Of a stretch of DNA of 64,000 bases, positions 1 through 64,000 are shown piece by piece. The stretch spans positions 1 to 64,000 of the IMG/VR virus record IMGVR_UViG_3300030098_004539. One strand, given 5' to 3'. The position numbers were made by a program, and so were the translations under genes. The stretch is from a virus. The notes beneath the pieces are model-generated. The model saw nothing but the letters and a program-made list of their open reading frames with translations, did no database searches and was not told where the DNA came from. Position 1 is the stretch's first letter, and each line of letters begins with the position of its first letter.

Positions 1-780
1 AATGATGCTTCCGATGACGCTGATGTTGACGTTGTAAAAGATAAAGAGAGAAAGAAAGAAAGCCTATATAGGGCTGCAAGAGATAAAAGGTTAGCAGAGG
101 CGTTTGGTGTAAATCCTCGAACAGACATATATAGAGATGAATTACCTGAGTTTGAGGATTTCCCAGAACAACCTAGATATGGGGGAGAGAAAGGGCTTCC
201 TATTTGGAAAAAGACTTCTGACGAGAAGCAATATTACGCCAAAGATTGGGAAAAGAAAGAGCGCCCTATAAACAGCTTTAAGTCTTGGGTAGACGGGTTT
301 AGAAGTAGCTTGTCGGAACACAGAGAGTCGTTACTCGATAAGTATGGCATCCCTAAAAACTCTAGGAATCAAAATGCTGACCAAAAAGAGTTTTTAGACT
401 ATATTCGAGATTCTGAAAATCAGCTTAAAGAAGATATGGCTCGGAAACTACGTGAAGAGTCTGACGACTTTGGTGATTTATCAGATAAAGAACAACAACA
501 TATTCTAGGGTTAATAAAGAAATCCGTGGATAATAGTACGAGTCGGATCGGAGACGTAAGTATGCTAGGACTTTTCTTAGACATTAACCTGTTTAAAGCC
601 CTCCCTTTAGGGGAGTCTCAAAAAATTAAAGCGTTTAAAAATTCATTCGGACGCACCTCTAGTGGCGTAAACCCCCCTACGATGAATACGGGGGAGTTAG
701 AGGCTGAAGAAGAAAAAGAAGCAGAGCGCAAAGATAAGAAAGAGATGGAAAAGAGTCTTAATCTCTACGTGAGTTGTTAA
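1..780 (+). CDS. Unknown head-module protein (5' end outside window)
   Basis: The reading frame is open from the first base, so the gene starts upstream; a TTG at 310 is only an internal codon. The visible 259 residues are strongly charged (many Lys, Glu, Asp) with no membrane segment and no domain I recognise. The last residues contain EMEKSLNLYVSC, and an internal segment reads INLFKALPLGE. Both fit the x-K-(S/A)-L pattern that recurs in the head genes downstream and may be prohead-protease sites (inference). The stop is followed after one base by the next ATG, so it is in the same operon. A head-associated or internal virion protein is likely from position; no function can be assigned. Confidence 0.75.
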   Translation, partial: NDASDDADVDVVKDKERKKESLYRAARDKRLAEAFGVNPRTDIYRDELPEFEDFPEQPRYGGEKGLPIWKKTSDEKQYYAKDWEKKERPINSFKSWVDGFRSSLSEHRESLLDKYGIPKNSRNQNADQKEFLDYIRDSENQLKEDMARKLREESDDFGDLSDKEQQHILGLIKKSVDNSTSRIGDVSMLGLFLDINLFKALPLGESQKIKAFKNSFGRTSSGVNPPTMNTGELEAEEEKEAERKDKKEMEKSLNLYVSC

Positions 781-781
781 A

Positions 782-3700
782 ATGAGTGACTACGAAGATA
801 TAAATAAAGGTTCTGAAGAAGGGTCTGGTGACTCCGCTGGCTCTGCCGGGGCTTTTAAGCCGCACGTACACGTCAAGCGAGGCATTAAAGATATCCAGCC
901 GATTAAGGGATCTTTTAAGCCTAAAAAGTGTGTTAAAACTGTGAGCTATCGTGGACGACCTCGGTACATCTGCCCCGCGTCTGGAGGAGAAACCGCAGTC
1001 CATAGTTTAGAGAATCTTCCTGTTAAACCAGAAGATACTCCGCGTAAATTAGCTGAAATTGCACAAACTGCCCCAGAACACTTAATTACTCCCAAAAGGC
1101 AACGAGAAGAGCCTCAAGAAGTACAAGCCGCTTTGAGAAACCGCCCCACAAGCATTCACTTACAGGATGTTGAAGAAGCCGGCCCAGATACAGAACATGA
1201 CCACCTACATTACCACTCTCCCAACGAGGCTACCGAGAAAGAATCGGATGCAATTATCTTAAAAGATAGTAAGCGCAAGTCTGGTGACGACGACGATGAC
1301 GGTGATGTCAAAAAAGGCCTGTTTATAACAGACTTGGTTAAGGGTAAGAAGCCTAAGATTGCTAAACCTATTAAGGCCCCTAAGAGGTCTAAACCTTCTT
1401 CTGGAAAAGCGCCTACTAAGAAAGCGCCTACTAAGAAAGCTCCTACTAAGAAAGCTCCTGGCGTCTACATTAAAGATGTTCGGCCCACTCTTAAGCCTCG
1501 TACTCAGGAGTCTAAAAAGAAGTTTAAAGACGATTTCCTTAATTTTCATCTTCGCCGCCCTAAGCAGAGTTCTTCTAAAGCGCCTGGTCGTAAATCAGAC
1601 CCTCTCGGCTCAATAATGCAGAGATTGCACCGCGACTATGGAGACAATTTTTTAAGTCCTGGTGCGGCCAAAAGGCCTTTAAGCTCTGCGGCCATACCTG
1701 TACCAGATTCGTACAGAGGAGGGGCGCTGACCGAAACAGAGAAGAAATACGGGAGAGGAGTTACGTCTAACTTTTTATCCGACAGTTCTAATCTTCCTGG
1801 CGGCGTTGCAAAACTCAAGAGCGGAGGGTTCATTGTTCCTGGAAAAGTAGGAATTCCTTTAGACGCCTTCTTTACATATAAAAAGCCTAAACAGTTTTTG
1901 TCGCAATTTTCTGATAAAGCTGTTTGGAGAGCAAAAATAACGCACGGCGCAGATCCCGTTAAGGGTCCTAAAATTTATAATAATTTAGAGGATGCGCTTG
2001 CGAGCCAGGAAGGTACTGAGTCAGAAGCAGACGAGTATATCACGCGGATTAACTGGAATGCGTTTAAAAAAGCTAATGACGGATTTACTCGCGGAGGAGA
2101 AGTACAATATCCAGAGTCTTTTAAAGTCCGTATTGGCCGGGAAGTAAAAACCGTACGTACTAGCGGTAAATGGTTTGGACGGTATGTTAAACCTTACTTT
2201 ACTCCAGGAAGGGACAGTTACGGTCGAAAGAAGATGGCTCCTGAGCAGGTTCTCAGTAAGTATATACGAGCAGTATACGATCGAGAAAATGAGCCGCCAC
2301 CAAAACCTGGTCGCGCCACCTTAAGGGCTGATAGAAAGAAGGGAACTTCTGGAGGCACGATAGATTCTGACGGAAATCTAAAGATTCGTACTCCTGCACA
2401 GTATGATGATCCTGGCGGTCGGAAGTTTGATCCTGCACCTCTTACGGATAAGGATTGGAAAGAAATCAAAGCTAGTATGGCTAAAAAGAAGGAAAAGGAG
2501 CTTAAGCGAGAAGCTGAGAGACGAGCGGAGGCGAAGCGACAAGGGCAAACTCCCGAAGCACAAAGAAAGTTTCGAGAAGAACTGAAGCGGATGAAGTATA
2601 CTCGGGAGCCTACTGTTGGAGAGTTTCTTTCTACTGTAGGCGAAGCTGCTTTATTTGTAGTAGATGCTCCTGTGATTGTTGGAGGTAAACTTGCTCAAAA
2701 AATTCCAACAGTTGCTCGCAATGCGGGCAAAGCTCTTGGTATTACCCTTAGTGCAGGTAAAGCTGCTGATGTAACACACAAAATGCGTACTGCCGTTATT
2801 GCGGTCTACAACAACGCCCAAGGGGTTAAAACGGCAATTTATGCAAAGACTGCTAAAGAAGCAGATAAGGTTCGAAAGCAGGTTGCAAATATGCCATCGT
2901 TTAACCGACTTGTCACTGCGGGAAGAGGAGGTGGTAAATCACCTATGCGCGTTGGCGTTACTAATCCTCGTCGTACAGCAAGAACTGCTGCACAGCGAAG
3001 AGCAGATGTTAGCCAACTTTACCCTACTGGTACTCCGTCACGCGTTCGTGTACCAAAAAAACGCCCCCCAACAAGAAAGAGTCCTAGCACCCCTTCACGC
3101 GTTCCTGACAAAATAAAGACACCGCCTAAGGCTAAACCTAAAAAGCCTACGGACAAACCTACACCTGAGCTTCCTCCTGTCCCTAAACCTACTAGGAGGC
3201 CTCCAGGATCTAAGCCTAAGCCTGTTCGTAGAAGGCGACAAGCACCTCGAAGAAGGCGTAAAGATACTCCTACAGAGAAGCCTCAGCAGAAGCCTACAGA
3301 TAAGCCGCAGCAGAAGCCGCAGCAGAAGCCTAAGGATAAGCCGCAGCAGAAGCCTAAGGATAAGCCGCAGCAGAAGCCTAAGGATAAGCCTAAGGGTAAG
3401 GATAAGCCTAAGGGTAAGGATAAGCCTAAAACTAGAAGCGCAATTAAACGCGCAGCTAGGCAATTACTCGCTGCTGATCGTGTTGAAGCTCCTGCAAAAG
3501 AAAAGCCTCCAAAGAGGGATAAAAAGAGAAAGAAAAAGAAGAAGAAGAGAAGAAGGTTTATTATTGCCGACGATAATCGTCGTATATATGAGGATACTCA
3601 ACGAAAAGAGGAGAAGGTTGCTCCTTTGCGCGAAGAGTTGCGACGAAAAGGTAGAAAGAAGGAAGAAGAGGAAGATGATGATTTAGCGGCCATCATCCGA

Positions 3701-3958
3701 AGAGCCAAAAAGAGACACCGACTTCAAACTTTAGATGATCGTTATTCTCAGATTGGTAAAGAAGGTAAACGCGACGTTGAAGATTTAGCTAGTCGCGCTG
3801 AGGCACGAGCTATGTTCTACAAAAGTCAGGCATTCATAGCCCCCTATGTACGGCAGGTTCGTAACAAGAAAATTTCTTTAAAAGAGGCTTTAGATAAAGT
3901 TCCTTGGTGGATGCAAGATGAGCTTTTAAGTCGATTACGAAGAAAGAAACGTCGCTAA
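782..3958 (+). CDS. Large Lys/Pro/Arg-rich repeat protein, probable head-associated
   Basis: 1058 residues, extremely basic apart from an acidic patch (DDDDDGD) near residue 170. Low-complexity segments include three KKAPT repeats near residue 210, a Pro/Lys/Gln region near residues 830-885 built of KPQQKPKD-type units, and a run of Lys/Arg near residues 915-930. A more ordered region around residues 290-640 contains GGVAKLKSGGFIVPG, which resembles GSGVTKLESGGFKAPG in the protein at 8048-9139. A hydrophobic stretch near residues 625-650 (FLSTVGEAALFVVDAPVIVGG) could insert in a membrane. No catalytic family is recognised. High basic charge beside the portal and protease genes suggests a DNA-binding or internal head protein; this is inference. 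The start has a single base between it and the preceding stop. Confidence 0.8.
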   Translation: MSDYEDINKGSEEGSGDSAGSAGAFKPHVHVKRGIKDIQPIKGSFKPKKCVKTVSYRGRPRYICPASGGETAVHSLENLPVKPEDTPRKLAEIAQTAPEHLITPKRQREEPQEVQAALRNRPTSIHLQDVEEAGPDTEHDHLHYHSPNEATEKESDAIILKDSKRKSGDDDDDGDVKKGLFITDLVKGKKPKIAKPIKAPKRSKPSSGKAPTKKAPTKKAPTKKAPGVYIKDVRPTLKPRTQESKKKFKDDFLNFHLRRPKQSSSKAPGRKSDPLGSIMQRLHRDYGDNFLSPGAAKRPLSSAAIPVPDSYRGGALTETEKKYGRGVTSNFLSDSSNLPGGVAKLKSGGFIVPGKVGIPLDAFFTYKKPKQFLSQFSDKAVWRAKITHGADPVKGPKIYNNLEDALASQEGTESEADEYITRINWNAFKKANDGFTRGGEVQYPESFKVRIGREVKTVRTSGKWFGRYVKPYFTPGRDSYGRKKMAPEQVLSKYIRAVYDRENEPPPKPGRATLRADRKKGTSGGTIDSDGNLKIRTPAQYDDPGGRKFDPAPLTDKDWKEIKASMAKKKEKELKREAERRAEAKRQGQTPEAQRKFREELKRMKYTREPTVGEFLSTVGEAALFVVDAPVIVGGKLAQKIPTVARNAGKALGITLSAGKAADVTHKMRTAVIAVYNNAQGVKTAIYAKTAKEADKVRKQVANMPSFNRLVTAGRGGGKSPMRVGVTNPRRTARTAAQRRADVSQLYPTGTPSRVRVPKKRPPTRKSPSTPSRVPDKIKTPPKAKPKKPTDKPTPELPPVPKPTRRPPGSKPKPVRRRRQAPRRRRKDTPTEKPQQKPTDKPQQKPQQKPKDKPQQKPKDKPQQKPKDKPKGKDKPKGKDKPKTRSAIKRAARQLLAADRVEAPAKEKPPKRDKKRKKKKKKRRRFIIADDNRRIYEDTQRKEEKVAPLREELRRKGRKKEEEEDDDLAAIIRRAKKRHRLQTLDDRYSQIGKEGKRDVEDLASRAEARAMFYKSQAFIAPYVRQVRNKKISLKEALDKVPWWMQDELLSRLRRKKRR
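1409..1453 (+). repeat. Three 15-bp tandem repeats encoding APTKK units
   Basis: Units at 1409, 1424 and 1439, each gcgcctactaagaaa, the third with one synonymous change (gct). They encode Ala-Pro-Thr-Lys-Lys inside the basic protein at 782-3958. Confidence 0.9.
3277..3428 (+). repeat. KPQQKPKD-type low-complexity repeat tract
   Basis: Tandem units close to a 24-base period (cores of aagccgcagcagaagcc and aaggataagcc) encode KPQQKPKD, grading into KPKGKD units. The near-perfect DNA identity suggests recent expansion by slippage or recombination within the 782-3958 gene. Confidence 0.88.
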
Positions 3959-3967
3959 AGGGATAAG

Positions 3968-4852
3968 ATGTCATCTTATAATCATCGGTCTTCTAAAAAA
4001 TTAGGTTGGACGCCTCAATGGTTTGGTGTGTCTGAGTTTGGAGACGATCTTCAAGAAGCTATTAAAGAGTTCCAAGGGGAATATGAAGACTTAAAAGTAG
4101 ACGGAATGTGTGGTCCGGTTACTTACCGGAGAATAAAGTTAGAAAGGGACACACAAGACATTGGTCCCTCTCACGGAGAGAAGATATTAATAGGTGGAAA
4201 ACTGTTTCCTATACCTTGGGATAAAGTAATAATTCCAGGGGAGAATGGAGCTTTAGAGTTAACTAAAGGTTTTCGCCGTAAAAAAGACCGATATATAAAT
4301 ATGGTCATTACACACTGGGATGTCTGCACCTCTGCTAAAAAGTGTAGGAATGTTCTTGCCGCTAAGAATATATCGACACACTTTTGTATCGACTGGGATG
4401 GCACTATCTATCAGTTTATGGATGTGATGCACGAGGGGTGGCATTCTGGGGTAGGTAAGATCAACCGACAGAGTGTTGGAATCGATTTGAATAACCCAGT
4501 TTATACAAAATATAATAAAATTTTGGTAAAACGAGGACAACCAGAACGGCCTGTGATAAGCGGTTATAGTATTAATGGTTGGAAGCCGAAGGAATTTTTA
4601 GGTTTCCATCAAGTACAAATTGATGCTTATATAGCTTTATTGGCTGGGTTAAATGCCCACTTGCCTGATTTAAACCTAATTCCTACTGGCGATACGGGAA
4701 ATCCCAAAGTGATCAAGACTATTCCTTTGGCTAAAGCCGCTTCTGAGGGCGGCGTAATGCACCATGCCCATGTAAAGAAGCGTAAGTGGGACACAGCAGG
4801 GGTTCACCTGTCCGAGTGCTGTGAAGCTGCTAAAGGGTTAGTTGTAGAATGA
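3968..4852 (+). CDS. Peptidoglycan amidase (Amidase_2) with N-terminal binding domain
   Basis: N-acetylmuramoyl-L-alanine amidase, cutting the bond between MurNAc and L-Ala of peptidoglycan. Residues 25-60 look like a PG_binding_1 domain (VDGMCGPVTYRRI). Residues 105-280 form a T7-lysozyme/PGRP-like domain: a probable zinc His116 in THWDVC, STHFCID with DGTIYQ, HSGVG near 159-163, a VGIDLNN strand, and the C-terminal HHAH (265-268) and KWDTAG (273-278) in the place of the second zinc His and the third ligand. The gene follows the large basic protein by 9 bases (RBS AGGGATAAG) and overlaps the transglycosylase ATG by 4 bases. It lies far from the holin-like genes at 61.9 kb, so it could be the endolysin or a virion-associated lysin. 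Confidence 0.9.
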   Translation: MSSYNHRSSKKLGWTPQWFGVSEFGDDLQEAIKEFQGEYEDLKVDGMCGPVTYRRIKLERDTQDIGPSHGEKILIGGKLFPIPWDKVIIPGENGALELTKGFRRKKDRYINMVITHWDVCTSAKKCRNVLAAKNISTHFCIDWDGTIYQFMDVMHEGWHSGVGKINRQSVGIDLNNPVYTKYNKILVKRGQPERPVISGYSINGWKPKEFLGFHQVQIDAYIALLAGLNAHLPDLNLIPTGDTGNPKVIKTIPLAKAASEGGVMHHAHVKKRKWDTAGVHLSECCEAAKGLVVE

Positions 4853-5973
4853 GGCTTTATCTAGACATAGACTTGTATAAGGCTGCTTCTGGGCCACCCT
4901 CTGAGGAGTATGAATTTTCTCCTCTGCGATTTAGTGGGTTGCCCCCCACTAAAGCTAATATAGATGAGCAGATATGGGTGGCTGCTCAAAAGTACGACAT
5001 ACCTGAAATTTATGATGCGCTTGTTGCTACCGCTAAACAGGAATCTGGCAGAACTCATTGGAGGAATCGTGGTAGGGGTAAGATTATTACGAGTCCTACG
5101 GACGCTCAGGGTGTTATGCAGTTAATGGCACGGACTGCTCGGGGGTTGGGTGTAGACCGTAAGGACTGGCGACAAAATATTTGGGGCGGTGTTAAGCTAT
5201 GGAGTATTAATTACAAGCAGGCTCTTAAGTCTGGTATGTCGCCTTCAGATGCTGTGGATTACGCAGCTATGGCTTATTATTCTGGCGGTGCGGGGGGTAA
5301 AGATCCTTCACAAAATACCAGTGCGGTAGAGGTACATAACCAGCGAGCGTTAGCTCGTCACAGACGTAAAAACCCAAACGCAACTATTTGGGACGTTCCT
5401 AGTAGCCAATTAAAGGGTGCGCCTAGTCAAGTATCTAAGTTTGGTGGTATTAAAAACTGGCGTAAAAATATGCAACGGGCCATGTCTCGGGGTGCTGGTA
5501 TTGATTCAACTACTGGCAAGAAGACATTTGGTGGTGCATTAGACAGGTACGCGAGAGGTATTAAGCGTCGTAGTGAGGCAGATCGTCACTATGTTCGTGT
5601 AGGTAAAGATAGAGCCCAGGCCGAAAGGCATGGGCTTAAGGGGTATACTGAAAGAGATAGCTCAGGTCGAGGGATTGCTAGTATGCCTATTAGGCAGACA
5701 ATGGCGAGGCCGGAAGACTTACGCCCTACGCCTTCTAAGCCTAAGTCTGTAGCGTCTGAGGGTTTGTATTTAAAAAGTCCTGTAGCTGCCCCTGCTAGGA
5801 AACAGGCTGAGACTAAGCGTGTTGCTGGACTAGACGCTGCCAGTAAAGATTTAGGTCTTCCGGCTCCGTCTAAAGTGTTAAGTAGACAACCTAAGTCTGT
5901 TGCGGTTCAGCCTCGACCTCCGGTTAAAGTTAGTAAGTCGTTATTTCAATCAGAATATTTTATTGAGGTATAA
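4849..5973 (+). CDS. Lytic transglycosylase (SLT domain), probable virion lysin
   Basis: Residues 40-160 are a soluble lytic transglycosylase domain that cleaves the MurNAc-GlcNAc glycosidic bond: catalytic Glu65 in TAKQESG, the GVMQLM motif at 88-93, and AYYSGG near 142-147. The remaining 210 residues are basic and Pro-rich, and the protein ends VSKSLFQSEYFIEV. That tail matches NKSLFKS and SKSLFKS in the protein at 8048-9139 and fits a possible prohead-protease site; DLYKAAS at residues 8-14 is similar. The start ATG overlaps the amidase stop (ATGA), so translation is coupled. Position between amidase and portal plus the tag suggests packaging into the head and ejection at infection, as with other SLT-containing phage ejection proteins (inference). 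Confidence 0.9.
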   Translation: MRLYLDIDLYKAASGPPSEEYEFSPLRFSGLPPTKANIDEQIWVAAQKYDIPEIYDALVATAKQESGRTHWRNRGRGKIITSPTDAQGVMQLMARTARGLGVDRKDWRQNIWGGVKLWSINYKQALKSGMSPSDAVDYAAMAYYSGGAGGKDPSQNTSAVEVHNQRALARHRRKNPNATIWDVPSSQLKGAPSQVSKFGGIKNWRKNMQRAMSRGAGIDSTTGKKTFGGALDRYARGIKRRSEADRHYVRVGKDRAQAERHGLKGYTERDSSGRGIASMPIRQTMARPEDLRPTPSKPKSVASEGLYLKSPVAAPARKQAETKRVAGLDAASKDLGLPAPSKVLSRQPKSVAVQPRPPVKVSKSLFQSEYFIEV

Positions 5974-5975
5974 AA

Positions 5976-8045
5976 ATGGGGCTATTAGATAAAGCTCTGA
6001 GTAAAGTATTATCGCCTTCGATTATTACCCCTACTGCTGAAGAGCTAGCTAAGGGGTGGAAGAAGATTTCTGGTACTGCTCCGGCGGGTCCTCCTAAGGC
6101 TATGACTTGGGACCCGATGTCCCTTGTTTACTCTTTGGGATATAAAGACCGACGAAGTAACCTTACGTACGATATTTTACGTCAGATGGTGGGGTCTTTA
6201 AGTGTGTTAGCGGCTATTGTTAATACGCGAGTTAATCAAGTAGCTACTTTTACCTCTCCTTATCGTCGAACTCGTAACCTTGGTTTTGAGATTAAACATA
6301 AAGACCGGGATCACCGTCTTTCTAAGTCGGAAAAGCGGTTTATTGTTGAGCTAGAGTCGTTCATCTCTAATTGCGGAAAGTCTAAGGTAAATAAGTTTAG
6401 TACTAAGCCTAGGGATAACTTCGAGCAATTTACTCGCAAGGTCATTAGAGATCGAATGACATATGATCAAATGACGTTTGAGATTGTTCCTGACCGGAAA
6501 GGTCTTCCTTATGAGTTTGTTGCTGTTGATGCAGCAACAGTACGTCTTGCGGCAGACCCTAGCGCCGAAAAATATAGAAATACTCGACAAGAAAAGAAAG
6601 AGCTTAAAGAGTTTTTAGAAAACTATTCAGGCTCTGCCTTAGCATACCCAGTACTTCAAGAACCTAGTAAGCGCGGTAAAGCGTCTTTTGTGCAAGTCTG
6701 GCAAGGGTCTATCGTTCGGGCGTACACGCGGCAAGAACTAGCATTTTGTATTGCTAACCCCCGCACAGACATTAAGTCTAACGGTTACGGGTACGCTGAG
6801 ACAGAACAGCTTGTAAATATTATTACGTCTCAACTGTGGGCGGAAGAATATAACCGTAACTTCTTTAAGCAGGGTGCTGCTCCTAAAGGATTGCTTAATA
6901 TTCGTGGAGATAATATTTCTCCAGAACAACTCGAAGCATTTAAGCGCCAGTGGGTGGCTAATGTTGCGGGTACTGAAAATGCGTGGCGCACTCCTATTCT
7001 TCAAAGTGAAGAAATTCAGTACCTCAACATGCAAACTAACAACCTGGATATGGAGTACTCTCGTTGGTTAGAGTACTTGATCAAGGTGATTTGCGCTGTT
7101 TATCTAATTGCTCCCGAAGAGATTGGTTTCTACCTGTCCCCCGGCGGCATGCAGCAGCCTATGTTCGATACGAACAACGAGTGGAAGCTAAAAGCCTCTA
7201 AAGACCGAGGACTACGACCATTACTTCGATTTTATGCAGATGCTCTTAATAGTAATGTTATCGATAAAATCGACGACCGGTTTTACTTGGACTTTGTCGG
7301 TCTTGACGAGCTTACAGAGAAAGAACGTATTGAACTCAGGAATCAACAAGTTCAGTTCTTTAGGACTGTTAATGAGATTCGCGCCGATGAAGATTTAGCC
7401 CCTATTGATGACGGGGACATTATCTTAAATCCAATTTACCTCCAAAAAATTCAGATGGAACACACCTGGAAAATGGAGGCAGAGCAGCGAAAAGAAGCTA
7501 AGAAAGCTCAAGATGAGCAACTTGCTATGCAAAAGAAGCAAATGTCTATGCAGGAGCAAGCACAGCAACAGCAGATGCAACAGCAACAGCAGATGCAACA
7601 GCAGGCGCAGCAGCAAATGGGTGCTGCACCAGAAGAAGGACAGCCTGGACAAGAGGGTCAGCCTCCAGAACAGGAAGGTCCGTCGATCGCACCATCTATT
7701 GACGAACTACGTGCACAAGGCGCAGAACCCGAAGCACAGCCCGCTCCTGAAGAAGGTGCTCCTCAACAAGAAGGTGCTCCCCCTGAAGAAGTTCAAGAAG
7801 GTGCTCCTCAACAAGAAGGTGCTCCCCCTGAAGAAGTTCAAGAAGCTGCACAAATGGAAGAGCAAGTCTCTCCCGAAGGTGTAGAGGAAGAAGCTGCCGT
7901 AGAAGAGCAAACATCCCCGGAAGAAGCAGCACAAGTTGCGCCTGAAGAAGCTCCAAAAAGTAAAAAAGAGCAAATACAGGAAATTTTAAATTCCCTTCCC
8001 CCTGAGATGTTGGTTAATAATACCAAGAACGTTGACGAGGAATAG
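5976..8045 (+). CDS. Portal protein
   Basis: Forms the dodecameric DNA gate at one head vertex. Family features are seen: an N-terminal segment SVLAAIVNTRVNQVATF (about residues 74-90), a FEIKHKD strand, and the core YGYAETEQLVNIITSQ followed by EEYNRNFFKQGAAPKGLLNI (about residues 270-315), typical of phage portals. From about residue 500 the chain becomes a Gln/Glu/Lys-rich helix, then a run of QQQQMQQQ, then Pro/Glu/Gln-rich repeats (EGAPQQEGAPPEEVQ twice), and ends acidic. At 689 residues it is longer than many portals because of this tail. LLDKALSKVL at the N-terminus fits the x-K-(S/A)-L pattern of the head module. A GAGG ribosome site precedes the ATG. Confidence 0.93.
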   Translation: MGLLDKALSKVLSPSIITPTAEELAKGWKKISGTAPAGPPKAMTWDPMSLVYSLGYKDRRSNLTYDILRQMVGSLSVLAAIVNTRVNQVATFTSPYRRTRNLGFEIKHKDRDHRLSKSEKRFIVELESFISNCGKSKVNKFSTKPRDNFEQFTRKVIRDRMTYDQMTFEIVPDRKGLPYEFVAVDAATVRLAADPSAEKYRNTRQEKKELKEFLENYSGSALAYPVLQEPSKRGKASFVQVWQGSIVRAYTRQELAFCIANPRTDIKSNGYGYAETEQLVNIITSQLWAEEYNRNFFKQGAAPKGLLNIRGDNISPEQLEAFKRQWVANVAGTENAWRTPILQSEEIQYLNMQTNNLDMEYSRWLEYLIKVICAVYLIAPEEIGFYLSPGGMQQPMFDTNNEWKLKASKDRGLRPLLRFYADALNSNVIDKIDDRFYLDFVGLDELTEKERIELRNQQVQFFRTVNEIRADEDLAPIDDGDIILNPIYLQKIQMEHTWKMEAEQRKEAKKAQDEQLAMQKKQMSMQEQAQQQQMQQQQQMQQQAQQQMGAAPEEGQPGQEGQPPEQEGPSIAPSIDELRAQGAEPEAQPAPEEGAPQQEGAPPEEVQEGAPQQEGAPPEEVQEAAQMEEQVSPEGVEEEAAVEEQTSPEEAAQVAPEEAPKSKKEQIQEILNSLPPEMLVNNTKNVDEE
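7752..7841 (+). repeat. Perfect 45-bp tandem duplication in portal tail
   Basis: Two identical 45-base units, 7752-7796 and 7797-7841, each encoding EGAPQQEGAPPEEVQ. No base differs between them, so the duplication is recent or kept uniform by recombination. Confidence 0.92.
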
Positions 8046-8047
8046 CT

Positions 8048-9139
8048 ATGAAATACCGTTCGTACGAAAAGTCTATTAATGCAAAGAAAAAGGACCTTGA
8101 CGAAGAGGGCGAAAATGCTCCTGTTGAAGGTGAGGATCTGGCTAAGAATCGTAAACACGGGTACGCCGAACCACCCCTTATGTCTAATGTAAGGGCGTTT
8201 AATAAGTCCTTATTTAAGTCTGTTTCTCTTTCAAAGGCAGTAGTGGGAGAAAGATTACCTACTGGCCCAGCGAATATCTACTCTAAGAAGAATCGTGAGA
8301 GGTTGATTGAGGGAGCTAAAGAGGGAGCTAAAGCAGCGTGGGGGGCGCTAAAGAACATTCCCAATATCTTTAGGGACAGGAAGAAGGACGACGATCAGCT
8401 TCCCCCGCCCCCGAAAAGGTCCAAGGGTTCCAGCCCTTGGAAGAAGCCCCGGAGTAAAAAAAGTCCATATTATTTACCGCATAATATACCTGGGGCTCCT
8501 GATACTTATGAAGGTATGGAACGTCAGCGGAAACCTTCTTCTCCAAAGTCCACCTCAGGATCTGGGGTAACTAAGTTAGAGTCTGGTGGGTTTAAAGCTC
8601 CAGGCATTGATAAGACTTTTGCAACAGAAAAGGATGCGATTAATGCAATTAAAGAAGCAAAACCAGAGCGCATTTATAAGCCTTTAAAATTTGATGAAGA
8701 GAAGCATGGTCGGCCCACCCCAAGAATCGTGCCTGCACCTGTGAGTAAGTCCTTATTTAAGTCTTCTTACGGCTCAAAAGTAGGATCTCCATGCGATCTA
8801 GGCGGTTCTAAAGGGAAAAAGGCTCCAGAATGGGAAGAAGGTAACGTCTCCCATGAAAAGCCTCGCGAAGAAAATGGGCAATACACGCCTCCCGGATGGT
8901 CCGCTAAAGGCGAAGACGACGAGGATAAGAAGAAGAAAAAGGACGTAAAGAAGTCTATTACGGAACTTCGTTACGGTGCTCAACCTCTTCATGGGTTTGA
9001 TTTACACAAGTCTTGTGCTGTGTGTGGGCGACTTTCAAAGTCTGCCGGTGAAAAAGGTCATGAAGGACACAGCGGATGCTGTGAAGATTGTAAGAAATCT
9101 ATGAATTCCATGCGATGGCACGAGTCGCATCTCGCGTAG
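8048..9139 (+). CDS. Unknown head-module protein with KSLFKS motifs and C-terminal Cys cluster
   Basis: 363 residues, basic, with Pro/Lys-rich middle. Two motif copies stand out: AFNKSLFKSVSLSKAV (near residues 50-65) and PVSKSLFKSSYG (231-242); their DNA shares 19 identical bases. A segment GSGVTKLESGGFKAPG (about residues 172-187) resembles one in the protein at 782-3958. The last 45 residues carry CAVCGRLSK followed by GHEGHSGCCEDC, a possible zinc-binding cluster. No enzyme family is recognised. It sits directly after the portal with an AGGA ribosome site. A capsid-internal or scaffold-related protein processed by the protease is a reasonable guess, no more. Confidence 0.75.
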   Translation: MKYRSYEKSINAKKKDLDEEGENAPVEGEDLAKNRKHGYAEPPLMSNVRAFNKSLFKSVSLSKAVVGERLPTGPANIYSKKNRERLIEGAKEGAKAAWGALKNIPNIFRDRKKDDDQLPPPPKRSKGSSPWKKPRSKKSPYYLPHNIPGAPDTYEGMERQRKPSSPKSTSGSGVTKLESGGFKAPGIDKTFATEKDAINAIKEAKPERIYKPLKFDEEKHGRPTPRIVPAPVSKSLFKSSYGSKVGSPCDLGGSKGKKAPEWEEGNVSHEKPREENGQYTPPGWSAKGEDDEDKKKKKDVKKSITELRYGAQPLHGFDLHKSCAVCGRLSKSAGEKGHEGHSGCCEDCKKSMNSMRWHESHLA

Positions 9140-9149
9140 GAGAATTAAC

Positions 9150-9560
9150 GTGGCAAAAGATAAAGCTAGAACTAAAGTTCCTTTAAATTCTCCTATGAGT
9201 AAAGATAGGAACCCCTCGTGGCGTAAAGACCAGTACTTAGACTCTAAGTACAAGGCTCCAGAAGCTGTGTGGCAACCCGCTAATCCTATTTTCCGCAGGT
9301 ACGCTAACGGTATGCTTGATTATGAGTATGCATGTGGAAAGATTTTTGACGCACTAGGGGTGGTTCAAGATCACGGATACCTTAGTGAGTTTGAAAAAGC
9401 TGCACTAAGCATCATTGTTCCAGGCATTGAGAACATTGGAGTGCCACCTAATGCCGTGGCTATGACAAAAGTTCGCCTTGCCCCAGAAGAAATAATGAAG
9501 CTTCGCATTATTGTCGCTCAAAAACAGAAAGACATTAAGAATTACCGTACAGGATGGTAA
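9150..9560 (+). CDS. Unknown 136-residue head-module protein
   Basis: The GTG start follows a good ribosome site (TAGGAGA, 9 bases upstream). The protein is mixed alpha/beta in appearance, with a basic N-terminus (KDKARTKVPLNSP) and an ordered remainder including YANGMLDYEYACGKIFDALG and a hydrophobic AALSIIVPGIENIGVPP. It ends in a helix rich in Lys/Gln and NYRTGW. Unlike its neighbours it has no clear x-K-(S/A)-L motif. No family recognised; location suggests a capsid-associated role. Confidence 0.7.
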   Translation: MAKDKARTKVPLNSPMSKDRNPSWRKDQYLDSKYKAPEAVWQPANPIFRRYANGMLDYEYACGKIFDALGVVQDHGYLSEFEKAALSIIVPGIENIGVPPNAVAMTKVRLAPEEIMKLRIIVAQKQKDIKNYRTGW

Positions 9561-9563
9561 GAA

Positions 9564-10184
9564 ATGCCCAAGGGCCTCTACATATTAGACGACGTGTTCA
9601 AAGGAATACGTGTTGCAGGGGGTACTCCTTTTTTTAGCGGAGCTAAAGGCAAAGCTAAAGGGGAGTTTGGAGGTCTTTATGTAGGCGGCTCGAAGGGAAA
9701 AACTTCGTACGGCCCTAAAGGCGGCCACATTAAAAAGATAAGTCCTACTACTGGAAAACCTATCTACTATAAGAAGTATGAAGGGAAACGTTCAGTAAAA
9801 GTAGCCACGCCCACTGAGGGCGGAGGACCTCCTGAAGGCTACTCCACTTATGAAGCACATCCAGAACACGTTATTGGGAGAACTGGTAACGGGCATGATA
9901 TTCACGCGTTCTCTGGTATTAATAATACGAAGCATTATAAGTGGGATGATCACCGGGACGCTAGCCACGCCCACTTTACTCTTGCACAACACTTAATGAA
10001 TGTGCTTCGAGATAGGGCAGGGGGCGGAAAAGATCTGTCGAAACTTCAAGGTTTGATAGACGCACACTCTAAATTTGCCCAACACCACCGCAAGGAGTCT
10101 ATTAAGGACTTGCTTCACGGTAAGCAAAAATCACGATCAGAAGAAGATTTAAGTCTTCGTAGAGACCCCAAAGGTGGTAAATGA
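9564..10184 (+). CDS. Unknown Gly/Lys- and His-rich head-module protein
   Basis: 206 residues. The N-terminal half is rich in Gly and Lys (FFSGAKGKAKGEFGGLYVGGSKGK, shortened). The middle has His-rich stretches (YEAHPEHVIGRTGNGHDIHAF, then KWDDHRDASHAHFTLAQH) that could bind metal. The C-terminal part is helical and charged. I recognise no known nuclease or protease motif with confidence. Its stop overlaps the next ATG (ATGA at 10181-10184), so the small gene downstream is translationally coupled. Confidence 0.68.
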   Translation: MPKGLYILDDVFKGIRVAGGTPFFSGAKGKAKGEFGGLYVGGSKGKTSYGPKGGHIKKISPTTGKPIYYKKYEGKRSVKVATPTEGGGPPEGYSTYEAHPEHVIGRTGNGHDIHAFSGINNTKHYKWDDHRDASHAHFTLAQHLMNVLRDRAGGGKDLSKLQGLIDAHSKFAQHHRKESIKDLLHGKQKSRSEEDLSLRRDPKGGK

Positions 10185-10357
10185 ACGTAGATTTTGAAAT
10201 TAATACCGTCAATATTTTGACAGGAGCGCTCAGAAAATCTCTTTCTGAACAAGACGATCCTGCAATGATTGCTATTAAATTATCTTTAATTAAAAGCGAC
10301 GTACAAAATATTAACGATGTAGAGAGATTGTTTAACAGGTTTTCAGTAGATGACTAA
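10181..10357 (+). CDS. Small unknown acidic protein (58 residues)
   Basis: ATG at 10181 overlaps the previous stop as ATGA, and its own stop overlaps the next ATG by 8 bases (10350-10357). The frame fills the only gap between two genes in a densely packed operon, which supports it being real. The protein begins MNVDFEINTVNILTGALRKS and is predicted helical, with a C-terminal segment NINDVERLFNRFSVDD. ALRKSLSEQ is a variant of the K-S-L motif seen in neighbours. No family recognised. Confidence 0.65.
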   Translation: MNVDFEINTVNILTGALRKSLSEQDDPAMIAIKLSLIKSDVQNINDVERLFNRFSVDD

Positions 10358-10799
10358 TAACCACCTTACAGACCAGCAAATACAGGAGCATTTAGATACG
10401 TTGTCTAAGTCTAAATCTCTAGAAAGCTACTGTAATAACTGCGGAGACTGCTGTAGCCCCAGTGTATTGGTTAAAAGTACTAGAACTTCTCCTTTTAAAG
10501 TACTAGTTAAAGATTTAAAGTGTAAGTTCAGTAAGTCTGTTAACGGAGACAATACGTGTACCGTGTATAATGAGAGATTCAATAAGGCTCCCTGGTGTTT
10601 AGACCTTAAGGGTATGATTAAGGGTGGAGTAGCCCCGCTACATTGCCCTTATGTAGAGACCTTGAAGGGTTATAGCCCTACGTTAGAGTTAAATGACCCT
10701 CAATATAAGACTGTATTACCTCTTCTTAAGAAAGCAGTCTCGGAGGGAGATGTTTCTCCTTTTGCCTCGTTAGACATTAAGACATTTTTAGGAGATTAA
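10350..10799 (+). CDS. CxxCxxCC (YkgJ/UPF0153-like) cysteine-cluster protein
   Basis: The protein has CNNCGDCC at residues 28-35, then LKCKF (Cys58), CTVYNERF (Cys70), PWCLDL (Cys83) and a last Cys99. This is the arrangement of the YkgJ/UPF0153 CxxCxxCC family, thought to bind zinc or iron; no biochemical role is firmly known. The usual RP after the second motif is RF here. It overlaps the upstream small gene by 8 bases and stands one base ahead of the paralogue pair. Similar proteins occur in many large phages, often without known role. A metal-dependent role in head assembly or host redox chemistry would be speculation. Confidence 0.82.
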   Translation: MTNNHLTDQQIQEHLDTLSKSKSLESYCNNCGDCCSPSVLVKSTRTSPFKVLVKDLKCKFSKSVNGDNTCTVYNERFNKAPWCLDLKGMIKGGVAPLHCPYVETLKGYSPTLELNDPQYKTVLPLLKKAVSEGDVSPFASLDIKTFLGD

Positions 10800-10800
10800 G

Positions 10801-11913
10801 ATGAGTTACTGGGATGCATCGTGTGACTTTCTTATTAAGAGTTTAGAAGATCTTAATAAAGCGAAACCTAAGCGGTCTAGTAAAACGCAATCTACTCCGG
10901 TTGATTCGCCGCAAACTAAGCTGAGTGAGTTTGAGAAGCAAACTCAAAAGTTTAAACCCGCAGATGCGAAAAAAGTTCATATAGGTGTGGAAGATCGTGC
11001 GAGGTTAAAAGCGGCCAAGGCCGGAACAACCTTTACACCTAAGCAGGGGGGTTCTGCTGGGAGGACGTTTACGGTCGTACCGTCTAAGTCGAAAGGTACG
11101 CCTCCTACTAAAAAAGAACGTATTGAGCTTGGACCACAGCCTCGTAGCTCACCAAATTATCGCCTGCAACCTGCCGGGGAAAAGGCTAGAGAACAGCGTA
11201 AGAGCCCTATCATGGATATGGTTATGGAAGGGAGGGATGACTCAGAAAAAGAATCTGTTTGGCCACAGGGTTTTAAATCTGCTGACACCTGGAACAAAAA
11301 AGTAAAAAAAGACTGGGACGAGGAAAAATCAAGTATATTGGATCACCTTTGGGGCGGAAGTAAGCAAACACGGAAACCGCCAGCACAGTTTGGTGCATAT
11401 GCTGACTTTAAAGAAAAAGCTAAAGAGTATCTTGGTAACAAGGCCGATAAATACTATTCGGGCATAAGATCTGGATCTGGTGGTGAAGGTAAATTTGGCG
11501 AGCTTACCGCTAAACAGAAAGCGATGATGGCGATCATAAAGCGCATGCCAAAGCATCAGCAAGATAGGATTAGAGATCACCATATAAAGCTAATGACGGG
11601 ACAAAAGTTGTCTCCGGCAGGAATTCGTACCAGGGTAGCGGCGCAAGTTGGAGCGTTTCAAAACCCAGAAGAGTTGAATAAATATGGTTGGGCGTATTTT
11701 AACCCTGATGTAGCTCAAATTATCGCGGTTAATTCTCTCACTGAGGGCGCTAGGAGGGCTTCGTCCGCCATTAAGAATATTGGTAGTGCGGTGGGTGAGA
11801 TTCTTTTTCAAAAAAATAGCAGTAAAAAACCTCGTCGCTTAAAAGCCTATAAAACTAAAAAGGAATGGGGACCCTCCGGGACCGATTTTGGAGACGACGA
11901 CTGGAAGCGGTGA
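10801..11913 (+). CDS. Head-module paralogue A (unknown function)
   Basis: 370 residues, basic. It starts MSYWDASCDFLIKSLEDLNK, nearly matching MSFWDDSSEILTKSLEPMVK of the next gene. Other aligned blocks are VHIGVEDRARLK, TFTPKQGGSAG, a helical segment near residues 237-260, and a late block IRTRVAAQVGAF with YFNPDVAQI. The pair is a tandem duplication. The segment IKSL (Lys13/Ser14) fits a protease-site motif, so the first 13 residues may be a removable tag. Ribosome site AGGAGATTAAG precedes the ATG. No known fold recognised; probably a capsid-internal or scaffold-linked protein. Confidence 0.78.
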   Translation: MSYWDASCDFLIKSLEDLNKAKPKRSSKTQSTPVDSPQTKLSEFEKQTQKFKPADAKKVHIGVEDRARLKAAKAGTTFTPKQGGSAGRTFTVVPSKSKGTPPTKKERIELGPQPRSSPNYRLQPAGEKAREQRKSPIMDMVMEGRDDSEKESVWPQGFKSADTWNKKVKKDWDEEKSSILDHLWGGSKQTRKPPAQFGAYADFKEKAKEYLGNKADKYYSGIRSGSGGEGKFGELTAKQKAMMAIIKRMPKHQQDRIRDHHIKLMTGQKLSPAGIRTRVAAQVGAFQNPEELNKYGWAYFNPDVAQIIAVNSLTEGARRASSAIKNIGSAVGEILFQKNSSKKPRRLKAYKTKKEWGPSGTDFGDDDWKR

Positions 11914-11926
11914 AGGAGTAATTAAG

Positions 11927-13057
11927 ATGAGTTTTTGGGACGATTCGTCAGAAATTTTGACTAAAAGTTTAGAACCGATGGTTAAGGCTAAACCTAAACC
12001 TAGGAAGCTGTCTGGGTTTGAGCAAAGCACGCTTGACTACAAGGACAAAGACAGCCCATCGGTTCATATGGGAGTAAAGGATCGCGCTCGACTAAAAAGG
12101 GTAACACCAACGTTCCCAATTGGCCCCGCAGGTAGCGGTAGTACTTTTACTCCTCAAGAAGGTGGATCTCAAGGCAAGACGCGGGTCGTTACAGACCGAA
12201 CCCCCGAAAAGGGTAAAATCCCTAGTGCTGAAGACTGGGCAAGACTCGGAAAGAAGGCGGCGGATGCAGCAAGTTTAGGGTTCAAAAAATTAAAACAGGA
12301 TGTGAAATCTGCGAATCCGCGCAGACTGAAAAAAGAAAGAATTATCAAAAAGGATACGGAAGAGGCTAAAGGCGTTAAACCGATGTCAGGCGCTGCCGAA
12401 GTAGTGAATAAAAAGACACGAGAGCAACACGAGAAAGACTCTCCCGGTTTCGGTAGTTTTCTTTTAGCCGCGTATGGGGCCGACGACCCTAAGAGCCCCA
12501 GAAGAGAAACTTTGCGTAAATTAAGTAACCTCGATAACGCAAAGTTTCGTAGGAATGTAGCCAAAAAGTTAGAAAACTCTTTAAATAACTTTAAACGGTA
12601 CCTAACAGGCAAAACTTCCGATGGAATTTTTGGTAAACCGCTTACTAGAGCACAAAAAAAGATAGGTGAGGTGTTTGAAGCGTTGCCTGAAAGTAAGAAA
12701 AAGAAAATTGCTGCACTGTACGCCGACAAACCTATGAGTTGGGGTGACTCCCTTACGGATTCCAGTTGGACTAAACCTCTCGGAAAGCTCGGAAATATTG
12801 AAAATCTAAGCGAAATGGGTGTCAAAACTCGCGCCAGAGGGGCAGCAGGATTAATTCAGTCAGAAAGAGACATCGGATTGATCCCACTTATGTTCAACCC
12901 AGACATGCACGCGTATCTAAACAATAGACCTTCGCCGGAAGGTCGCGCAGTTGCTCCTCTCCCAACAAAAAAGATGCGGAACCAATTTCAGTACTCGCCT
13001 AAATCGTTTCCTAAAGGCAAAAGCAGCTTCTCCATTAAAGAGCCTAAAAAGAGTTAA
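11927..13057 (+). CDS. Head-module paralogue B (unknown function)
   Basis: 376 residues. I chose ATG 11927 and not the in-frame ATG at 11888, because 11927 has a ribosome site (GGAGTAATTAAG), lies just past the stop of paralogue A, and gives an N-terminus aligned to that protein. Shared blocks are VHMGVKDRARLK, STFTPQEGGSQGK, VKTRARGAAG and MFNPDMHAYL. The middle differs: residues 90-230 are highly charged and have diverged. Lys13-Ser14-Leu15 in the N-terminal tag is kept in both copies, which argues that this site matters. Function unknown; likely the same structural process as paralogue A. Confidence 0.78.
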   Translation: MSFWDDSSEILTKSLEPMVKAKPKPRKLSGFEQSTLDYKDKDSPSVHMGVKDRARLKRVTPTFPIGPAGSGSTFTPQEGGSQGKTRVVTDRTPEKGKIPSAEDWARLGKKAADAASLGFKKLKQDVKSANPRRLKKERIIKKDTEEAKGVKPMSGAAEVVNKKTREQHEKDSPGFGSFLLAAYGADDPKSPRRETLRKLSNLDNAKFRRNVAKKLENSLNNFKRYLTGKTSDGIFGKPLTRAQKKIGEVFEALPESKKKKIAALYADKPMSWGDSLTDSSWTKPLGKLGNIENLSEMGVKTRARGAAGLIQSERDIGLIPLMFNPDMHAYLNNRPSPEGRAVAPLPTKKMRNQFQYSPKSFPKGKSSFSIKEPKKS

Positions 13058-13066
13058 GGATAAATA

Positions 13067-13840
13067 ATGTCAGATGAGACTTTAAATTTTAAATTTTGGA
13101 TGCCTTTAAGTAAGGCAAAGGCGTCTAAAGATGGAAAAGCGAGGATTATCGAAGGGATTGCCTCTACTCCAGACTTAGATCTTCAAAATGAACGGGTAAA
13201 CCAGTCCGGTATTAACTTTGATTACTTTATTAATCATGGATATTTTAACTGGGACCATAAATCTGGAGCAGAAAACAAGATTGGAGAACCTTGGGAGGTT
13301 AAAGTCACCCCTAAAGGGCTTTACGTTAAAGGTATTATTTACAAAGGTAAAAAAGTTGCCGATGACGTATGGGAACATATTCAGTCTTTAGCTCAAAATC
13401 CCGGATCTAAGAGAAAAGTGGGCTTTTCTCTCCAAGGAAAGACAGTACGGCGTAATGGAAACAGCATTTTAAAGTGCTGGCTGCAAGATATTGCCATTAC
13501 TACTGCCCCAATTAACTACAATACGTACTTAGACGTTGTTAAATCCTTCAGTAAATATGAGTGGGTAAACTCTGAACTAGAGAAGACTCTTTCTGCGGGC
13601 TACGGGCACGCAGGAGGCGGCGCACTCGTTCCAGAATCTCTCGACGATAAAGAACGAGATTTAAAATATGGGGATAAAAAAGACGGTAGGAACCCTGGTA
13701 ATAAAAATAATAAAATTATTACAAAGAAAAGTCTTGCCAATCTCATACAACGTCATTTAGGTTACTCAAAAGATACTTCTGGACAACTTTCAGACGTTAT
13801 CTTCCGCATGTCAGACATTAGGAGAAAACAGAATGGCTAG
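13067..13840 (+). CDS. Prohead maturation protease (HK97/herpesvirus-like serine protease)
   Basis: 257 residues. The core (about 25-160) has the fold signature of the phage prohead protease family: IEGIASTPDLDLQNE, then NWDH with probable catalytic His64, and GFSLQG with probable nucleophile Ser121, followed by DIAITTAPIN. It would cut scaffold and capsid N-termini inside the prohead. The C-terminal tail (residues 160-257) is not part of the core and contains LEKTLSAGYG and GGGALVPESLD, which mirror the capsid protein's N-terminal segment LSKALSAGYQ and GGSALRVESLE. This is probably an autocleavage or prohead-targeting tail. Position directly before the scaffold-like genes and the capsid gene supports the call. 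Its end overlaps the next ATG by 8 bases. Confidence 0.92.
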   Translation: MSDETLNFKFWMPLSKAKASKDGKARIIEGIASTPDLDLQNERVNQSGINFDYFINHGYFNWDHKSGAENKIGEPWEVKVTPKGLYVKGIIYKGKKVADDVWEHIQSLAQNPGSKRKVGFSLQGKTVRRNGNSILKCWLQDIAITTAPINYNTYLDVVKSFSKYEWVNSELEKTLSAGYGHAGGGALVPESLDDKERDLKYGDKKDGRNPGNKNNKIITKKSLANLIQRHLGYSKDTSGQLSDVIFRMSDIRRKQNG

Positions 13841-14603
13841 TCAAATCACACCGATGCAGCCTGGAAATCATCAGCCGATGGGCGTTGATTGGGCTGGCAC
13901 CGACGTAGAGAGTGAAGAGAACGCAGAAGACCGCGATAGCATGCCTAACGGCACAGACTATAAGCCGGTTAAAAAGAGTTATCGTCTTTACAAGTCTCTT
14001 ATCCAAGATGAAGACCTTTTAAAGGCTATGGATGAAGACGAAGAAGAGAAGGAAAAGCACTTTGAAGGTGCTATGAAGGACGATAAAGACCATATCGCTG
14101 CTTTAGAGCGAGATGAAGAGGAAGAGAAGCGGGACGAAGAAGACGCCAAAATGCGTAAGTCTTTCTTTGAGGTAGTAGAAGAGAATCCTGTTCTCCTAAA
14201 AGGAATTTCTAGCTCACCGTTCTTGTACGAGATGGTCAAATCCATCGGATACTCTTTCCTTAACTTAGAAGACCAGATTGGTACTCAGATGCTGCAAATG
14301 GACATGCATCATGACCAGTTTGCTAAGAGTGTCGATGGCGTTTTTGAAAATATGAGCAAAAGCTTAGGTTTCATTAATGACACGGCTGATCAAGTTGATA
14401 TGCACAAGTCTGTAAGTGCGGATGGAAATGTGCAGTATCTTGAGAAGGGTAACTTCAGCGGTGAGGCCGGTCCTTCTCAAGGACAAGTTCTTCAGGCCCT
14501 TGTTAAGGGTGTTGAAGCCGGTCACATTTCGCCCACGGAAGTGATTAAATTTGAAACTACTGGGGCGGTATCTCCGCATATCCAGAAAAGCCTTGGATTA
14601 TAG
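13833..14603 (+). CDS. Acidic scaffold-like protein, copy 1
   Basis: 256 residues, very acidic in the middle (DEDEEEKEK, RDEEEEKRDEEDAK), mostly helical, no enzyme motif. Residues 9-29 (QPGNHQPMGVDWAGTDVESE) are almost identical to a segment of the next gene. The C-terminal third also aligns (VLQALVKGVEAGHISPTEVIK against VIGALMKGVEAGTVSPLEIIK). Several x-K-S-(L) motifs occur: LYKSLIQ (Lys54), NMSKSLGF, DMHKSVSA and the terminal HIQKSLGL. Between protease and capsid genes, an acidic coiled protein with many cut sites is what a scaffolding protein looks like; that assignment is inferred. Ribosome site TAGGAGA precedes the ATG. Confidence 0.82.
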   Translation: MASQITPMQPGNHQPMGVDWAGTDVESEENAEDRDSMPNGTDYKPVKKSYRLYKSLIQDEDLLKAMDEDEEEKEKHFEGAMKDDKDHIAALERDEEEEKRDEEDAKMRKSFFEVVEENPVLLKGISSSPFLYEMVKSIGYSFLNLEDQIGTQMLQMDMHHDQFAKSVDGVFENMSKSLGFINDTADQVDMHKSVSADGNVQYLEKGNFSGEAGPSQGQVLQALVKGVEAGHISPTEVIKFETTGAVSPHIQKSLGL

Positions 14604-14614
14604 GAGAGATTAAG

Positions 14615-15376
14615 ATGTCTGACGGAATGTACGAATCAGAGATTCTAAAGTCGTTAGAGGCTTTAGATGAGATTCTGTCGAAAGCTAATCCTCATGTTCA
14701 AAATCTACAACCTGGAAATCATCAGCCTATGGGTGTTGATTGGGCCGGTACAGATGTAGAGAGTGAAGAGGATGAAAGCTACGCTGGTCACATCGCTGAG
14801 AATGGAACGGATTACGATCCTCCCAAGAGCGGTGGAAAGAAAAAGAAAAAGATGAGCAAGGCTTTCGAGGAAGCAGAAGAAAAAGAAGAGTTTGAAGAAG
14901 ACGAAGACGAAGACGAAGACGAGATGGACAAGGGGTATGGCTACGGCAAGTCCAGCGGGATGTCCAAAGGTGTCGAAGTCAGCGAGTTTCTTCACGAGCT
15001 TACGAAGTCTGTAGCTATTTACTGCTACGAATTAGAAGGCTTAATTACTAAGTCTTTAAATCAGATTCACGAGGAAAACGGTGCGATGTCGAAAGCTATC
15101 GCTGAAAACCTCGTCGCTCTAAACGATATTATCTCTAAATCACAAGATAATATCAATGAATACGCGGAGGGTCCTGCTCGGGGTCCGAAGAGTATGCTCG
15201 ATATGAGCAAGTCTATTTCTGGTTCGCAAGAGCCGGAGTTGTCCAAGAGTGTTGTTATCGGCGCTCTTATGAAAGGTGTTGAGGCTGGCACGGTTTCTCC
15301 TCTTGAGATCATCAAGGTGGAGCAGTTCGGCGTTCAAGCCATTAATCAAGATGTCGTCAAAAGTCTTTTAGCTTAG
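14615..15376 (+). CDS. Acidic scaffold-like protein, copy 2
   Basis: 253 residues, paralogue of the gene at 13833. It starts with a 30-residue extension containing ILKSLEALDEILSKANP (Lys12, Lys23), then LQPGNHQPMGVDWAGTDVES, an acidic run EEDEDEDEDEMD, helical regions with LITKSLNQ, GAMSKAIAE and ELSKSVVIG, and ends DVVKSLLA. These are the same motif positions as in copy 1. Two adjacent copies with an almost identical 20-residue block but diverged flanks suggest different partners sharing one docking element. Ribosome site TAGGAGAGATTAAG. Scaffold or protease-cleaved core protein is the most likely role, inferred from position and composition. Confidence 0.82.
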   Translation: MSDGMYESEILKSLEALDEILSKANPHVQNLQPGNHQPMGVDWAGTDVESEEDESYAGHIAENGTDYDPPKSGGKKKKKMSKAFEEAEEKEEFEEDEDEDEDEMDKGYGYGKSSGMSKGVEVSEFLHELTKSVAIYCYELEGLITKSLNQIHEENGAMSKAIAENLVALNDIISKSQDNINEYAEGPARGPKSMLDMSKSISGSQEPELSKSVVIGALMKGVEAGTVSPLEIIKVEQFGVQAINQDVVKSLLA

Positions 15377-15394
15377 GAACTAGGGAGAATTTAA

Positions 15395-16825
15395 ATGGTA
15401 CCTCAAATTAGCTTAGGAGACTACGACGGGCTGAACGGGTTCGGAACATCAACTACGGGAGATGTTAACGAACTGTCTAAGGCACTTAGCGCGGGATATC
15501 AGGTCTCTAATCAGACTGGTGGGTCTGCCCTTCGCGTTGAGAGTCTGGAAGCCAGCCTGAAAGTAGTCACATGGTCCAACAAACACATCAAGCTCTGGAA
15601 GAAGATTCCGAAGAGCCCAGCGTACTCAACGGTTGAGGAATACAACGTCCTTAGCCAGTACGGTGCAGCCGGAGCCTTTGGCTTCACGCGAGAGGGAGAG
15701 CTTCCTGGTACTCAGGACAGCACTTACACTCGTATGACTGCACTGGTGAAGTTCATTGGAACGACTCGTTCTGTGACTCACCCAGCTACGTTGGTTAATC
15801 CGGCACACGGAGATGTTATCGCTCTGGAGAACCAGAACGGTATCCTTTGGATGTTGGAGCGTGTTGAGGATTCACTCTTCCACGGTAACTCTGGTCTTGC
15901 CTTTGATGGTGAAGCAGAGCAGTGGGATGGTCTGGATGCTCTCATCAATAACGCTAACGTTATTGACCTTGAGGGACAGCCTCTTCAAGAAGCTGACATC
16001 GAAGAAGCCTCTAACTTGGTCATTGAAAACTACGGTTACCCCACGGACATGTTCCTTGGTACCCGTGCGATGAGTGACCTCGTCAAGACCTTCTACCCCC
16101 GCGAGCGCGTGAATATGCCTGCTCCTTCGGAAGGTAAGGTTGGTCTGTCGGTTACCTCGATGGCTACGCAAGCTGGAACGATTGAGTTCAACCCTGACGT
16201 CTTTATTCGTCAAGGTAAGCAGCCTCCTGCGGCTGCTACGAGCGCTAACGCTCCTGCTACTCCGGCGGCTATTGTTAACGGTGGTGCTGCTGGTACTGCA
16301 AGCTGGGCGAAGTCGCTTGGTGCTGCTGCTGGTGGATTTTCCTACGCAGTGACTGCATGTAACCGGTTTGGTGAGTCCGCTCCCGTTCTTTCGGCAACAT
16401 ACAATGTTGGCGCTGGATCGACGACGGCTAACGGTATTCAGGTTACTAACGCTGCTGCGATTGGTGCAAATCCTCCTGAGTTCTTTATCATCTACCGTAC
16501 GCGGAACATTGGTTCCGGTGGTGCAGCACCTGCGGACCTTTCTCAGTACAGTGAGATTGCTCGCGTGCGTTGTACCAACCAGGGCGCTGGTGTGATGGGT
16601 GTTCAAGCTCAAGACCTCAACGCTACTATGCCCTTCACGGAAACGGCTTACTTGGGAGAGCTTACCCCTTCGGTGCTCACCTTCCGTCAGCTTGCTCCTC
16701 TGATGCGTATGGATCTCGCGGTTCTGGCTCCTGCCTACCGTTGGATGATTATGCTCTACGGTACGCCTATCCTGTTTGCTCCGCGCAAGTGGGTCCGGTT
16801 GACCAATATTGGTCGCCTTAGCTAG
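15395..16825 (+). CDS. Major capsid protein with inserted Ig/FN3-like domain
   Basis: 476 residues, HK97-type capsid subunit by gene order and sequence character. The N-terminal segment holds ELSKALSAGYQ (Lys29-Ala30), a likely protease cut site, then GGSALRVESLEASLKVVTW, then the core with KIPKSPAYSTVEEYNVLSQYG. Residues about 276-400 differ in composition: Ala/Gly-rich linker, then FSYAVTACNRFGESAPVLSA and EFFIIYRTRN, the look of a fibronectin-III or Ig-like fold inserted late in the chain. The core resumes with LGELTPSVLTFRQLAPLMRM and ends at the Lys/Arg strand WVRLTNIGRLS. Base composition is richer in G and C than in neighbouring genes, as is common for highly expressed capsid genes. 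Ribosome site AGGGAGAATTTAA. Confidence 0.93.
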   Translation: MVPQISLGDYDGLNGFGTSTTGDVNELSKALSAGYQVSNQTGGSALRVESLEASLKVVTWSNKHIKLWKKIPKSPAYSTVEEYNVLSQYGAAGAFGFTREGELPGTQDSTYTRMTALVKFIGTTRSVTHPATLVNPAHGDVIALENQNGILWMLERVEDSLFHGNSGLAFDGEAEQWDGLDALINNANVIDLEGQPLQEADIEEASNLVIENYGYPTDMFLGTRAMSDLVKTFYPRERVNMPAPSEGKVGLSVTSMATQAGTIEFNPDVFIRQGKQPPAAATSANAPATPAAIVNGGAAGTASWAKSLGAAAGGFSYAVTACNRFGESAPVLSATYNVGAGSTTANGIQVTNAAAIGANPPEFFIIYRTRNIGSGGAAPADLSQYSEIARVRCTNQGAGVMGVQAQDLNATMPFTETAYLGELTPSVLTFRQLAPLMRMDLAVLAPAYRWMIMLYGTPILFAPRKWVRLTNIGRLS

Positions 16826-16995
16826 TGCGGCCTGAAGGGACCGAGTCTGAAGATTTAAACTGGCCTCAGGAAGAGAAAACTCAACCTGGGGTCAGTCTTC
16901 AACTCCCCCTTCCTCATCCCCCTCTTATGGAGCCGGATTTAAACGTAGATAAAGAAAACGACGACAAAGAAGTTGTCATAGTTTTGGAGATCTAG
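16825..16995 (+). CDS. Small Pro/Glu-rich protein overlapping the capsid stop
   Basis: A 56-residue frame begins at GTG 16825 on the last base of the capsid stop (TAGTG) and fills the gap up to the next gene. It starts MRPEGTESEDLNWPQEEKTQ and ends DKEVVIVLEI. It is acidic and proline-rich with no recognised domain. There is no separate ribosome site, so expression would rely on re-initiation after the capsid gene. A shorter version from ATG 16927 is possible. The tight stop/start overlap, typical of this genome, supports it; the coding call is moderate. Confidence 0.5.
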   Translation: MRPEGTESEDLNWPQEEKTQPGVSLQLPLPHPPLMEPDLNVDKENDDKEVVIVLEI

Positions 16996-16997
16996 AG

Positions 16998-17228
16998 ATG
17001 CCAGTTTGTACACAAGATCAATTAGATCGAATTGCTGCTAAAAGGGCAGCAAGGGCCGCTAAGAAGAGTAAGCCAGCATCTAAGTCAGATCCCGCTCCAA
17101 AAGCTCCTGCTAAAAAGGCAGTAGCTCCCAAATCCGAAAAGCCCGCGCCTAAACCGGTTGAGGCTTCTAGTAAAAAGCCTGCTGCAAAGAAGGCTTCACC
17201 CTCTGCCGATAAAAAGTCTAAGAAGTAG
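16998..17228 (+). CDS. Small Lys/Ala/Pro-rich (histone-H1-tail-like) protein
   Basis: 76 residues; after MPVCTQDQLDRIAAKRAARAA the rest is almost only Lys, Ala, Pro and Ser (KAPAKKAVAPKSEKPAPK). Such chains are disordered and bind nucleic acid. GGAG lies 11 bases before the ATG. The short N-terminal helix could anchor it to another protein. Probably a DNA-associated or capsid-lining protein; it could also be a linker in the decoration system. The function is inferred from composition only. Confidence 0.7.
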   Translation: MPVCTQDQLDRIAAKRAARAAKKSKPASKSDPAPKAPAKKAVAPKSEKPAPKPVEASSKKPAAKKASPSADKKSKK

Positions 17229-17239
17229 GAGATTCAAAA

Positions 17240-17995
17240 ATGGCTTGCAAGTCAAAGACATTCATTAACGATACGGGCTCGAATGTAGTTGCGGAAATCA
17301 CTTCGCAGCTTAACACGGCCCTCAGTGCGACCCCCCTTCAGGTTTTACGCCAACCTACTGCTGATGCTGGTACGGGTGCTGCTGATGTTATCTCAGCCGC
17401 CGATGGAGCGAACATTTCTGGTGTCCTGTTTATGGCTCCCGAAGATTGTTTTGTGACGAGCATTAAGTTTGGTGGGCTGGGCTCTGTTGCATTAAACGCA
17501 AGTACGCCTGCTCAGACGCTGGTTATTGTTCTTCGTGTTCCTGCGGCTTGGACGGACGGCGGCGGTGCTGCTGCCGATCAACTTTTCCGCGCATCAGGTA
17601 TCCACGGTAATAATGTTGGTGTTGCTCTTGGTGCCGCCGGTACGTACGAAGTAGTGTGCGCTACTACTGGTGATGCTTTGACTGCTGCTGCGGGATTTGA
17701 TGGCAACCAGGTTGGCGAACTAGTTGGACTTACCGCGACTGGTGGTGCTGCTGGTATCCTTTCTGCGGACATTGCTGGAACTATGGTGGCTCAAGCTGCT
17801 GCTAACTCCGCCGCTGTTTCTATCCCCTCTACCGGGTTTGCTATGAACGCGGGTGACTCCTTGGTGTGGATGTTCCACAACAAAACGGGTGCTGCACAAG
17901 TGTGCGTCGGCGCTGTTGGTTACCGCCCTGTTAAAGACGAGTTGGCTTTGAGCCCTGCTCAGGTGGTTACACCGTTCTCTGAAAAGCCTCGCTAA
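17240..17995 (+). CDS. Probable capsid decoration or head structural protein
   Basis: 251 residues, Ala/Gly/Thr/Val-rich, likely all-beta, without charged low-complexity runs, and the same codon character as the capsid gene. It begins MACKSKTFINDTGSNVVAEI and contains strands such as PEDCFVTSIKFGGLGSVAL and AGDSLVWMFHNKTGAAQV. It has a strong ribosome site (TAGGAGATTCAAAA) and is the last gene before a rho-independent terminator, closing the head transcription unit. I recognise no specific family. Decoration protein is the best guess from position, composition and likely high expression. Confidence 0.72.
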   Translation: MACKSKTFINDTGSNVVAEITSQLNTALSATPLQVLRQPTADAGTGAADVISAADGANISGVLFMAPEDCFVTSIKFGGLGSVALNASTPAQTLVIVLRVPAAWTDGGGAAADQLFRASGIHGNNVGVALGAAGTYEVVCATTGDALTAAAGFDGNQVGELVGLTATGGAAGILSADIAGTMVAQAAANSAAVSIPSTGFAMNAGDSLVWMFHNKTGAAQVCVGAVGYRPVKDELALSPAQVVTPFSEKPR

Positions 17996-18022
17996 ATCCC
18001 ATTCTTACATAGATCTCTGCAT

Positions 18023-18078
18023 AAACCCCCCTTACGGCACCCCACACTCTCTGCTCGTAAGGGGGGTTTTATATTTTT
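18023..18078 (+). terminator. Rho-independent terminator ending the head operon
   Basis: Perfect 14-bp stem: aaaccccccttacg at 18023-18036 pairs with cgtaaggggggttt at 18056-18069, loop of 19 bases, followed by a T-rich stretch (tatatttttatttt). It stands 27 bases after the decoration gene stop. Confidence 0.9.
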
Positions 18079-18092
18079 ATTTTAAAAAAAGG

Positions 18093-18121
18093 TTGAAAAT
18101 AGATAACAGCGACACTATTTT
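18093..18121 (+). promoter_or_regulatory. Sigma70-like promoter for the long fibre gene
   Basis: TTGAAA at 18093-18098, a 17-base spacer, and TATTTT at 18116-18121. It lies directly after the head terminator and 55 bases before the fibre ATG, where a new start is needed. The -10 box matches 4 of 6 consensus bases; it is judged by eye only. Confidence 0.5.
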
Positions 18122-18175
18122 CATGCCAACCGTACTGGTTGAACAGTCACTTTTTACTTTAGGGGAAAACAAAGA

Positions 18176-21100
18176 ATGGGATTTGCAGAACGAAATACTA
18201 TGGCGGGACGGACATCTTCTGTTTCGTTCCCAGACGCGATTAAACGAGCGTCTTCGGATACCGCTACTCAATTTACAATTCAAATTACTGATGCTAATGG
18301 ATCTCCAAACGATCCAGATAGCGCCGTACTATACGTACGTGTAACAAACGCTACAGGGACAGGCCAAGACAACCTTCTCTACTCGGATTCTGGGCTGTCG
18401 TCGGTGTTGTCTGCAAGCTCAGACAGTACCTTTGCTACAGCATCCAAGTGGAAACAGGTAAGTACCTCTAACGGTGCAGCTACTATTTACCACAAAACCG
18501 GTACAGGGTCTTCGCTTGAAGGTATTTACCACCTAGAGTACGGTTGGTTCGAGAACAGCGAAGCCCTTTCTGCTTCAAAAATGTTCCGAATCATCGACCT
18601 TGCTGATCTCGATGATTTAAGCACTAACGTCGGTAGTGACTCTGACGGTTCTAGTGCAAGCGGCTCTGTCCACGGTAAGCTTAAAGACGTTAAGTCGGCA
18701 ATCTCCAGCATGACTGTTCCTACTGCTGCTCAAAATGCTGACGCAGTTTGGGACGAAGCCATCAGTGGACATACCGGATCAGGATCTACTGGTGCGGCTC
18801 TCGGAGACATACTTGCTGATACCGCAGCTATGCAACCCATTATTGCTGCTCTCCCCGACAGTGGTGCTCTTACTAGCCTAGCTACTGCAACAGCACTTGC
18901 TACCGTTGATAGCAATGTCGATGATATCGAAGCTGCGATCGGTGCTCTTGGAGATGCGGCCTCTGCTGACTACGCTACCACCCGTACTGCAATGGCTATG
19001 ATCCGAAAGCTCGGTGCTGATATCGCTACAGCAGATGCTGTAGTTGATGGCATTCAATCCGACCTTTCTAACGGTACTGACGGTCTCGGAGCCCTCAAGA
19101 CTCTGATCGACACTGTGGATACCGTTGTAGATGGCATCCAAACTGACCTCTCTAACGGTACTGACGGTCTCGGAGCCCTTAAGACTCTGATCGATACTGT
19201 AGATACGGTAGCAGACGCTATTCTAGTAGATACCGGAACTACACTACCTGCTACCCTCGGTAGTCCAGCCGGTGCCAGCATGTCAGCCGATATTGCTGCT
19301 ATCAAATCTGATACCGCTGCTGCGGTAGCAGACCTGGCTAATGGTACTGATGGTCTTAGTGCTCTTAAAGCGCTGATTGATATTGTTGATGGTAACGTTG
19401 ACGATATTGAGGCCGCAGTTGGTGCGCTTGGTGATGCAGCTTCTGCTGACTACGGTACTAGTCGTACTGCAATGGCTATGCTCCGCAAACTCGGTGCTGA
19501 TGTCGCTGTTGTCGATGGTGTAGCAGATGCTATCTTGGTCGATACCGGTACTACGTTGCCGGCTACTCTCGGTAGCCCTGCTGGCGCTAGTATGTCGGCT
19601 GATATTGCAGCCATTAAATCTGATACCGCTGCTGCGGTAGCAGACCTGGCTAACGGTACTGATGGTCTTGGAGCACTCAAGACTCTGATTGATACCGTAG
19701 ACACGGTCGTAGATGGTATCCAAACTGATCTTTCCAACGGTACTGACGGATTAGGCGCTCTTAAAACGCTTATCGATACTGTAGATACTGTGGCAGATGC
19801 CATCTTGGTTGACACAGGTACTACGTTGCCTGCAACTCTCGGTAGCCCTGCGGGTGCCAGCATGTCTGCGGACATTGCGGCTATTAAGGTCGATACTGCT
19901 GCTGCGGTAGCAGACCTGGCTAACGGTACTGACGGTCTTGGTGCTCTTAAGACGTTAATCGACAATGTTCAGACTGCTGTTAACGCTGTTCAGAACAACA
20001 CTCGATTTGTTGCTGCGGTTCCTGGAAAACTTAACCGCCCTGCGTCGGGTTCGGAAGCTGTAGCAATTGCATGCTACCTTTACGACGAAGCCGGTAACAT
20101 GGAAGATCCAGACAGTAATGAACTGTTTGTTAAGATCTCCCAGATGGACGGGACAGCACTTGCAGGACGTTACTTTAGTGACTCTGGACTTTCGTCGGCT
20201 ATTTCGGCTTCCGGTTCCGGTACTTTTAGTGGGTACTACCCGCTTACTAGGGTTTCCGCAGGTAAGTATGCATTCTTCTACAAGAATGATACGGGCCACG
20301 ACGAGGAAAACCTTGGTGTTGAGTTTGGTTGGGTAGAAGGATCGACGGCCCGCTACCAGGGTCGTGCAATGCAGATTAGTGATGCTGCCGACCTTGATAC
20401 CATCAAGTCTACAGTAGACGGTATCCAAACTGACCTCTCCAACGGTACTGATGGTCTTGGCGCTCTCAAGACTCTGATTGATACCGTAGATACGGTAGCA
20501 GATGCTATCTTGGTCGATACCGGAACTACACTACCGGCTACTCTCGGTAGCCCTGCTGGCGCTAGTATATCGGCTGACATCGCAGCTATCAAATCTGATA
20601 CTGCGGCTGCGGTAGCTGATTTAGCTAACGGTACTGACGGATTAGGCGCTCTTAAAACGCTTATTGACACGGTCGATACTGTAGTTGACGGTATTCAAAC
20701 CGACCTCTCTAACGGTACCGATGGTCTTGGAGCACTCAAGACGCTTATCGATACTGTAGATACGGTAGCGGATGCCATCTTGGTTGATACCGGTACTACG
20801 TTGCCGGCAACTCTTGGTAGCCCTGCTGGCGCTAGTATGTCAGCCGATATTGCAGCTATCAAATCCGACACTGCTGCGGCGGTTGCGGACTTAGCTAACG
20901 GTACTGATGGTCTTAGCGCTCTTAAGGCTTTAATTGATGTTGTTGACGGAAATGTCGATGATATCGAAGCTGCAATCGGTGCTCTTGGAGATGCTGCTTC
21001 TGCTGACTATGCTACCACCCGCACTGCAATGGCTATGCTCCGAAAACTCGGCGCTGATGTTGCTGTTGTTGACAGTGTGGCAGATGCTGTCTTGGTCGAT

Positions 21101-22354
21101 ACTGGAACTACACTACCTGCAACTCTCGGTAGTCCAGCCGGTGCCAGCATGTCTGCGGACATTGCAGCCATTAAATCTGATACCGCAGCAGCAGTAGCTG
21201 ATTTAGCTAACGGTACTGATGGTCTCGGAGCCCTCAAGACTCTGATTGATACCGTAGATACTGTTGTAGACGGTATTCAGACTGATTTGTCTAACGGTAC
21301 TGACGGCCTTGGTGCTCTTAAGACTCTGATTGATACTGCGGACGCTGCAATTGATGCTGTTGGTGTAGACCTCGGCAACTTTAGCGGTGGAACCAACCTT
21401 CAATCTGCTCTGGCAGTAATTGGTAGTGGCTTTGATGACCGAAACGTCAGCATGGCTGTTTCCTCGTTGGTCGGTGACAAGCACCTGTTTAAGGTTGCAA
21501 GCAATAGCTTCTCCGGTGGTGCTGGAACGTTTGTTCTGACTCGAATCGGAGCAGGGTACCCCTCACCAAGTGCGTCGGATGATGTATACATCGGCGGAGC
21601 TTTCCGAGTTCTTGCAGGCGGTGTTGTTGGTCGCGATGTTGCGGTTACTGACTACACGGGCAGTAGTGGCTCTGTAGCTTACGCAGGTGCTACGCTGACA
21701 GATGACGATGTCGTTGTCTTCATGCCGCAGTTTTCTAATGTCGGTCAATCTGATGATGCAGCAGCGTCGAGTGCGTCTGATGCAGGTAAGAGTGTTTTTG
21801 CTCGACTCCGCTACATTGCAGAACTGGTTTCTACTCAGAAGGCTATTCAGCGCGGTACGTTTAAGAAGTACCTTAAGCGTTCGACTGCTGGTGTTCTTAG
21901 CAACGATCCTACGGACGGTGCTGAGTCGGCATCTAGCACTTCTACGGCGGCTGCATACGAAGCTCTTGATGTTGTTACGATTTCCTTTGACGAGGGGTCG
22001 GACGCTTCTATCGAAGATGTCTTCGCAGTCTTCAAGTGGAAGCACCAGGGCACCAATGGTGGTGGCGGTGGTAGTATTACTACTCGCTGGTACGTCTCTG
22101 GACTATCCAGTGCTCCTAGTGCAGGAGACGCGATTAGTGGTGTAAGTGACGCTGTTGCAGTGTCGGGTGAGTTCGCAGGAACTACGACGGCGGCTACAAG
22201 CAGTGTTAGTGGTTTGTTGAACAACAACGCTCTTAGCGCGTTTTCAAATGGTAAGATCCACCTCATCCTTGCAGGAAAAGCCGGTACTGCCGGAGATACC
22301 TGCACTGGGTGGATTTACAACTCCTCCAGCGTAGAGGTTACTTACGAAGTATAA
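18176..22354 (+). CDS. Long repeat-rich fibre protein (head or neck fibre candidate)
   Basis: 1392 residues. An N-terminal beta domain (about residues 10-140, with LYSDSGLSSVLSAS and YHLEYGWFENSEALSASKMF) recurs at about residues 610-745 (YFSDSGLSSAISAS, VEFGWVEGSTARYQGRAM). Between and after lie 12 copies of NGTDGL(G/S)ALK(T/A)LID, 6 copies of DTGTTLPATLGSPAGAS with SADIAAIK, and 3 copies of DDIEAAIGALGDAASADY, a regular helical pattern likely to form a long trimeric coiled coil. The last 330 residues are beta-rich, with a Gly run and a closing jelly-roll-like segment. The ATG at 18200 (residue 9) is an alternative start; AGGGG lies before 18176. It is flanked by terminators, so it is its own transcription unit. 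Confidence 0.85.
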   Translation: MGFAERNTMAGRTSSVSFPDAIKRASSDTATQFTIQITDANGSPNDPDSAVLYVRVTNATGTGQDNLLYSDSGLSSVLSASSDSTFATASKWKQVSTSNGAATIYHKTGTGSSLEGIYHLEYGWFENSEALSASKMFRIIDLADLDDLSTNVGSDSDGSSASGSVHGKLKDVKSAISSMTVPTAAQNADAVWDEAISGHTGSGSTGAALGDILADTAAMQPIIAALPDSGALTSLATATALATVDSNVDDIEAAIGALGDAASADYATTRTAMAMIRKLGADIATADAVVDGIQSDLSNGTDGLGALKTLIDTVDTVVDGIQTDLSNGTDGLGALKTLIDTVDTVADAILVDTGTTLPATLGSPAGASMSADIAAIKSDTAAAVADLANGTDGLSALKALIDIVDGNVDDIEAAVGALGDAASADYGTSRTAMAMLRKLGADVAVVDGVADAILVDTGTTLPATLGSPAGASMSADIAAIKSDTAAAVADLANGTDGLGALKTLIDTVDTVVDGIQTDLSNGTDGLGALKTLIDTVDTVADAILVDTGTTLPATLGSPAGASMSADIAAIKVDTAAAVADLANGTDGLGALKTLIDNVQTAVNAVQNNTRFVAAVPGKLNRPASGSEAVAIACYLYDEAGNMEDPDSNELFVKISQMDGTALAGRYFSDSGLSSAISASGSGTFSGYYPLTRVSAGKYAFFYKNDTGHDEENLGVEFGWVEGSTARYQGRAMQISDAADLDTIKSTVDGIQTDLSNGTDGLGALKTLIDTVDTVADAILVDTGTTLPATLGSPAGASISADIAAIKSDTAAAVADLANGTDGLGALKTLIDTVDTVVDGIQTDLSNGTDGLGALKTLIDTVDTVADAILVDTGTTLPATLGSPAGASMSADIAAIKSDTAAAVADLANGTDGLSALKALIDVVDGNVDDIEAAIGALGDAASADYATTRTAMAMLRKLGADVAVVDSVADAVLVDTGTTLPATLGSPAGASMSADIAAIKSDTAAAVADLANGTDGLGALKTLIDTVDTVVDGIQTDLSNGTDGLGALKTLIDTADAAIDAVGVDLGNFSGGTNLQSALAVIGSGFDDRNVSMAVSSLVGDKHLFKVASNSFSGGAGTFVLTRIGAGYPSPSASDDVYIGGAFRVLAGGVVGRDVAVTDYTGSSGSVAYAGATLTDDDVVVFMPQFSNVGQSDDAAASSASDAGKSVFARLRYIAELVSTQKAIQRGTFKKYLKRSTAGVLSNDPTDGAESASSTSTAAAYEALDVVTISFDEGSDASIEDVFAVFKWKHQGTNGGGGGSITTRWYVSGLSSAPSAGDAISGVSDAVAVSGEFAGTTTAATSSVSGLLNNNALSAFSNGKIHLILAGKAGTAGDTCTGWIYNSSSVEVTYEV
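18900..21370 (+). repeat. Protein-level repeat array within the fibre gene
   Basis: Twelve copies of an NGTDGL-type block, arranged with the DTGTTLPATLGSPAG block in a compound unit, split by the beta domain at roughly 19990-20390. The amino acids are almost identical, but the DNA copies differ at many third positions (ctggctaacggtactgacgg against ttagctaacggtactgatgg). Confidence 0.88.
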
Positions 22355-22380
22355 TACTTCTACGTAAGTAGTGAACTAAG

Positions 22381-22417
22381 CCCCCACTCCTAGAATTTCT
22401 AAGGGTGGGGGTTTTTT
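22381..22417 (+). terminator. Rho-independent terminator after the fibre gene
   Basis: Hairpin 22381-22411: cccccactcctagaa pairs with ttctaagggtggggg (one mismatch, one G-T pair), followed by six T at 22412-22417. It starts 26 bases after the fibre stop. The roughly 125 bases that follow hold no clear gene; a promoter for the neck genes is expected there, but I see no convincing -35/-10 pair. Confidence 0.9.
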
Positions 22418-22541
22418 CTTTTATAGCGAATAGTTAATCTGGTGTAGAGTGTTGGTGAAAATAAGCCTTCTTTTTTAAGAATGTGCTCTCGTGTAAAGGG
22501 TCCGATTTTTATGAGACTCGTTGGAATAAGGAAAATTAGGA

Positions 22542-22940
22542 ATGTTAAACACTGTAAAACCAGTACACATCAACTTGAGCCTAGACTCCACAGCGGGTGC
22601 TGGAGACACTTCAGGTATTTATACCTACGAAACTGTTCCTGATACTACAGTGGCCCTTAAAGTAACCGTACCGGGGATGGGAGCGGGACCAAATCCTTCT
22701 GTAGGATCTAAATCTACGTGGCGAAAAGCTACTTGGATTTGGCTTCGTAATATGGACGTAGCTCACGATATTGCGATTAGTTTTGATAACGGTAACAATT
22801 TTGTCACTATTCAAAACGCAATTGCTGCTTCAAATAGTTATGATACGTTTTCTGCGAGCTTAATGTTTAGGCATTTTTATGTAAAAGCTCTTACAGGTAC
22901 CGCACTTGTTCAATGCATCGTTGGTATTAATCAGAGCTAG
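22542..22940 (+). CDS. Unknown small virion protein (132 residues)
   Basis: Beta-rich sequence with no charged runs: MLNTVKPVHINLSLDSTAGA, then TWRKATWIWLRNMDVAHDIAISFDNGNNF, ending in a strand-rich FYVKALTGTALVQCIVGINQS. The pattern looks like a small beta-sandwich as in virion decoration proteins. AGGA lies close before the ATG. It is the first gene of the neck transcription unit, after the fibre terminator. No family recognised. Confidence 0.68.
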   Translation: MLNTVKPVHINLSLDSTAGAGDTSGIYTYETVPDTTVALKVTVPGMGAGPNPSVGSKSTWRKATWIWLRNMDVAHDIAISFDNGNNFVTIQNAIAASNSYDTFSASLMFRHFYVKALTGTALVQCIVGINQS

Positions 22941-22956
22941 CTAAGGGGTAGGGGCT

Positions 22957-23313
22957 GTGAGTGATGAAGATTCAAACGATCCTCCGAGTGACACTATGAT
23001 GAGTAAGATTCAAACATACTGGCCAATTTTTGTAGCTGTTGTAGTAGCTGTGGTGTGGGTAACTTCGACTGTTGTGTCGGCGTCTCTTTCTGTAGCTAGT
23101 GTCAAATCGGATGTAGAGATCAACCGACGAGACATTGCAAAAGGTGACGAGAAAGTTGAGAACCACCAAAAAACAGTACGTAAAGTTAACAATCGGTTAA
23201 TTACTGTAGAAACAGACATTAAACATATTCGGGTACAGCAGAAGCAGAACCACGAAGACATTAAGTCTGAGCTAAGGATTCTCCGACAAGACATTAAAAA
23301 AATGTCTAACTAG
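22957..23313 (+). CDS. Single-pass membrane protein with coiled coil
   Basis: The GTG start follows AAGGGGTAGGGG. Residues about 21-45 (YWPIFVAVVVAVVWVTSTVV) form one transmembrane helix; residues 50-118 are a charged heptad-like helix (NNRLITVETDIKHIRVQQKQ). The short Asp/Ser-rich N-terminus would lie in the cytoplasm and the coil on the other side. This layout resembles spanin or superinfection-exclusion proteins, but it stands far from the lysis genes, among neck genes. It could alternatively be a virion or infection-stage membrane anchor. No family assigned. Confidence 0.68.
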   Translation: MSDEDSNDPPSDTMMSKIQTYWPIFVAVVVAVVWVTSTVVSASLSVASVKSDVEINRRDIAKGDEKVENHQKTVRKVNNRLITVETDIKHIRVQQKQNHEDIKSELRILRQDIKKMSN

Positions 23314-23322
23314 GAGGATCTA

Positions 23323-24207
23323 ATGGCAGTTACACCACAAGTATTTACTACAATTCAGATTCCGGTAAACCAGTGGCGCTGGCTTCCGGTTACTTGTGTA
23401 AGCGATGCTGGCGTTGCTCAAATCGATATAGTTTCAAGTGCTGCCAAAGTGTCGTTTATTCGATACGGAGAAATTTCTCCTACGGTATACAATAATGCCG
23501 CAGGTTTTGAGAACGATAATTCTGTAATAGTAGCGGCTACGACGTTACCTATTGGTACGACAACAATTAAGCTATTAGACACAAGCAAGTTTCCTCCAGA
23601 CAATGGTTATATTCACTTAGATCCTGGTAACGCCAACGACGAGAAACTTCAATACTCGTACAATAACGTATCTACAGGGGAACTAACTATTTCCCCTACG
23701 ACTAAAGTTCACGCTCCAGGAGAGATGGTAGGGCGTGTTGATTGGGTACAAGTTGATAAAGTTAACGCCCCCGGAAGTTACTTATTATTACTCCCTCCGA
23801 CTATTCTTAATAAGGTTGATCTGTTTACGTATATCGTAACAAATATTGGCGGTGGTAACGCATTTCAGCCGTATTACAATACGATTGATATCATAGGGAG
23901 CCTTGATCCGGTTTCGATGACGACCCCGTCGTTAGCTACTTGTAAGCTATACGGGTTTGTTGTTGACTTAACAGGTTCTCCGATAGCTAACACGGGAGTT
24001 TCTGTAAAATTGTTAGCTGTTCCTTCTACTATGAGTAACGCTGGATTGTACGACAATATTGTGTCTGCTAAAACAGATGCTAATGGTTACTTTGAGATAA
24101 GCGTCCTTCAACAGGCCACGGTAGATATTGTGATTGCAGATATTGGTTATCGTCGCACAGTTACGGTTCCCAGTACTACGTTAGCTAAACTGTTCGAGCT
24201 TTCATAA
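23323..24207 (+). CDS. Virion protein with beta module and C-terminal Ig-like/CarboxypepD_reg-like domain
   Basis: 294 residues. Residues about 65-140 carry the recurring module TTTIKLLDTSKFPPDNGYIHL with LDPGNANDEKLQY, also found in baseplate and fibre proteins. Residues 205-290 look like a carboxypeptidase-regulatory or transthyretin-like fold (LYGFVVDLTGSPIANTGVSV, KTDANGYFEISVLQ, VTVPSTTLAKLFELS). Such domains are common as surface appendages on phage neck and tail proteins. The ribosome site is a perfect AGGAGG. The stop overlaps the next ATG (TAATG). Neck or collar appendage is the most likely role. Confidence 0.75.
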   Translation: MAVTPQVFTTIQIPVNQWRWLPVTCVSDAGVAQIDIVSSAAKVSFIRYGEISPTVYNNAAGFENDNSVIVAATTLPIGTTTIKLLDTSKFPPDNGYIHLDPGNANDEKLQYSYNNVSTGELTISPTTKVHAPGEMVGRVDWVQVDKVNAPGSYLLLLPPTILNKVDLFTYIVTNIGGGNAFQPYYNTIDIIGSLDPVSMTTPSLATCKLYGFVVDLTGSPIANTGVSVKLLAVPSTMSNAGLYDNIVSAKTDANGYFEISVLQQATVDIVIADIGYRRTVTVPSTTLAKLFELS

Positions 24208-25685
24208 TGGCGATTACTTCGGTCACATCTATTGCTGTAAACCATGACGAGTACAGCAGGTTTGAGCAAGACAGGGCGGTGATCGAAGCTGTCGTATTTG
24301 TAAGTGGTACAGTTAGTGCGACTGCTTCAGAAAACACGTTAACTTTTGAAATTCGTAAGGCTCGAAGAAACAGGGACGTAGTTGTTTATACCTTAGATGT
24401 AAACGCTGCTACGTATTTTGGTTTAGGGGCTGCCGCTAATTTTGACGCCAACGCTCCTTTGTACGTTAATTTAGATACTCGTCTAGCGGTATCGTCTCCT
24501 TCACTAATCAGCCTTATTCGTCGCGGTGAGTATTTTGTTAAAGTTTACCGAAGTGACGACACTTCTCCTTTTACTGCTGCTACTACCAAGGATTCTTCTG
24601 ACTTTTGGATTAACCCAGTAACTGTACACCGTATGAAGAAGGATTGGTGTTTTGGGATTGATTTCCAGTCTTCAGATCTTAGAAACTGGCGGTTTGATCC
24701 TCGTCAGATTACTGGCGTATCGATTCAAGAGGTTAGCAGAAACCACAAACTATCTTTTTTTCCTCTTAATTACACAGTAGACCCTGCCGGTAATAAGTTC
24801 CTTTCTTGGAGTGACGGTAGCCTTATTCCGATAAGTACTGCGTATAGCGAGTACATGTTACCTTCGGGTGGCCCGAGTTCGGAATACATCGTAGTAAAGG
24901 TAGACCATAATAGGCTGCCTACTTCTACTAAGCAGGAAGAGTTATTTATTGAAGAGATGACTCTTTCAGACACCACTATCCGAAGGTATTTAAGTGATTC
25001 AATTGATCACATAGAGAACACTTTAGTTCAGGTGTACATTGAGCCTACGTCTATTGTTACGGATGTAGACCCGTCCGAGCTTACATACAGTGGCAGTGGT
25101 GGTGCACTGGTCATTAACAGTGACTACGATTTTATTAAATCTCCTATTTCGTTCTTCCCTCGAAGGCCTGGACAATGGATTGATATCCAGTTTCCTTTTC
25201 CTAGTCTTCTTTCTGTAGATCAACTTTACGGAGCGGTAGCTAATACCCGCGTAGTCCACATCAATCCAGAGTGGATTGAGGTCTCAGAAAAGTCTGGGTA
25301 CACACAGTTAGTACCCTTCAACACCGAACTAGCTTTTGATTTTATCGGACTTATTTGGGTTGAGGCGTTACGAAGCGCAACACCTATTCCTAATTTCTGG
25401 CACTACAATCTTATAGCAGGCCTTAGGGATTGTCCGGGAGATATCTTAGAGTTGATAGGGAAGCATGCTGCTATTCCTATCCTTACCGCAGCCGGTGCCG
25501 CGTTCCGAGGAGGATATTCTAGTCAGTCTATTTCTCGTGACGGTGTGTCAGAGAGTGTTTCTTACACCTCGTCTGCTATTTACGGCATTTATAGTGCTAG
25601 TATTGAAGATTATAGAAACTGGATTCGCGAGCATTTACCGGCTATCAAGAATAGGTACCGTGGACCACAGATGATAGTGATGTAA
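24207..25685 (+). CDS. Neck/connector structural protein (492 residues)
   Basis: N-terminal 130 residues are beta-rich (AVVFVSGTVSATASENTLTF). The rest has mixed folds with WINPVTVHRMKKDWCFGIDF and a conserved-looking end: SQSISRDGVSESVSYTSSAI followed by YGIYSASIEDYRNWIREHLP and IKNRYRG. I associate the pattern SxxGxSES...Y...I..Y.......IK.RY with large myovirus head-neck structural proteins, without naming a family. Start and end both overlap neighbours (TAATG), so it is co-translated with the next genes. A collar or connector role is inferred from position between capsid and sheath. Confidence 0.7.
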   Translation: MAITSVTSIAVNHDEYSRFEQDRAVIEAVVFVSGTVSATASENTLTFEIRKARRNRDVVVYTLDVNAATYFGLGAAANFDANAPLYVNLDTRLAVSSPSLISLIRRGEYFVKVYRSDDTSPFTAATTKDSSDFWINPVTVHRMKKDWCFGIDFQSSDLRNWRFDPRQITGVSIQEVSRNHKLSFFPLNYTVDPAGNKFLSWSDGSLIPISTAYSEYMLPSGGPSSEYIVVKVDHNRLPTSTKQEELFIEEMTLSDTTIRRYLSDSIDHIENTLVQVYIEPTSIVTDVDPSELTYSGSGGALVINSDYDFIKSPISFFPRRPGQWIDIQFPFPSLLSVDQLYGAVANTRVVHINPEWIEVSEKSGYTQLVPFNTELAFDFIGLIWVEALRSATPIPNFWHYNLIAGLRDCPGDILELIGKHAAIPILTAAGAAFRGGYSSQSISRDGVSESVSYTSSAIYGIYSASIEDYRNWIREHLPAIKNRYRGPQMIVM

Positions 25686-26470
25686 TGTCAGACAAGAAGA
25701 AAAACATCGCCAGGAGATTAAACCAGCAAACTGGTCTGGGGGTGACTTGGTCTGACAATTTTCGGATGCAAGACGGTCTCATTGCTAACCGAGGCCAAGT
25801 AGTAGTCCATGAAATTGGACTTTCTTGTACTTGCCGGTCTGGAAACTGGGGGGAAGATGTTGTTGGGGGAAGTGGTAAGTTTTCGTGTAGCAATTGTGAA
25901 AACGGTATCCTCTATCGTAAACCTCTTCAGATTATGGGTCTTATTTCCAGTATTTCTTCAAATCGTCAGTTGATTGAAACTGGATTCATTAACCCAGGAG
26001 ATTGCGTACTTTCCGTTTCTCCTAATTTGAAGAACCCGCCGTCTGACTTTGATAAGATTACGTTTACGTGGCCTGAGAATGTCGGTGACGGACAAGTTAT
26101 TATTCGCGGAGAATCCATAGACGCAATGCTTGGTTTGAAAGAGAACGAAGATTTTCTTCATTACCAAGGCGCAGAGGCTATTTACTGTGAAGACGAGAAC
26201 GGTAAAGAGTATCATGAGAACGTGGATTTTTACTTTAAAGAGAAGAAAATAGTTTGGACTAACCCTCCGGCTTTAAGAACTCGATATACGATTAAGTATA
26301 AAGCGTATTTAGAGTGGTTAGTTTATGATTCTCCGATGTCCCGTCGCGACCAAGATCGAGATTTAGGTTTTAGAGTTGTCCTTCGTAAGAAGCACCTTGT
26401 GAATCTGAGAGATTCAGTGGACGATAGTCCTCTGGACAAAGCTCAGTTTAGGTCAAGAGTGAGGGCGTAG
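25685..26470 (+). CDS. Neck protein with zinc-ribbon-like cluster
   Basis: 261 residues. Cys48 and Cys50 (LSCTC) with Cys68 and Cys71 (FSCSNC) form a CxC...CxxC cluster that could hold zinc. The remaining sequence has beta strands (VGDGQVIIRGESIDAML) and a basic end RKKHLVNLRDSVDD. Similar Cys pairs occur in head-tail connector proteins of large phages, but I cannot name a family. It begins in the preceding stop (TAATG) and its stop abuts the next ATG. Confidence 0.7.
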   Translation: MSDKKKNIARRLNQQTGLGVTWSDNFRMQDGLIANRGQVVVHEIGLSCTCRSGNWGEDVVGGSGKFSCSNCENGILYRKPLQIMGLISSISSNRQLIETGFINPGDCVLSVSPNLKNPPSDFDKITFTWPENVGDGQVIIRGESIDAMLGLKENEDFLHYQGAEAIYCEDENGKEYHENVDFYFKEKKIVWTNPPALRTRYTIKYKAYLEWLVYDSPMSRRDQDRDLGFRVVLRKKHLVNLRDSVDDSPLDKAQFRSRVRA

Positions 26471-27205
26471 ATGTCTACTAAAACTACAGATCTATTTACT
26501 AGGCGACAGGTTAAAGATTACGCAGTCGTAGACTATAAAAAGTTTAAGGCTCAGACAGACGTTCGTATGTTGGCTCTGGCTGCGGCAGCTTTGGTTAAGT
26601 GGGTAGATCACGCTAAAGCTACTTTCAGCGCGTCTACCAGTGCTCGTTACTTAGAAGCGTTGTATTGGGAGCCTGATAATCCCGAACGGATTGTGCTAGG
26701 CATTAAACCCGGTACGTTTGGAGCCCTTTTAGAATATGGTCTTGGAGAAAGAGACCTTCGAAGTGTCTTTTTGAAAAAGGCCAAGATTTCTAAAGACGGG
26801 CACCTGTACCGGCGCATACCTGTCGGTAAAATTCCACGTCCTGCTAGTACACAACCGTTTATTGCCAGCGTTGATGGAATTAGATCTGCTGTCAGTAAGA
26901 TGGAACCACAAGTAGCTAAGTTCGTTATCCAAGGACAGATGTCTCGTTTTGGAAAAGCCAACGTGACGGCGCACAACACTCAACAAAGAGGCGCGTTCTT
27001 ACCTACAGGGGAACAGCAGTTCAGGGTCATCTCGTCTAATAAGGACGTTAAACGACGAGAACGACTAGGCAAACCAAGTGACTCTTGGAAACATCCAGGC
27101 ATTAGAGCAGCACTTATAGGAAATCAAGTTTCCTCGTGGATGGATCTCAATCGCGAGTCGTTTACACAAGACATGTTCCAAGGGGACGCAGGCATCACTT
27201 CATGA
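26471..27205 (+). CDS. Tail completion / neck protein (HK97 gp10-like)
   Basis: 244 residues. Features of the gp10-like tail-completion family: helical N-terminus with Ala-rich helix RMLALAAAALVKWVDHAKA, a middle GALLEYGLGERDLRSVFL, basic YRRIPVGKIPRP, and the late SWKHPGIRAAL, close to the typical W-x-HPG strand. These proteins join the neck to the tail tube. It lies between connector and tail-terminator-like genes. Ends with ATGA overlap into the next gene. Confidence 0.75.
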   Translation: MSTKTTDLFTRRQVKDYAVVDYKKFKAQTDVRMLALAAAALVKWVDHAKATFSASTSARYLEALYWEPDNPERIVLGIKPGTFGALLEYGLGERDLRSVFLKKAKISKDGHLYRRIPVGKIPRPASTQPFIASVDGIRSAVSKMEPQVAKFVIQGQMSRFGKANVTAHNTQQRGAFLPTGEQQFRVISSNKDVKRRERLGKPSDSWKHPGIRAALIGNQVSSWMDLNRESFTQDMFQGDAGITS

Positions 27206-28602
27206 TTATACCTGAAATAATCATACAACGTGTTCTAGTAAATGGAATACGACGGATACGTAATATTCCGTGGAAGTCTGATCAACTCTTTAAAAGTGTT
27301 CCTCAGAGCTTTGCACGACAGTTCTATGAGCTTGTATCTAAAACGCCTATCGACGTTACGATCAATTACCCCAGAGAAGATAGCCAGTTTCCGTGCATAG
27401 CTATCCTTCTTCGAGCAGAAGAAGAAACCGACATGTTCCTGGGAGACCTTTTGTCGGCAGGGTACGACAACACAGACAGCTTGTTTGGGTCCGAAGGCTT
27501 CTTCTACTCTAAAGGAGAAACGTCAAAGACCGAAACCTACGGCCTGACCGGAATGCTAGGAGACGGTAACGTCTTTGAAGATACGCCTAAACTCTTTGAT
27601 AAAGACGTACAAACGTACAAAGAGATTAGAGGCTCTGGGCAGTCTTGTAGCTATCTCCTACAAGTAATGACGGACGATCAAGACTTTACGATTTTCCTGT
27701 ATCACATGATCCGATACATCATCCTTGCAGGAATACCTACGTTTACCGCTAACGGTATGCATCAAATGCGACTCAGCGGTACTGACTTTCTCCCACAAGC
27801 CTCACAACAACCTAATTTCATATTTATGCGGGGTATAAATATGAACTTCTTGTACTTTGCGGATTACTTCCTCAAAGAAGGCGACCCCGAACTTGAAGCC
27901 GTTGCTAAAGCGTTTGTTATCAATATCGGAGACGCAAGAGGAGATAGCCCGGATATGCTAGCGCAGGTTCAAAAACCCGCCATAACAGCAGTATCTATCT
28001 CTACGGGAACGTTAAGCAGTACCGTAAACAATATAATTGTCTCCGGTATAAATTTTCAAAATGGATTAAGTATCGAGTTTATAAAAACTGAACCAGGATC
28101 TACGTTCTACATTAAAGGTAGTGATGTAGGACTTGTGGCCTCTAACATAAACGTAGGAAGTACAGAACATAGCATCGAGTTTATACCTACGTTAGCCGGA
28201 ACAGCTACCTCTACAACAAAAGACTTTGTTGCAAACTCCTCAGACACCGTACCCACAAATCTGCTTGCAGGAATGTTCTTAGAAGTTATCGGACCCACGT
28301 CCCATACAGCATATGGTGAAAAACGTAGGATTATTAATTTTACATCGGGTACAGGCGGCTCTATAACAGTGGTTAATGAGTTTTCTGCCTCCCTCTCAGG
28401 GGCTAAAGTTCAAGTAATTACTCAAAGTGCAGTAGGTCCTGCGGCTACAAGCGTAACCTACGTAGACGGTTTGGCGGTCACAAAACAATTTACTTTCGAT
28501 TTAACAATAGGTGCAGAAGTAGATACTGGAGTATGGGATATTAAAATTACCAATCCGGATTTAATCTCAACTACCTTAACTAAATCGTTTACTATTACTT
28601 AA
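27202..28602 (+). CDS. Neck/tail-terminator-like protein with Ig-like (IPT) extension
   Basis: ATG 27202 overlaps the previous stop (ATGA) and gives 466 residues; an in-frame ATG at 27136 inside the upstream gene is less likely. Residues 1-255 look like a neck or tail-terminator fold (SVPQSFARQFYELVSKTPID, IAILLRAEEETDMFLG). From about residue 257 an IPT/TIG-like Ig domain follows (PAITAVSISTGTLSSTVNNI), then the recurring module AYGEKRRIINF, with more strands to the end (DTGVWDIKITNPDLIS). An appendage fused to a core neck protein fits a collar decoration. Confidence 0.74.
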   Translation: MIIPEIIIQRVLVNGIRRIRNIPWKSDQLFKSVPQSFARQFYELVSKTPIDVTINYPREDSQFPCIAILLRAEEETDMFLGDLLSAGYDNTDSLFGSEGFFYSKGETSKTETYGLTGMLGDGNVFEDTPKLFDKDVQTYKEIRGSGQSCSYLLQVMTDDQDFTIFLYHMIRYIILAGIPTFTANGMHQMRLSGTDFLPQASQQPNFIFMRGINMNFLYFADYFLKEGDPELEAVAKAFVINIGDARGDSPDMLAQVQKPAITAVSISTGTLSSTVNNIIVSGINFQNGLSIEFIKTEPGSTFYIKGSDVGLVASNINVGSTEHSIEFIPTLAGTATSTTKDFVANSSDTVPTNLLAGMFLEVIGPTSHTAYGEKRRIINFTSGTGGSITVVNEFSASLSGAKVQVITQSAVGPAATSVTYVDGLAVTKQFTFDLTIGAEVDTGVWDIKITNPDLISTTLTKSFTIT

Positions 28603-28643
28603 ATAAAGTATTAATGTTATACCCGAAATCGCGGTGGATTTAG

Positions 28644-28886
28644 ATGGCTACTAAGAAAACTTCAAAACCTGTTGAAAAAAAGGCACCTAGCGCCCCTAAA
28701 AAGAAAGAAGAGGTCGCAGGTCCGCCAGTGGCATTGGTGCACGATCCTGCGCTAGATGCCCAAACATATTTGATGAGTATTGGTACACGGCCTCAAAGGC
28801 TGGCACCTATGGTAGCCTGGGCAAAAGGCAAAGGCTTATCTGTAGCAACCTTTTCCCAGTGGGAAGAGTTGTTCAAGACTTTTTAG
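28644..28886 (+). CDS. Small basic protein upstream of sheath
   Basis: 80 residues. The N-terminal 30 residues are Lys/Pro/Ala-rich (ATKKTSKPVEKKAPSAPKKK), similar in style to the protein at 16998. The C-terminal half is a compact helical segment: TYLMSIGTRPQRLAPMVAWAKGKGLSVATF. That part may be a small protein-binding domain. No family recognised; it is translated just ahead of the sheath gene, with 10 bases between. Confidence 0.65.
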   Translation: MATKKTSKPVEKKAPSAPKKKEEVAGPPVALVHDPALDAQTYLMSIGTRPQRLAPMVAWAKGKGLSVATFSQWEELFKTF

Positions 28887-28896
28887 GAGAGCGTAA

Positions 28897-31668
28897 GTGG
28901 CAAAGTTTATTACATTTAATGGGGTCACGCTCTACCATCCTGGTGGATTAACTAAAGTTGATGCTACCGGAATGGCGCAGGTTGCTGCGGGGGCTAGTGG
29001 AATCGTAGGCGTTATCGGGGAAGCAGATTACGGACAGCCGCATACGGCAGATAGTCCGAAAGTCTACACCTTTACCGACCCGGACGCGGCTTCTGCACTG
29101 TTCAAAAGTGGACCTCTTGCTGATGCAATCGATTTCCTTTTTAATCCGTCAAACGATACGCGTATCCCTGGCGGTACTCAGCAATTAGTTGCTATTAAGA
29201 GTAACGCAGATACGCAAGCTACGACGGGCTCTAACACTGCCGATGCCGTTGGAAACCAAGTCGGGAACGCAGTATCTTTGACGTTCACTTCTGTGGTGTA
29301 CGGTAAGTTTGCTAGCGCTATCTCTGTTAAAGTGGCCCGAAACGAGGCGAACACAGATACATTAGACGTTACCGTAACAGATGGAAACACTGCGACTACA
29401 GAGACGTTTACTCAAATTTGTGGCAAACCTCTCCTAGACGTTCAATACGCTCCTAGTACACCCGTTCAAGTTGGACTTGAACACACTACTGATGCTGGTG
29501 CCGGTAGTGCCAACGAGTTAAAGTTTAGTACTTTTCCTGGAGCTATTACTGCTTCAGATGAAGGTCGTTACGTACAAATTACGGCATCCACGACCCAAAC
29601 ACACTTAGTTGGGCAGGTACGTCGTATCCGAGACAGCGGGGTTAATGTAGGAGCAAAGACTATTACTCTTGCAGGGGACTTTTGTAATGCTGACGGTAGT
29701 GCGTCTGCTAACCCTGCAACAGGAACCTCGTTTAGAATCATCCGAGAAGCTATCGGACCTTTCTTTGTAAAGTCCTATAACGGAACTACTAAGAAAATAA
29801 CTGTAGAAGGTAATGCAGATGACCAACCTGCGGGTTGGACTACCGGAGAGTCGCTTTTCTGGGCTGCGACGGCAGATGTGGCTTTATATGCAAGTGCGCG
29901 AAATGGTCCTTGCTACATTCACATCGTGTCTGGGACGGGCGCGGGCCAGATTCGCCGGATCGATGCTGCCCCTACATCGGATGCTGCTACCCGTACTACG
30001 ACGTTTGCTTTAATTAACGGGTTTGCTACTAGTCCCGACAGTAGTTCCAAGTTTGTGTTTATTAACGCCGTACCTAAAAACACAGCAGGTACAGCGGATG
30101 CTCCTACTGCTACCGGCGGCAACGCTATGGGTGAGGGCGCGTTTGGTGTTATTGGCGGTGCGACAGGGATTTCTACATCTTTAACGCTGCAAGTACGCCC
30201 AGGTTTTGGGGAGCCGGCTGCTCATGGAGGAGCAACTGTTACTAAAAATAACGCAGGCCCTGCGCGTGCAGCCGATTGGACGTGTACGTTAAATGCTGAA
30301 CTGAACGTACAGTCTTTAGTTACGGCAATTAACAACGGTAACACGCTTACGTCACCCTCGATTACTAAAGGGTCAGACTGTACAACAGGTGCATGGAAAG
30401 CTCGGGTAGGACTGGGCCGCGCAGGTACGTTACCTACCAGCAGGTTTGATTTTACGGCCAAAGCTAATGGAGCTTATACGTCAGCCGCAGGTGCTGCTGA
30501 CGGGGTTGATTGTCTTTGTGACTTCAGCACAGACTCTCCTGCGGGTAAAGAGAATGGAGATTTTGGTGCAACACCTCACCGGTACCACCGATTTACCGAC
30601 AATCTCACGTTGTTAATCGATACACTCAATGCACAGAGTGCGTTAGTGACGGCAGTGCGAGGACCTAGAGGAACAGGCGCTGCTCCTGCTGGGGGTAATT
30701 TCGGGGACGGCGTACCTGCATTTGCAACATACCCATTGACCTCTGGCGGTGCATATAATGCAACAACCGCTTCTGGTCTAGCAGCCTGCTTTGACGAATT
30801 AATTAAGTATCGGCAAGACACGGCAGTGGCTCTGTGGAGTGCGGACGCGACTAATTTTACGATCGATTACGTACACTCGTTATTGGCGACACACGCTAAA
30901 AACGGTGCTGGCGCGTACAAGAACGAAGTTGATTGCGTTGCTGCTTACCGACCTAACAATGCGATTACTGCTTCCGCAGCGACTGAGCTTATTGAAGAAA
31001 AGTCTTCAATTCTTAATGATCGTAATGTCGCTTTGGTCTTCCAGGACATTAAACGTCCCGCCATGACAGGTAGCGTGGTGCAGTTTGAGCCTCACATGCT
31101 TGCTTGTGCGGTTGCCGGAATGCAGGCTGGAGCTACAGTTGGTACTCCGCTTACTTTTAAGCTGGTGCGAGCCAATGAAATTCTTTGTAACAACGCTCGC
31201 GTCGATACCTTAGACAAGAACACCTCTGACCAACTTTTACAAAACGGTATTTTGTTTACCGAAAAAGTAAAAGGTCAAGGTTACCGTATTGTTAAAAATA
31301 TTAGTACGTATACTGCTACAGATAATGTGGCGTATACAGATCGACACGTTAACTACGAACTCAATTACATGGCGTACGACCTACGTACGTTTATTGAAAA
31401 TAGGTTTACGGGAGTAAAGGCGACTCCTGCTGTAGTTGCTTCAGTTAAAAGCTCGGTAATCACTAAGCTAGAAGTCTACAAGAATGATTTAGAAATCATT
31501 GTTGATAGTCAGGACTTAAGTACTGGAGCTACTTTAAATGCCTATAAGAATCTCAAAGTAACCATTTCTGGTGATATCTGTACAATTCGTTTTGAGATAT
31601 TCCCAGCGGTTGGTATAAACTACATAACTTTCGAGATTTTTGCTCAACTCCCCACACTCAGCGCATAA
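28897..31668 (+). CDS. Contractile tail sheath protein (large form)
   Basis: 923 residues, GTG start after TAGGAGAGCGTAA. N-terminus MAKFITFNGVTLYHPGGLTK and ASGIVGVIGEADYGQP fit sheath N-terminal strands. The C-terminus has typical sheath signatures: NDRNVALVFQDIKRPAM, HYTD-like VAYTDRHVNYELNYMAYDLR, and SVKSSVITKLEVYKNDLEI with the closing VGINYITFEIFAQL. Between about residues 190 and 540 lie inserted beta domains with the recurring GQxRRI motif (HLVGQVRRIRDSG, GAGQIRRIDAAP). Common sheath proteins are about 400-700 residues, so this one carries surface insertions. It is the anchor of the tail module. Confidence 0.9.
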   Translation: MAKFITFNGVTLYHPGGLTKVDATGMAQVAAGASGIVGVIGEADYGQPHTADSPKVYTFTDPDAASALFKSGPLADAIDFLFNPSNDTRIPGGTQQLVAIKSNADTQATTGSNTADAVGNQVGNAVSLTFTSVVYGKFASAISVKVARNEANTDTLDVTVTDGNTATTETFTQICGKPLLDVQYAPSTPVQVGLEHTTDAGAGSANELKFSTFPGAITASDEGRYVQITASTTQTHLVGQVRRIRDSGVNVGAKTITLAGDFCNADGSASANPATGTSFRIIREAIGPFFVKSYNGTTKKITVEGNADDQPAGWTTGESLFWAATADVALYASARNGPCYIHIVSGTGAGQIRRIDAAPTSDAATRTTTFALINGFATSPDSSSKFVFINAVPKNTAGTADAPTATGGNAMGEGAFGVIGGATGISTSLTLQVRPGFGEPAAHGGATVTKNNAGPARAADWTCTLNAELNVQSLVTAINNGNTLTSPSITKGSDCTTGAWKARVGLGRAGTLPTSRFDFTAKANGAYTSAAGAADGVDCLCDFSTDSPAGKENGDFGATPHRYHRFTDNLTLLIDTLNAQSALVTAVRGPRGTGAAPAGGNFGDGVPAFATYPLTSGGAYNATTASGLAACFDELIKYRQDTAVALWSADATNFTIDYVHSLLATHAKNGAGAYKNEVDCVAAYRPNNAITASAATELIEEKSSILNDRNVALVFQDIKRPAMTGSVVQFEPHMLACAVAGMQAGATVGTPLTFKLVRANEILCNNARVDTLDKNTSDQLLQNGILFTEKVKGQGYRIVKNISTYTATDNVAYTDRHVNYELNYMAYDLRTFIENRFTGVKATPAVVASVKSSVITKLEVYKNDLEIIVDSQDLSTGATLNAYKNLKVTISGDICTIRFEIFPAVGINYITFEIFAQLPTLSA

Positions 31669-31686
31669 TTTAGGAGATTTCGAAAA

Positions 31687-33090
31687 ATGCCAAGTCTTAC
31701 CGCAGCCGATCATCAAAACATCTTAAGCGTACTTCAACATTCGCTTAATGGTGACACTTCTGTCCTGATTCCTTCGGGCCAGGCATTCTACGTTCCCGGA
31801 ACAAGTGTTCCTCTCTCCCTTAATTACGACGGCTTTGTTACGAAGCGCGGTACCCTGAGTGAATCATCTCCCGCAAGCGGAGCTATTCTTGTTCTAGAGT
31901 CTGCTGCTCAAGCTGCTCAGTTCCGTGCAGGAGACGTATGTTACCTAGTAGGTAATGCTTTTGCTGGAGCCGTTAACGCTTCTGACAACACGGCAGACCA
32001 AGTTACGGTTTCTAGTGTTAGCGGACAGCAAGTCATTGTTACTGGACGCGCTGGCGGTATTTATTCCGTAGGTGCTAGCCTCGTAGTACTGGACCAAGCC
32101 CAACCGGGTGGCTACGCTGGTGGAACTTCTGACGGTCCTGCTATTGGAAATCAGGCTCTCGGAGAGTTGTTAGCGGCACTTGAGGCTGCTTGTGGCAGCA
32201 CCGGGACTGCTGGGGGCGGGGGTCACAGCGCTACGACAATCAAAATTAACAATCCGGCGTCGGCTTGGGATGAAGAAGGCGCTATGGTAGGCGCTACCAT
32301 TACAATGCTTACGGCTACTGCGGCAAACAACGTAGGAGTATCGGCTAAGGTTGTAAGCACCGGAGCAGGCGGCAACCCTACGGTAATATTGACTCTGGCA
32401 GATTTCAAAGACTCTGATGGGGTCGCGCTTACTCAGTGGCCTACTACCCCGAGTAATGGTGATACCATATCTATCTCCCTTGACACTTCTGAAGGTAAAA
32501 TTGCGGAGCTACAACAGGCCGGAGGAGACTGGAGCGTTGGTATAGCTGCGATGCTTACAATGCATCGCAGGTTAGACGAAGCTAAGGATGCTCCCGAAAT
32601 TCCTCTCATCGACGAATGGAAAGTTTCGGGGCAGAAGACAGGCGCTATTCTTCGTTTAAAAATGCCTGAGGGTCGCCTTAGCGGTAATGCATATACAGAC
32701 GCTTCGGACACGAGTATTACGGTAGAAATGGACCCTGCTGTAGGAGATATCCCAGCCCCATTGAGTGGAAGACTTCGTGTAATCAACGCACAAGATGGAG
32801 TAGGTAGTACGCCGTGGAATGCTGTCAGCGCTCCACTTCCTTCTAGCGGCGCGTTTGTTTCTTACACTCGACTAAAGAAATCTAACGTACTTAATCTCGG
32901 CGCAGCCGGAGTTCTAGGATCTAATATTCCTGGAACTAGCGGTGTCGGTCGTGTAGTAGAAATTGAAGGCGCTAGCTGTGGATTTGCTAGCAACTCTGGT
33001 TTTGCTCCGCAACCCGACAACAAGTACTTAGTAGGTCTGTTGTATCAGCTAGTCAACGCTGTTCACGCATACAAAATTCTTGGCGCATAG
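31687..33090 (+). CDS. Tail structural protein between sheath and tube
   Basis: 467 residues, Ala/Gly/Thr-rich, beta-dominated, with a Gly linker near residue 180 (TGTAGGGGHSATTIK). N-terminus MPSLTAADHQNILSVLQHSLN is helical; the segment FRAGDVCYLVGNAFAGA and later RVVEIEGASCGFASNSGFAP are ordered. It ends in a helix NKYLVGLLYQLVNAVHAYKI. I do not recognise a family. It may be a second tube-related or tail decoration protein. Strong ribosome site TTTAGGAGATTTCG. Confidence 0.68.
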   Translation: MPSLTAADHQNILSVLQHSLNGDTSVLIPSGQAFYVPGTSVPLSLNYDGFVTKRGTLSESSPASGAILVLESAAQAAQFRAGDVCYLVGNAFAGAVNASDNTADQVTVSSVSGQQVIVTGRAGGIYSVGASLVVLDQAQPGGYAGGTSDGPAIGNQALGELLAALEAACGSTGTAGGGGHSATTIKINNPASAWDEEGAMVGATITMLTATAANNVGVSAKVVSTGAGGNPTVILTLADFKDSDGVALTQWPTTPSNGDTISISLDTSEGKIAELQQAGGDWSVGIAAMLTMHRRLDEAKDAPEIPLIDEWKVSGQKTGAILRLKMPEGRLSGNAYTDASDTSITVEMDPAVGDIPAPLSGRLRVINAQDGVGSTPWNAVSAPLPSSGAFVSYTRLKKSNVLNLGAAGVLGSNIPGTSGVGRVVEIEGASCGFASNSGFAPQPDNKYLVGLLYQLVNAVHAYKILGA

Positions 33091-33109
33091 ATAATTACGA
33101 GGTTTAAAA

Positions 33110-33592
33110 ATGGCTGAAGTCTTTACCGGAGCACGAGCAAAATTTTATATCAATGGCCAAGCTATTGGTTATTGTGCTGGGGTTAGTGGTGAAGAAGCCA
33201 TTGACTACGAACCCGTAGAGACGCTTGACTTCTTGGAGGTCCGGGAACACATTCCTGTTTCTTACCGGGCCTCCTTGAGTGCGGCGTTCTTCCGACTGGT
33301 TGGGTCCTCCTTAAAGGAGTACCTTGGTCGCCAAAATAACCTTGGTGGCATGGAAATCTTCCCTAAGTTCGATAACATCCTTACTTCCGGTGTCCTCTCA
33401 GCAGCAATTCATAATACGAAGACAGTTGCTAACGAGGGTGAAGTAGCTGGGGCTATTCCTGATATTATTGCTAAGTTTACTTCGGTGCGTGCCGCTAGTA
33501 AAACGTTTGACGTATCTGCTCGTGGTGTTGTAACAGAGAATTGTTCTTTTGTTGCTATCAAACAGATGGACGAGTCAGAACTCAACGCGTAG
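33110..33592 (+). CDS. Tail tube protein
   Basis: 160 residues with the layout of myovirus tube proteins: KFYINGQAIGYCAGVSGEEA, then YEPVETLDFLEVREHIPVSY, a helix with ASLSAAFFRLVGSSLKEYLG, and the late TSVRAASKTFDVSARGVVTE with ENCSFVAI. The length and the place after sheath and before the frameshifted chaperone support it. It stacks as hexameric rings to form the inner tube. Confidence 0.82.
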   Translation: MAEVFTGARAKFYINGQAIGYCAGVSGEEAIDYEPVETLDFLEVREHIPVSYRASLSAAFFRLVGSSLKEYLGRQNNLGGMEIFPKFDNILTSGVLSAAIHNTKTVANEGEVAGAIPDIIAKFTSVRAASKTFDVSARGVVTENCSFVAIKQMDESELNA

Positions 33593-33625
33593 TTAAATAT
33601 ACTTTTATAGAAATCAGAGGAAAAT

Positions 33626-34451
33626 ATGCGGGACTTTACTAAGTCTTTCAGTATCGACTTTACGTCTACAATGGACGGACAGCGGTACATGGGGACGTTT
33701 ACTGTTAAGAAGCTCACTATTGGTGACTTATCTAGGTTAGGTGCTCGGAAGGCACAACTTTGTGGCGGATATACAACAGGTCTTGGTGTCGAAGCCGGCA
33801 ACAGTATTGATGCTGGTACAGCGATGCTTAATGAGATGATTGCTCATTGTGAGATTGCTCTCTTGTCTAAGCCGGATTGGTTTGACCCAGAGAAGCTCAT
33901 CGATCCAAGCCTCCTGAACAGTGTGTACGAGGAGGTGGCCGCTTTTGAGGCTAATTTTCTCGGAACTAAATCCGAAACTAGTGGGGAAGGATCTGCTGTC
34001 AGCAGCAAAGTACCAAGCAGCGATGAACCTCCGGGGACAGGGGGACGAGCTAACTCCATTGCGGATGTGGTGGACAAAAAAATACCAAAAATCTCCCCGC
34101 TCGCCTGAATACCTCTCCTACACCATATTTGAGTTGCTAGTAGAGTTCTTTGAAGACTACTACGACCAAAACCGTGGCGAAATGCATAACCTCGATCTAC
34201 CCTTCTCCGGTACCGGAGATTCTATGGTGGATAAGTGGGAAAGAGAGATACGTTCAGGTATCGTACCTGACCTAATGGAAGATTTACCCAAGGAAGAGGC
34301 TGAGAAAGTCGTCAATTGGAGTAAAAAAGCGTATAAGAATAAAACCAACAAAGGTAGAATGCCTATTGCCGACGACGGCAATATAGGTGACCGAATAAAA
34401 GAATTAGATCAACTGCTAGGTAGTGATGGACACTTCGAGGAAGAGTATTAA
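33626..34451 (+). CDS. Tail assembly chaperone with programmed frameshift (gpGT-like fusion)
   Basis: The upstream frame (33626-34108, 160 residues) is a gpG-like chaperone with N-terminal beta strands (FSIDFTSTMDGQRYMGTF) and helices. The downstream frame up to the stop at 34451 has no good start of its own and encodes YQKSPRSPEYLSYTIFELLV and DYYDQNR, a gpT-like part. A run of seven A at 34076-34082 follows the codon GAC; moving from the first frame to the second needs +1 or -2 there, giving a long fusion of about 274 residues. Frameshifted chaperone pairs stand between tube and tape-measure genes in lambda, Mu and many others. The stop overlaps the next ATG. Confidence 0.82.
34076..34082 (+). 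promoter_or_regulatory. A7 slippery site for chaperone frameshift
   Basis: In the first frame the codons are GAC AAA AAA ATA; in the second, ACA AAA AAA TAC. The first-frame stop TGA lies at 34106-34108, 24 bases after the run. A -2 slip keeps Lys-Lys-Lys then Tyr; a +1 slip gives Lys-Lys then Tyr. Confidence 0.72.
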
Positions 34452-36622
34452 TGGCTAAGGACGCTGTTAGCGCTAGTATTCTAAAGTCGAATCTAGAGCT
34501 TCTTAAAAAAGAAGGCCAAGAACTACTTAACCTGTTCGAAAGCGTTAACAAGCAGTCTCAAGCACTGGGTACAAATATGTCCCAGTCTGTACGAAGCGTC
34601 GTTGGAGAAGTTAGACGCCTTGAATCGTCACTGTCCGGGCTACAAAGCCGTTTAAACCGACTTACAAGTACCTCTAGTGCGTTGGGAGCCGCTAATATTA
34701 GCGGGGCGCTAGGGGCGCTTACAGGGCAAGGTAGGGGGTTTTCCGGAGGCGGTGGATACGGAGGAGGAGGGGGAGGATACCGTTCTGGCGGACCTCTCTC
34801 AGGAGGTATGTTTGGCGGCGGTGGTGGATTAGGTGCTACTGCTGCGAGGATATCAAGGCCCGTTCTAAAAAGTTTACCTTTTGTCGGACCCTTTTTTGCT
34901 AACGCTGCTGCTGGTGCGGGGGGAATTTTTGACTTTTTCTCCGGCGCAATGATGGGAGGTATGAGGCAGTCATACGGTGCTCGATCTGCTATGGAAAGAG
35001 CTTCCCGTACTATGGGTGGGTTGTCTGGTGTCAGTAATTATGGCCAATTTAGAGCTATGGGACGACGGCACGGATATAGCCCTTTTGAGACTCATGGCCT
35101 TTCAGGAGACTTTCAGTCTGCCATAGGTAATCTGTACCAGACTAAATTCTTCCCTAATCTCCACTTTGACGGAGAACACATGCGCCGCAGTTCTGGTGGT
35201 CGCTTTTTGGGGGGTCGTGGAGGGTACCAAACACATGCGCCGTTGGCTGATTTTACAGGTCGCGCACAGGGAATGGGGTTAGATCCAAGACAGGCACTAG
35301 GTCTTATGTCGGGCCTACGAGGTTTAGGTCGAAACGTTTCTTTAGCAGGTGCTCCCTCAGAAGCCTACTATAGACACGTCCGTGGTAGTGGTGCGGGATA
35401 CTCACCGGTAGAGGGTGTAGGTGGTGGTGCTCCGGCGTTAGATCTCTTGCAGCGACTAGGAGGCATGACTGAAGTCTTGATGAGTAGGGCGGGGATTTCT
35501 GGTGCGGCAGCTAGGGGTGCAGAGCGTCGATATAGGAACCCTAGGTTACTTGCTGGAATGGCCTCGCTAGTTAATATGCAGATGGGTACTGGCGTTGCTG
35601 CGGCAGGTTCAATGCGGGACATGGGGGGCATGTTAGGCATCCTACAAGACCGAACTCGTGGCGGGTTTGACCCTCAGGTAGCAAATTTGTTGGCTCAAAG
35701 GCTGTTTCAAGGGTCTCTTAATCCGGGGGGAGGAGAAGCGGGAAATCTGCTTATGATGCGTGCCGGTGGATTTGGTAACCCGAACATCCGAGGTGTTCAG
35801 GCTCAGGCTGCTCGGATGGGTATGGACCCTTCAATTATTCGTCGTCGTAATTTCTTGGAGTATAGACGGTGGCGAGAAAGTAATCCGGGAGATCGTGCAC
35901 GGGCAGGGCTTGCACAGATTGCTTTTGATTACAGAGGGAATGCTGGTGCCGCAAGTCTGGCTTTAGCTGAGACGCTTGGTATAGGCCAAACGTACGCAGA
36001 CCGTTTGTGGGCTATGGGGCAGAGAGGTGAGTTTGGTTCGGGCATAGATAAGTTGATGAAAGAGGCGCTGGGTGCGAGAGTGCCGGGTAAGGCATCTGGT
36101 GCAGGATCGACTGCGATAACTCAGACGATTGCTCAGTACGAACAAGCGTTATTACGGGTAAGTAATCAGATTGGTGGGGCAGTTAGGGCCATAAATAATC
36201 TACAGGTGAAAAATCTTGATTCAATCGCAAAAGGCTTAGGATCGGTACGTAGGGAGTTTAATAAACTAGCGAACGATACTACCAAAATAAAAGAGTTAGG
36301 GGAGGTTTACAGAGGTGTTGCTACCGCTACCGTAGAGCTTATGAAGGCCATTATTAAAGCTGCTCCGAAGGAGTCAAAGAGGTCAGATATTAGGCTTAAG
36401 AAGAACATCGTTAAGGTGGGTGTGTCTGACTGGGGCATTAATATTTACGAATTTGAATATAAGAGTAAGCCCGGTCGTTTCCGTGGAGTTATGGCTCAAG
36501 AGTTGGTAGATACATACCCCGCAGCTTTGTCGGTAGGACAAGACGGTTATTACCGTGTAGACTACAGCGTATTAGACGTACCTTTTGAAAAGGTTTTATC
36601 TGTTTCTGAAGCACACCTTTAA
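34451..36622 (+). CDS. Tape-measure candidate with C-terminal Peptidase_S74 domain
   Basis: 723 residues. An N-terminal coiled coil (residues 5-75) is followed by a Gly-rich linker near 95-130, a hydrophobic stretch (VGPFFANAAAGAGGIFDFFS), long Ala/Gly/Arg/Met-rich helices, and a second helical zone at 555-640. Position directly after the frameshifted chaperone fits a tape-measure protein. Residues 645-723 read SDIRLKKNIVKVGVSDWGIN, then GVMAQELVDTYP and YRVDYSVL: the signature of the S74 intramolecular chaperone. Ser645 and Lys650 stand five apart, like the Ser911/Lys916 pair of the K1F endosialidase, so self-cleavage is likely. S74 domains are normally on fibres; on a tape-measure protein this is unusual. 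Starts with a TAATG overlap. Confidence 0.82.
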   Translation: MAKDAVSASILKSNLELLKKEGQELLNLFESVNKQSQALGTNMSQSVRSVVGEVRRLESSLSGLQSRLNRLTSTSSALGAANISGALGALTGQGRGFSGGGGYGGGGGGYRSGGPLSGGMFGGGGGLGATAARISRPVLKSLPFVGPFFANAAAGAGGIFDFFSGAMMGGMRQSYGARSAMERASRTMGGLSGVSNYGQFRAMGRRHGYSPFETHGLSGDFQSAIGNLYQTKFFPNLHFDGEHMRRSSGGRFLGGRGGYQTHAPLADFTGRAQGMGLDPRQALGLMSGLRGLGRNVSLAGAPSEAYYRHVRGSGAGYSPVEGVGGGAPALDLLQRLGGMTEVLMSRAGISGAAARGAERRYRNPRLLAGMASLVNMQMGTGVAAAGSMRDMGGMLGILQDRTRGGFDPQVANLLAQRLFQGSLNPGGGEAGNLLMMRAGGFGNPNIRGVQAQAARMGMDPSIIRRRNFLEYRRWRESNPGDRARAGLAQIAFDYRGNAGAASLALAETLGIGQTYADRLWAMGQRGEFGSGIDKLMKEALGARVPGKASGAGSTAITQTIAQYEQALLRVSNQIGGAVRAINNLQVKNLDSIAKGLGSVRREFNKLANDTTKIKELGEVYRGVATATVELMKAIIKAAPKESKRSDIRLKKNIVKVGVSDWGINIYEFEYKSKPGRFRGVMAQELVDTYPAALSVGQDGYYRVDYSVLDVPFEKVLSVSEAHL

Positions 36623-36640
36623 GCTACTCAAAGTGAGATT

Positions 36641-39600
36641 ATGTCAATATATAGCCCAGACGGTCCTAGAGTAGAAACTAAAGGGGCTTCTAATACAGAA
36701 TGTATTGTCTTTGTGCACACACACGACAGAGGACCAAAGAACCCTTCTCAGTCGTTTGATTTATCTCCCTATATTACAGGCGTATCTACCTCCCAACATA
36801 TAATGGGAGGGGGCTCTGCTTCTATAGATCTTCCAGCAGTCGATCACATCGAAGACATTATTGCTGCGGGAGATATCGTGAACATCTACTTCAATACCAA
36901 TAGAAGTAGTGACAACATGTATAACATTGGGAGAGTAAGGACTTTCTTTGGGTATATAACCAGTGTATCGAAGTCTGTTTCTGTGGGAGCAGAAGGAGAA
37001 AAGGTCACTACGTATGGGATCTCCTGTAAAGATTTTAGTAAGTGTGTGAGAGACACTCAGATCTACAACAACCCACACTTAGCTAGTCAGGCCAGAGGTA
37101 GCAAAGAAGACGTTATCAGGAGCGACTTAAGCACAAACCTCGGAGGAATCGCACTCCTCCACCAAGGTATAGCTCTCCAAGGTACCCCCCGACAGATTAT
37201 TGTACAAAACCTTATGCGATTCTTAGGATTTGGAGGGCAGTGGGCACTCCCCCTCTCCTACGATGAAAAACTTCCGGGTAAGTCTTCGTGGACTTTTAAA
37301 GTTGATGAAGGGGGTAAAGGCTCTGTCATTAGTAGCTTACAAGCTATAACTGTGGAAATCCTTCGAGGAAAATCGAACACAGATGAAGCGCTTAGGAAAA
37401 AATATATAGACGCTATTGTAGCTCTTTCTAAACAGTCGATTGATAAAAAGAAAACTATATCTGCTCTGTGGGATAACGTAGATGAGTCAGGCGTGTCACC
37501 CAAAATTAAAGCGATCATTGAAGAGCTTAAAGCAAAGTTTAAAAATCTATCATATAAGTTAGTACCCCCAAAAAATAAAGACGAAGAAAGTCATATAAAT
37601 AACACCTTTTTTAAAATTAAAGGGGTTAACCAGAAAAAGATGTCTTCCAGCATATTGGGGACAGAAAACTCTACAGAAGTGACTTTAGAAGAGCAGGGCC
37701 TGTGGGGGGACATCCACACAGTCACGTCGCGTGTTATCAACGAAATTGAAGGTGTATCAAAGGACACCTTGACTAATGCCCCTGATTCTTTTCCCAAAGC
37801 TAATCAATATGCTCAGGCTTTTGACTCCTCGGAAAACAATAGAAAAGTCAAAACCATGTTCAATATCATGTGTTTAGACTACATGGAAAACGTTAAAGGT
37901 TATTGGGCTAATCTTGCAGTTCTTAATTTTGCAGGCTCTTTATACTCTGCCCTAGAGGTAGGAGCAAACTCGTCTATGAACGAGTTAATCTTTGACCTTA
38001 GACCCTCTCCTGAGTTTGAAGCAAAAGAAAAAGACGGACTAGGTGTGCCTCTAAAAGGAGCTATTCCTATGGTTCCTGCGGTGGTCTTACGTAGAAAACC
38101 GTTTACTAATTATAAAGTTCCAGGGGCTAAGGAGGATATAGGAAAGGCAGATGTATCTGAGCACTTAGTCGTTGGAGGGTACCAATCGAAAGCTGGAAAA
38201 TCAGGCTTTGACCAACTTGTAGTCAATAGTGGAGGAGCACTGGGCGTAGGAGGAGCTACTGCTATTGACGCTACTAGCATGGGTTCCGGTATGAAGGAGC
38301 GCGAAGCGGCTATTGACTTGCTATTAAAAAACTCAGGCGTGAATAAGGCGTTACAGGGTAAGTTCGAAACAATTCAATTAAAGCGAGTGACCCCTCCTAC
38401 CAAAAAGAAATCTGCAAAACTTGTTGGTGGTAAAAAAATTTTAGAGCGTTGGGCTAAAAAAATAGAAGAAATTGCAGAGAGGGCAGAGAAAGAAGGGGTT
38501 AACAATAACAAAGCGTTAGTTGAACTTTTCAGCGAAGCAACATCTGCAACAGTAACGGAAGATCAAATATATGAGATCCAATTAAGAGGAGCCAAGGTAT
38601 CTACGCAATTAGCTAAAGCAGCGTTGACGTCTACTGTTACTTTGCCTCGTCCTATATTTAGATCTCCAGATAACAACAGAATCTTAAAAGAACTAGACAT
38701 GTCTAGGACACAATACGTCTTAGGAGTTTTAGCCTCTATAGATGACACCTCAACTAGTACGAGTAAGTTTTTTGCTTTTGAAGCAGCGGACGGAGAAGGA
38801 ATGGCCTACACTACCCGCACGGCGAAAGATATCGGTTCAGGGAACGTAACAGGAACTACTAAAGCTGAAAAAGAGATCAAGCGCGTAGCTGTGGCTCCAG
38901 GCAGTGACATAAAGAGTATTGCTGAAGAATTTAAAAGTCGTGCGGCTATTGTTGAAAAAGAAAATAAAGAAGCCGCAGACGTCAATGACCTTGACTGGCA
39001 CGTTCTAGATTACATGAGTATCTTTCCAACCGATATTTTATCAGAAAATTATACAAGAGGAGATTTTGGGGTTGTTAATTTTTTAGAATACTTTGGAAAA
39101 ACTATAGGAGGTTTTGAAGCCCAACGACTTTTCTTGGGTGTCGTCATGCCAATTGTTACTCCTATATCTGTGTACAGATTTGGTGTTCGAGTATTTTCTC
39201 AGACAACTGACTTCGTACAGTCGTTACTTACGGGGAACTCCGAGCACCTTTTTGAAAAGAATATCTTACTAAGATGGGCTGTGTGCCAAGATATCTGGAA
39301 CCAACATAACCATGAGTTGCTTGGCGGCAGCATGACTTTACGAGGCATGCCGGGTTTAAGACCCGGATACCGAATAGATAGACCCGACACTAACATGTCA
39401 TTTTATGTAGAACAGGTAGCGCATTCGTGGACTTACCCAGGACGACTAGAAACTCAGGTTTCTGTGTCTCACGGCCAACCTATGAACCTAGAAAATGCTT
39501 TAGATTACTACAGACCTTCTTCAAGTGGGCCTCCACATAAAAGCGAGAGACAAAATCTAGGGAAGATATTTAAGGTGTCTGAGTTTAAACGAGGCGGTAC

Positions 39601-39721
39601 GGATGTAAAACTAAGTACTCCAGGCACGTTTACAGGCAGCGACGGCGTTGGTCGTCAGCTAAATGTAAAGTCTAGGAGTAAAAATCCGAAAGACGATCTT
39701 CCTTCTAAGAAAGAGAAATAA
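36641..39721 (+). CDS. Baseplate hub protein (gp27/gpD-like)
   Basis: 1026 residues. The N-terminal 200 residues carry hub-type strands: FDLSPYITGVSTSQHIMGGG, VRTFFGYITSVSKSVSV, KVTTYGISCKDFSKCV. The C-terminal part is a second hub domain (LLRWAVCQDIWNQHNHELLG, GSMTLRGMPGLRPGYRIDRP, SFYVEQVAHSWTYPGRLETQ). The middle 500 residues are a long Lys/Glu-rich insertion with coiled-coil runs. The paired ends are the pattern of hub proteins joining tube to spike, and the large insert makes it longer than usual. Next to the spike gene (TAATG overlap). Confidence 0.85.
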   Translation: MSIYSPDGPRVETKGASNTECIVFVHTHDRGPKNPSQSFDLSPYITGVSTSQHIMGGGSASIDLPAVDHIEDIIAAGDIVNIYFNTNRSSDNMYNIGRVRTFFGYITSVSKSVSVGAEGEKVTTYGISCKDFSKCVRDTQIYNNPHLASQARGSKEDVIRSDLSTNLGGIALLHQGIALQGTPRQIIVQNLMRFLGFGGQWALPLSYDEKLPGKSSWTFKVDEGGKGSVISSLQAITVEILRGKSNTDEALRKKYIDAIVALSKQSIDKKKTISALWDNVDESGVSPKIKAIIEELKAKFKNLSYKLVPPKNKDEESHINNTFFKIKGVNQKKMSSSILGTENSTEVTLEEQGLWGDIHTVTSRVINEIEGVSKDTLTNAPDSFPKANQYAQAFDSSENNRKVKTMFNIMCLDYMENVKGYWANLAVLNFAGSLYSALEVGANSSMNELIFDLRPSPEFEAKEKDGLGVPLKGAIPMVPAVVLRRKPFTNYKVPGAKEDIGKADVSEHLVVGGYQSKAGKSGFDQLVVNSGGALGVGGATAIDATSMGSGMKEREAAIDLLLKNSGVNKALQGKFETIQLKRVTPPTKKKSAKLVGGKKILERWAKKIEEIAERAEKEGVNNNKALVELFSEATSATVTEDQIYEIQLRGAKVSTQLAKAALTSTVTLPRPIFRSPDNNRILKELDMSRTQYVLGVLASIDDTSTSTSKFFAFEAADGEGMAYTTRTAKDIGSGNVTGTTKAEKEIKRVAVAPGSDIKSIAEEFKSRAAIVEKENKEAADVNDLDWHVLDYMSIFPTDILSENYTRGDFGVVNFLEYFGKTIGGFEAQRLFLGVVMPIVTPISVYRFGVRVFSQTTDFVQSLLTGNSEHLFEKNILLRWAVCQDIWNQHNHELLGGSMTLRGMPGLRPGYRIDRPDTNMSFYVEQVAHSWTYPGRLETQVSVSHGQPMNLENALDYYRPSSSGPPHKSERQNLGKIFKVSEFKRGGTDVKLSTPGTFTGSDGVGRQLNVKSRSKNPKDDLPSKKEK

Positions 39722-41823
39722 TGAGCCGATTTAGCGACACAGAAGAAGATAGTATTGAAGGGGGTCCTTGGGCGACACACGGGGTAGTGGACGAGGACAA
39801 CGAACAAGTGGCCGCTTCTCGATTAATTTCTTCGGGAAACAAAACTGTCGATGAAATCTATTACCCGATCTTAGGCGTCATCGACGCTGTTTATTACGCT
39901 GACGACCCTAGTAACGAATCTAATTCTTCTAAAAACCACAAAGATTCTAACGTCTCTTTTAATGAAATTTTAGCTAACACTGAAGAGACTTATTATCAAA
40001 AATCTGTTGCCGTCACACGCACCAAGGGCGCTCGGATAGAGGCAAGAGTTAAGATTGTGTCCGGCCCTCAAGGTCGTAGAAACAGTGGCCAATTTATAGA
40101 GAAAGTTCCTGTTTGTATCGGATTTGGTGGAGTACACAACTACGGGTATGTGGTTCCAACGGCCACTACTAATACAGGAGTACTTGGCTACCGAGGGACT
40201 GAAGATGGTGATTATTGTCTGGTTCAGTTCATTGGGGGTAGTTGGTTAAACCCTGTCATAACTAGCATTTGGCCAAACCCTCTCAATACTCAAGACCCCC
40301 CTAGTGTAGCAGACGGCGGGAGCGCGTACGCACGTATTAGTGGTACTGAGATTTTAATTGATTCAGAGGGAGACTTACTTCTTGATGCTCGTGGTGCGAA
40401 TGAGCGGGTGATCAGTGATTCTGAGAGTGGAAATTACGTAAGAAAGCCTGCGTCTGGAAACGACGGAGCTATCACAGTTGTTACGCGCAATAACATTTAT
40501 GTTGCAGCAGGCTATCCAAACGAAAACGAGTCGGCAGGGTCTTTACCTGAGGGGACAGCAGTTCTTCAGGCTAGTAAAGACGTGGAGATGTTTTCCACAC
40601 TTCAGTCTGTTAAAATCTACAGCAAGAGAGAATCTAAAGACGACGACGGTAAACTCACACGAGTAGACATTCAAGGACCGAGGGGAAGTCTTCGACCTGC
40701 GGCTAGAAAGTACGATCGAGTAAAGATTACTTCTGGAGATAGTGGAGACCTGTTTGAATATATTAAGCAGATGAGTGTGGCTATTAATTCTGCTGGAAAA
40801 CTTCTCACAAAATCTATCGACCCTGGTGCAGCAGCGGCAGGAGAAATATTAAGCAATTTTGTATCTAATAATCCCGTTCCGACATACCAAACAGGTCAAA
40901 TAACTACAGGCAGCGATTACTGCTACATAGCAGGAAAAGGTAATGCTAGCGATGTAGGTTTTGACGAAAACGGTATTAAAGATCAACTCGGAGAATCTAT
41001 CTCTCCTGAAACTCTTGAAGACTTTAAGAATTCATGTACCGCAGAAGCGGCATCTGACACAGTCACGGGGCTTACCTCTGAAGAGAGTAGCGCCGCTATG
41101 TTGTCTGGAGTCTCTGGAGGACTAAAGACCGCAGAAAAAGCTCTGGAGTTGGTTCCAGGAGGACAGCCCTTTGCTATTATAATTGGAGAGGCGCTTCCAA
41201 AAGTTCTTGGACTAGTAACTCAAACGCTTCTTTCGTCTCCTGATTCAGAGATGAAGGATGTTAATCTCCCTAGCGGAGCTAACATGGAAGACGTTGTCGG
41301 GGAGGATGGAACAGGAGGGGCTTCTGGAGAAGTAGCGACACTATCTTCAGAGGTAGACACACTGAAATCTATCGAAGAGGACATCAAAACTTCTTGGGAA
41401 GTTTACAGACTTAATCCTACAGAAGAAAATGCTAACGCAATTCCGGTAAATCCTAACCGCGAAAACAATCCAACTATTGTTGGAAACCAACCAGATCCTT
41501 CCCTCGACCCTCCAGGACCTCCTGTCAAAAATTCAGGGTACTGGTATACCAATGACGACCTAACAGACCCTCTATCACTTTACTATGACGGAGACGCAAT
41601 ATCGTCTCGTCAAGAACAAATGAAGTCTTTAGGGGATGAGATAGGGGATTTAATAGAAGGTATACCGTTCCTATCTCCAACAGAACAGAAAAGTATTGAA
41701 CTATCCACCGCGCTTGCCGAAGGAGCAGCTAGTGAAGATTATTCAGAAGTAAATAATTTAACTGGAGGAAGTATCGAGCAATCTGCTAATAGTTGCATAG
41801 ACAAAAAGATATCTGAGGCTTAA
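39721..41823 (+). CDS. Baseplate spike protein with OB-fold domain (gp5/gpV-like)
   Basis: 700 residues. Residues about 97-187 form an OB-fold (ARIEARVKIVSGPQGRR, PVCIGFGGVHNYGYVVPT, YCLVQFIGGSWLNPVITSIW), as in the tail-spike base of T4 gp5 and P2 gpV. Next come strands AYARISGTEILIDSEGDLLL and NNIYVAAGYPNENES, which may be a short beta-helix. From about residue 330 the chain is helical and polar, and the last 200 residues are Glu/Ser/Asn-rich and probably disordered. No lysozyme domain is present. Ends just before the wedge gene. Confidence 0.82.
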   Translation: MSRFSDTEEDSIEGGPWATHGVVDEDNEQVAASRLISSGNKTVDEIYYPILGVIDAVYYADDPSNESNSSKNHKDSNVSFNEILANTEETYYQKSVAVTRTKGARIEARVKIVSGPQGRRNSGQFIEKVPVCIGFGGVHNYGYVVPTATTNTGVLGYRGTEDGDYCLVQFIGGSWLNPVITSIWPNPLNTQDPPSVADGGSAYARISGTEILIDSEGDLLLDARGANERVISDSESGNYVRKPASGNDGAITVVTRNNIYVAAGYPNENESAGSLPEGTAVLQASKDVEMFSTLQSVKIYSKRESKDDDGKLTRVDIQGPRGSLRPAARKYDRVKITSGDSGDLFEYIKQMSVAINSAGKLLTKSIDPGAAAAGEILSNFVSNNPVPTYQTGQITTGSDYCYIAGKGNASDVGFDENGIKDQLGESISPETLEDFKNSCTAEAASDTVTGLTSEESSAAMLSGVSGGLKTAEKALELVPGGQPFAIIIGEALPKVLGLVTQTLLSSPDSEMKDVNLPSGANMEDVVGEDGTGGASGEVATLSSEVDTLKSIEEDIKTSWEVYRLNPTEENANAIPVNPNRENNPTIVGNQPDPSLDPPGPPVKNSGYWYTNDDLTDPLSLYYDGDAISSRQEQMKSLGDEIGDLIEGIPFLSPTEQKSIELSTALAEGAASEDYSEVNNLTGGSIEQSANSCIDKKISEA

Positions 41824-41826
41824 TAA

Positions 41827-43857
41827 ATGTCTGCTCCAACAAGTGTAACTGGTGGAAAAATTGCTACTTTTTCAGAAGGTAAAGCTGATGTTTTTGGCCG
41901 AGTTAATAATTGGGCAGCAGAGGCCGGTGGCTGGGCGGTAGACGCTTTTACCCCTAAAGCCTCAGAAATATTTGAGAAACGATCTGCTACTCAAATATTC
42001 ACCACCCACGAAGGAATCGCCTTAGAAAGTATTAAGGGCGGAAGAACTACAGAATTTAGTGAGAATGAAAACCTGTATGGTTTTAGTATTCTACGGTTCA
42101 CTAAAGGTATAATTGGGGGTGGATGGTTCCCCGCTAAAGTAAACAACCTGCTTTCGTCTAACCTAGACTCGTTTATATTAGGTAACGACGAACTAGCAGG
42201 GGCCAATAGTTACTTCTTTAACCTTCACCCCAAAGCCCTTAACCTTAGCGAACCCTTTGCAACACACATCATGCCCACACAAGGTGGCGGGGTTTATGTT
42301 GAATCACAAGGTATTGTTCTTCGTACGCTAACTATAGCAGGTACTACAGGGTACCGACCTGCAATGGTCGGGATACCAGGGGATAACAATAACAATATCA
42401 TTCCTCACCAACCAGGGGAGCCTACAGGGTTTTTAAATCTTTTAAAGTTACGAAATCTTTTTCGTAATTATGCGGATCTAAAAAAAGATAAAAGCCTTTC
42501 TTATAAAGTATATTTAGTTTGGTATAACAATAAAGAGCAAGAGGCTTGGTTCTTTGAACCGACAAACTTCTCTACGATGCGAGATGCTGCGTCTCCGTTT
42601 ACGTACGACTATTCAATTTCTGGAACGCTCACTCAAAAAGTAAGTTTTTCTACTGTCGTAAACACGATTAACCCAGACCCTACAAGCATACACTTTCAGA
42701 TAGCTACACTTCGACGAAGTGCTGCAATGATAAATAGTATCGTAGGAGGCCTCATTCCTGGACTAGGGAATGATGTAGTCGGGGACGTGCAAAACCTTAC
42801 TAGACAAGTGCTTGACCAAGTAGACTCTATTGACAGGGCAGCAACTGGTGTGGCTATGAACGTAGCGGCCATAGCTCAAATACCTACAGTCTTAGTAGCG
42901 GCTGCGTACCCCCTTGTTCAAGGTCTTAAAAAAAGCATCAGCGATCTTGTTAAGAATCAAGAGGCAATCTGGGACACAGATTATGATGCATGGGCTGACA
43001 ACTGGACAGCAAACAATGAAAAGTTCCTTGAACTGTTTCAAGCTACAGATGAACTTACGTGGGCAATGACGGCCATTGGCCAACCAGAGAACATAGCAGA
43101 CATAGTTAGCTCTACCAAAGCTCCAGGATCACCGAGCGTTGATAAGAAAAAACTATCACACCCTAACACCGGAGCAGATTACTCAGACTCTGAGTGGCGT
43201 CCTGTTAAAATTCCTAAAGAGACAACCCTCGCTGACCTTGTCTTTAATTCACTAGGAGACGACAGCGCTGTTGCTGCGGTAGCAGAGTATAACGGACTAG
43301 AACCCCCTTTTATAACAGATACACCTGTCTACGTAGGAGCGTTTACTAAGTTTTTAACTCAAGGGGATATAATTTATTTACCTTTCCCGAAAGAACTGGT
43401 GTCTGGAGACATCAACACTAAGATTAATCCTCTTAAGACTTCTTTAAGTCTTTACGAAGAATCACTAGGAAGAGACTTAAGACTTAATAAAAGTACCCAA
43501 GCTACGACAGGTGTGTCAGAATTCAACCTAACAATTAGCCCTACCGGAGATTTAGACCTCGTGGGCGGGCGAGATAATATTATACAGGCTATCGATATTA
43601 AGTTAAATACTGAGCGCGGAGAACTAGCGCCTCACCCAGAATTTGGAATAGTCTTTGTGGTAGGACATAAAGGAAACAGGAACTTAAATTTCAATCTATA
43701 TTTATCTTTAAATGATACTATGTTAAGTGATGGTAGGATTAAAGAGCTAGTAGACACTAGAGTAAATATCTCAGGCGACATCGCAAGCGTGAAGACGAAA
43801 GTACATGTAATAGGCCACGTCCCTTACGTCCCGGTGTCATTTACGATGGTAGGGTAG
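41827..43857 (+). CDS. Baseplate wedge protein: LysM-like plus gp25-like fusion
   Basis: 676 residues. Residues about 455-525 (ETTLADLVFNSLGDDSAVAA, VAEYNGLEPPFI, QGDIIYLPFPKE) look like a LysM-type domain, as in T4 gp53-like proteins. Residues about 567-676 match the gp25/GpW lysozyme-fold wedge family (DLDLVGGRDNIIQAIDIKLN, then TERGELAPHPEFG in the place of the PGER...PEFG motif). The N-terminal half has strands (ITTHE-type region, YDYSISGTLTQKVSFSTVVN) and a helical pair near 300-400. A fusion of a LysM wedge part with gp25 would save one gene. It lies between spike and gpJ-like wedge. Confidence 0.8.
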   Translation: MSAPTSVTGGKIATFSEGKADVFGRVNNWAAEAGGWAVDAFTPKASEIFEKRSATQIFTTHEGIALESIKGGRTTEFSENENLYGFSILRFTKGIIGGGWFPAKVNNLLSSNLDSFILGNDELAGANSYFFNLHPKALNLSEPFATHIMPTQGGGVYVESQGIVLRTLTIAGTTGYRPAMVGIPGDNNNNIIPHQPGEPTGFLNLLKLRNLFRNYADLKKDKSLSYKVYLVWYNNKEQEAWFFEPTNFSTMRDAASPFTYDYSISGTLTQKVSFSTVVNTINPDPTSIHFQIATLRRSAAMINSIVGGLIPGLGNDVVGDVQNLTRQVLDQVDSIDRAATGVAMNVAAIAQIPTVLVAAAYPLVQGLKKSISDLVKNQEAIWDTDYDAWADNWTANNEKFLELFQATDELTWAMTAIGQPENIADIVSSTKAPGSPSVDKKKLSHPNTGADYSDSEWRPVKIPKETTLADLVFNSLGDDSAVAAVAEYNGLEPPFITDTPVYVGAFTKFLTQGDIIYLPFPKELVSGDINTKINPLKTSLSLYEESLGRDLRLNKSTQATTGVSEFNLTISPTGDLDLVGGRDNIIQAIDIKLNTERGELAPHPEFGIVFVVGHKGNRNLNFNLYLSLNDTMLSDGRIKELVDTRVNISGDIASVKTKVHVIGHVPYVPVSFTMVG

Positions 43858-43858
43858 T

Positions 43859-45799
43859 ATGGCGGTTTTTACCCCCAAGACATCTGAACAGATATTAAGA
43901 GATGCAATAAACTATTTGTATCTGAATACAAATATATCTGACTTTAATGTGGGTAGTGTAATTCGGACAATCCTCGAAACGATGTCTATCGAGGACGCTA
44001 ATCAGTACTACCAGATGTACAGTATCCTTAACGCCTTTTTCTTGGACGGCGCTGAAGGAACTGCCTTAGACGACCGGGCTGCTCAGTACGGAGTTACTAG
44101 ACGCCCTGCTACCAATTCAGCAGGTCAGGTTGTTTTCTTAGATACTAATCTTCAACGATCTTTTTTAGTAAGTAATGTTGAAGTAGGAGCAACCTCTCTC
44201 TTCGTAGAAGATGCCTCCATTTTTGGAGCAGCACCTTTTATAGTTCAACTAGGAGAAAGCACTAACGTAGAGCAAGTAGCGATTAACGCAGTTGATGCGA
44301 CTACCGGAGAGTTAACAATTAACCCAGGTGCAGCCGCGCCGTTAAATACAACTACCTATAGTCACGTAGCAGCCTCCGTAGGTGCTGATGAAATCGACAA
44401 CCTAGGTAGCTTAGTTTGCCTCTATGACCCCTCTACCGCTGACAGGACTATTCCGACTGGCGTTACGATCCGCGCAGAGCCCACAAACATTACTTTTGAA
44501 ATCGAGTGCATCACTACAGAAGTGGGCCTCCACCAGAACGGTTATTTTACCAGTAACCCGGTAAACGTCAGAAGTAACACTGTCGGAACTTCAAGCAATA
44601 TACCCGCCAGAAGAGCAAACCAAATTATAGGTGGATCTCCTTACGCAGGGGCTTCGGTTGTAAACCTGAAATCTATCTCAGGAGGACGAGACGCAGAACT
44701 TGATGAAGAGTTCAGAACTCGAATACGAGAACACGTTGCTGGATTATCCTCCGGTACCGTTACAGCTATTCTCAGTAAATTGCTTGTTACAACAAACGCC
44801 GCCACTAACTCTATTGTTACGAGAGCACACGTCGTAGAAGATTTTGACGCAGAGTTAGTGTACGCATATATCGACGACTCAAGTTCCTCAGGTATCGCTA
44901 ACAGTGAAGAAAGGTTTGCAGAAGATTCTGTAGCTGTTGCTAAACCTGCTGTAGGTGGAACCGTTATAGACCTAGCAAGCCTTACCGGGTTTGTAGCTAC
45001 TACAATCTCTAACCAGTCGTACATCATTATACACCCAGCAACTGAAGGAAAAGATCCTTTTGTGACTCGGTACGGGAACCTTAATCAAAGTCCCCCCCAG
45101 CTTCAGGAAATCCCCGCCGCTCCTCAAATGCCAATCTTGGTCATAGGGGATGTTGTGTCTTTATGTGAAGCAATCTCCATCAGCACCGAAGAAGGAAGGA
45201 AATATTATCAATTAGATAAGTTTCCTGTAGGAGATGACCTCCTCAAACTATACGTAGTGACGGGGAGTGAGCTTGGAAACGCGACTTTACAAACAAAGTT
45301 AGATTCTGGGGCGTGCAGTACAGGGTCGGAAGACTTCATACTCAACGAAGCTACAGGCCAGATAGAGTTTCTAGAGGGAAAAATACCCGTAGCTGGTAGC
45401 GGATTATACGCTATATATGAAAATTATACTAATTTGTTAAAAGAGGCCCAGACTGTAGTTGACGGTAACTTAAACGATATCGTTAATTACCCAGGGGTTC
45501 GGTCTGCTGGGGTAAAAGTCTTAGTCAGACCATCCAAGAGGACGCCAGTAGACGTTACTCTAAATATAACTATCGACTCTAGTCTTACAGACCTCGATAC
45601 GTCAGGATTTTTAGCAAAACAGCTTGTTATATCTTATGTTAATAACCTCGGTATAGGGGAAAGCGTTATCCTGGCAGAGATAATCGAGCGAGTCATGGGT
45701 GTTTCAGGTGTCACAAATGTGCACGTCCTTACCCCACAAGCTGATGTTACGATTAATGGGGATAGCGCAGCGTATGCTGACAACATTCTTGTTGTTTAG
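43859..45799 (+). CDS. Baseplate wedge protein J (gpJ/gp6-like)
   Basis: 646 residues with the Baseplate_J pattern: TPKTSEQILRDAINYLYLNT, FNVGSVIRTILETMSIEDAN, FFLDGAEGTALDDRAAQYGV and RRPATNSAGQVVF at the N-terminus; a later SGGRDAELDEEFRTRIREHV with LSSGTVTAI; and a C-terminal TVDV-type strand (PVDVTLNITIDSSLTDLDTS). An extra beta module (NVEVGATSLFVEDASIFGAA) sits near residues 103-170. The protein forms the ring that controls contraction. One base between its ATG and the preceding stop. Confidence 0.9.
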   Translation: MAVFTPKTSEQILRDAINYLYLNTNISDFNVGSVIRTILETMSIEDANQYYQMYSILNAFFLDGAEGTALDDRAAQYGVTRRPATNSAGQVVFLDTNLQRSFLVSNVEVGATSLFVEDASIFGAAPFIVQLGESTNVEQVAINAVDATTGELTINPGAAAPLNTTTYSHVAASVGADEIDNLGSLVCLYDPSTADRTIPTGVTIRAEPTNITFEIECITTEVGLHQNGYFTSNPVNVRSNTVGTSSNIPARRANQIIGGSPYAGASVVNLKSISGGRDAELDEEFRTRIREHVAGLSSGTVTAILSKLLVTTNAATNSIVTRAHVVEDFDAELVYAYIDDSSSSGIANSEERFAEDSVAVAKPAVGGTVIDLASLTGFVATTISNQSYIIIHPATEGKDPFVTRYGNLNQSPPQLQEIPAAPQMPILVIGDVVSLCEAISISTEEGRKYYQLDKFPVGDDLLKLYVVTGSELGNATLQTKLDSGACSTGSEDFILNEATGQIEFLEGKIPVAGSGLYAIYENYTNLLKEAQTVVDGNLNDIVNYPGVRSAGVKVLVRPSKRTPVDVTLNITIDSSLTDLDTSGFLAKQLVISYVNNLGIGESVILAEIIERVMGVSGVTNVHVLTPQADVTINGDSAAYADNILVV

Positions 45800-45809
45800 G
45801 AGCTAGTTA

Positions 45810-48800
45810 ATGGCTATTTATGTAAAGCTTACTAGCGGGAGTGCTCCCGCACAGACATGGAGCGGTAGTAACCTCGGAGTCCCGTTTGATAACGGGGCAA
45901 GTGCCGGTAATGTTATTATCCAAGCATTCTCTAACGCAGGTATGACCTCTAGTATCCCTGCCGGAAACGTTACTTGGGAACTGCTTAACGCTCCTGCCGG
46001 GACAACTAAGAATTCTGCTTGGTTTACTACCGCTAACGGAGGTTCTTTAGCAGGAGTTAACCCGCTGGCGTCGGGCGGGGGTCCTAGTCCTAATTTCCTA
46101 CCGGATATTCAAGGTACTTGGTTTTTTCGGTGTACGCGTACAGATACCAGTGAGTCGATAGATTTTGTTGTATCTACTTTAAACGTAAAGACGCGAATGC
46201 GTATCCCGGCTGCGGGGGAAACAACTGAGTCTGATCAGGATACGACTAATCACGCGTACCCTGGAGGCTCTCCTAGTGGGCAAGGTTGGGCAAAAGATCG
46301 AAACTCCGCTATGGCAGTCATTGAAGACTTAGCTACTACAGGCGGCGTGCAGGTATGCTACTTTAATGATGCTGGAGGCATTGCCGGTGCTCCGTGGGGA
46401 GGAACCCTTAAAGCCGGTGCAGCCGTAGCTATTTCTGGAACTACCCAAATCAATCACACAACAGGGGAACACGTACCTACTGTTGTGCTGGCTGACGGCA
46501 CCACTAACTACGAGTATATCGGTATTGTTAAGTCGGGAGTCGATGGGAACACAGCTACTATCCCTAACCAGAGCCTTATTTGGGTATCTCGTTCTGGTAT
46601 TGTAGATTCAGAAAATGGGATCATTGACACTCAAACCGTCTCAAAAGTAGTAGGGGAGATTCTCTACCTCTCTAACACTAAAGGTATCCTTCAACGAGGA
46701 ACTGACCGGTTTGCACTAGGGGCGGCAGCTACACCTAAATACGTCGTTCCGGCATGTATGGTGCTTACGCAAGCACTGGGAGCTAGAGTTCTTTCTCTTC
46801 CGAGGGAGTACCTGGGAGGTATTTCCGCAGTCACGGACGATCAAAGTTTCCGATTTGTGGGCTTGGGAGACTTTAGAGGACTGCGCGTAGGTAGTAGTGA
46901 AGCGGCACAAGTAGCTGGAGAACTTACTGGAGCTATCGAAATGATAGCTACCAATAAAGAATCTGGGGGCATTACAGCAGGACAGGTCTGTATGCTCTAC
47001 TACGACGTAGCCACAAACAAAATGAACGCCTACATTGGGGACTCAAACCCCAATAACGTTGCCGTCTCTGTTTACAAAAAACACGGTATTATTGGAGTAG
47101 CAGTACAGGCTGTAGCCTCCAGTGCTGTAGGACATTTTGTGGTTTATGGTCCCGCTACTACAAACCTTAGTACTGCCGCTAACTCAGTTAGGTACCAAGA
47201 TGTTTATGTAGGGTCTTCTCGAACAGGAACAGCTAACGTAGGTAAGGCTGTTTTGTTTAGTGAAGTTGCAGGAAACGATCAGTGGATGGACGCTTCGTCT
47301 AATACCTCCTATAATGCAGGAAACTTTATTATCCCTGTAGGTCACCTCGTTACTGATGCAGCTTCCGTTAGAACGGTTGTTGTGGGCTTCCACAAACAGA
47401 CAGGTTTCTTAGACTCCACAATAGGTGGCTTAAGTGATCAAGGGCTTAACTCTGGACTAATAACTACTCCAGGTACGTCTCCTCTAGCTTCTGTAGGAAG
47501 GTCTCGTAACAAGAGCAGCCTCAGCATTCAAGATAGCGCTGTCACTCTAACAGTTGATAACGAGGCTACTACGGTTAAAGTAGCCGGCTCTGGGGCCGAC
47601 GACCCCATCGTTGAAGTAGACCTTTACGAGTGTAAACTTCCAGGTACTGCACTATCGGCTACTGTCCCAGGAACAGCGTTAGCTGGGGCTCGCAGCGCAG
47701 GAATGCCCTGGCCTGGTGCGCCTCTTGTTCCTGCTACACCTTTGTACGGAACGTTTAATTACGACTACCGACTCGATTACGCGACACACGGAGTCGCTAC
47801 CGGTAATGAGATCTATGATAACCCTACGCGAGTCAAGATTTACGGGTACACTAAAGGTAATAACGTATCGATATTAACACTCAAGACAAAGCTACGCTTT
47901 AATGTAAAGTCGCTTATTGATGGGACAGTCATGCTCCCTACTACAAACGAAACTCCAGACTATCCGTTCTGGACGTACCTTCTAAATCTGCCAGAAGTGT
48001 CGATTACAAATACGAATGCTGGGGTGGCTACCCAATTTAAAGAACTGTGCTTTGACGTACCCATCTACGACAACAACACGGTTCCAAGTGCGGCAGGAAA
48101 CAAAGTAGGTTCTACTGGAGTACCTTCTTTAAGTTTTATTAATCCAGGACACTCAAAAGAAGTAACAACTACGTTCCCGGTTTCAGGAAACTTTAAAAAT
48201 AGAATCCTTACAGTTGATGCTGTAATTGAACGTACTGACGGCAGTGGTACTGATTTTTATGTTACGCATGTAGTTTTAGAATCCGACAAGAGATCTCAAG
48301 CTCCAGACCGGCACAGCTATTTCGAAGCCTGCTGGCCTGCGTACGCGTTTTTAAACGATGCTGGGGCATTTGATATTGTTGACGAAGGCGCAACAGTCAA
48401 CGCTGGACCTCCCGCAGGTGTAGACGTTGACTTGCGAGGCGTGGAAAATAGTAGCGCCCGAAGTAGTACGTTAAACGATATTGTAGGGTTTATCCCTAGG
48501 GACTCTCGGGCACCTACTCCCGGTGCAGCAATAGCTTCAAGTTATGCCCTACTGATAGATGGAAAATTTTCAGGAGCAGCAGGAACTGCCTCGGGAGATA
48601 CTTTAACTCTTAAATTCTACGTTAAAGAAGTAACCGCTACTACTGTCTGTACAAACTCCATATCGGCTGCCGCTCCTCTTCTAGTCAACGGCGCTACAAA
48701 TTCTTGGACGCCCGTGTTTACAGCAGCCTCTGGAGAGGTTGCTAACACTCGGCATACGCAAACCTTTAATCCTCCCAGCAATGACAACGTTATTGGATGG

Positions 48801-50360
48801 TGGTTTAAAGTAGAGCGAGACGTCTCTGGAGGAGTTAGCTCTGGAGGCGCGTCTGCAAACATTAATGGGGCAGAAGTTTTCTACCTCATGTCTAACGTTG
48901 GTCTTCACCAATTAACAGACAATAACGATGCAGCGTATCAAAACCCAAATACCCCAGAGGCTATCTACGAACAACACGTTCTCGGTACTGCAATGGTTTC
49001 TACCACTACAGGAGCGTTAACAAAAAATTCATACGGGGATATCGCCGGAGCACTTCTCAGAGGTACAGACCCTACTGTTGTGTTTACAACGGCATTTGAT
49101 GCTCGATACGACGACAAATCCGGGGTTATTATAGACGTAATCGTAGGCGCTGAAGACAACGGCGGTACGCTTAAATTAAAACTCAGCGCTAACTATTCAG
49201 ACTGTGGCGACCTAATGCCCGCAGCTTCGGTAGATATACAGACGTACGAAGTAGATAACTCTACCGCAGTTGCTGCCGGAGAAGTAAGGTTTCACAAGTT
49301 TAGTTTTTATGCTCCAGCAGACGTATTCTGGTCAAATCAGAACACCCCCGCCGGAACTTATGAAAACCCAAGCCTTAGTTCTGGAAGCAACAAAGGTACG
49401 GTTCGGTGGACTCTTACCCGAACAGACTCACAATCATACGACCTTACAGTGTTAAGTGCGACGGTACGTAGTGATAAATCAAATAAGACATCATTAGGTG
49501 GCGTCAATCTGATTAACGTGAACGAGAATTACGTTACCGCACGCGCTGCCGGCAGAGGACCTGTATACGTTCCCGGATACCCCCGTTACGACGGAAAACG
49601 GACAACGAACCTGTCCATTCAACGATTTTCTTGGAAGTTTGTATCACCACCTGCGTGGCTAGTTGGAGGGTCTGGAATTGCCGGTTCAGCAGCAGCTTAT
49701 TTAACTGTCCCAGGAACCGAAGGAATCGACCTGTCTGCGCGAGGACTGACGGGCGTATACTTCGGACAATACATCCCCTACAGCTTTGCCATCACGGACA
49801 TCTACGGGTATTGCGGACAACCGACAGGTGCAAACGTTCTTTCGCCATTAAAAGGCGGAGAATCAGGTACGGCTCAGATTGCTTTAGATTTTGGCATTCT
49901 AGAAATTCCTACTGCAACAGGGGATGCAACCGCAACCGCAGGTACGGCAAGTATCCAAGATTCGATCATGGGAACTGCTCATAGCGGTGCGACAGGTATG
50001 GCCCGCACTATAGTGTATCCTGGAGTACAAGGGTTCCCTCTTACTGTGTACCCAGACGCTAACGGCGCAGTGCGTTGGAATGCTACACAAATGAATAATG
50101 CCCCTGGCGGGACGGGTACTCAGGCCGAATACTTACCTAAAGTTATTCTTCCAAAAGATTACAAAGGGCTTATCCCAACTAATTTAGCTGGGTCTCAATG
50201 GCAGTTAGTGTGCATGGTCAGGAACGTCTCAGGTTCTGAGGTGTTACCTCTAATACACTTGACAGTAGAGATTGCACTCTTGCCCCAATATAACGCAGAC
50301 CGTTCAGGGTTAATGGGTGGATCTATTTCCAATACGACGAAAAAGACTTACGGGTATTAA
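45810..50360 (+). CDS. Large baseplate or fibre structural protein (1516 residues)
   Basis: Almost all beta, low in charged residues, without coiled coil. The first part (residues 1-130) looks like an Ig-type strand set (VTWELLNAPAGTTKNSAW). A middle segment TMRIPA-type region has WAKDRNSAMAVIEDLATTGG and VQVCYFNDAGGIAGAPW. Later Ala/Thr/Asp-rich beta repeats (VILTLKFYVKEV-like strands, SYALLIDGKFSGAAG) continue to the end PLIHLTVEIALLPQYN. No catalytic motif is recognised. Strong ribosome site TTTAGGAGCTAGTTA. Probably a receptor-binding or baseplate periphery protein; function inferred from position. Confidence 0.75.
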   Translation: MAIYVKLTSGSAPAQTWSGSNLGVPFDNGASAGNVIIQAFSNAGMTSSIPAGNVTWELLNAPAGTTKNSAWFTTANGGSLAGVNPLASGGGPSPNFLPDIQGTWFFRCTRTDTSESIDFVVSTLNVKTRMRIPAAGETTESDQDTTNHAYPGGSPSGQGWAKDRNSAMAVIEDLATTGGVQVCYFNDAGGIAGAPWGGTLKAGAAVAISGTTQINHTTGEHVPTVVLADGTTNYEYIGIVKSGVDGNTATIPNQSLIWVSRSGIVDSENGIIDTQTVSKVVGEILYLSNTKGILQRGTDRFALGAAATPKYVVPACMVLTQALGARVLSLPREYLGGISAVTDDQSFRFVGLGDFRGLRVGSSEAAQVAGELTGAIEMIATNKESGGITAGQVCMLYYDVATNKMNAYIGDSNPNNVAVSVYKKHGIIGVAVQAVASSAVGHFVVYGPATTNLSTAANSVRYQDVYVGSSRTGTANVGKAVLFSEVAGNDQWMDASSNTSYNAGNFIIPVGHLVTDAASVRTVVVGFHKQTGFLDSTIGGLSDQGLNSGLITTPGTSPLASVGRSRNKSSLSIQDSAVTLTVDNEATTVKVAGSGADDPIVEVDLYECKLPGTALSATVPGTALAGARSAGMPWPGAPLVPATPLYGTFNYDYRLDYATHGVATGNEIYDNPTRVKIYGYTKGNNVSILTLKTKLRFNVKSLIDGTVMLPTTNETPDYPFWTYLLNLPEVSITNTNAGVATQFKELCFDVPIYDNNTVPSAAGNKVGSTGVPSLSFINPGHSKEVTTTFPVSGNFKNRILTVDAVIERTDGSGTDFYVTHVVLESDKRSQAPDRHSYFEACWPAYAFLNDAGAFDIVDEGATVNAGPPAGVDVDLRGVENSSARSSTLNDIVGFIPRDSRAPTPGAAIASSYALLIDGKFSGAAGTASGDTLTLKFYVKEVTATTVCTNSISAAAPLLVNGATNSWTPVFTAASGEVANTRHTQTFNPPSNDNVIGWWFKVERDVSGGVSSGGASANINGAEVFYLMSNVGLHQLTDNNDAAYQNPNTPEAIYEQHVLGTAMVSTTTGALTKNSYGDIAGALLRGTDPTVVFTTAFDARYDDKSGVIIDVIVGAEDNGGTLKLKLSANYSDCGDLMPAASVDIQTYEVDNSTAVAAGEVRFHKFSFYAPADVFWSNQNTPAGTYENPSLSSGSNKGTVRWTLTRTDSQSYDLTVLSATVRSDKSNKTSLGGVNLINVNENYVTARAAGRGPVYVPGYPRYDGKRTTNLSIQRFSWKFVSPPAWLVGGSGIAGSAAAYLTVPGTEGIDLSARGLTGVYFGQYIPYSFAITDIYGYCGQPTGANVLSPLKGGESGTAQIALDFGILEIPTATGDATATAGTASIQDSIMGTAHSGATGMARTIVYPGVQGFPLTVYPDANGAVRWNATQMNNAPGGTGTQAEYLPKVILPKDYKGLIPTNLAGSQWQLVCMVRNVSGSEVLPLIHLTVEIALLPQYNADRSGLMGGSISNTTKKTYGY

Positions 50361-50373
50361 TAGGTGATAAGGG

Positions 50374-51303
50374 ATGGCGTGTCTTGGCTGGGGACTATCA
50401 GAATGGGGTGATGACCCTTGGGGCGGAGGGGATCAAGTGGCTCCCTTTATATCCTCGATCAAGCCTGCGTGCGGCTCTACGAACGTTAATATCAACACCC
50501 CGATCGTTATCACCGTCTGTGACGACGGTTGCTCGGGAATGGGTATCGACTGCATCCGCATCTACGTCAATGGTACTCTAGTCTACGACGGTACCGGCCT
50601 TAACACAGGAAACCTTAATACCGGGTTTAAGGCTCCGTGTAATCAAGCCTGTAGTAGCGTTACTATTGCTACAGACACCACTACCGGACAGACCTGCTAC
50701 ACATTTAAAATGTGTTGTACGTCTTTTATATGCGGTAGCACCGTAACGGTCAGTGGAACTTTCTGTAACGCTAAAGGGGAAACAGTCAGTATCGGAGACT
50801 GTTCCTTTTCTACACAAGCGTGTAATTCAATATCTGGAATCGAGATTATCGATGAGCGACACATCGTAGTCAGATTCAATAATCACATGCTCCCTAACCC
50901 TACGCTTAATGGAGCGTTGTACGATACCGCAAGCTGGAGCGTATTGCCCGTCTCAGGAGGTTTTGTCTCAGGACAAGCTATCGACGTACAAGCAGTTTTA
51001 GTGGAAAAGACGTTCTTACCTAAAACTGTTATACTAGAAGTCAGCCCTCTTCGTAGAGGGGCTATGTACGAGGTTGTAGGCTCTTCTGCAATTCTCGACA
51101 TCTTTAAGCAAGGCCTTACATCAACAGGACACTCTACTCTTTTAGCCCGAAAAACTAAAGTAGATAGTATGATAGAAAAGTTACCCAGAATGTATAAAAC
51201 TAGAATTAATTCTGGGGCCGAAGACGATCAGAAAGTAATATCTATTTGGCAGATATTTGCTGCTCTTGGTATAGAAGATGAGCGTAAGAGCGGAGATTAT
51301 TAA
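50374..51303 (+). CDS. Cysteine-rich Ig-like baseplate protein
   Basis: 309 residues, with 14 Cys in the first 155 residues (VCDDGCSGMGIDC, APCNQACSS, TCYTFKMCCTSFICGS). The segment ISSIKPACGSTNVNINTPIV with IRIYVNGTLVYDGTG follows the pattern of bacterial Ig-like repeats, with Cys added at strand ends. Residues 155-250 are a second beta region; the C-terminus (MIEKLPRMYKTRINSG) is helical and might belong to a gpI-like neighbour partner. High Cys content in a virion protein is uncommon and suggests metal binding or disulfides formed after export or lysis. Ends in TAATG overlap. Confidence 0.74.
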   Translation: MACLGWGLSEWGDDPWGGGDQVAPFISSIKPACGSTNVNINTPIVITVCDDGCSGMGIDCIRIYVNGTLVYDGTGLNTGNLNTGFKAPCNQACSSVTIATDTTTGQTCYTFKMCCTSFICGSTVTVSGTFCNAKGETVSIGDCSFSTQACNSISGIEIIDERHIVVRFNNHMLPNPTLNGALYDTASWSVLPVSGGFVSGQAIDVQAVLVEKTFLPKTVILEVSPLRRGAMYEVVGSSAILDIFKQGLTSTGHSTLLARKTKVDSMIEKLPRMYKTRINSGAEDDQKVISIWQIFAALGIEDERKSGDY

Positions 51304-54300
51304 TGGGCCAGAACACGTTACCTCCTGGTGTACAAACTTTTCTAAGTTCGGAAATGGGCGCTCAGTTACAAAGCGCCATGCGTTCTCTTTACGAGAACAT
51401 CATGCTAGATACGGCTGATGGCAAACAGCTTACAGACTTGGCTATAGACCTTGGTGTTCCTAGACCACCTGCTATTTTTTCAAACGATGACTTGTGGAGA
51501 GCTTCTGTAAAGGTACTGGCGTACGGACACAAGCACACACGTTCTGCTGTAGCCAGTTTTATGGAGCTTCTTCTTGGGCCGATCACTTCACAAGTAACTA
51601 CGCTATCTAGAACTACTTATACGCAGATTTCAAAAGGCGATACGCTGACGATTAATCCGCCATCTGCTAGTGCGGGTAATTACACGGTCAGTGAAGTCCT
51701 TACCCACCACCTTATTTTCCCCGCAGCAACGTTTACAGTTCCTGAATTAAATGTTTCCTACAAAATAGACGGGACCACTAGTGGTTACGGAAATCTTGTG
51801 GAACTGTCTGATGGAAGACAGGCTCTAGTAGACGTTACGGTGTCGTTTGTAAACACGCACCCGTATGACTTTATTACTAAAATAAATGCTGATATTCCTC
51901 AGTACGGGAAGTTGACGTTTAATAAAAACGCTATTGCACCGTATAAAGAGGAAAGTTTTACTTACCAATTCTACGACGGCAAGCGGTCGGGGATTCTTAA
52001 GTTAGAGACTTCTGGAGGAAAAGCTCCGACAGTTACTCACAATCAGTTTGTTCGTATACGATCAAGCGTATTAAACGCTTCTGTAAAGACGGGCGCTTTA
52101 AGTATCGAAATTAAAGATTCTACTAATTTCCCTACAAGCCCTGCAATGGTCCCTACCATCCAAGCAGGCGATAACATCACAATTTTGACAGTTCCTCCTG
52201 TGACCCCTGCGGGTGCAGGAAACATTACAGCGGTTAGCAAGCACGAACTTACTATTGGCGGTGGTGGCCTTCCTGTTCCGGGCGCTCCCTTAGAGGCAGA
52301 ATTTAAGTACATCGTTACTGCTCCAGGCAGTACTGAACTTAGTGGTGGTCGAGGACATTTCTTAAGTAAGAAGGGAAAGATTTTAAGTGCAACTCGTTTA
52401 GTCGATTACACTGTAGACTTCTTAAAGTTATTAAAGCCTTATGTTTCAGGGTCTAAAGAGCCTTTTAGTATTGTTATCAACCGAGGCCACAATAACGAAG
52501 AAACAATTGAGGTTCTTTCTCGGGCAGGTACTACGATTAACTTGGCGTTAAATCCTAATGACGCTCTTAACGAAACTTCTCTGCTTAAGTTTGATCACGA
52601 CAAAGGAGAAACTGTAGAGGTCTTTACAAAAGAAGACCACTCTACAGGGGCATATTTTGCCCTTAACGGTACCGGGACGACTGTTGCTGCCGTTAGTGCG
52701 GGGTCTACTCCAGGCTCTATTGTAGATACCGTCAACACTCCGTTTGTTGCTGAAAACGCAAACGCGTCTTATGGGGATGAGCTAGAGATTGTAACAACTG
52801 TTACAGGTGGTCCTGCGGTTGGAGAGAGAAGGACGATCACTACTATTGGTGGCGGAGGGACCACGGCTAACGTATCTCCTGATTTCACAGGACTTACTAC
52901 GATCGGATGTACTTACCGTGTGCGAAAGTTATACAAGCCCGGAACAGATAGGTTTTTATACCTAGCAGACTCTTCTATGTTTCCTGCGGCTAACTTCTCA
53001 GTAATATTGGATCGAGGCACTACCCAAGAAGAGGTAGTTTGGATTGACCAAAATACGTTAGCTACTAATCGATTGCGTATCGCAAACAGCGACAGCGGAA
53101 CAACGTTCGTAACCAAAAAACATAATTTTGGAATGAGTGTTGAGCCTGCACAAGTTTTAATAAAAAGCTGCAATTGGGACATTATAGAAACCCGCGCTAC
53201 GGGAGAATTTACACTGGCTATTGAGGGTGGTTGTATCCCCTCTCTTGAGATTAAGGACGCCTGGTATCTCCATGAAAAAACCCCAGCACATTTAGTAAAC
53301 GCCTCTAGCGATGTCGGGGCGGGGGGTCAAATCGGTCAGGTGCGCGGAGACGATGTAGTAGGTGGTGTTCCTACAAACTTTACTTATCTTCCAGATGCTC
53401 CTCTTCAAGCAGCAGTGGCGGCAGGGCAGTCTTTCTTCATGCTAACTAACAGCAACTTTGTCAGGTTGTTAGGAAACGCGGTTGGGGACAAAACTATTAA
53501 AAGTCCTAATTTAATTTTTCGGCCAATCTTTATTGATGATGGAAACGCTAAAGAAGAGAAATTAGTTACAACTATTAACCGTCACTATTACGGAACAGTT
53601 CTTCAAAACGTAGCTCCTGGAGCAACTACATTTATCTCCAGTATTGATCTTGCAGGAATGACTGTTGTTTTAGGGCAGTGGAACGGTAAGTACGCGGGGA
53701 AGGCTCCTTTTGTAGAAACAAGAACAGTTGGGGGCGGCGATTCGGTGTTAATTGCGGCAGGTAACCCGTTTGCAGGAAACTACACAATAACTGTTGCTGC
53801 TTTGGACTATGAACACGTTGCTGGGGAAAGTATTGTACCCGACCCTGTAAGGCTTGATACCAGTTTTCCTTTCAAGAACTCGTATGCAGTTCCTGCAAAT
53901 GCATTAGTAAATTATATTTACGCCCACCCCAGCTACCGGGCCGAATCTGATATTATCAAATTTCAAACAATGGAGACTCTTACCGACGCTAATTATCCTG
54001 CAAGCACTGCGTATGTTAGAAAGCGGGGGACTGGCGAACTTTCCAGGTTCGTTGTAAATGATGAGATTTACATAAAAGGCGGAGCAGGTGCGCCGTTAGG
54101 AGAGCGTAGGAGTATTGCTGCCGTTGGAGGAATCGGCAACAAAGTTATTTTTGTAGGGGAAGACGATACGTTTAGCGCTACAGTAACTGATGGTGACGAA
54201 TTTGATATTCGACCGTTTCTTCAGAGTGGGGACATCTCTGACAACATAGAGAAAGACATTTCAGCTAACGCCAACTCTGCTCAGTCGGCAGCGTTAAACT

Positions 54301-56303
54301 CTGTAAATTTAGAGTCGTATGCTGGCGGTCACAAGTCTATCTTTCCAGGGTGTTATATTTATAGGTTGTTGAACGATGACGGCACTGAGGCAGATCAACC
54401 GTCTTACGACACAAAGAATTTACTTTCTTCTTTTGCTGCTGAAGATGCTTCCGCAGCGTATAAGTTACCTGGACCTCGTCGCCTTATAGCCCCTCCGACT
54501 ATTCCGTACGGAGTATCTGTTGCTCCTGCTGTAGGAATAGGAATACTTAAATCTGCTGCTCTTCCTATAGGGGTGGATTTAAGTGAAAAATATATTGAGA
54601 TTTTAGGCCCTACAGACTCTTTAGATTATAGAAGAGTAATAAAAATTAATGGTGTTGTGGGGAGTGATGCAGGGGTTGGGATAGTACCTTTACTGCACCC
54701 TCTCTATGAAGAGGACATCGTACACGAGTTCCGAGTTTTAGGTGCCCAGAACGCTACGGCTCTTGTTCCTGGGGACAGTTATTGCTGGATAGATTACCCG
54801 GAGTTATTTCCAGACCCTGCACAAGGTGATTTTATTATCACTGTAGATCGAGGGGGTAACCAGATGGAAGACCTTCAGATCACCACTTGTGTAAATGCTC
54901 TTGGTCCTAATTACGGTAGATGCACTATTAACGCTGTAGAGAAGGTAGAGGGCGCGTTTAATCCAGGAACGTCAGTAGAGCTTAAGGTAACTAAGCTAGT
55001 CACAAGTTCTACGAGTGGTTCCTCCGCTGGAGGCTTATACCTAGCGTTTGGTTATGGATTTGATTCGTATAAGGTTCAAGATGTTGGATTAGGGGCAGAT
55101 TCTACTCTAGCGGGAAGTGATGTTCAGCAGGTAAATGACGTAAACATTGTCCCCGCAGGAGTTCACCCTCCAGTAAGTTATGAGTCTCCCTCAACCGTTA
55201 CTACTAAGTTAAAAGGTGGAATGTACGTTGTTCCAAACGCGGGGTTAAAACTTCCTACACCTACGTTAGCAAACACTAGGGTACGTTGTCAGATCATCCA
55301 AGCTACAGGAATTGCTCCTGCTGTTTCGTCTCAAATAAAAATATCTGATTTTAATTTTCTAAAACAAAAATATAAATCGTTTATTGGGGGAACAGTATCT
55401 ACCTTCGGTACGATAGGTACACAAACAATTACAGATATAGACCCTGTTAATTCAACTTTGACAGTCGTGCCTGCCTATACGGCGTCAACGCTTCCCCCTA
55501 ACGGAGCGCCTATTGTAATTCTGGCAAAGAAAGTTCCCTTTGATAATAAAGAGCGTCAGTCAGAAATAGATTACTTTTTTACTCTTGGAAAATTCGGATC
55601 AACGACAGGCACTACCCATAACGGTATTTTTCCTACGGTAGAAGCTGTTGGAGGAAGCACTACGACTTTAGTTAGATTAACTAACAGTAAACCCCTTTCT
55701 ACAGCTTTAGTGGGTAACTCTCTTTTAAGTATTACTCCAGGTAGCCCTATCTTAGGACAACGACGACAGATAGTAAAAATTACTGAAACTGCTCCAGGAA
55801 TAAGCGGATTTGATCAAGTTGTAGTCTTCCCGGCGTTTTCAGCAGGAGTGCCGGCTGGTGATGAACTTGCAATTATACCTGCAAAAGACTTTAAGTTTTC
55901 TAACTTATCTGACCTTGCGGGCGGAGTATACACCGGTATAAACGCACCTAATCCAATCAACACTAATGGAACAACTTATCCTGCACTCACTACTTCAAGT
56001 TTATCTACAGGGGTAAACAGGGAGTATGGTATCGTCCAAGAATATGTTGAGTATTCGTCTAGGAGTGGTAGGATTCTCACGTTGTCAGAACCTTTTTATT
56101 CAAAATACGATCATTTGCCCGGATCTACAGTAGTTTTTGGTACCGGCCAATTTGCTACCCAAGGTTACGGAAGAGACTACAGACCATTTTTAACTTCTAG
56201 TTACTTAGATCTTTTATTCAAATCAGGGATTTTAGACTTGAACTCTTTATTCTGTGCTGCTGGGATTGAAAGTAAAACTGAAGTTACTGAGTTAGGAAGC
56301 TGA
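51303..56303 (+). CDS. Giant multi-domain tail/baseplate protein (1666 residues)
   Basis: The N-terminal 100 residues (QLTDLAIDLGVPRPPAIFSN, RSAVASFMELLLGPITSQV) look like a wedge-linked tail protein. The rest is a chain of small beta modules, including copies of FP-DRG-E type (SMFPAANFSVILDRGTTQEE, ELFPDPAQGDFIITVDRGGN) and GERR type (GERRTITTIGG, GERRSIAAVGG, GQRRQIVKI). These modules are also found in sheath, neck and fibre proteins here. The C-terminal 60 residues (YLDLLFKSGILDLNSLFCAA) are helical and end acidic. Likely a baseplate-linked arm or fibre scaffold. Starts with a TAATG overlap. Confidence 0.78.
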   Translation: MGQNTLPPGVQTFLSSEMGAQLQSAMRSLYENIMLDTADGKQLTDLAIDLGVPRPPAIFSNDDLWRASVKVLAYGHKHTRSAVASFMELLLGPITSQVTTLSRTTYTQISKGDTLTINPPSASAGNYTVSEVLTHHLIFPAATFTVPELNVSYKIDGTTSGYGNLVELSDGRQALVDVTVSFVNTHPYDFITKINADIPQYGKLTFNKNAIAPYKEESFTYQFYDGKRSGILKLETSGGKAPTVTHNQFVRIRSSVLNASVKTGALSIEIKDSTNFPTSPAMVPTIQAGDNITILTVPPVTPAGAGNITAVSKHELTIGGGGLPVPGAPLEAEFKYIVTAPGSTELSGGRGHFLSKKGKILSATRLVDYTVDFLKLLKPYVSGSKEPFSIVINRGHNNEETIEVLSRAGTTINLALNPNDALNETSLLKFDHDKGETVEVFTKEDHSTGAYFALNGTGTTVAAVSAGSTPGSIVDTVNTPFVAENANASYGDELEIVTTVTGGPAVGERRTITTIGGGGTTANVSPDFTGLTTIGCTYRVRKLYKPGTDRFLYLADSSMFPAANFSVILDRGTTQEEVVWIDQNTLATNRLRIANSDSGTTFVTKKHNFGMSVEPAQVLIKSCNWDIIETRATGEFTLAIEGGCIPSLEIKDAWYLHEKTPAHLVNASSDVGAGGQIGQVRGDDVVGGVPTNFTYLPDAPLQAAVAAGQSFFMLTNSNFVRLLGNAVGDKTIKSPNLIFRPIFIDDGNAKEEKLVTTINRHYYGTVLQNVAPGATTFISSIDLAGMTVVLGQWNGKYAGKAPFVETRTVGGGDSVLIAAGNPFAGNYTITVAALDYEHVAGESIVPDPVRLDTSFPFKNSYAVPANALVNYIYAHPSYRAESDIIKFQTMETLTDANYPASTAYVRKRGTGELSRFVVNDEIYIKGGAGAPLGERRSIAAVGGIGNKVIFVGEDDTFSATVTDGDEFDIRPFLQSGDISDNIEKDISANANSAQSAALNSVNLESYAGGHKSIFPGCYIYRLLNDDGTEADQPSYDTKNLLSSFAAEDASAAYKLPGPRRLIAPPTIPYGVSVAPAVGIGILKSAALPIGVDLSEKYIEILGPTDSLDYRRVIKINGVVGSDAGVGIVPLLHPLYEEDIVHEFRVLGAQNATALVPGDSYCWIDYPELFPDPAQGDFIITVDRGGNQMEDLQITTCVNALGPNYGRCTINAVEKVEGAFNPGTSVELKVTKLVTSSTSGSSAGGLYLAFGYGFDSYKVQDVGLGADSTLAGSDVQQVNDVNIVPAGVHPPVSYESPSTVTTKLKGGMYVVPNAGLKLPTPTLANTRVRCQIIQATGIAPAVSSQIKISDFNFLKQKYKSFIGGTVSTFGTIGTQTITDIDPVNSTLTVVPAYTASTLPPNGAPIVILAKKVPFDNKERQSEIDYFFTLGKFGSTTGTTHNGIFPTVEAVGGSTTTLVRLTNSKPLSTALVGNSLLSITPGSPILGQRRQIVKITETAPGISGFDQVVVFPAFSAGVPAGDELAIIPAKDFKFSNLSDLAGGVYTGINAPNPINTNGTTYPALTTSSLSTGVNREYGIVQEYVEYSSRSGRILTLSEPFYSKYDHLPGSTVVFGTGQFATQGYGRDYRPFLTSSYLDLLFKSGILDLNSLFCAAGIESKTEVTELGS

Positions 56304-56304
56304 T

Positions 56305-59300
56305 ATGCCTAAAGAACTAAATCTCTCGGCCAATGAAAGAATTGATTTAGAAGACTTTCAATACGGAACGCGAACCTTCACTGTAGATTCGCTACGGGCG
56401 CATGTACAACGGTTATTAAGTGGGGGGTATCGAGGAGGTTTTGTACTTGAGGGTTTCCGTGTAGAGATCCCAAGTGAAAAAACGGATATGGAAATTACCG
56501 TTTACAACGGTATAGCCTTAGACCGAGGCGGTAGGATCGTTTCGTACGAAGAAGGCAACCTCTTCTTAAACAATCCTAAGACCCCATCCCAAACGGTCCC
56601 TCTTTTAGATGGCGCTCTTAAAAACTATGTAACTGTAGAGTTTACTCTCCAAGACGCCGACAATGATCAACGCGCTTTTTGGGACCCAACGTATGAAAAC
56701 AGTCCTATCAAAGATTCTGCGTCTAATGACGTTCCTCAGCCAAAAGGTAAAGAATTTACTATAACAGTGCCTACTCGAAAAGCGCAGTCGTGGAGAGTAG
56801 ACGTAAGCGCCACAGGGTTTGAAGATTCCACAGACCCTAACAAACTCCGTATTCCTATTGCTATTATTCCCGTTGACATAGCAGTGCCTGAAATCGATCT
56901 CGGAGCAAGTGATTTAGAATTAGCGAGTACCACATGTATTGAACAACCTATTGTAGGTACTGCCGCTACCGATACCCTTGGATATGTTCGATGCGCTAAT
57001 ACTCGTCTTTTTCCAGACGCAGGAACGTTTGAACTTTACGACCCCGAAACCAATGTTGTTCGAGCTTTCGCAGGCGGCGACAACACCTTACAAATCGTAA
57101 ATAACGACAGAGAAAATAACATTCTCTACGTAAAAACAGACAAGAATATAGACTCTGCTATTCAATACACTGCTGCCCCTCGCGTAGGGGATGTTGTGCG
57201 CCTTACTACTGTAGGTGAAGATTTTCTTGCAGGAGGCAGTAAGTACGATTGCCGTCCTATGTTTTTCTCGTTTACGGACGATGTCGCGTCTACAAGTGAG
57301 CTTACAAATCCGTTCACAGTTGGCGGACTTCTCACAGGCGATCGATATACTGCAACCCGAAACAATAGGTATTGGGCGTCTGCTGCACTGTTAACAAATC
57401 CAAGCACAACCGGCGACACTACAGTAAACTACCCTTCGACTAATTACGGCCAGCAAAAGGGTGTATCTGTTCCTGCTAACCGAGTAGAGAACCGATTAAA
57501 ACAACAACAAGATTTCTTTAGAGCTTTAAGTGCGATCTTACAGGAGTCTAAATACGGACTACCGTATGACATAGACAGCACTGCAAGTGAAACTACCGTG
57601 ACGTCGTCAACCTCTACTACAGGGGTTCTGTACACATTAGGTATTCGAAACACGTCGTCGCCCCAATACATCGTAGATACGACAAAGTATTTTTCTCAAT
57701 CTCTTATAGGAAGTTACGTCCAAGGTACTGACTCTTCAGTAGCGGCTAACTACGGACAACGTCGCATCATTACAGACGTATTAGGGTCTCACGTACTAGT
57801 TACAGATACATGGCCTGCTACATGGGAGTCAGGTAAATCTTACCGAGTAGAAGTAAATTATCCCAACACCGAAGATCCCACACTACGTAAGCAGTTTGTA
57901 GATACTCGATACACCGGGTCTCTAGGAGAAGTTTACGACGGTCGTGTAGACCAATTCACTAACTCTTACGCAGAAGATTTAAACCGGCGCTTTTCCGTTA
58001 ATAAGGTCGCCACCATTACTGTAGGTGATGGGATCAATACCCACGGCGATTTTACAGGCGGCACCGGAATTATTGCTGCGTTTGCTTTAGCGTACGCTAA
58101 AAAGCGCGGAGCGCATATTCACATTAAACGCGGCACTTACTACGTCCCGTGCCCAGACGCTACGCCAATATTAATTGGCCCTAACACGACAGTCACAGGG
58201 GAAGGAAAAGGCGCTACTGTAGTTAAGTTGTTAGGTAGTGGAACAAACGCTACGTCTACCCCTAACTACTTTTTAATCAGAGATTATTACGGAGAATACG
58301 CCACAGCACCCTTAAGCAGTTACGAAGAGATTGTCTGTAAAAACATTAAGTTTAAAGACTTAACGTTAGAAAGCGCAGACCAAACGACTACTGGGGACGG
58401 TAAAGGAAGTGCTACTTGGGACGTAGGAGACGGTTACCCCGTTATTTCTAACGCTCCACTTGATTTCTCTTTAGAACCTAATATTTGGGGAACAGGCGAC
58501 CCTCAATCAGGAATCTGGCTCCCCCGAGTAAATGTTCCAGCAACCGCATCATTAGTCGATAACTTCTCTCTAGAAAACGTCCACGTAATAGGTGGAGGGC
58601 GCGGGGCCTGGTCTACCGGCTACGATACCACTTACGGTATTTATATAGTTTCTACCGAACAGGCTCTTACTAATTATTTAAATAAAAATATTTCTTTTAA
58701 AGGGTGTACCTTTGATTCTAATCGAGGAGGTACGGCAATTCTTAGAAGTTGTCGTCTCGTAGAAGTTTCTGGTTGTACTTTTAGAAACGCTAATCCTACC
58801 AGCTTAACCAGTGCCGGCGGCAATATGGCCCCTTTAGAGGGGATCACCTTCTCTTCAAGAGCGTCCAGCGCTAACGTACTAGACAATTATGAAGACGGGA
58901 CAGAAGATGCTGATGGCGAAGTCTTAATCAGCAACTGCATTTTTGAAGGCCGTTTATACGGGCAAGATGAATCAGATCTTCGCTACCCAGCTAACGGAAG
59001 AGGGTGGATTAATTTTACCCCTAACTACCTAGGGCAAGACGTTAACGTCGTAGGTTGTAATTTCCGAGGAGACGTAACAGGAACGAACGCAAACCACCCT
59101 GAGTCTTGGCGAAAAAGAAAGTGGGGTGTTCCATACGACGGAAGTGTGGTCGCTAACCCCATTACTTCGACAGGTATTGTAAACTGCTCACCGTTTAATA
59201 TTGGAATATCTGGGTGTGAATTCCACACAATGAGATATGCAATTATTACTCAAATAGGATTTGTATCTGTCGATTCGTGTAATTTTTGGAACTGTGAAAC

Positions 59301-61881
59301 TTCAATAACTGTACGTCCTGAAATTAATTCTCACCGATATAATTACGCTCGTTTTAGTGGATACGTAGATGGAACCGCTACTTGGTTAGCTGGGACAGCT
59401 ACTGCTAATTTTTGGAACGCCGCCGTTAATACGTCGTACGCTGGGTACTATAGGCAACCTTCTAACCTTGTATACCCAGACACCTATTTTAAAACCAAAG
59501 TTTCAAACTGCTCTTTTATGAAAGGGTCTGTAGGGGTAAACGTTGGCTTGCCGTATTGGCGCGACACCGGAGAAGGCTTTTCATCTGTAATAAAAGATTA
59601 CAGGTCTACTCTAAATGTTCAAGGGTGTTCGTTTGATCAACAATCAAATGCCGCCATCTCGTTTAAAGACTGTAACTTAGATACTCAAACCACTTTATTA
59701 ACTTTTGACCCCGTTATTAATGAAAACTGGGGCAACATATCTGTAGATTCTTGCGACTTTTCTGCTGTGCCAGCTTCTGTAAAATTTTATGGAAAGCTTC
59801 AATCTTTAGTTAAAGACCACAAAAGCATTTACTCTTCAAGCGATCACAGACTAGTCGTTAAGACTTTTAACTACACCAATAACAAACATACTTGGTGTGA
59901 GTACGATGGAAGACGTCGAACATTTAGTCCTACGAATATACTTACCGACACTAACGCAGGTGCCTTAGCATTTATTGTAGGACAAAGCGTTATTGCCCAC
60001 GGTAATATCTTTAAAGATTGCTATAACCTTAATGGTGTACCTCACTCCGCTCCAGGGGCAGCGGTCGTAAGTGATTATGAAATCTCTCCAGTATTGTTTG
60101 CTCTAGTAGGAGAGAACGGCACTAACATTGCAGACAATATCTGGGACCACTGTGTACCAACAGAAGATAGTAAAATATCTACGGCCCTTCAAATAGGTTT
60201 AGCAGGCGCAGAGCACGACTCTCTGTCAGGTGGAGGCTCGCTAACTTACAACGAAGGCCCTCTTATATCGATTTGCGGAAACGAAATAGATGGGCGATCT
60301 GCACGAGGTGTTCAGAACGGCGTCTACATTTCGCAAGTTTATCCAGAGGGTCAAAACAACATGACCGGTATGTCCACCACTCAGGCTGCTAACTCTGGCG
60401 TCTTAGATGGAGGACCACACATACGGCCAAAGTTAGAATTTAAAAATAATTCTTTTAAATTATTTGATGCTAATTTTGGGCTAGTGAGTGTTCAACACGC
60501 TAACTATATAGGCACCGCAACCGCAGGAAATTTTAATCTTGGTGGTGGGTATTCTAATTTTTGGGAGTGGTATTCCGCTGACGTTTCTGGAAACACAATT
60601 AACTTAAACAATAAAACTTTAGGCTACGCAGGTGCTGGAAAAGCAGGAAGCAAGCAATACGGAAACGATATTGGAACTAATTTAACAACCCACGCGTTTA
60701 ACCTTGTTAATGGCGGGGGAGTTACCCGAGCTTTTGCTGCTGCTACCTCTAGGTATAGTTTCTTAGGGGCAGCTAACTCGGCACAGCCAGGAACTTATGT
60801 TGCTTGTGTTGACTTACGTCGATGCTTTAGAGGGGAGTCAGGGCTTCCAAATTACGCCGTGGGCGACGACCCTGATGTAGGAAGTATTGTTAATGTTGTT
60901 AACAACAACTTTGATATCTTACAAGCAGGTTTAGGTTCTACGCCTGCTAATAAAGATACACAAGAAATTATGGGATTTCGGGTTTCAAAATTTCCTATGG
61001 AAATTAACGTTCGTGGAAACTCTTTCAACAGAGCCCCACTCTATATTAAGTGGTCGTGGTTATGTCCTTATCATACAGACTCTTCTCCTGTTTACAGCGA
61101 CCACTTTGGCGGGTCTGCAATTAACATTAAAAACAACTCTTTCTACAACTACAGAACTGGAAACACGGTAGACATTAACCCTGCAACAGGTTTTGGACGA
61201 GATTGGAATCCAGACTCACTTGCTCTCCAAACGGGGGCAGGTTACATGCAAGTTGTATTCAATGGCAATAGTGTTCGTAACTCTCAAAGTGGTACTGTAG
61301 GTCCAGCTACTGCCTTAAATTGGAACACCGGTAGTGGGGGCGTCAGACTTTGGCATCCGGCACTAGAAAGTTGGGGACAAGCTGGCGCGGCCCCTGCGGG
61401 CAATCTGTGGACGTTAGCCGGAGGGTTCCACGTTAATCAAGACAACTGTTTCTATTTATGGAAAGTAGAACATAACTACCTTCAAGACCTTTATTTCAGA
61501 CTTACCGAAGACTACAGAGGAGGGGCTTCAACTACGTTTACTACAGGCGAGTTGCGTTATCGTCCCGACTTATCTAAAACAGTTCCCGCGTCTACTTGGC
61601 AGCATAACAGTTTTTTAATTTCTGTAGGATCTGCTACAGGAGCTACTACTAAGTGTAGTATTTTTGGATTAGACTGTTCTTTGGTCTTTCCAGCAACTAG
61701 TGTTGCTGGAGCAGGGCGATTTGATTGGACCACACCGTATCCCGCAATGACCGGTGCAGGGACCGTTGATGATGCAAATCGCATTCAAATAAACTTTAAT
61801 TACGGCGTTGTTGGAGGCTTAATAGTAAAAGCCGATACAACTGCGGGTACAGGCGGCGGCGGAGACGTCTTAGGAACTTAG
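56305..61881 (+). CDS. Tail spike/fibre with right-handed beta-helix (1858 residues)
   Basis: The N-terminal 190 residues resemble tail-fibre attachment parts (GFVLEGFRVEIPSEKTDMEI, TVYNGIALDRGGRIVSY), followed by recurring beta modules (RCANTRLFPDAGTFELYD, YGQRRIITDV). From about residue 570 a pectate-lyase-like beta-helix runs on for most of the chain: DGINTHGDFTGGTGIIAAFA, HIHIKRGTYYVP, GPNTTVTGEGKGATVVKL, then N/C/G ladder turns such as FKGCTFDSN and VSGCTFRNANP, continuing past residue 1600. The C-terminal 250 residues are beta-rich and end in a Gly tail. It could bind or degrade a surface polysaccharide; I do not see a certain catalytic set. Last gene before the lysis cassette. Confidence 0.82.
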   Translation: MPKELNLSANERIDLEDFQYGTRTFTVDSLRAHVQRLLSGGYRGGFVLEGFRVEIPSEKTDMEITVYNGIALDRGGRIVSYEEGNLFLNNPKTPSQTVPLLDGALKNYVTVEFTLQDADNDQRAFWDPTYENSPIKDSASNDVPQPKGKEFTITVPTRKAQSWRVDVSATGFEDSTDPNKLRIPIAIIPVDIAVPEIDLGASDLELASTTCIEQPIVGTAATDTLGYVRCANTRLFPDAGTFELYDPETNVVRAFAGGDNTLQIVNNDRENNILYVKTDKNIDSAIQYTAAPRVGDVVRLTTVGEDFLAGGSKYDCRPMFFSFTDDVASTSELTNPFTVGGLLTGDRYTATRNNRYWASAALLTNPSTTGDTTVNYPSTNYGQQKGVSVPANRVENRLKQQQDFFRALSAILQESKYGLPYDIDSTASETTVTSSTSTTGVLYTLGIRNTSSPQYIVDTTKYFSQSLIGSYVQGTDSSVAANYGQRRIITDVLGSHVLVTDTWPATWESGKSYRVEVNYPNTEDPTLRKQFVDTRYTGSLGEVYDGRVDQFTNSYAEDLNRRFSVNKVATITVGDGINTHGDFTGGTGIIAAFALAYAKKRGAHIHIKRGTYYVPCPDATPILIGPNTTVTGEGKGATVVKLLGSGTNATSTPNYFLIRDYYGEYATAPLSSYEEIVCKNIKFKDLTLESADQTTTGDGKGSATWDVGDGYPVISNAPLDFSLEPNIWGTGDPQSGIWLPRVNVPATASLVDNFSLENVHVIGGGRGAWSTGYDTTYGIYIVSTEQALTNYLNKNISFKGCTFDSNRGGTAILRSCRLVEVSGCTFRNANPTSLTSAGGNMAPLEGITFSSRASSANVLDNYEDGTEDADGEVLISNCIFEGRLYGQDESDLRYPANGRGWINFTPNYLGQDVNVVGCNFRGDVTGTNANHPESWRKRKWGVPYDGSVVANPITSTGIVNCSPFNIGISGCEFHTMRYAIITQIGFVSVDSCNFWNCETSITVRPEINSHRYNYARFSGYVDGTATWLAGTATANFWNAAVNTSYAGYYRQPSNLVYPDTYFKTKVSNCSFMKGSVGVNVGLPYWRDTGEGFSSVIKDYRSTLNVQGCSFDQQSNAAISFKDCNLDTQTTLLTFDPVINENWGNISVDSCDFSAVPASVKFYGKLQSLVKDHKSIYSSSDHRLVVKTFNYTNNKHTWCEYDGRRRTFSPTNILTDTNAGALAFIVGQSVIAHGNIFKDCYNLNGVPHSAPGAAVVSDYEISPVLFALVGENGTNIADNIWDHCVPTEDSKISTALQIGLAGAEHDSLSGGGSLTYNEGPLISICGNEIDGRSARGVQNGVYISQVYPEGQNNMTGMSTTQAANSGVLDGGPHIRPKLEFKNNSFKLFDANFGLVSVQHANYIGTATAGNFNLGGGYSNFWEWYSADVSGNTINLNNKTLGYAGAGKAGSKQYGNDIGTNLTTHAFNLVNGGGVTRAFAAATSRYSFLGAANSAQPGTYVACVDLRRCFRGESGLPNYAVGDDPDVGSIVNVVNNNFDILQAGLGSTPANKDTQEIMGFRVSKFPMEINVRGNSFNRAPLYIKWSWLCPYHTDSSPVYSDHFGGSAINIKNNSFYNYRTGNTVDINPATGFGRDWNPDSLALQTGAGYMQVVFNGNSVRNSQSGTVGPATALNWNTGSGGVRLWHPALESWGQAGAAPAGNLWTLAGGFHVNQDNCFYLWKVEHNYLQDLYFRLTEDYRGGASTTFTTGELRYRPDLSKTVPASTWQHNSFLISVGSATGATTKCSIFGLDCSLVFPATSVAGAGRFDWTTPYPAMTGAGTVDDANRIQINFNYGVVGGLIVKADTTAGTGGGGDVLGT

Positions 61882-61890
61882 GACAAGACT

Positions 61891-62262
61891 ATGACTGATA
61901 CAGTACTTTCATTAGCGTTAACGTTAGTAATCCTGGGTGGCGTCACTTACGGCATTGTTGCGTTTTCAAAACAATTAATCCGAGCTTCGTGGCGTCAGAC
62001 CACTCGTATCGGCAGAGCTACTATGCTTTTACTTCCTATGTTAGTTGGAGGTCTACTTAGTGCAGTGTCTTGCGAAAGCCTTATTGAAGTAGTTTCGGGG
62101 CTTACAGGTGGGCCTAAAAAAGTTTCTCTAGGGGTAGGGGCTGCTTTCTTACTGGGTATGTTTAGTGGATCTTTTGCTACTCAAATCCACTCCGCAGTTC
62201 GAAGCCGTATTAAATTTGCAGCCGCGAAAGCCATCGCATCAGACGATGCGCCTCCAGCGTAA
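61891..62262 (+). CDS. Holin-like three-helix membrane protein
   Basis: 123 residues with three hydrophobic segments at about 5-25, 44-60 and 79-97, separated by basic loops (RASWRQTTRIGR), and a short charged C-terminus ending DDAPPA. That is the layout of class I holins, which make the lesions that start lysis. It directly precedes two coiled-coil membrane proteins, and is 9 bases after the spike gene (TTAGGACAAG). The amidase gene is far away at 4 kb, so the cassette is split. Assignment by topology and place only. Confidence 0.68.
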   Translation: MTDTVLSLALTLVILGGVTYGIVAFSKQLIRASWRQTTRIGRATMLLLPMLVGGLLSAVSCESLIEVVSGLTGGPKKVSLGVGAAFLLGMFSGSFATQIHSAVRSRIKFAAAKAIASDDAPPA

Positions 62263-62264
62263 CT

Positions 62265-62645
62265 ATGTTGTTAGTCTGGTCGTTTCTGCGAAGGACTATC
62301 TTTAGTCTAAAGTGGTGGAAAAAACATTGGTATCTACCGTGGATTTTCTTAGCAGGGCTTGTGGTCTGGGTACTGACTGCGGGTCGTATGTCGATAGCTT
62401 CGTTCGTCAAAAAGACAAACGAAATTCAAGACGAAGAACGAACTAACATAAAAAACATAGAGGCTTCTTCAAAAGAAGAAGTCCGTAAATTAGAGGCCGC
62501 TGCTGAAAAAGATAAAGAAGCTGTGTCTGCTCGTACAAAAGAAAAAATAGATACAGAAAAAAAGAAAATAAAGAAACAGCAAGAACTAATCCGGGGAGAT
62601 GGCGAGGCCATCAACAAGGCGTTGAACAATGCTATTCAAGACTAA
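62265..62645 (+). CDS. Membrane-anchored coiled-coil protein, i-spanin candidate
   Basis: 126 residues. A Trp-rich basic N-terminus, one transmembrane helix at about 22-40, then a Lys/Glu-rich helix (ERTNIKNIEASSKEEVRKLE) to the end. Single N-terminal anchor plus a periplasmic coil is the inner-membrane spanin plan. It starts two bases after the holin-like stop and overlaps the next gene by 17 bases, similar to spanin pairs that overlap. No lipobox partner is plain, see the next gene. Confidence 0.65.
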   Translation: MLLVWSFLRRTIFSLKWWKKHWYLPWIFLAGLVVWVLTAGRMSIASFVKKTNEIQDEERTNIKNIEASSKEEVRKLEAAAEKDKEAVSARTKEKIDTEKKKIKKQQELIRGDGEAINKALNNAIQD

Positions 62646-63072
62646 GCTCGTTGCTTTCATATTACTTCTTATCTTTCCTACGATCTGCTCTGCACAGAAC
62701 ATCACGTTCTACAAGAAAGGAACGAAGCTTAAACTTCGACAAGACCTTCACTGTATGGATAACGACACAGCGCTTTTCGTTATCCAGAAGTTAGAGTTCT
62801 GCCCCACTGAGTGCGAATTCAAACTTCAAGAGGCTAAAAAATTAGCCCAAATAGATATTAAACTCTTGAAAGACAAATTAGTTTTACAAGAAAAAAAATA
62901 TCTTAGTATCGTAGAAGAGAAGGACCAGACCATAAGAAAGATCCAGACGGAAGCTATCGATGAAATGGATAAAGCTAGGAATTCCCTCTGGTGGAAAATC
63001 ACTGTTAGTGTTCTGGGGGGCATTGCTCTCGGCGCTAGCACTACTTTTCTCATTATGAAGTATGTTAAATAG
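62629..63072 (+). CDS. Exported coiled-coil protein with C-terminal membrane helix
   Basis: 147 residues. Residues 1-22 are a signal peptide with probable type I cleavage after CSA (residue 22); the sequence before Cys20 (FPTI) does not fit a lipobox. Three Cys (42, 58, 62) follow in a region likely in the periplasm, then a coiled coil at 65-120, then a transmembrane helix at about 122-144 (ITVSVLGGIALGASTTFLIM). The chain would thus start and end in membranes. It overlaps the preceding spanin-like gene by 17 bases. It may act as an unusual spanin subunit or lysis regulator. The function is inferred. Confidence 0.66.
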   Translation: MLFKTKLVAFILLLIFPTICSAQNITFYKKGTKLKLRQDLHCMDNDTALFVIQKLEFCPTECEFKLQEAKKLAQIDIKLLKDKLVLQEKKYLSIVEEKDQTIRKIQTEAIDEMDKARNSLWWKITVSVLGGIALGASTTFLIMKYVK

Positions 63073-63104
63073 AGTCTCTTCGACCTATCCTTGTAGACCC
63101 TTCT

Positions 63105-63114
63105 AGTATAAAGT
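63105..63114 (+). promoter_or_regulatory. Possible -10-like box before the 134-residue gene
   Basis: TAGTATAAAG at 63105-63114 resembles a -10 element, and a similar TAGTACAAG occurs at 63546-63554 before the next gene. No -35 at standard spacing is seen here, and the ATG follows only 6 bases later, so this is weak. Confidence 0.25.
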
Positions 63115-63120
63115 ACTCAC

Positions 63121-63525
63121 ATGTTTGTTGTGAGACTTGTAAAAGGGAGTTCTGGAAAAGAATCGATGCTCATCGACGTAGATGACATCTTTCCAGAGTG
63201 CCAGAGGTTTATAAAAGATACGAACCTAACAAAACTGTGTTGTTGGACAAAGCCCAACTCTTGTCATGTAGGTTCCTTTACCACTGACATGTCTGTTCTT
63301 GTAGAGCGTGTGTATAGAATATTCTATGCTATGCCTCGGCTAGACCTCATCGTTCTTTATTGGTGGGCTCCTCACCCAGACGCTCCTAACAAGAAGCGTC
63401 GGTGGGGGCTTGTCATAGATAGAGACGAAGAAAAAGAGATGCGGGTTAGTACCCTAAACAAGTGGGCGGTACATGCAATCGCTCATCGTGTAGGTAAACC
63501 TTACACTATCGATATGGAATTATGA
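63121..63525 (+). CDS. Unknown 134-residue protein
   Basis: Mixed alpha/beta, with CWTKPNSCHVG in the middle and a Trp-rich YWWAPHPDAPNKKRRWGLVI segment; Cys at 27, 40, 41 and 48 could bind metal. It is not a structural type and starts the region after the lysis genes. There is no clear ribosome site before the ATG. No family recognised. Early or middle gene by position. Confidence 0.62.
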   Translation: MFVVRLVKGSSGKESMLIDVDDIFPECQRFIKDTNLTKLCCWTKPNSCHVGSFTTDMSVLVERVYRIFYAMPRLDLIVLYWWAPHPDAPNKKRRWGLVIDRDEEKEMRVSTLNKWAVHAIAHRVGKPYTIDMEL

Positions 63526-63554
63526 TTGACAAAAGACTACTATGGTAGTACAAG
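63526..63554 (+). promoter_or_regulatory. Sigma70-like promoter before the small winged-helix gene
   Basis: Perfect TTGACA at 63526-63531, 17-base spacer, and TACAAG at 63549-63554 (4 of 6). It overlaps the last codon and stop of the preceding gene boundary and precedes the ATG at 63568 by 13 bases. It fits a host-polymerase start for an early or middle unit. Confidence 0.6.
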
Positions 63555-63567
63555 AAAGATACTTTAA

Positions 63568-63780
63568 ATGATTGTAACAGAAGTTCAACTTAGGGTTCTT
63601 AAAGCATTAGATTCTGAAGGAGATGATTACGATCCCGATCACCGCCCTCGTAATAGCCTTGAACGACTTAAGAAGAAAGGGCTTGTACACGGGGATAAAA
63701 AGTCAGGGTGGTACTTAACTTCTTCCGGCAGGTCTTACTTACGCGTACAAAAAATTATATCAAAACATAATATAAAATAG
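63568..63780 (+). CDS. Small winged-helix DNA-binding protein
   Basis: 70 residues: a helix TEVQLRVLKALDSEG, then a recognition helix NSLERLKKKGLVHGDK, then a wing SGWYLTSSGRSYLRV, the classic winged-helix arrangement. A C-terminal helix is basic. It stands right after the promoter and before a helicase gene, so a transcription regulator is plausible. Target unknown. Confidence 0.72.
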   Translation: MIVTEVQLRVLKALDSEGDDYDPDHRPRNSLERLKKKGLVHGDKKSGWYLTSSGRSYLRVQKIISKHNIK

Positions 63781-63788
63781 GGGGTTGC

Positions 63789-64000
63789 GTGTTAGCACCT
63801 ACGCTGCATATCTATGCAAACTATACTTTTATAAAGGGAACTTTTGATCCCGACATCGTAGACAAGGCTTGTAGGTTTAGGAAGTCTGGTTACCGACATT
63901 CTACTGCGTATAAGAATCGCGTGTGGGATGGCTATACGCGCTTGTTTAGTCGAGCTAAGAATGCTTTCCCTACGGGACTTAAAGACCGAGTGCTCAAGGT
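63789..64000 (+). CDS. UvsW-like helicase N-terminus (3' end outside window)
   Basis: The GTG start follows TAGGGGGTTGC. The visible 70 residues read MLAPTLHIYANYTFIKGTFD and on to KNRVWDGYTRLFSRAKNAFP and TGLKDRVLKV. The pattern W-D-G...LF...FP-x-GL is that of the N-terminal DNA-binding part of phage superfamily 2 helicases such as T4 UvsW. The ATPase motifs lie beyond the window. It marks the shift from structural to DNA-metabolism genes. Confidence 0.68.
   Translation, partial: MLAPTLHIYANYTFIKGTFDPDIVDKACRFRKSGYRHSTAYKNRVWDGYTRLFSRAKNAFPTGLKDRVLK

What the first reader, a model, noticed from the sequence alone, without database searches (positions are those of the whole stretch)
1..15490. 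A K-(S/A)-L tag on most head-module proteins: a candidate prohead-protease substrate code
Seen: x-K-(S/A)-L segments occur near the ends of the unknown protein at 1-780 (MEKSLN), the transglycosylase (SKSLFQ), portal (LDKALS), the protein at 8048 (NKSLFK, SKSLFK), the paralogues at 10801 and 11927 (IKSLE, TKSLE, both Lys13), the protease (LEKTLS), both acidic paralogues (many) and capsid (LSKALS). I saw only rare matches in the tail genes. Known: HK97 protease cuts its capsid protein between Lys103 and Ser104 in NKSLGS. Inference: one protease processes a whole set of head proteins, so the tag marks packaged cargo.
Basis: partly seen in the sequence, partly recalled or inferred. Interest (0 to 1): 0.85.

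Follow-up and report, generated by a model that had tools for sequence, protein, structure and literature searches.

The report
Lysine cut-code on phage head proteins
Most proteins that build or ride inside this virus's head carry the same short cutting mark (hydrophobic-x-lysine, then serine, alanine or glycine), which is very probably where the phage's own assembly protease trims them, and some carry a removable address label beside the cut; the cut on the shell protein was already known, but a head-wide code with labels at both protein ends appears new.

Summary
[VILMFYW]xK[SA]L occurs 16 times in the head module (shuffles give 1.4, 0/2000 reach it), 4 in the tail module (2.8 expected). It repeats in 48 dereplicated relatives: 325 vs 29.9 upstream of the capsid gene, 16 vs 12.9 downstream. 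The window is a SPO1-like (Herelleviridae-related) phage. Capsid-protein homologues are cut at exactly this site: A511 ALK23|SFTTGY (mature peptide in the record), phi812 VVK24|SFQTGY (PDB chain), aligned with window LSK29|ALSAGY, whose K is invariant in 70 sequences. The protease model best matches T4 gp21; its own sites, K159|S (62/62) and K173|T/A (58/62), sit in a disordered linker. Scaffold proteins carry about 8-11 sites each. So the code is hydrophobic-x-K|(S/A/G): T4 gp21 logic with Lys instead of Glu. The portal example is not supported. New here: a second signal beside the cuts, an L-(Y/F)-(V/I/L) segment at N- or C-termini (an N-terminal case also in cultured Exiguobacterium phage 132), resembling a T4-type capsid-targeting sequence that the cut would remove; and a protease tail that copies the capsid N-arm, cut site included. 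Cleavage beyond the capsid protein, and targeting, remain inference.

The parts
13067..13840 (+). Prohead protease; catalytic domain aa 6-148 with invariant H64 (13256-13258) and S121 (13427-13429)
   Evidence: phrog_1028 head maturation protease 6.6e-51; AlphaFold model best PDB match T4 gp21 5jbl, E 1.4e-5, prob 1.00; D63, H64, S121 invariant in 62 sequences
13541..13546 (+). Protease self-cleavage site 1: VVK159|S160F, end of the catalytic domain
   Evidence: K159 62/62, next residue S56/A5/G1; same place in SPO1, LysYB1, Exiguobacterium phage 132, fRuSau02; start of the low-confidence linker 149-216
13583..13666 (+). Protease self-cleavage site 2 (LEK173|TL) and copy of the capsid N-arm (KTLSAGYGHAGGGALVPESLDD)
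   Evidence: K173 58/62; element found only in capsid (73) and protease (50) among all ORFs scanned; similarity z up to 24 in close relatives
13833..14603 (+). Acidic protein 1, probable scaffold, 9 strict sites (11 counting K-G)
   Evidence: weak phrog_15087 head scaffolding protein; 9 vs 0.24 expected; K at sites 0.66 conserved vs 0.31 for other K
14615..15376 (+). Acidic protein 2, probable scaffold, 8 strict sites (11 counting K-G)
   Evidence: phrog_15087 4.4e-05; 8 vs 0.27 expected; K at sites 0.64 vs 0.35 elsewhere; 39-aa segment 69% identical to acidic protein 1
15395..15481 (+). Capsid-protein propeptide, aa 1-29, ending ELSK29
   Evidence: L27, K29, A30, L31 invariant in 70 relatives; aligned A511 and phi812 proteins begin right after this K
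15482..16825 (+). Predicted mature major capsid protein starting ALSAGYQVSNQTGG
   Evidence: 41-46% identical to SPO1-group capsid proteins; PDB 9vel, 5lii, 9row homologues
745..777 (+). C-terminal cut plus label MEK251|SLNLYVSC
   Evidence: K-S-L-x-L-(Y/F)-V ends recur in unrelated relatives
595..600 (+). Internal label-like cut LFLDINLFK199|ALP in the same protein
4849..4884 (+). N-terminal label and cut of the transglycosylase: MRLYLDIDLYK11|A
   Evidence: M-x-L-(Y/F)-(L/I/V)...K(S/A/G): 11 upstream vs 0.5 expected, 0 downstream in relatives
5935..5970 (+). C-terminal cut and label of the transglycosylase: SK363|SLFQSEYFIEV
   Evidence: conserved in 3 relatives
9564..9605 (+). N-terminal label and cut of g9564: MPKGLYILDDVFK13|G
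10801..10842 (+). N-terminal segment and cut of par1: MSYWDASCDFLIK13|S
11927..11968 (+). N-terminal segment and cut of par2: MSFWDDSSEILTK13|S
8048..9139 (+). Basic head-module protein with 6 sites (K8, K53, K57, K63, K234, K302)
   Evidence: 6 vs 0.31 expected; orthologues 24 vs 2.1
5976..8045 (+). Portal; K6 match (5991-5993) judged a probable chance hit
   Evidence: phrog_12 portal 4e-51; orthologues 7 vs 5.9 expected; N-terminus not kept outside the close clade

Best explanation
The motif is the cleavage code of this phage's gp21/assemblin-fold prohead protease: [LIVMFYW]-x-K|[S,A,G], usually with a hydrophobic residue next. Proposed steps: the prohead assembles with scaffold, capsid protein, protease and internal proteins; the protease frees itself at K159|S and K173|T, trims 29 residues from the capsid protein at K29|A, cuts both acidic scaffolds at about ten places into fragments of about 20-30 residues that can leave, and severs short terminal segments of internal (cargo) proteins. 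Those segments, L-(Y/F)-(V/I/L) beside the cut at the N- or C-terminus, probably tether cargo to the core or shell until the cut frees it. Shown: motif enrichment and conservation, protease fold prediction, K|S cutting of homologous capsid proteins. Inferred: cutting of all other proteins and the targeting role of the terminal segments.
For: Head 16 vs 1.43, tail 4 vs 2.8; 48 dereplicated relatives upstream 325 vs 29.9, downstream 16 vs 12.9, every locus with more than 500 aa upstream significant on the broader motif. Of 11 P1 residues tested in ten isolate lineages, only K is consistently enriched. A511 mature capsid protein starts after ALK23; the phi812 9row chain starts after VVK24 while 5lii is full length. 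Capsid K29 70/70 and protease K159 62/62. Scaffold K at sites about twice as conserved as other K; scaffolds of SPO1, Exiguobacterium phage 132, LysYB1 and fRuSau02 have 6-8 sites vs 0.3-0.4. Protease fold T4 gp21; its sites fall in a disordered linker. Sites are concentrated in the 10-30 kb upstream of the capsid gene in four genomes. C-terminal L(Y/F)(V/I/L) in the last 12 aa: 42/279 upstream vs 1/300 downstream. N-terminal label plus cut: 11 vs 0.5, and 0 downstream.
Against: No peptide or N-terminal data for this phage, or for any non-capsid protein of the family, were found. The reversed motif is also raised upstream (3.0x), partly because sites overlap (LSKSL), so part of the signal may be a general hydrophobic/Ser/Lys pattern of helical scaffolds. 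Portal not enriched. A large share of the C-terminal labels comes from one family of 70-85 aa zinc-ribbon-like proteins. The P100 scaffold has only 2 sites (p 0.057). In distant relatives the capsid-arm copy in the protease fades (median z 3.6).
Confidence: 0.84

Rival explanations
1. The motif is an assembly interface, not a cut site: a repeated hydrophobic-x-K-S-hydrophobic element with which scaffold and internal proteins bind the capsid protein or the portal.
For: It is densest in scaffolds (about 2.6 per 100 aa), a reversed motif is also raised upstream, and the protease tail and capsid N-arm share a segment around it, as a binding element might.
Against: In two capsid-protein homologues the bond after this K is the recorded mature N-terminus. 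P1' is limited to small residues, S/A/G, at the protease's invariant K159, a protease signature. R cannot replace K.
Confidence: 0.08
2. Composition or ancestry artefact: head proteins are Lys/Ser-rich, partly disordered and paralogous, so the motif recurs by descent or by chance.
For: Head proteins are K/S rich; acidic proteins and par1/par2 are paralogues.
Against: Shuffles keep composition and fall far short; removing paralogues leaves 7 vs 0.93; unrelated families and lineages show it; K at sites is twice as conserved as other K.
Confidence: 0.03
3. Only capsid protein, scaffold and protease are cut by the protease; the sites and terminal segments on other head-module proteins are binding signals or chance and are not processed.
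For: In SPN3US, 42 head proteins were found uncut by the prohead protease (PMC10052503). Single-site proteins (TG, portal, par1, par2) are not significant one by one.
Against: Non-core upstream proteins of relatives as a group are 3.5x enriched with strong excess at both termini; in five polyvalent proteins 0 of 35 sites fall inside Pfam domains, 3.1 expected from composition.
Confidence: 0.2

Closest known systems
T4 prohead protease gp21 with its (L/I)xE code and capsid-targeting sequences of internal proteins
   Same: Predicted protease fold; one short code over capsid protein, scaffold, protease itself and internal proteins; short N-terminal targeting peptide removed by the cut (PMC9026906)
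   Different: P1 is Lys instead of Glu; candidate labels occur at C-termini as well; label sequence unrelated; protease tail copies the capsid N-arm
Herelleviridae capsid maturation (A511 Cps, phi812 Mcp, SPO1 gp6.1)
   Same: Homologous capsid protein cut after K at the aligned position in A511 and phi812; same gene order protease-scaffold-capsid
   Different: In the records seen here only the capsid cut is documented; the extension to the whole head module is inferred here
HK97 prohead protease gp4 and capsid K103|S104
   Different: HK97 scaffold is the N-terminal delta domain of the capsid protein; no cargo set
phiKZ and SPN3US prohead proteases (cut after Glu; A-X-E in SPN3US)
   Same: Many head and ejected proteins processed; redundant sites in propeptides; S preferred at P1' in SPN3US
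   Different: Glu at P1, Lys here
Polyvalent proteins of phages
   Same: Topoisomerase I + InPase + DUF5661 proteins sit in the head module of relatives; proposed to be packaged and injected (PMC5512222)
   Different: Here they carry the head cut code, placed between or at the edges of domains; for P1 DdrB a built-in metallopeptidase was proposed to do the processing

Membership tests
gp21/assemblin-fold prohead protease | Catalytic-domain fold of gp21/herpesvirus assemblin | tested here: met
   Foldseek 5jbl E 1.4e-5, prob 1.00, then herpesvirus proteases; TM-score only 0.41 (query) / 0.62 (target), mean pLDDT 67.7
gp21/assemblin-fold prohead protease | Conserved His and Ser catalytic residues | tested here: met
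   H64 and S121 62/62; their catalytic role is inferred and the third residue was not assigned
gp21/assemblin-fold prohead protease | Proteolytic activity on head proteins | not testable with these tools
   needs expression or virion mass spectrometry
T4 gp21 substrate code | Glu at P1 | tested here: not met
   K is the enriched P1; E is not
Herelleviridae-type head module | Protease-scaffold-capsid gene order with homologous proteins | tested here: met
Herelleviridae (taxon) | Core-genome phylogeny within the family | not tested
   capsid identity 41-46% to SPO1-group phages; related capsid and protease genes also occur in Bacteroides and Thermus phages, so only 'related' is claimed
T4-type capsid-targeting sequence | Short terminal peptide shared by otherwise unrelated cargo, bounded by a protease site | tested here: met
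   N-terminal 11 vs 0.5 and 0 downstream; C-terminal in several unrelated families
T4-type capsid-targeting sequence | Sufficient to bring a foreign protein into the head | not testable with these tools
   needs a fusion experiment

The most novel reading that the evidence does not exclude
Herelleviridae and several sister lineages use a general, removable address system: an L-(Y/F)-(V/I/L) label at either end of a protein, joined through an hxK|(S/A/G) cut, loads unrelated proteins (lytic transglycosylase, polyvalent topoisomerase/InPase proteins, giant ParB-like proteins, small zinc proteins) into the prohead, and the protease, itself docked through a copy of the capsid N-arm, releases them during maturation and cuts polyvalent proteins between domains.
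Probability: 0.4. Interest if true: 0.8.

Novelty: new variant of a known kind. Interest (0 to 1): 0.64.

Why it matters
If right, the head proteome, cut sites and ejected cargo of a large and much-used phage family could be read from sequence alone, as the Glu-based codes allow for T4 and giant phages. It would give polyvalent proteins a packaging signal that can be tested, suggest a way to load proteins into SPO1-type heads, and show that the gp21/assemblin fold switched its P1 residue between Glu and Lys while keeping the same logic. The capsid-arm copy in the protease is a testable idea for how the enzyme docks in the prohead.

Tried and rejected
Portal as a substrate: orthologues not enriched, and the phi812 portal chains in PDB are deposited full length, which says nothing about cutting. 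fRuSau02 scaffold and RS088 have no PDB relatives. Concerted evolution of protease tail and own capsid arm: cognate score 44.3 vs 42.3 non-cognate, no clear signal. The two large proteins at 114749 and 117592 as members by raw motif density: only weak (3 vs 0.9 and 3 vs 2.1), although N-terminal and internal K-G/K-S segments suggest membership. Literature searches for a multi-protein K|S code in SPO1-like phages found none in the open-access library; Eyer et al. 2007 on phage 812 structural proteins, cited in the paper, was not read and could contain such data.

Full report
What is there. The window is the structural half of a 128,195-bp virus record related to SPO1: its capsid protein is 41-46% identical to SPO1-group proteins. 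Genes 1-16,825 form a head module: amidase, transglycosylase, portal (phrog_12), several proteins of unknown function, head maturation protease (phrog_1028), two acidic proteins with weak scaffold matches, and capsid. The contig ends overlap by 139 bp with one mismatch, so the record is terminally redundant. The ORF at 1-780 therefore starts near the other end and encodes about 650 aa, and the module continues upstream into a 3097-aa protein with a weak ddrB-ParB match and a 933-aa protein.

Paralogues do not explain it. The head alone shows a position-specific pattern: D/E at P4, L/M at P3, S/V at P2, K at P1, S then A/G at P1', L/V/I at P2'.

It replicates. In 48 dereplicated relatives from IMG/VR, proteins encoded upstream of the capsid gene hold 325 matches against 29.9 expected, those downstream 16 against 12.9; arginine in place of lysine gives 1.3x. 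In four larger genomes the sites stand out mainly in the 10-30 kb before the capsid gene. Ten isolate lineages, including SPO1, Exiguobacterium, Lysinibacillus, Staphylococcus, Listeria, Bacteroides, Thermus, Pseudomonas, Morganella and Chryseobacterium phages, show lysine as the only consistently enriched P1.

Why it is a cut code. The GenBank record of Listeria phage A511 carries a mature peptide for Cps that begins right after ALK23. The PDB chain of the phi812 capsid protein in 9row is 24 residues shorter than the full-length chain of 5lii and starts after VVK24. Both bonds align with LSK29|ALSAGY of the window; L27, K29, A30 and L31 are invariant in all 70 sequences that cover the site. 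The protease has K159 invariant in 62 sequences with only S, A or G after it, and K173 in 58 of 62. Both lie in a predicted disordered linker between catalytic domain and C-terminal helices. The model's best PDB match is T4 gp21, then herpesvirus assemblins. In the scaffolds, K at sites is conserved at about 0.65 against 0.33 for other K, and scaffolds of SPO1, Exiguobacterium phage 132, LysYB1 and fRuSau02 show 8, 8, 8 and 6 sites against 0.3-0.4.

A second signal. At C-termini (last 12 residues) of upstream proteins L(Y/F)(V/I/L) occurs in 42 of 279, downstream in 1 of 300. Much of this comes from one small zinc-ribbon-like family, but several other families without detectable similarity end in K(S/G)LxL(Y/F)V or close variants. 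At N-termini, M-x-L(Y/F)(L/I/V)...K(S/A/G) occurs in 11 upstream proteins (0.5 expected) and in none downstream; the cultured Exiguobacterium phage 132 has MYLYINGDNLTK|SLN. In both arrangements the cut would remove the label. This is the layout of T4 capsid-targeting sequences (PMC9026906). Relatives place polyvalent proteins (topoisomerase I, InPase, DUF5661) in the module, with 0 of 35 sites inside the Pfam domains, 3.1 expected; these five proteins are related, so this is one observation rather than five.

A mimic. The protease tail repeats the capsid N-arm: window KTLSAGYGHAGGGALVPESLDD against KALSAGYQVSNQTGGSALRVESLE. Among all ORFs scanned the element occurs only in capsid and protease; in close relatives the match is nearly complete, and SPO1, Exiguobacterium phage 132 and LysYB1 proteases show related tails. 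It may dock the enzyme on the shell or offer it a substrate-like segment; this is inference.

Limits. No experiment shows cleavage outside the capsid protein. The reversed motif is also raised upstream, so part of the signal may be helical patterning. The portal match is not supported. Eyer et al. 2007 could not be read and might already report some of these cuts in phage 812.

Noticed in passing
contig ends, window 1-139: The first and last 139 bases of the 128,195-bp record match at 138 positions, so the genome is terminally redundant or circularly permuted and ORF 1-780 is truncated only by the cut of the record.
   Followed up: yes
window 13583-13666 and 15479-15562: Protease tail and capsid N-arm share about 25-40 residues including the cut site, in this clade and in isolates such as LysYB1 and SPO1.
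   Followed up: partly
contig 114749-117550 (L076:13750-16548): A 933-aa protein with internal copies of S-(N/H)-W-D-x-F-D-L-x-K-G, as if several labelled proteins had been fused; its first 44 residues match phrog_2423.
   Followed up: partly
contig 117592-126885 (L077:2593-11883): A 3097-aa protein with N-terminal LYLDSKLFK|G and several cut-like sites in its first 180 residues; weak ddrB-ParB match, possibly a polyvalent protein.
   Followed up: partly
L015, L017, L034, L044, L066, upstream of the protease: Polyvalent proteins with topoisomerase I, InPase and in part DUF5661 in the head module of relatives.
   Followed up: partly
e.g. L061:7884-8123, L033:7864-8100: A family of 70-85 aa zinc-ribbon-like proteins directly upstream of the protease in many relatives, with VKS sites and (L/P)(Y/F)(V/I/L)R ends; function unknown.
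   Followed up: no
window 18176-22354: A 1392-aa protein built of near-identical repeats (DTVVDGIQTDLSNGTDGLGALKTLIDT...), probably a fibre or tail protein; not part of the code.
   Followed up: no
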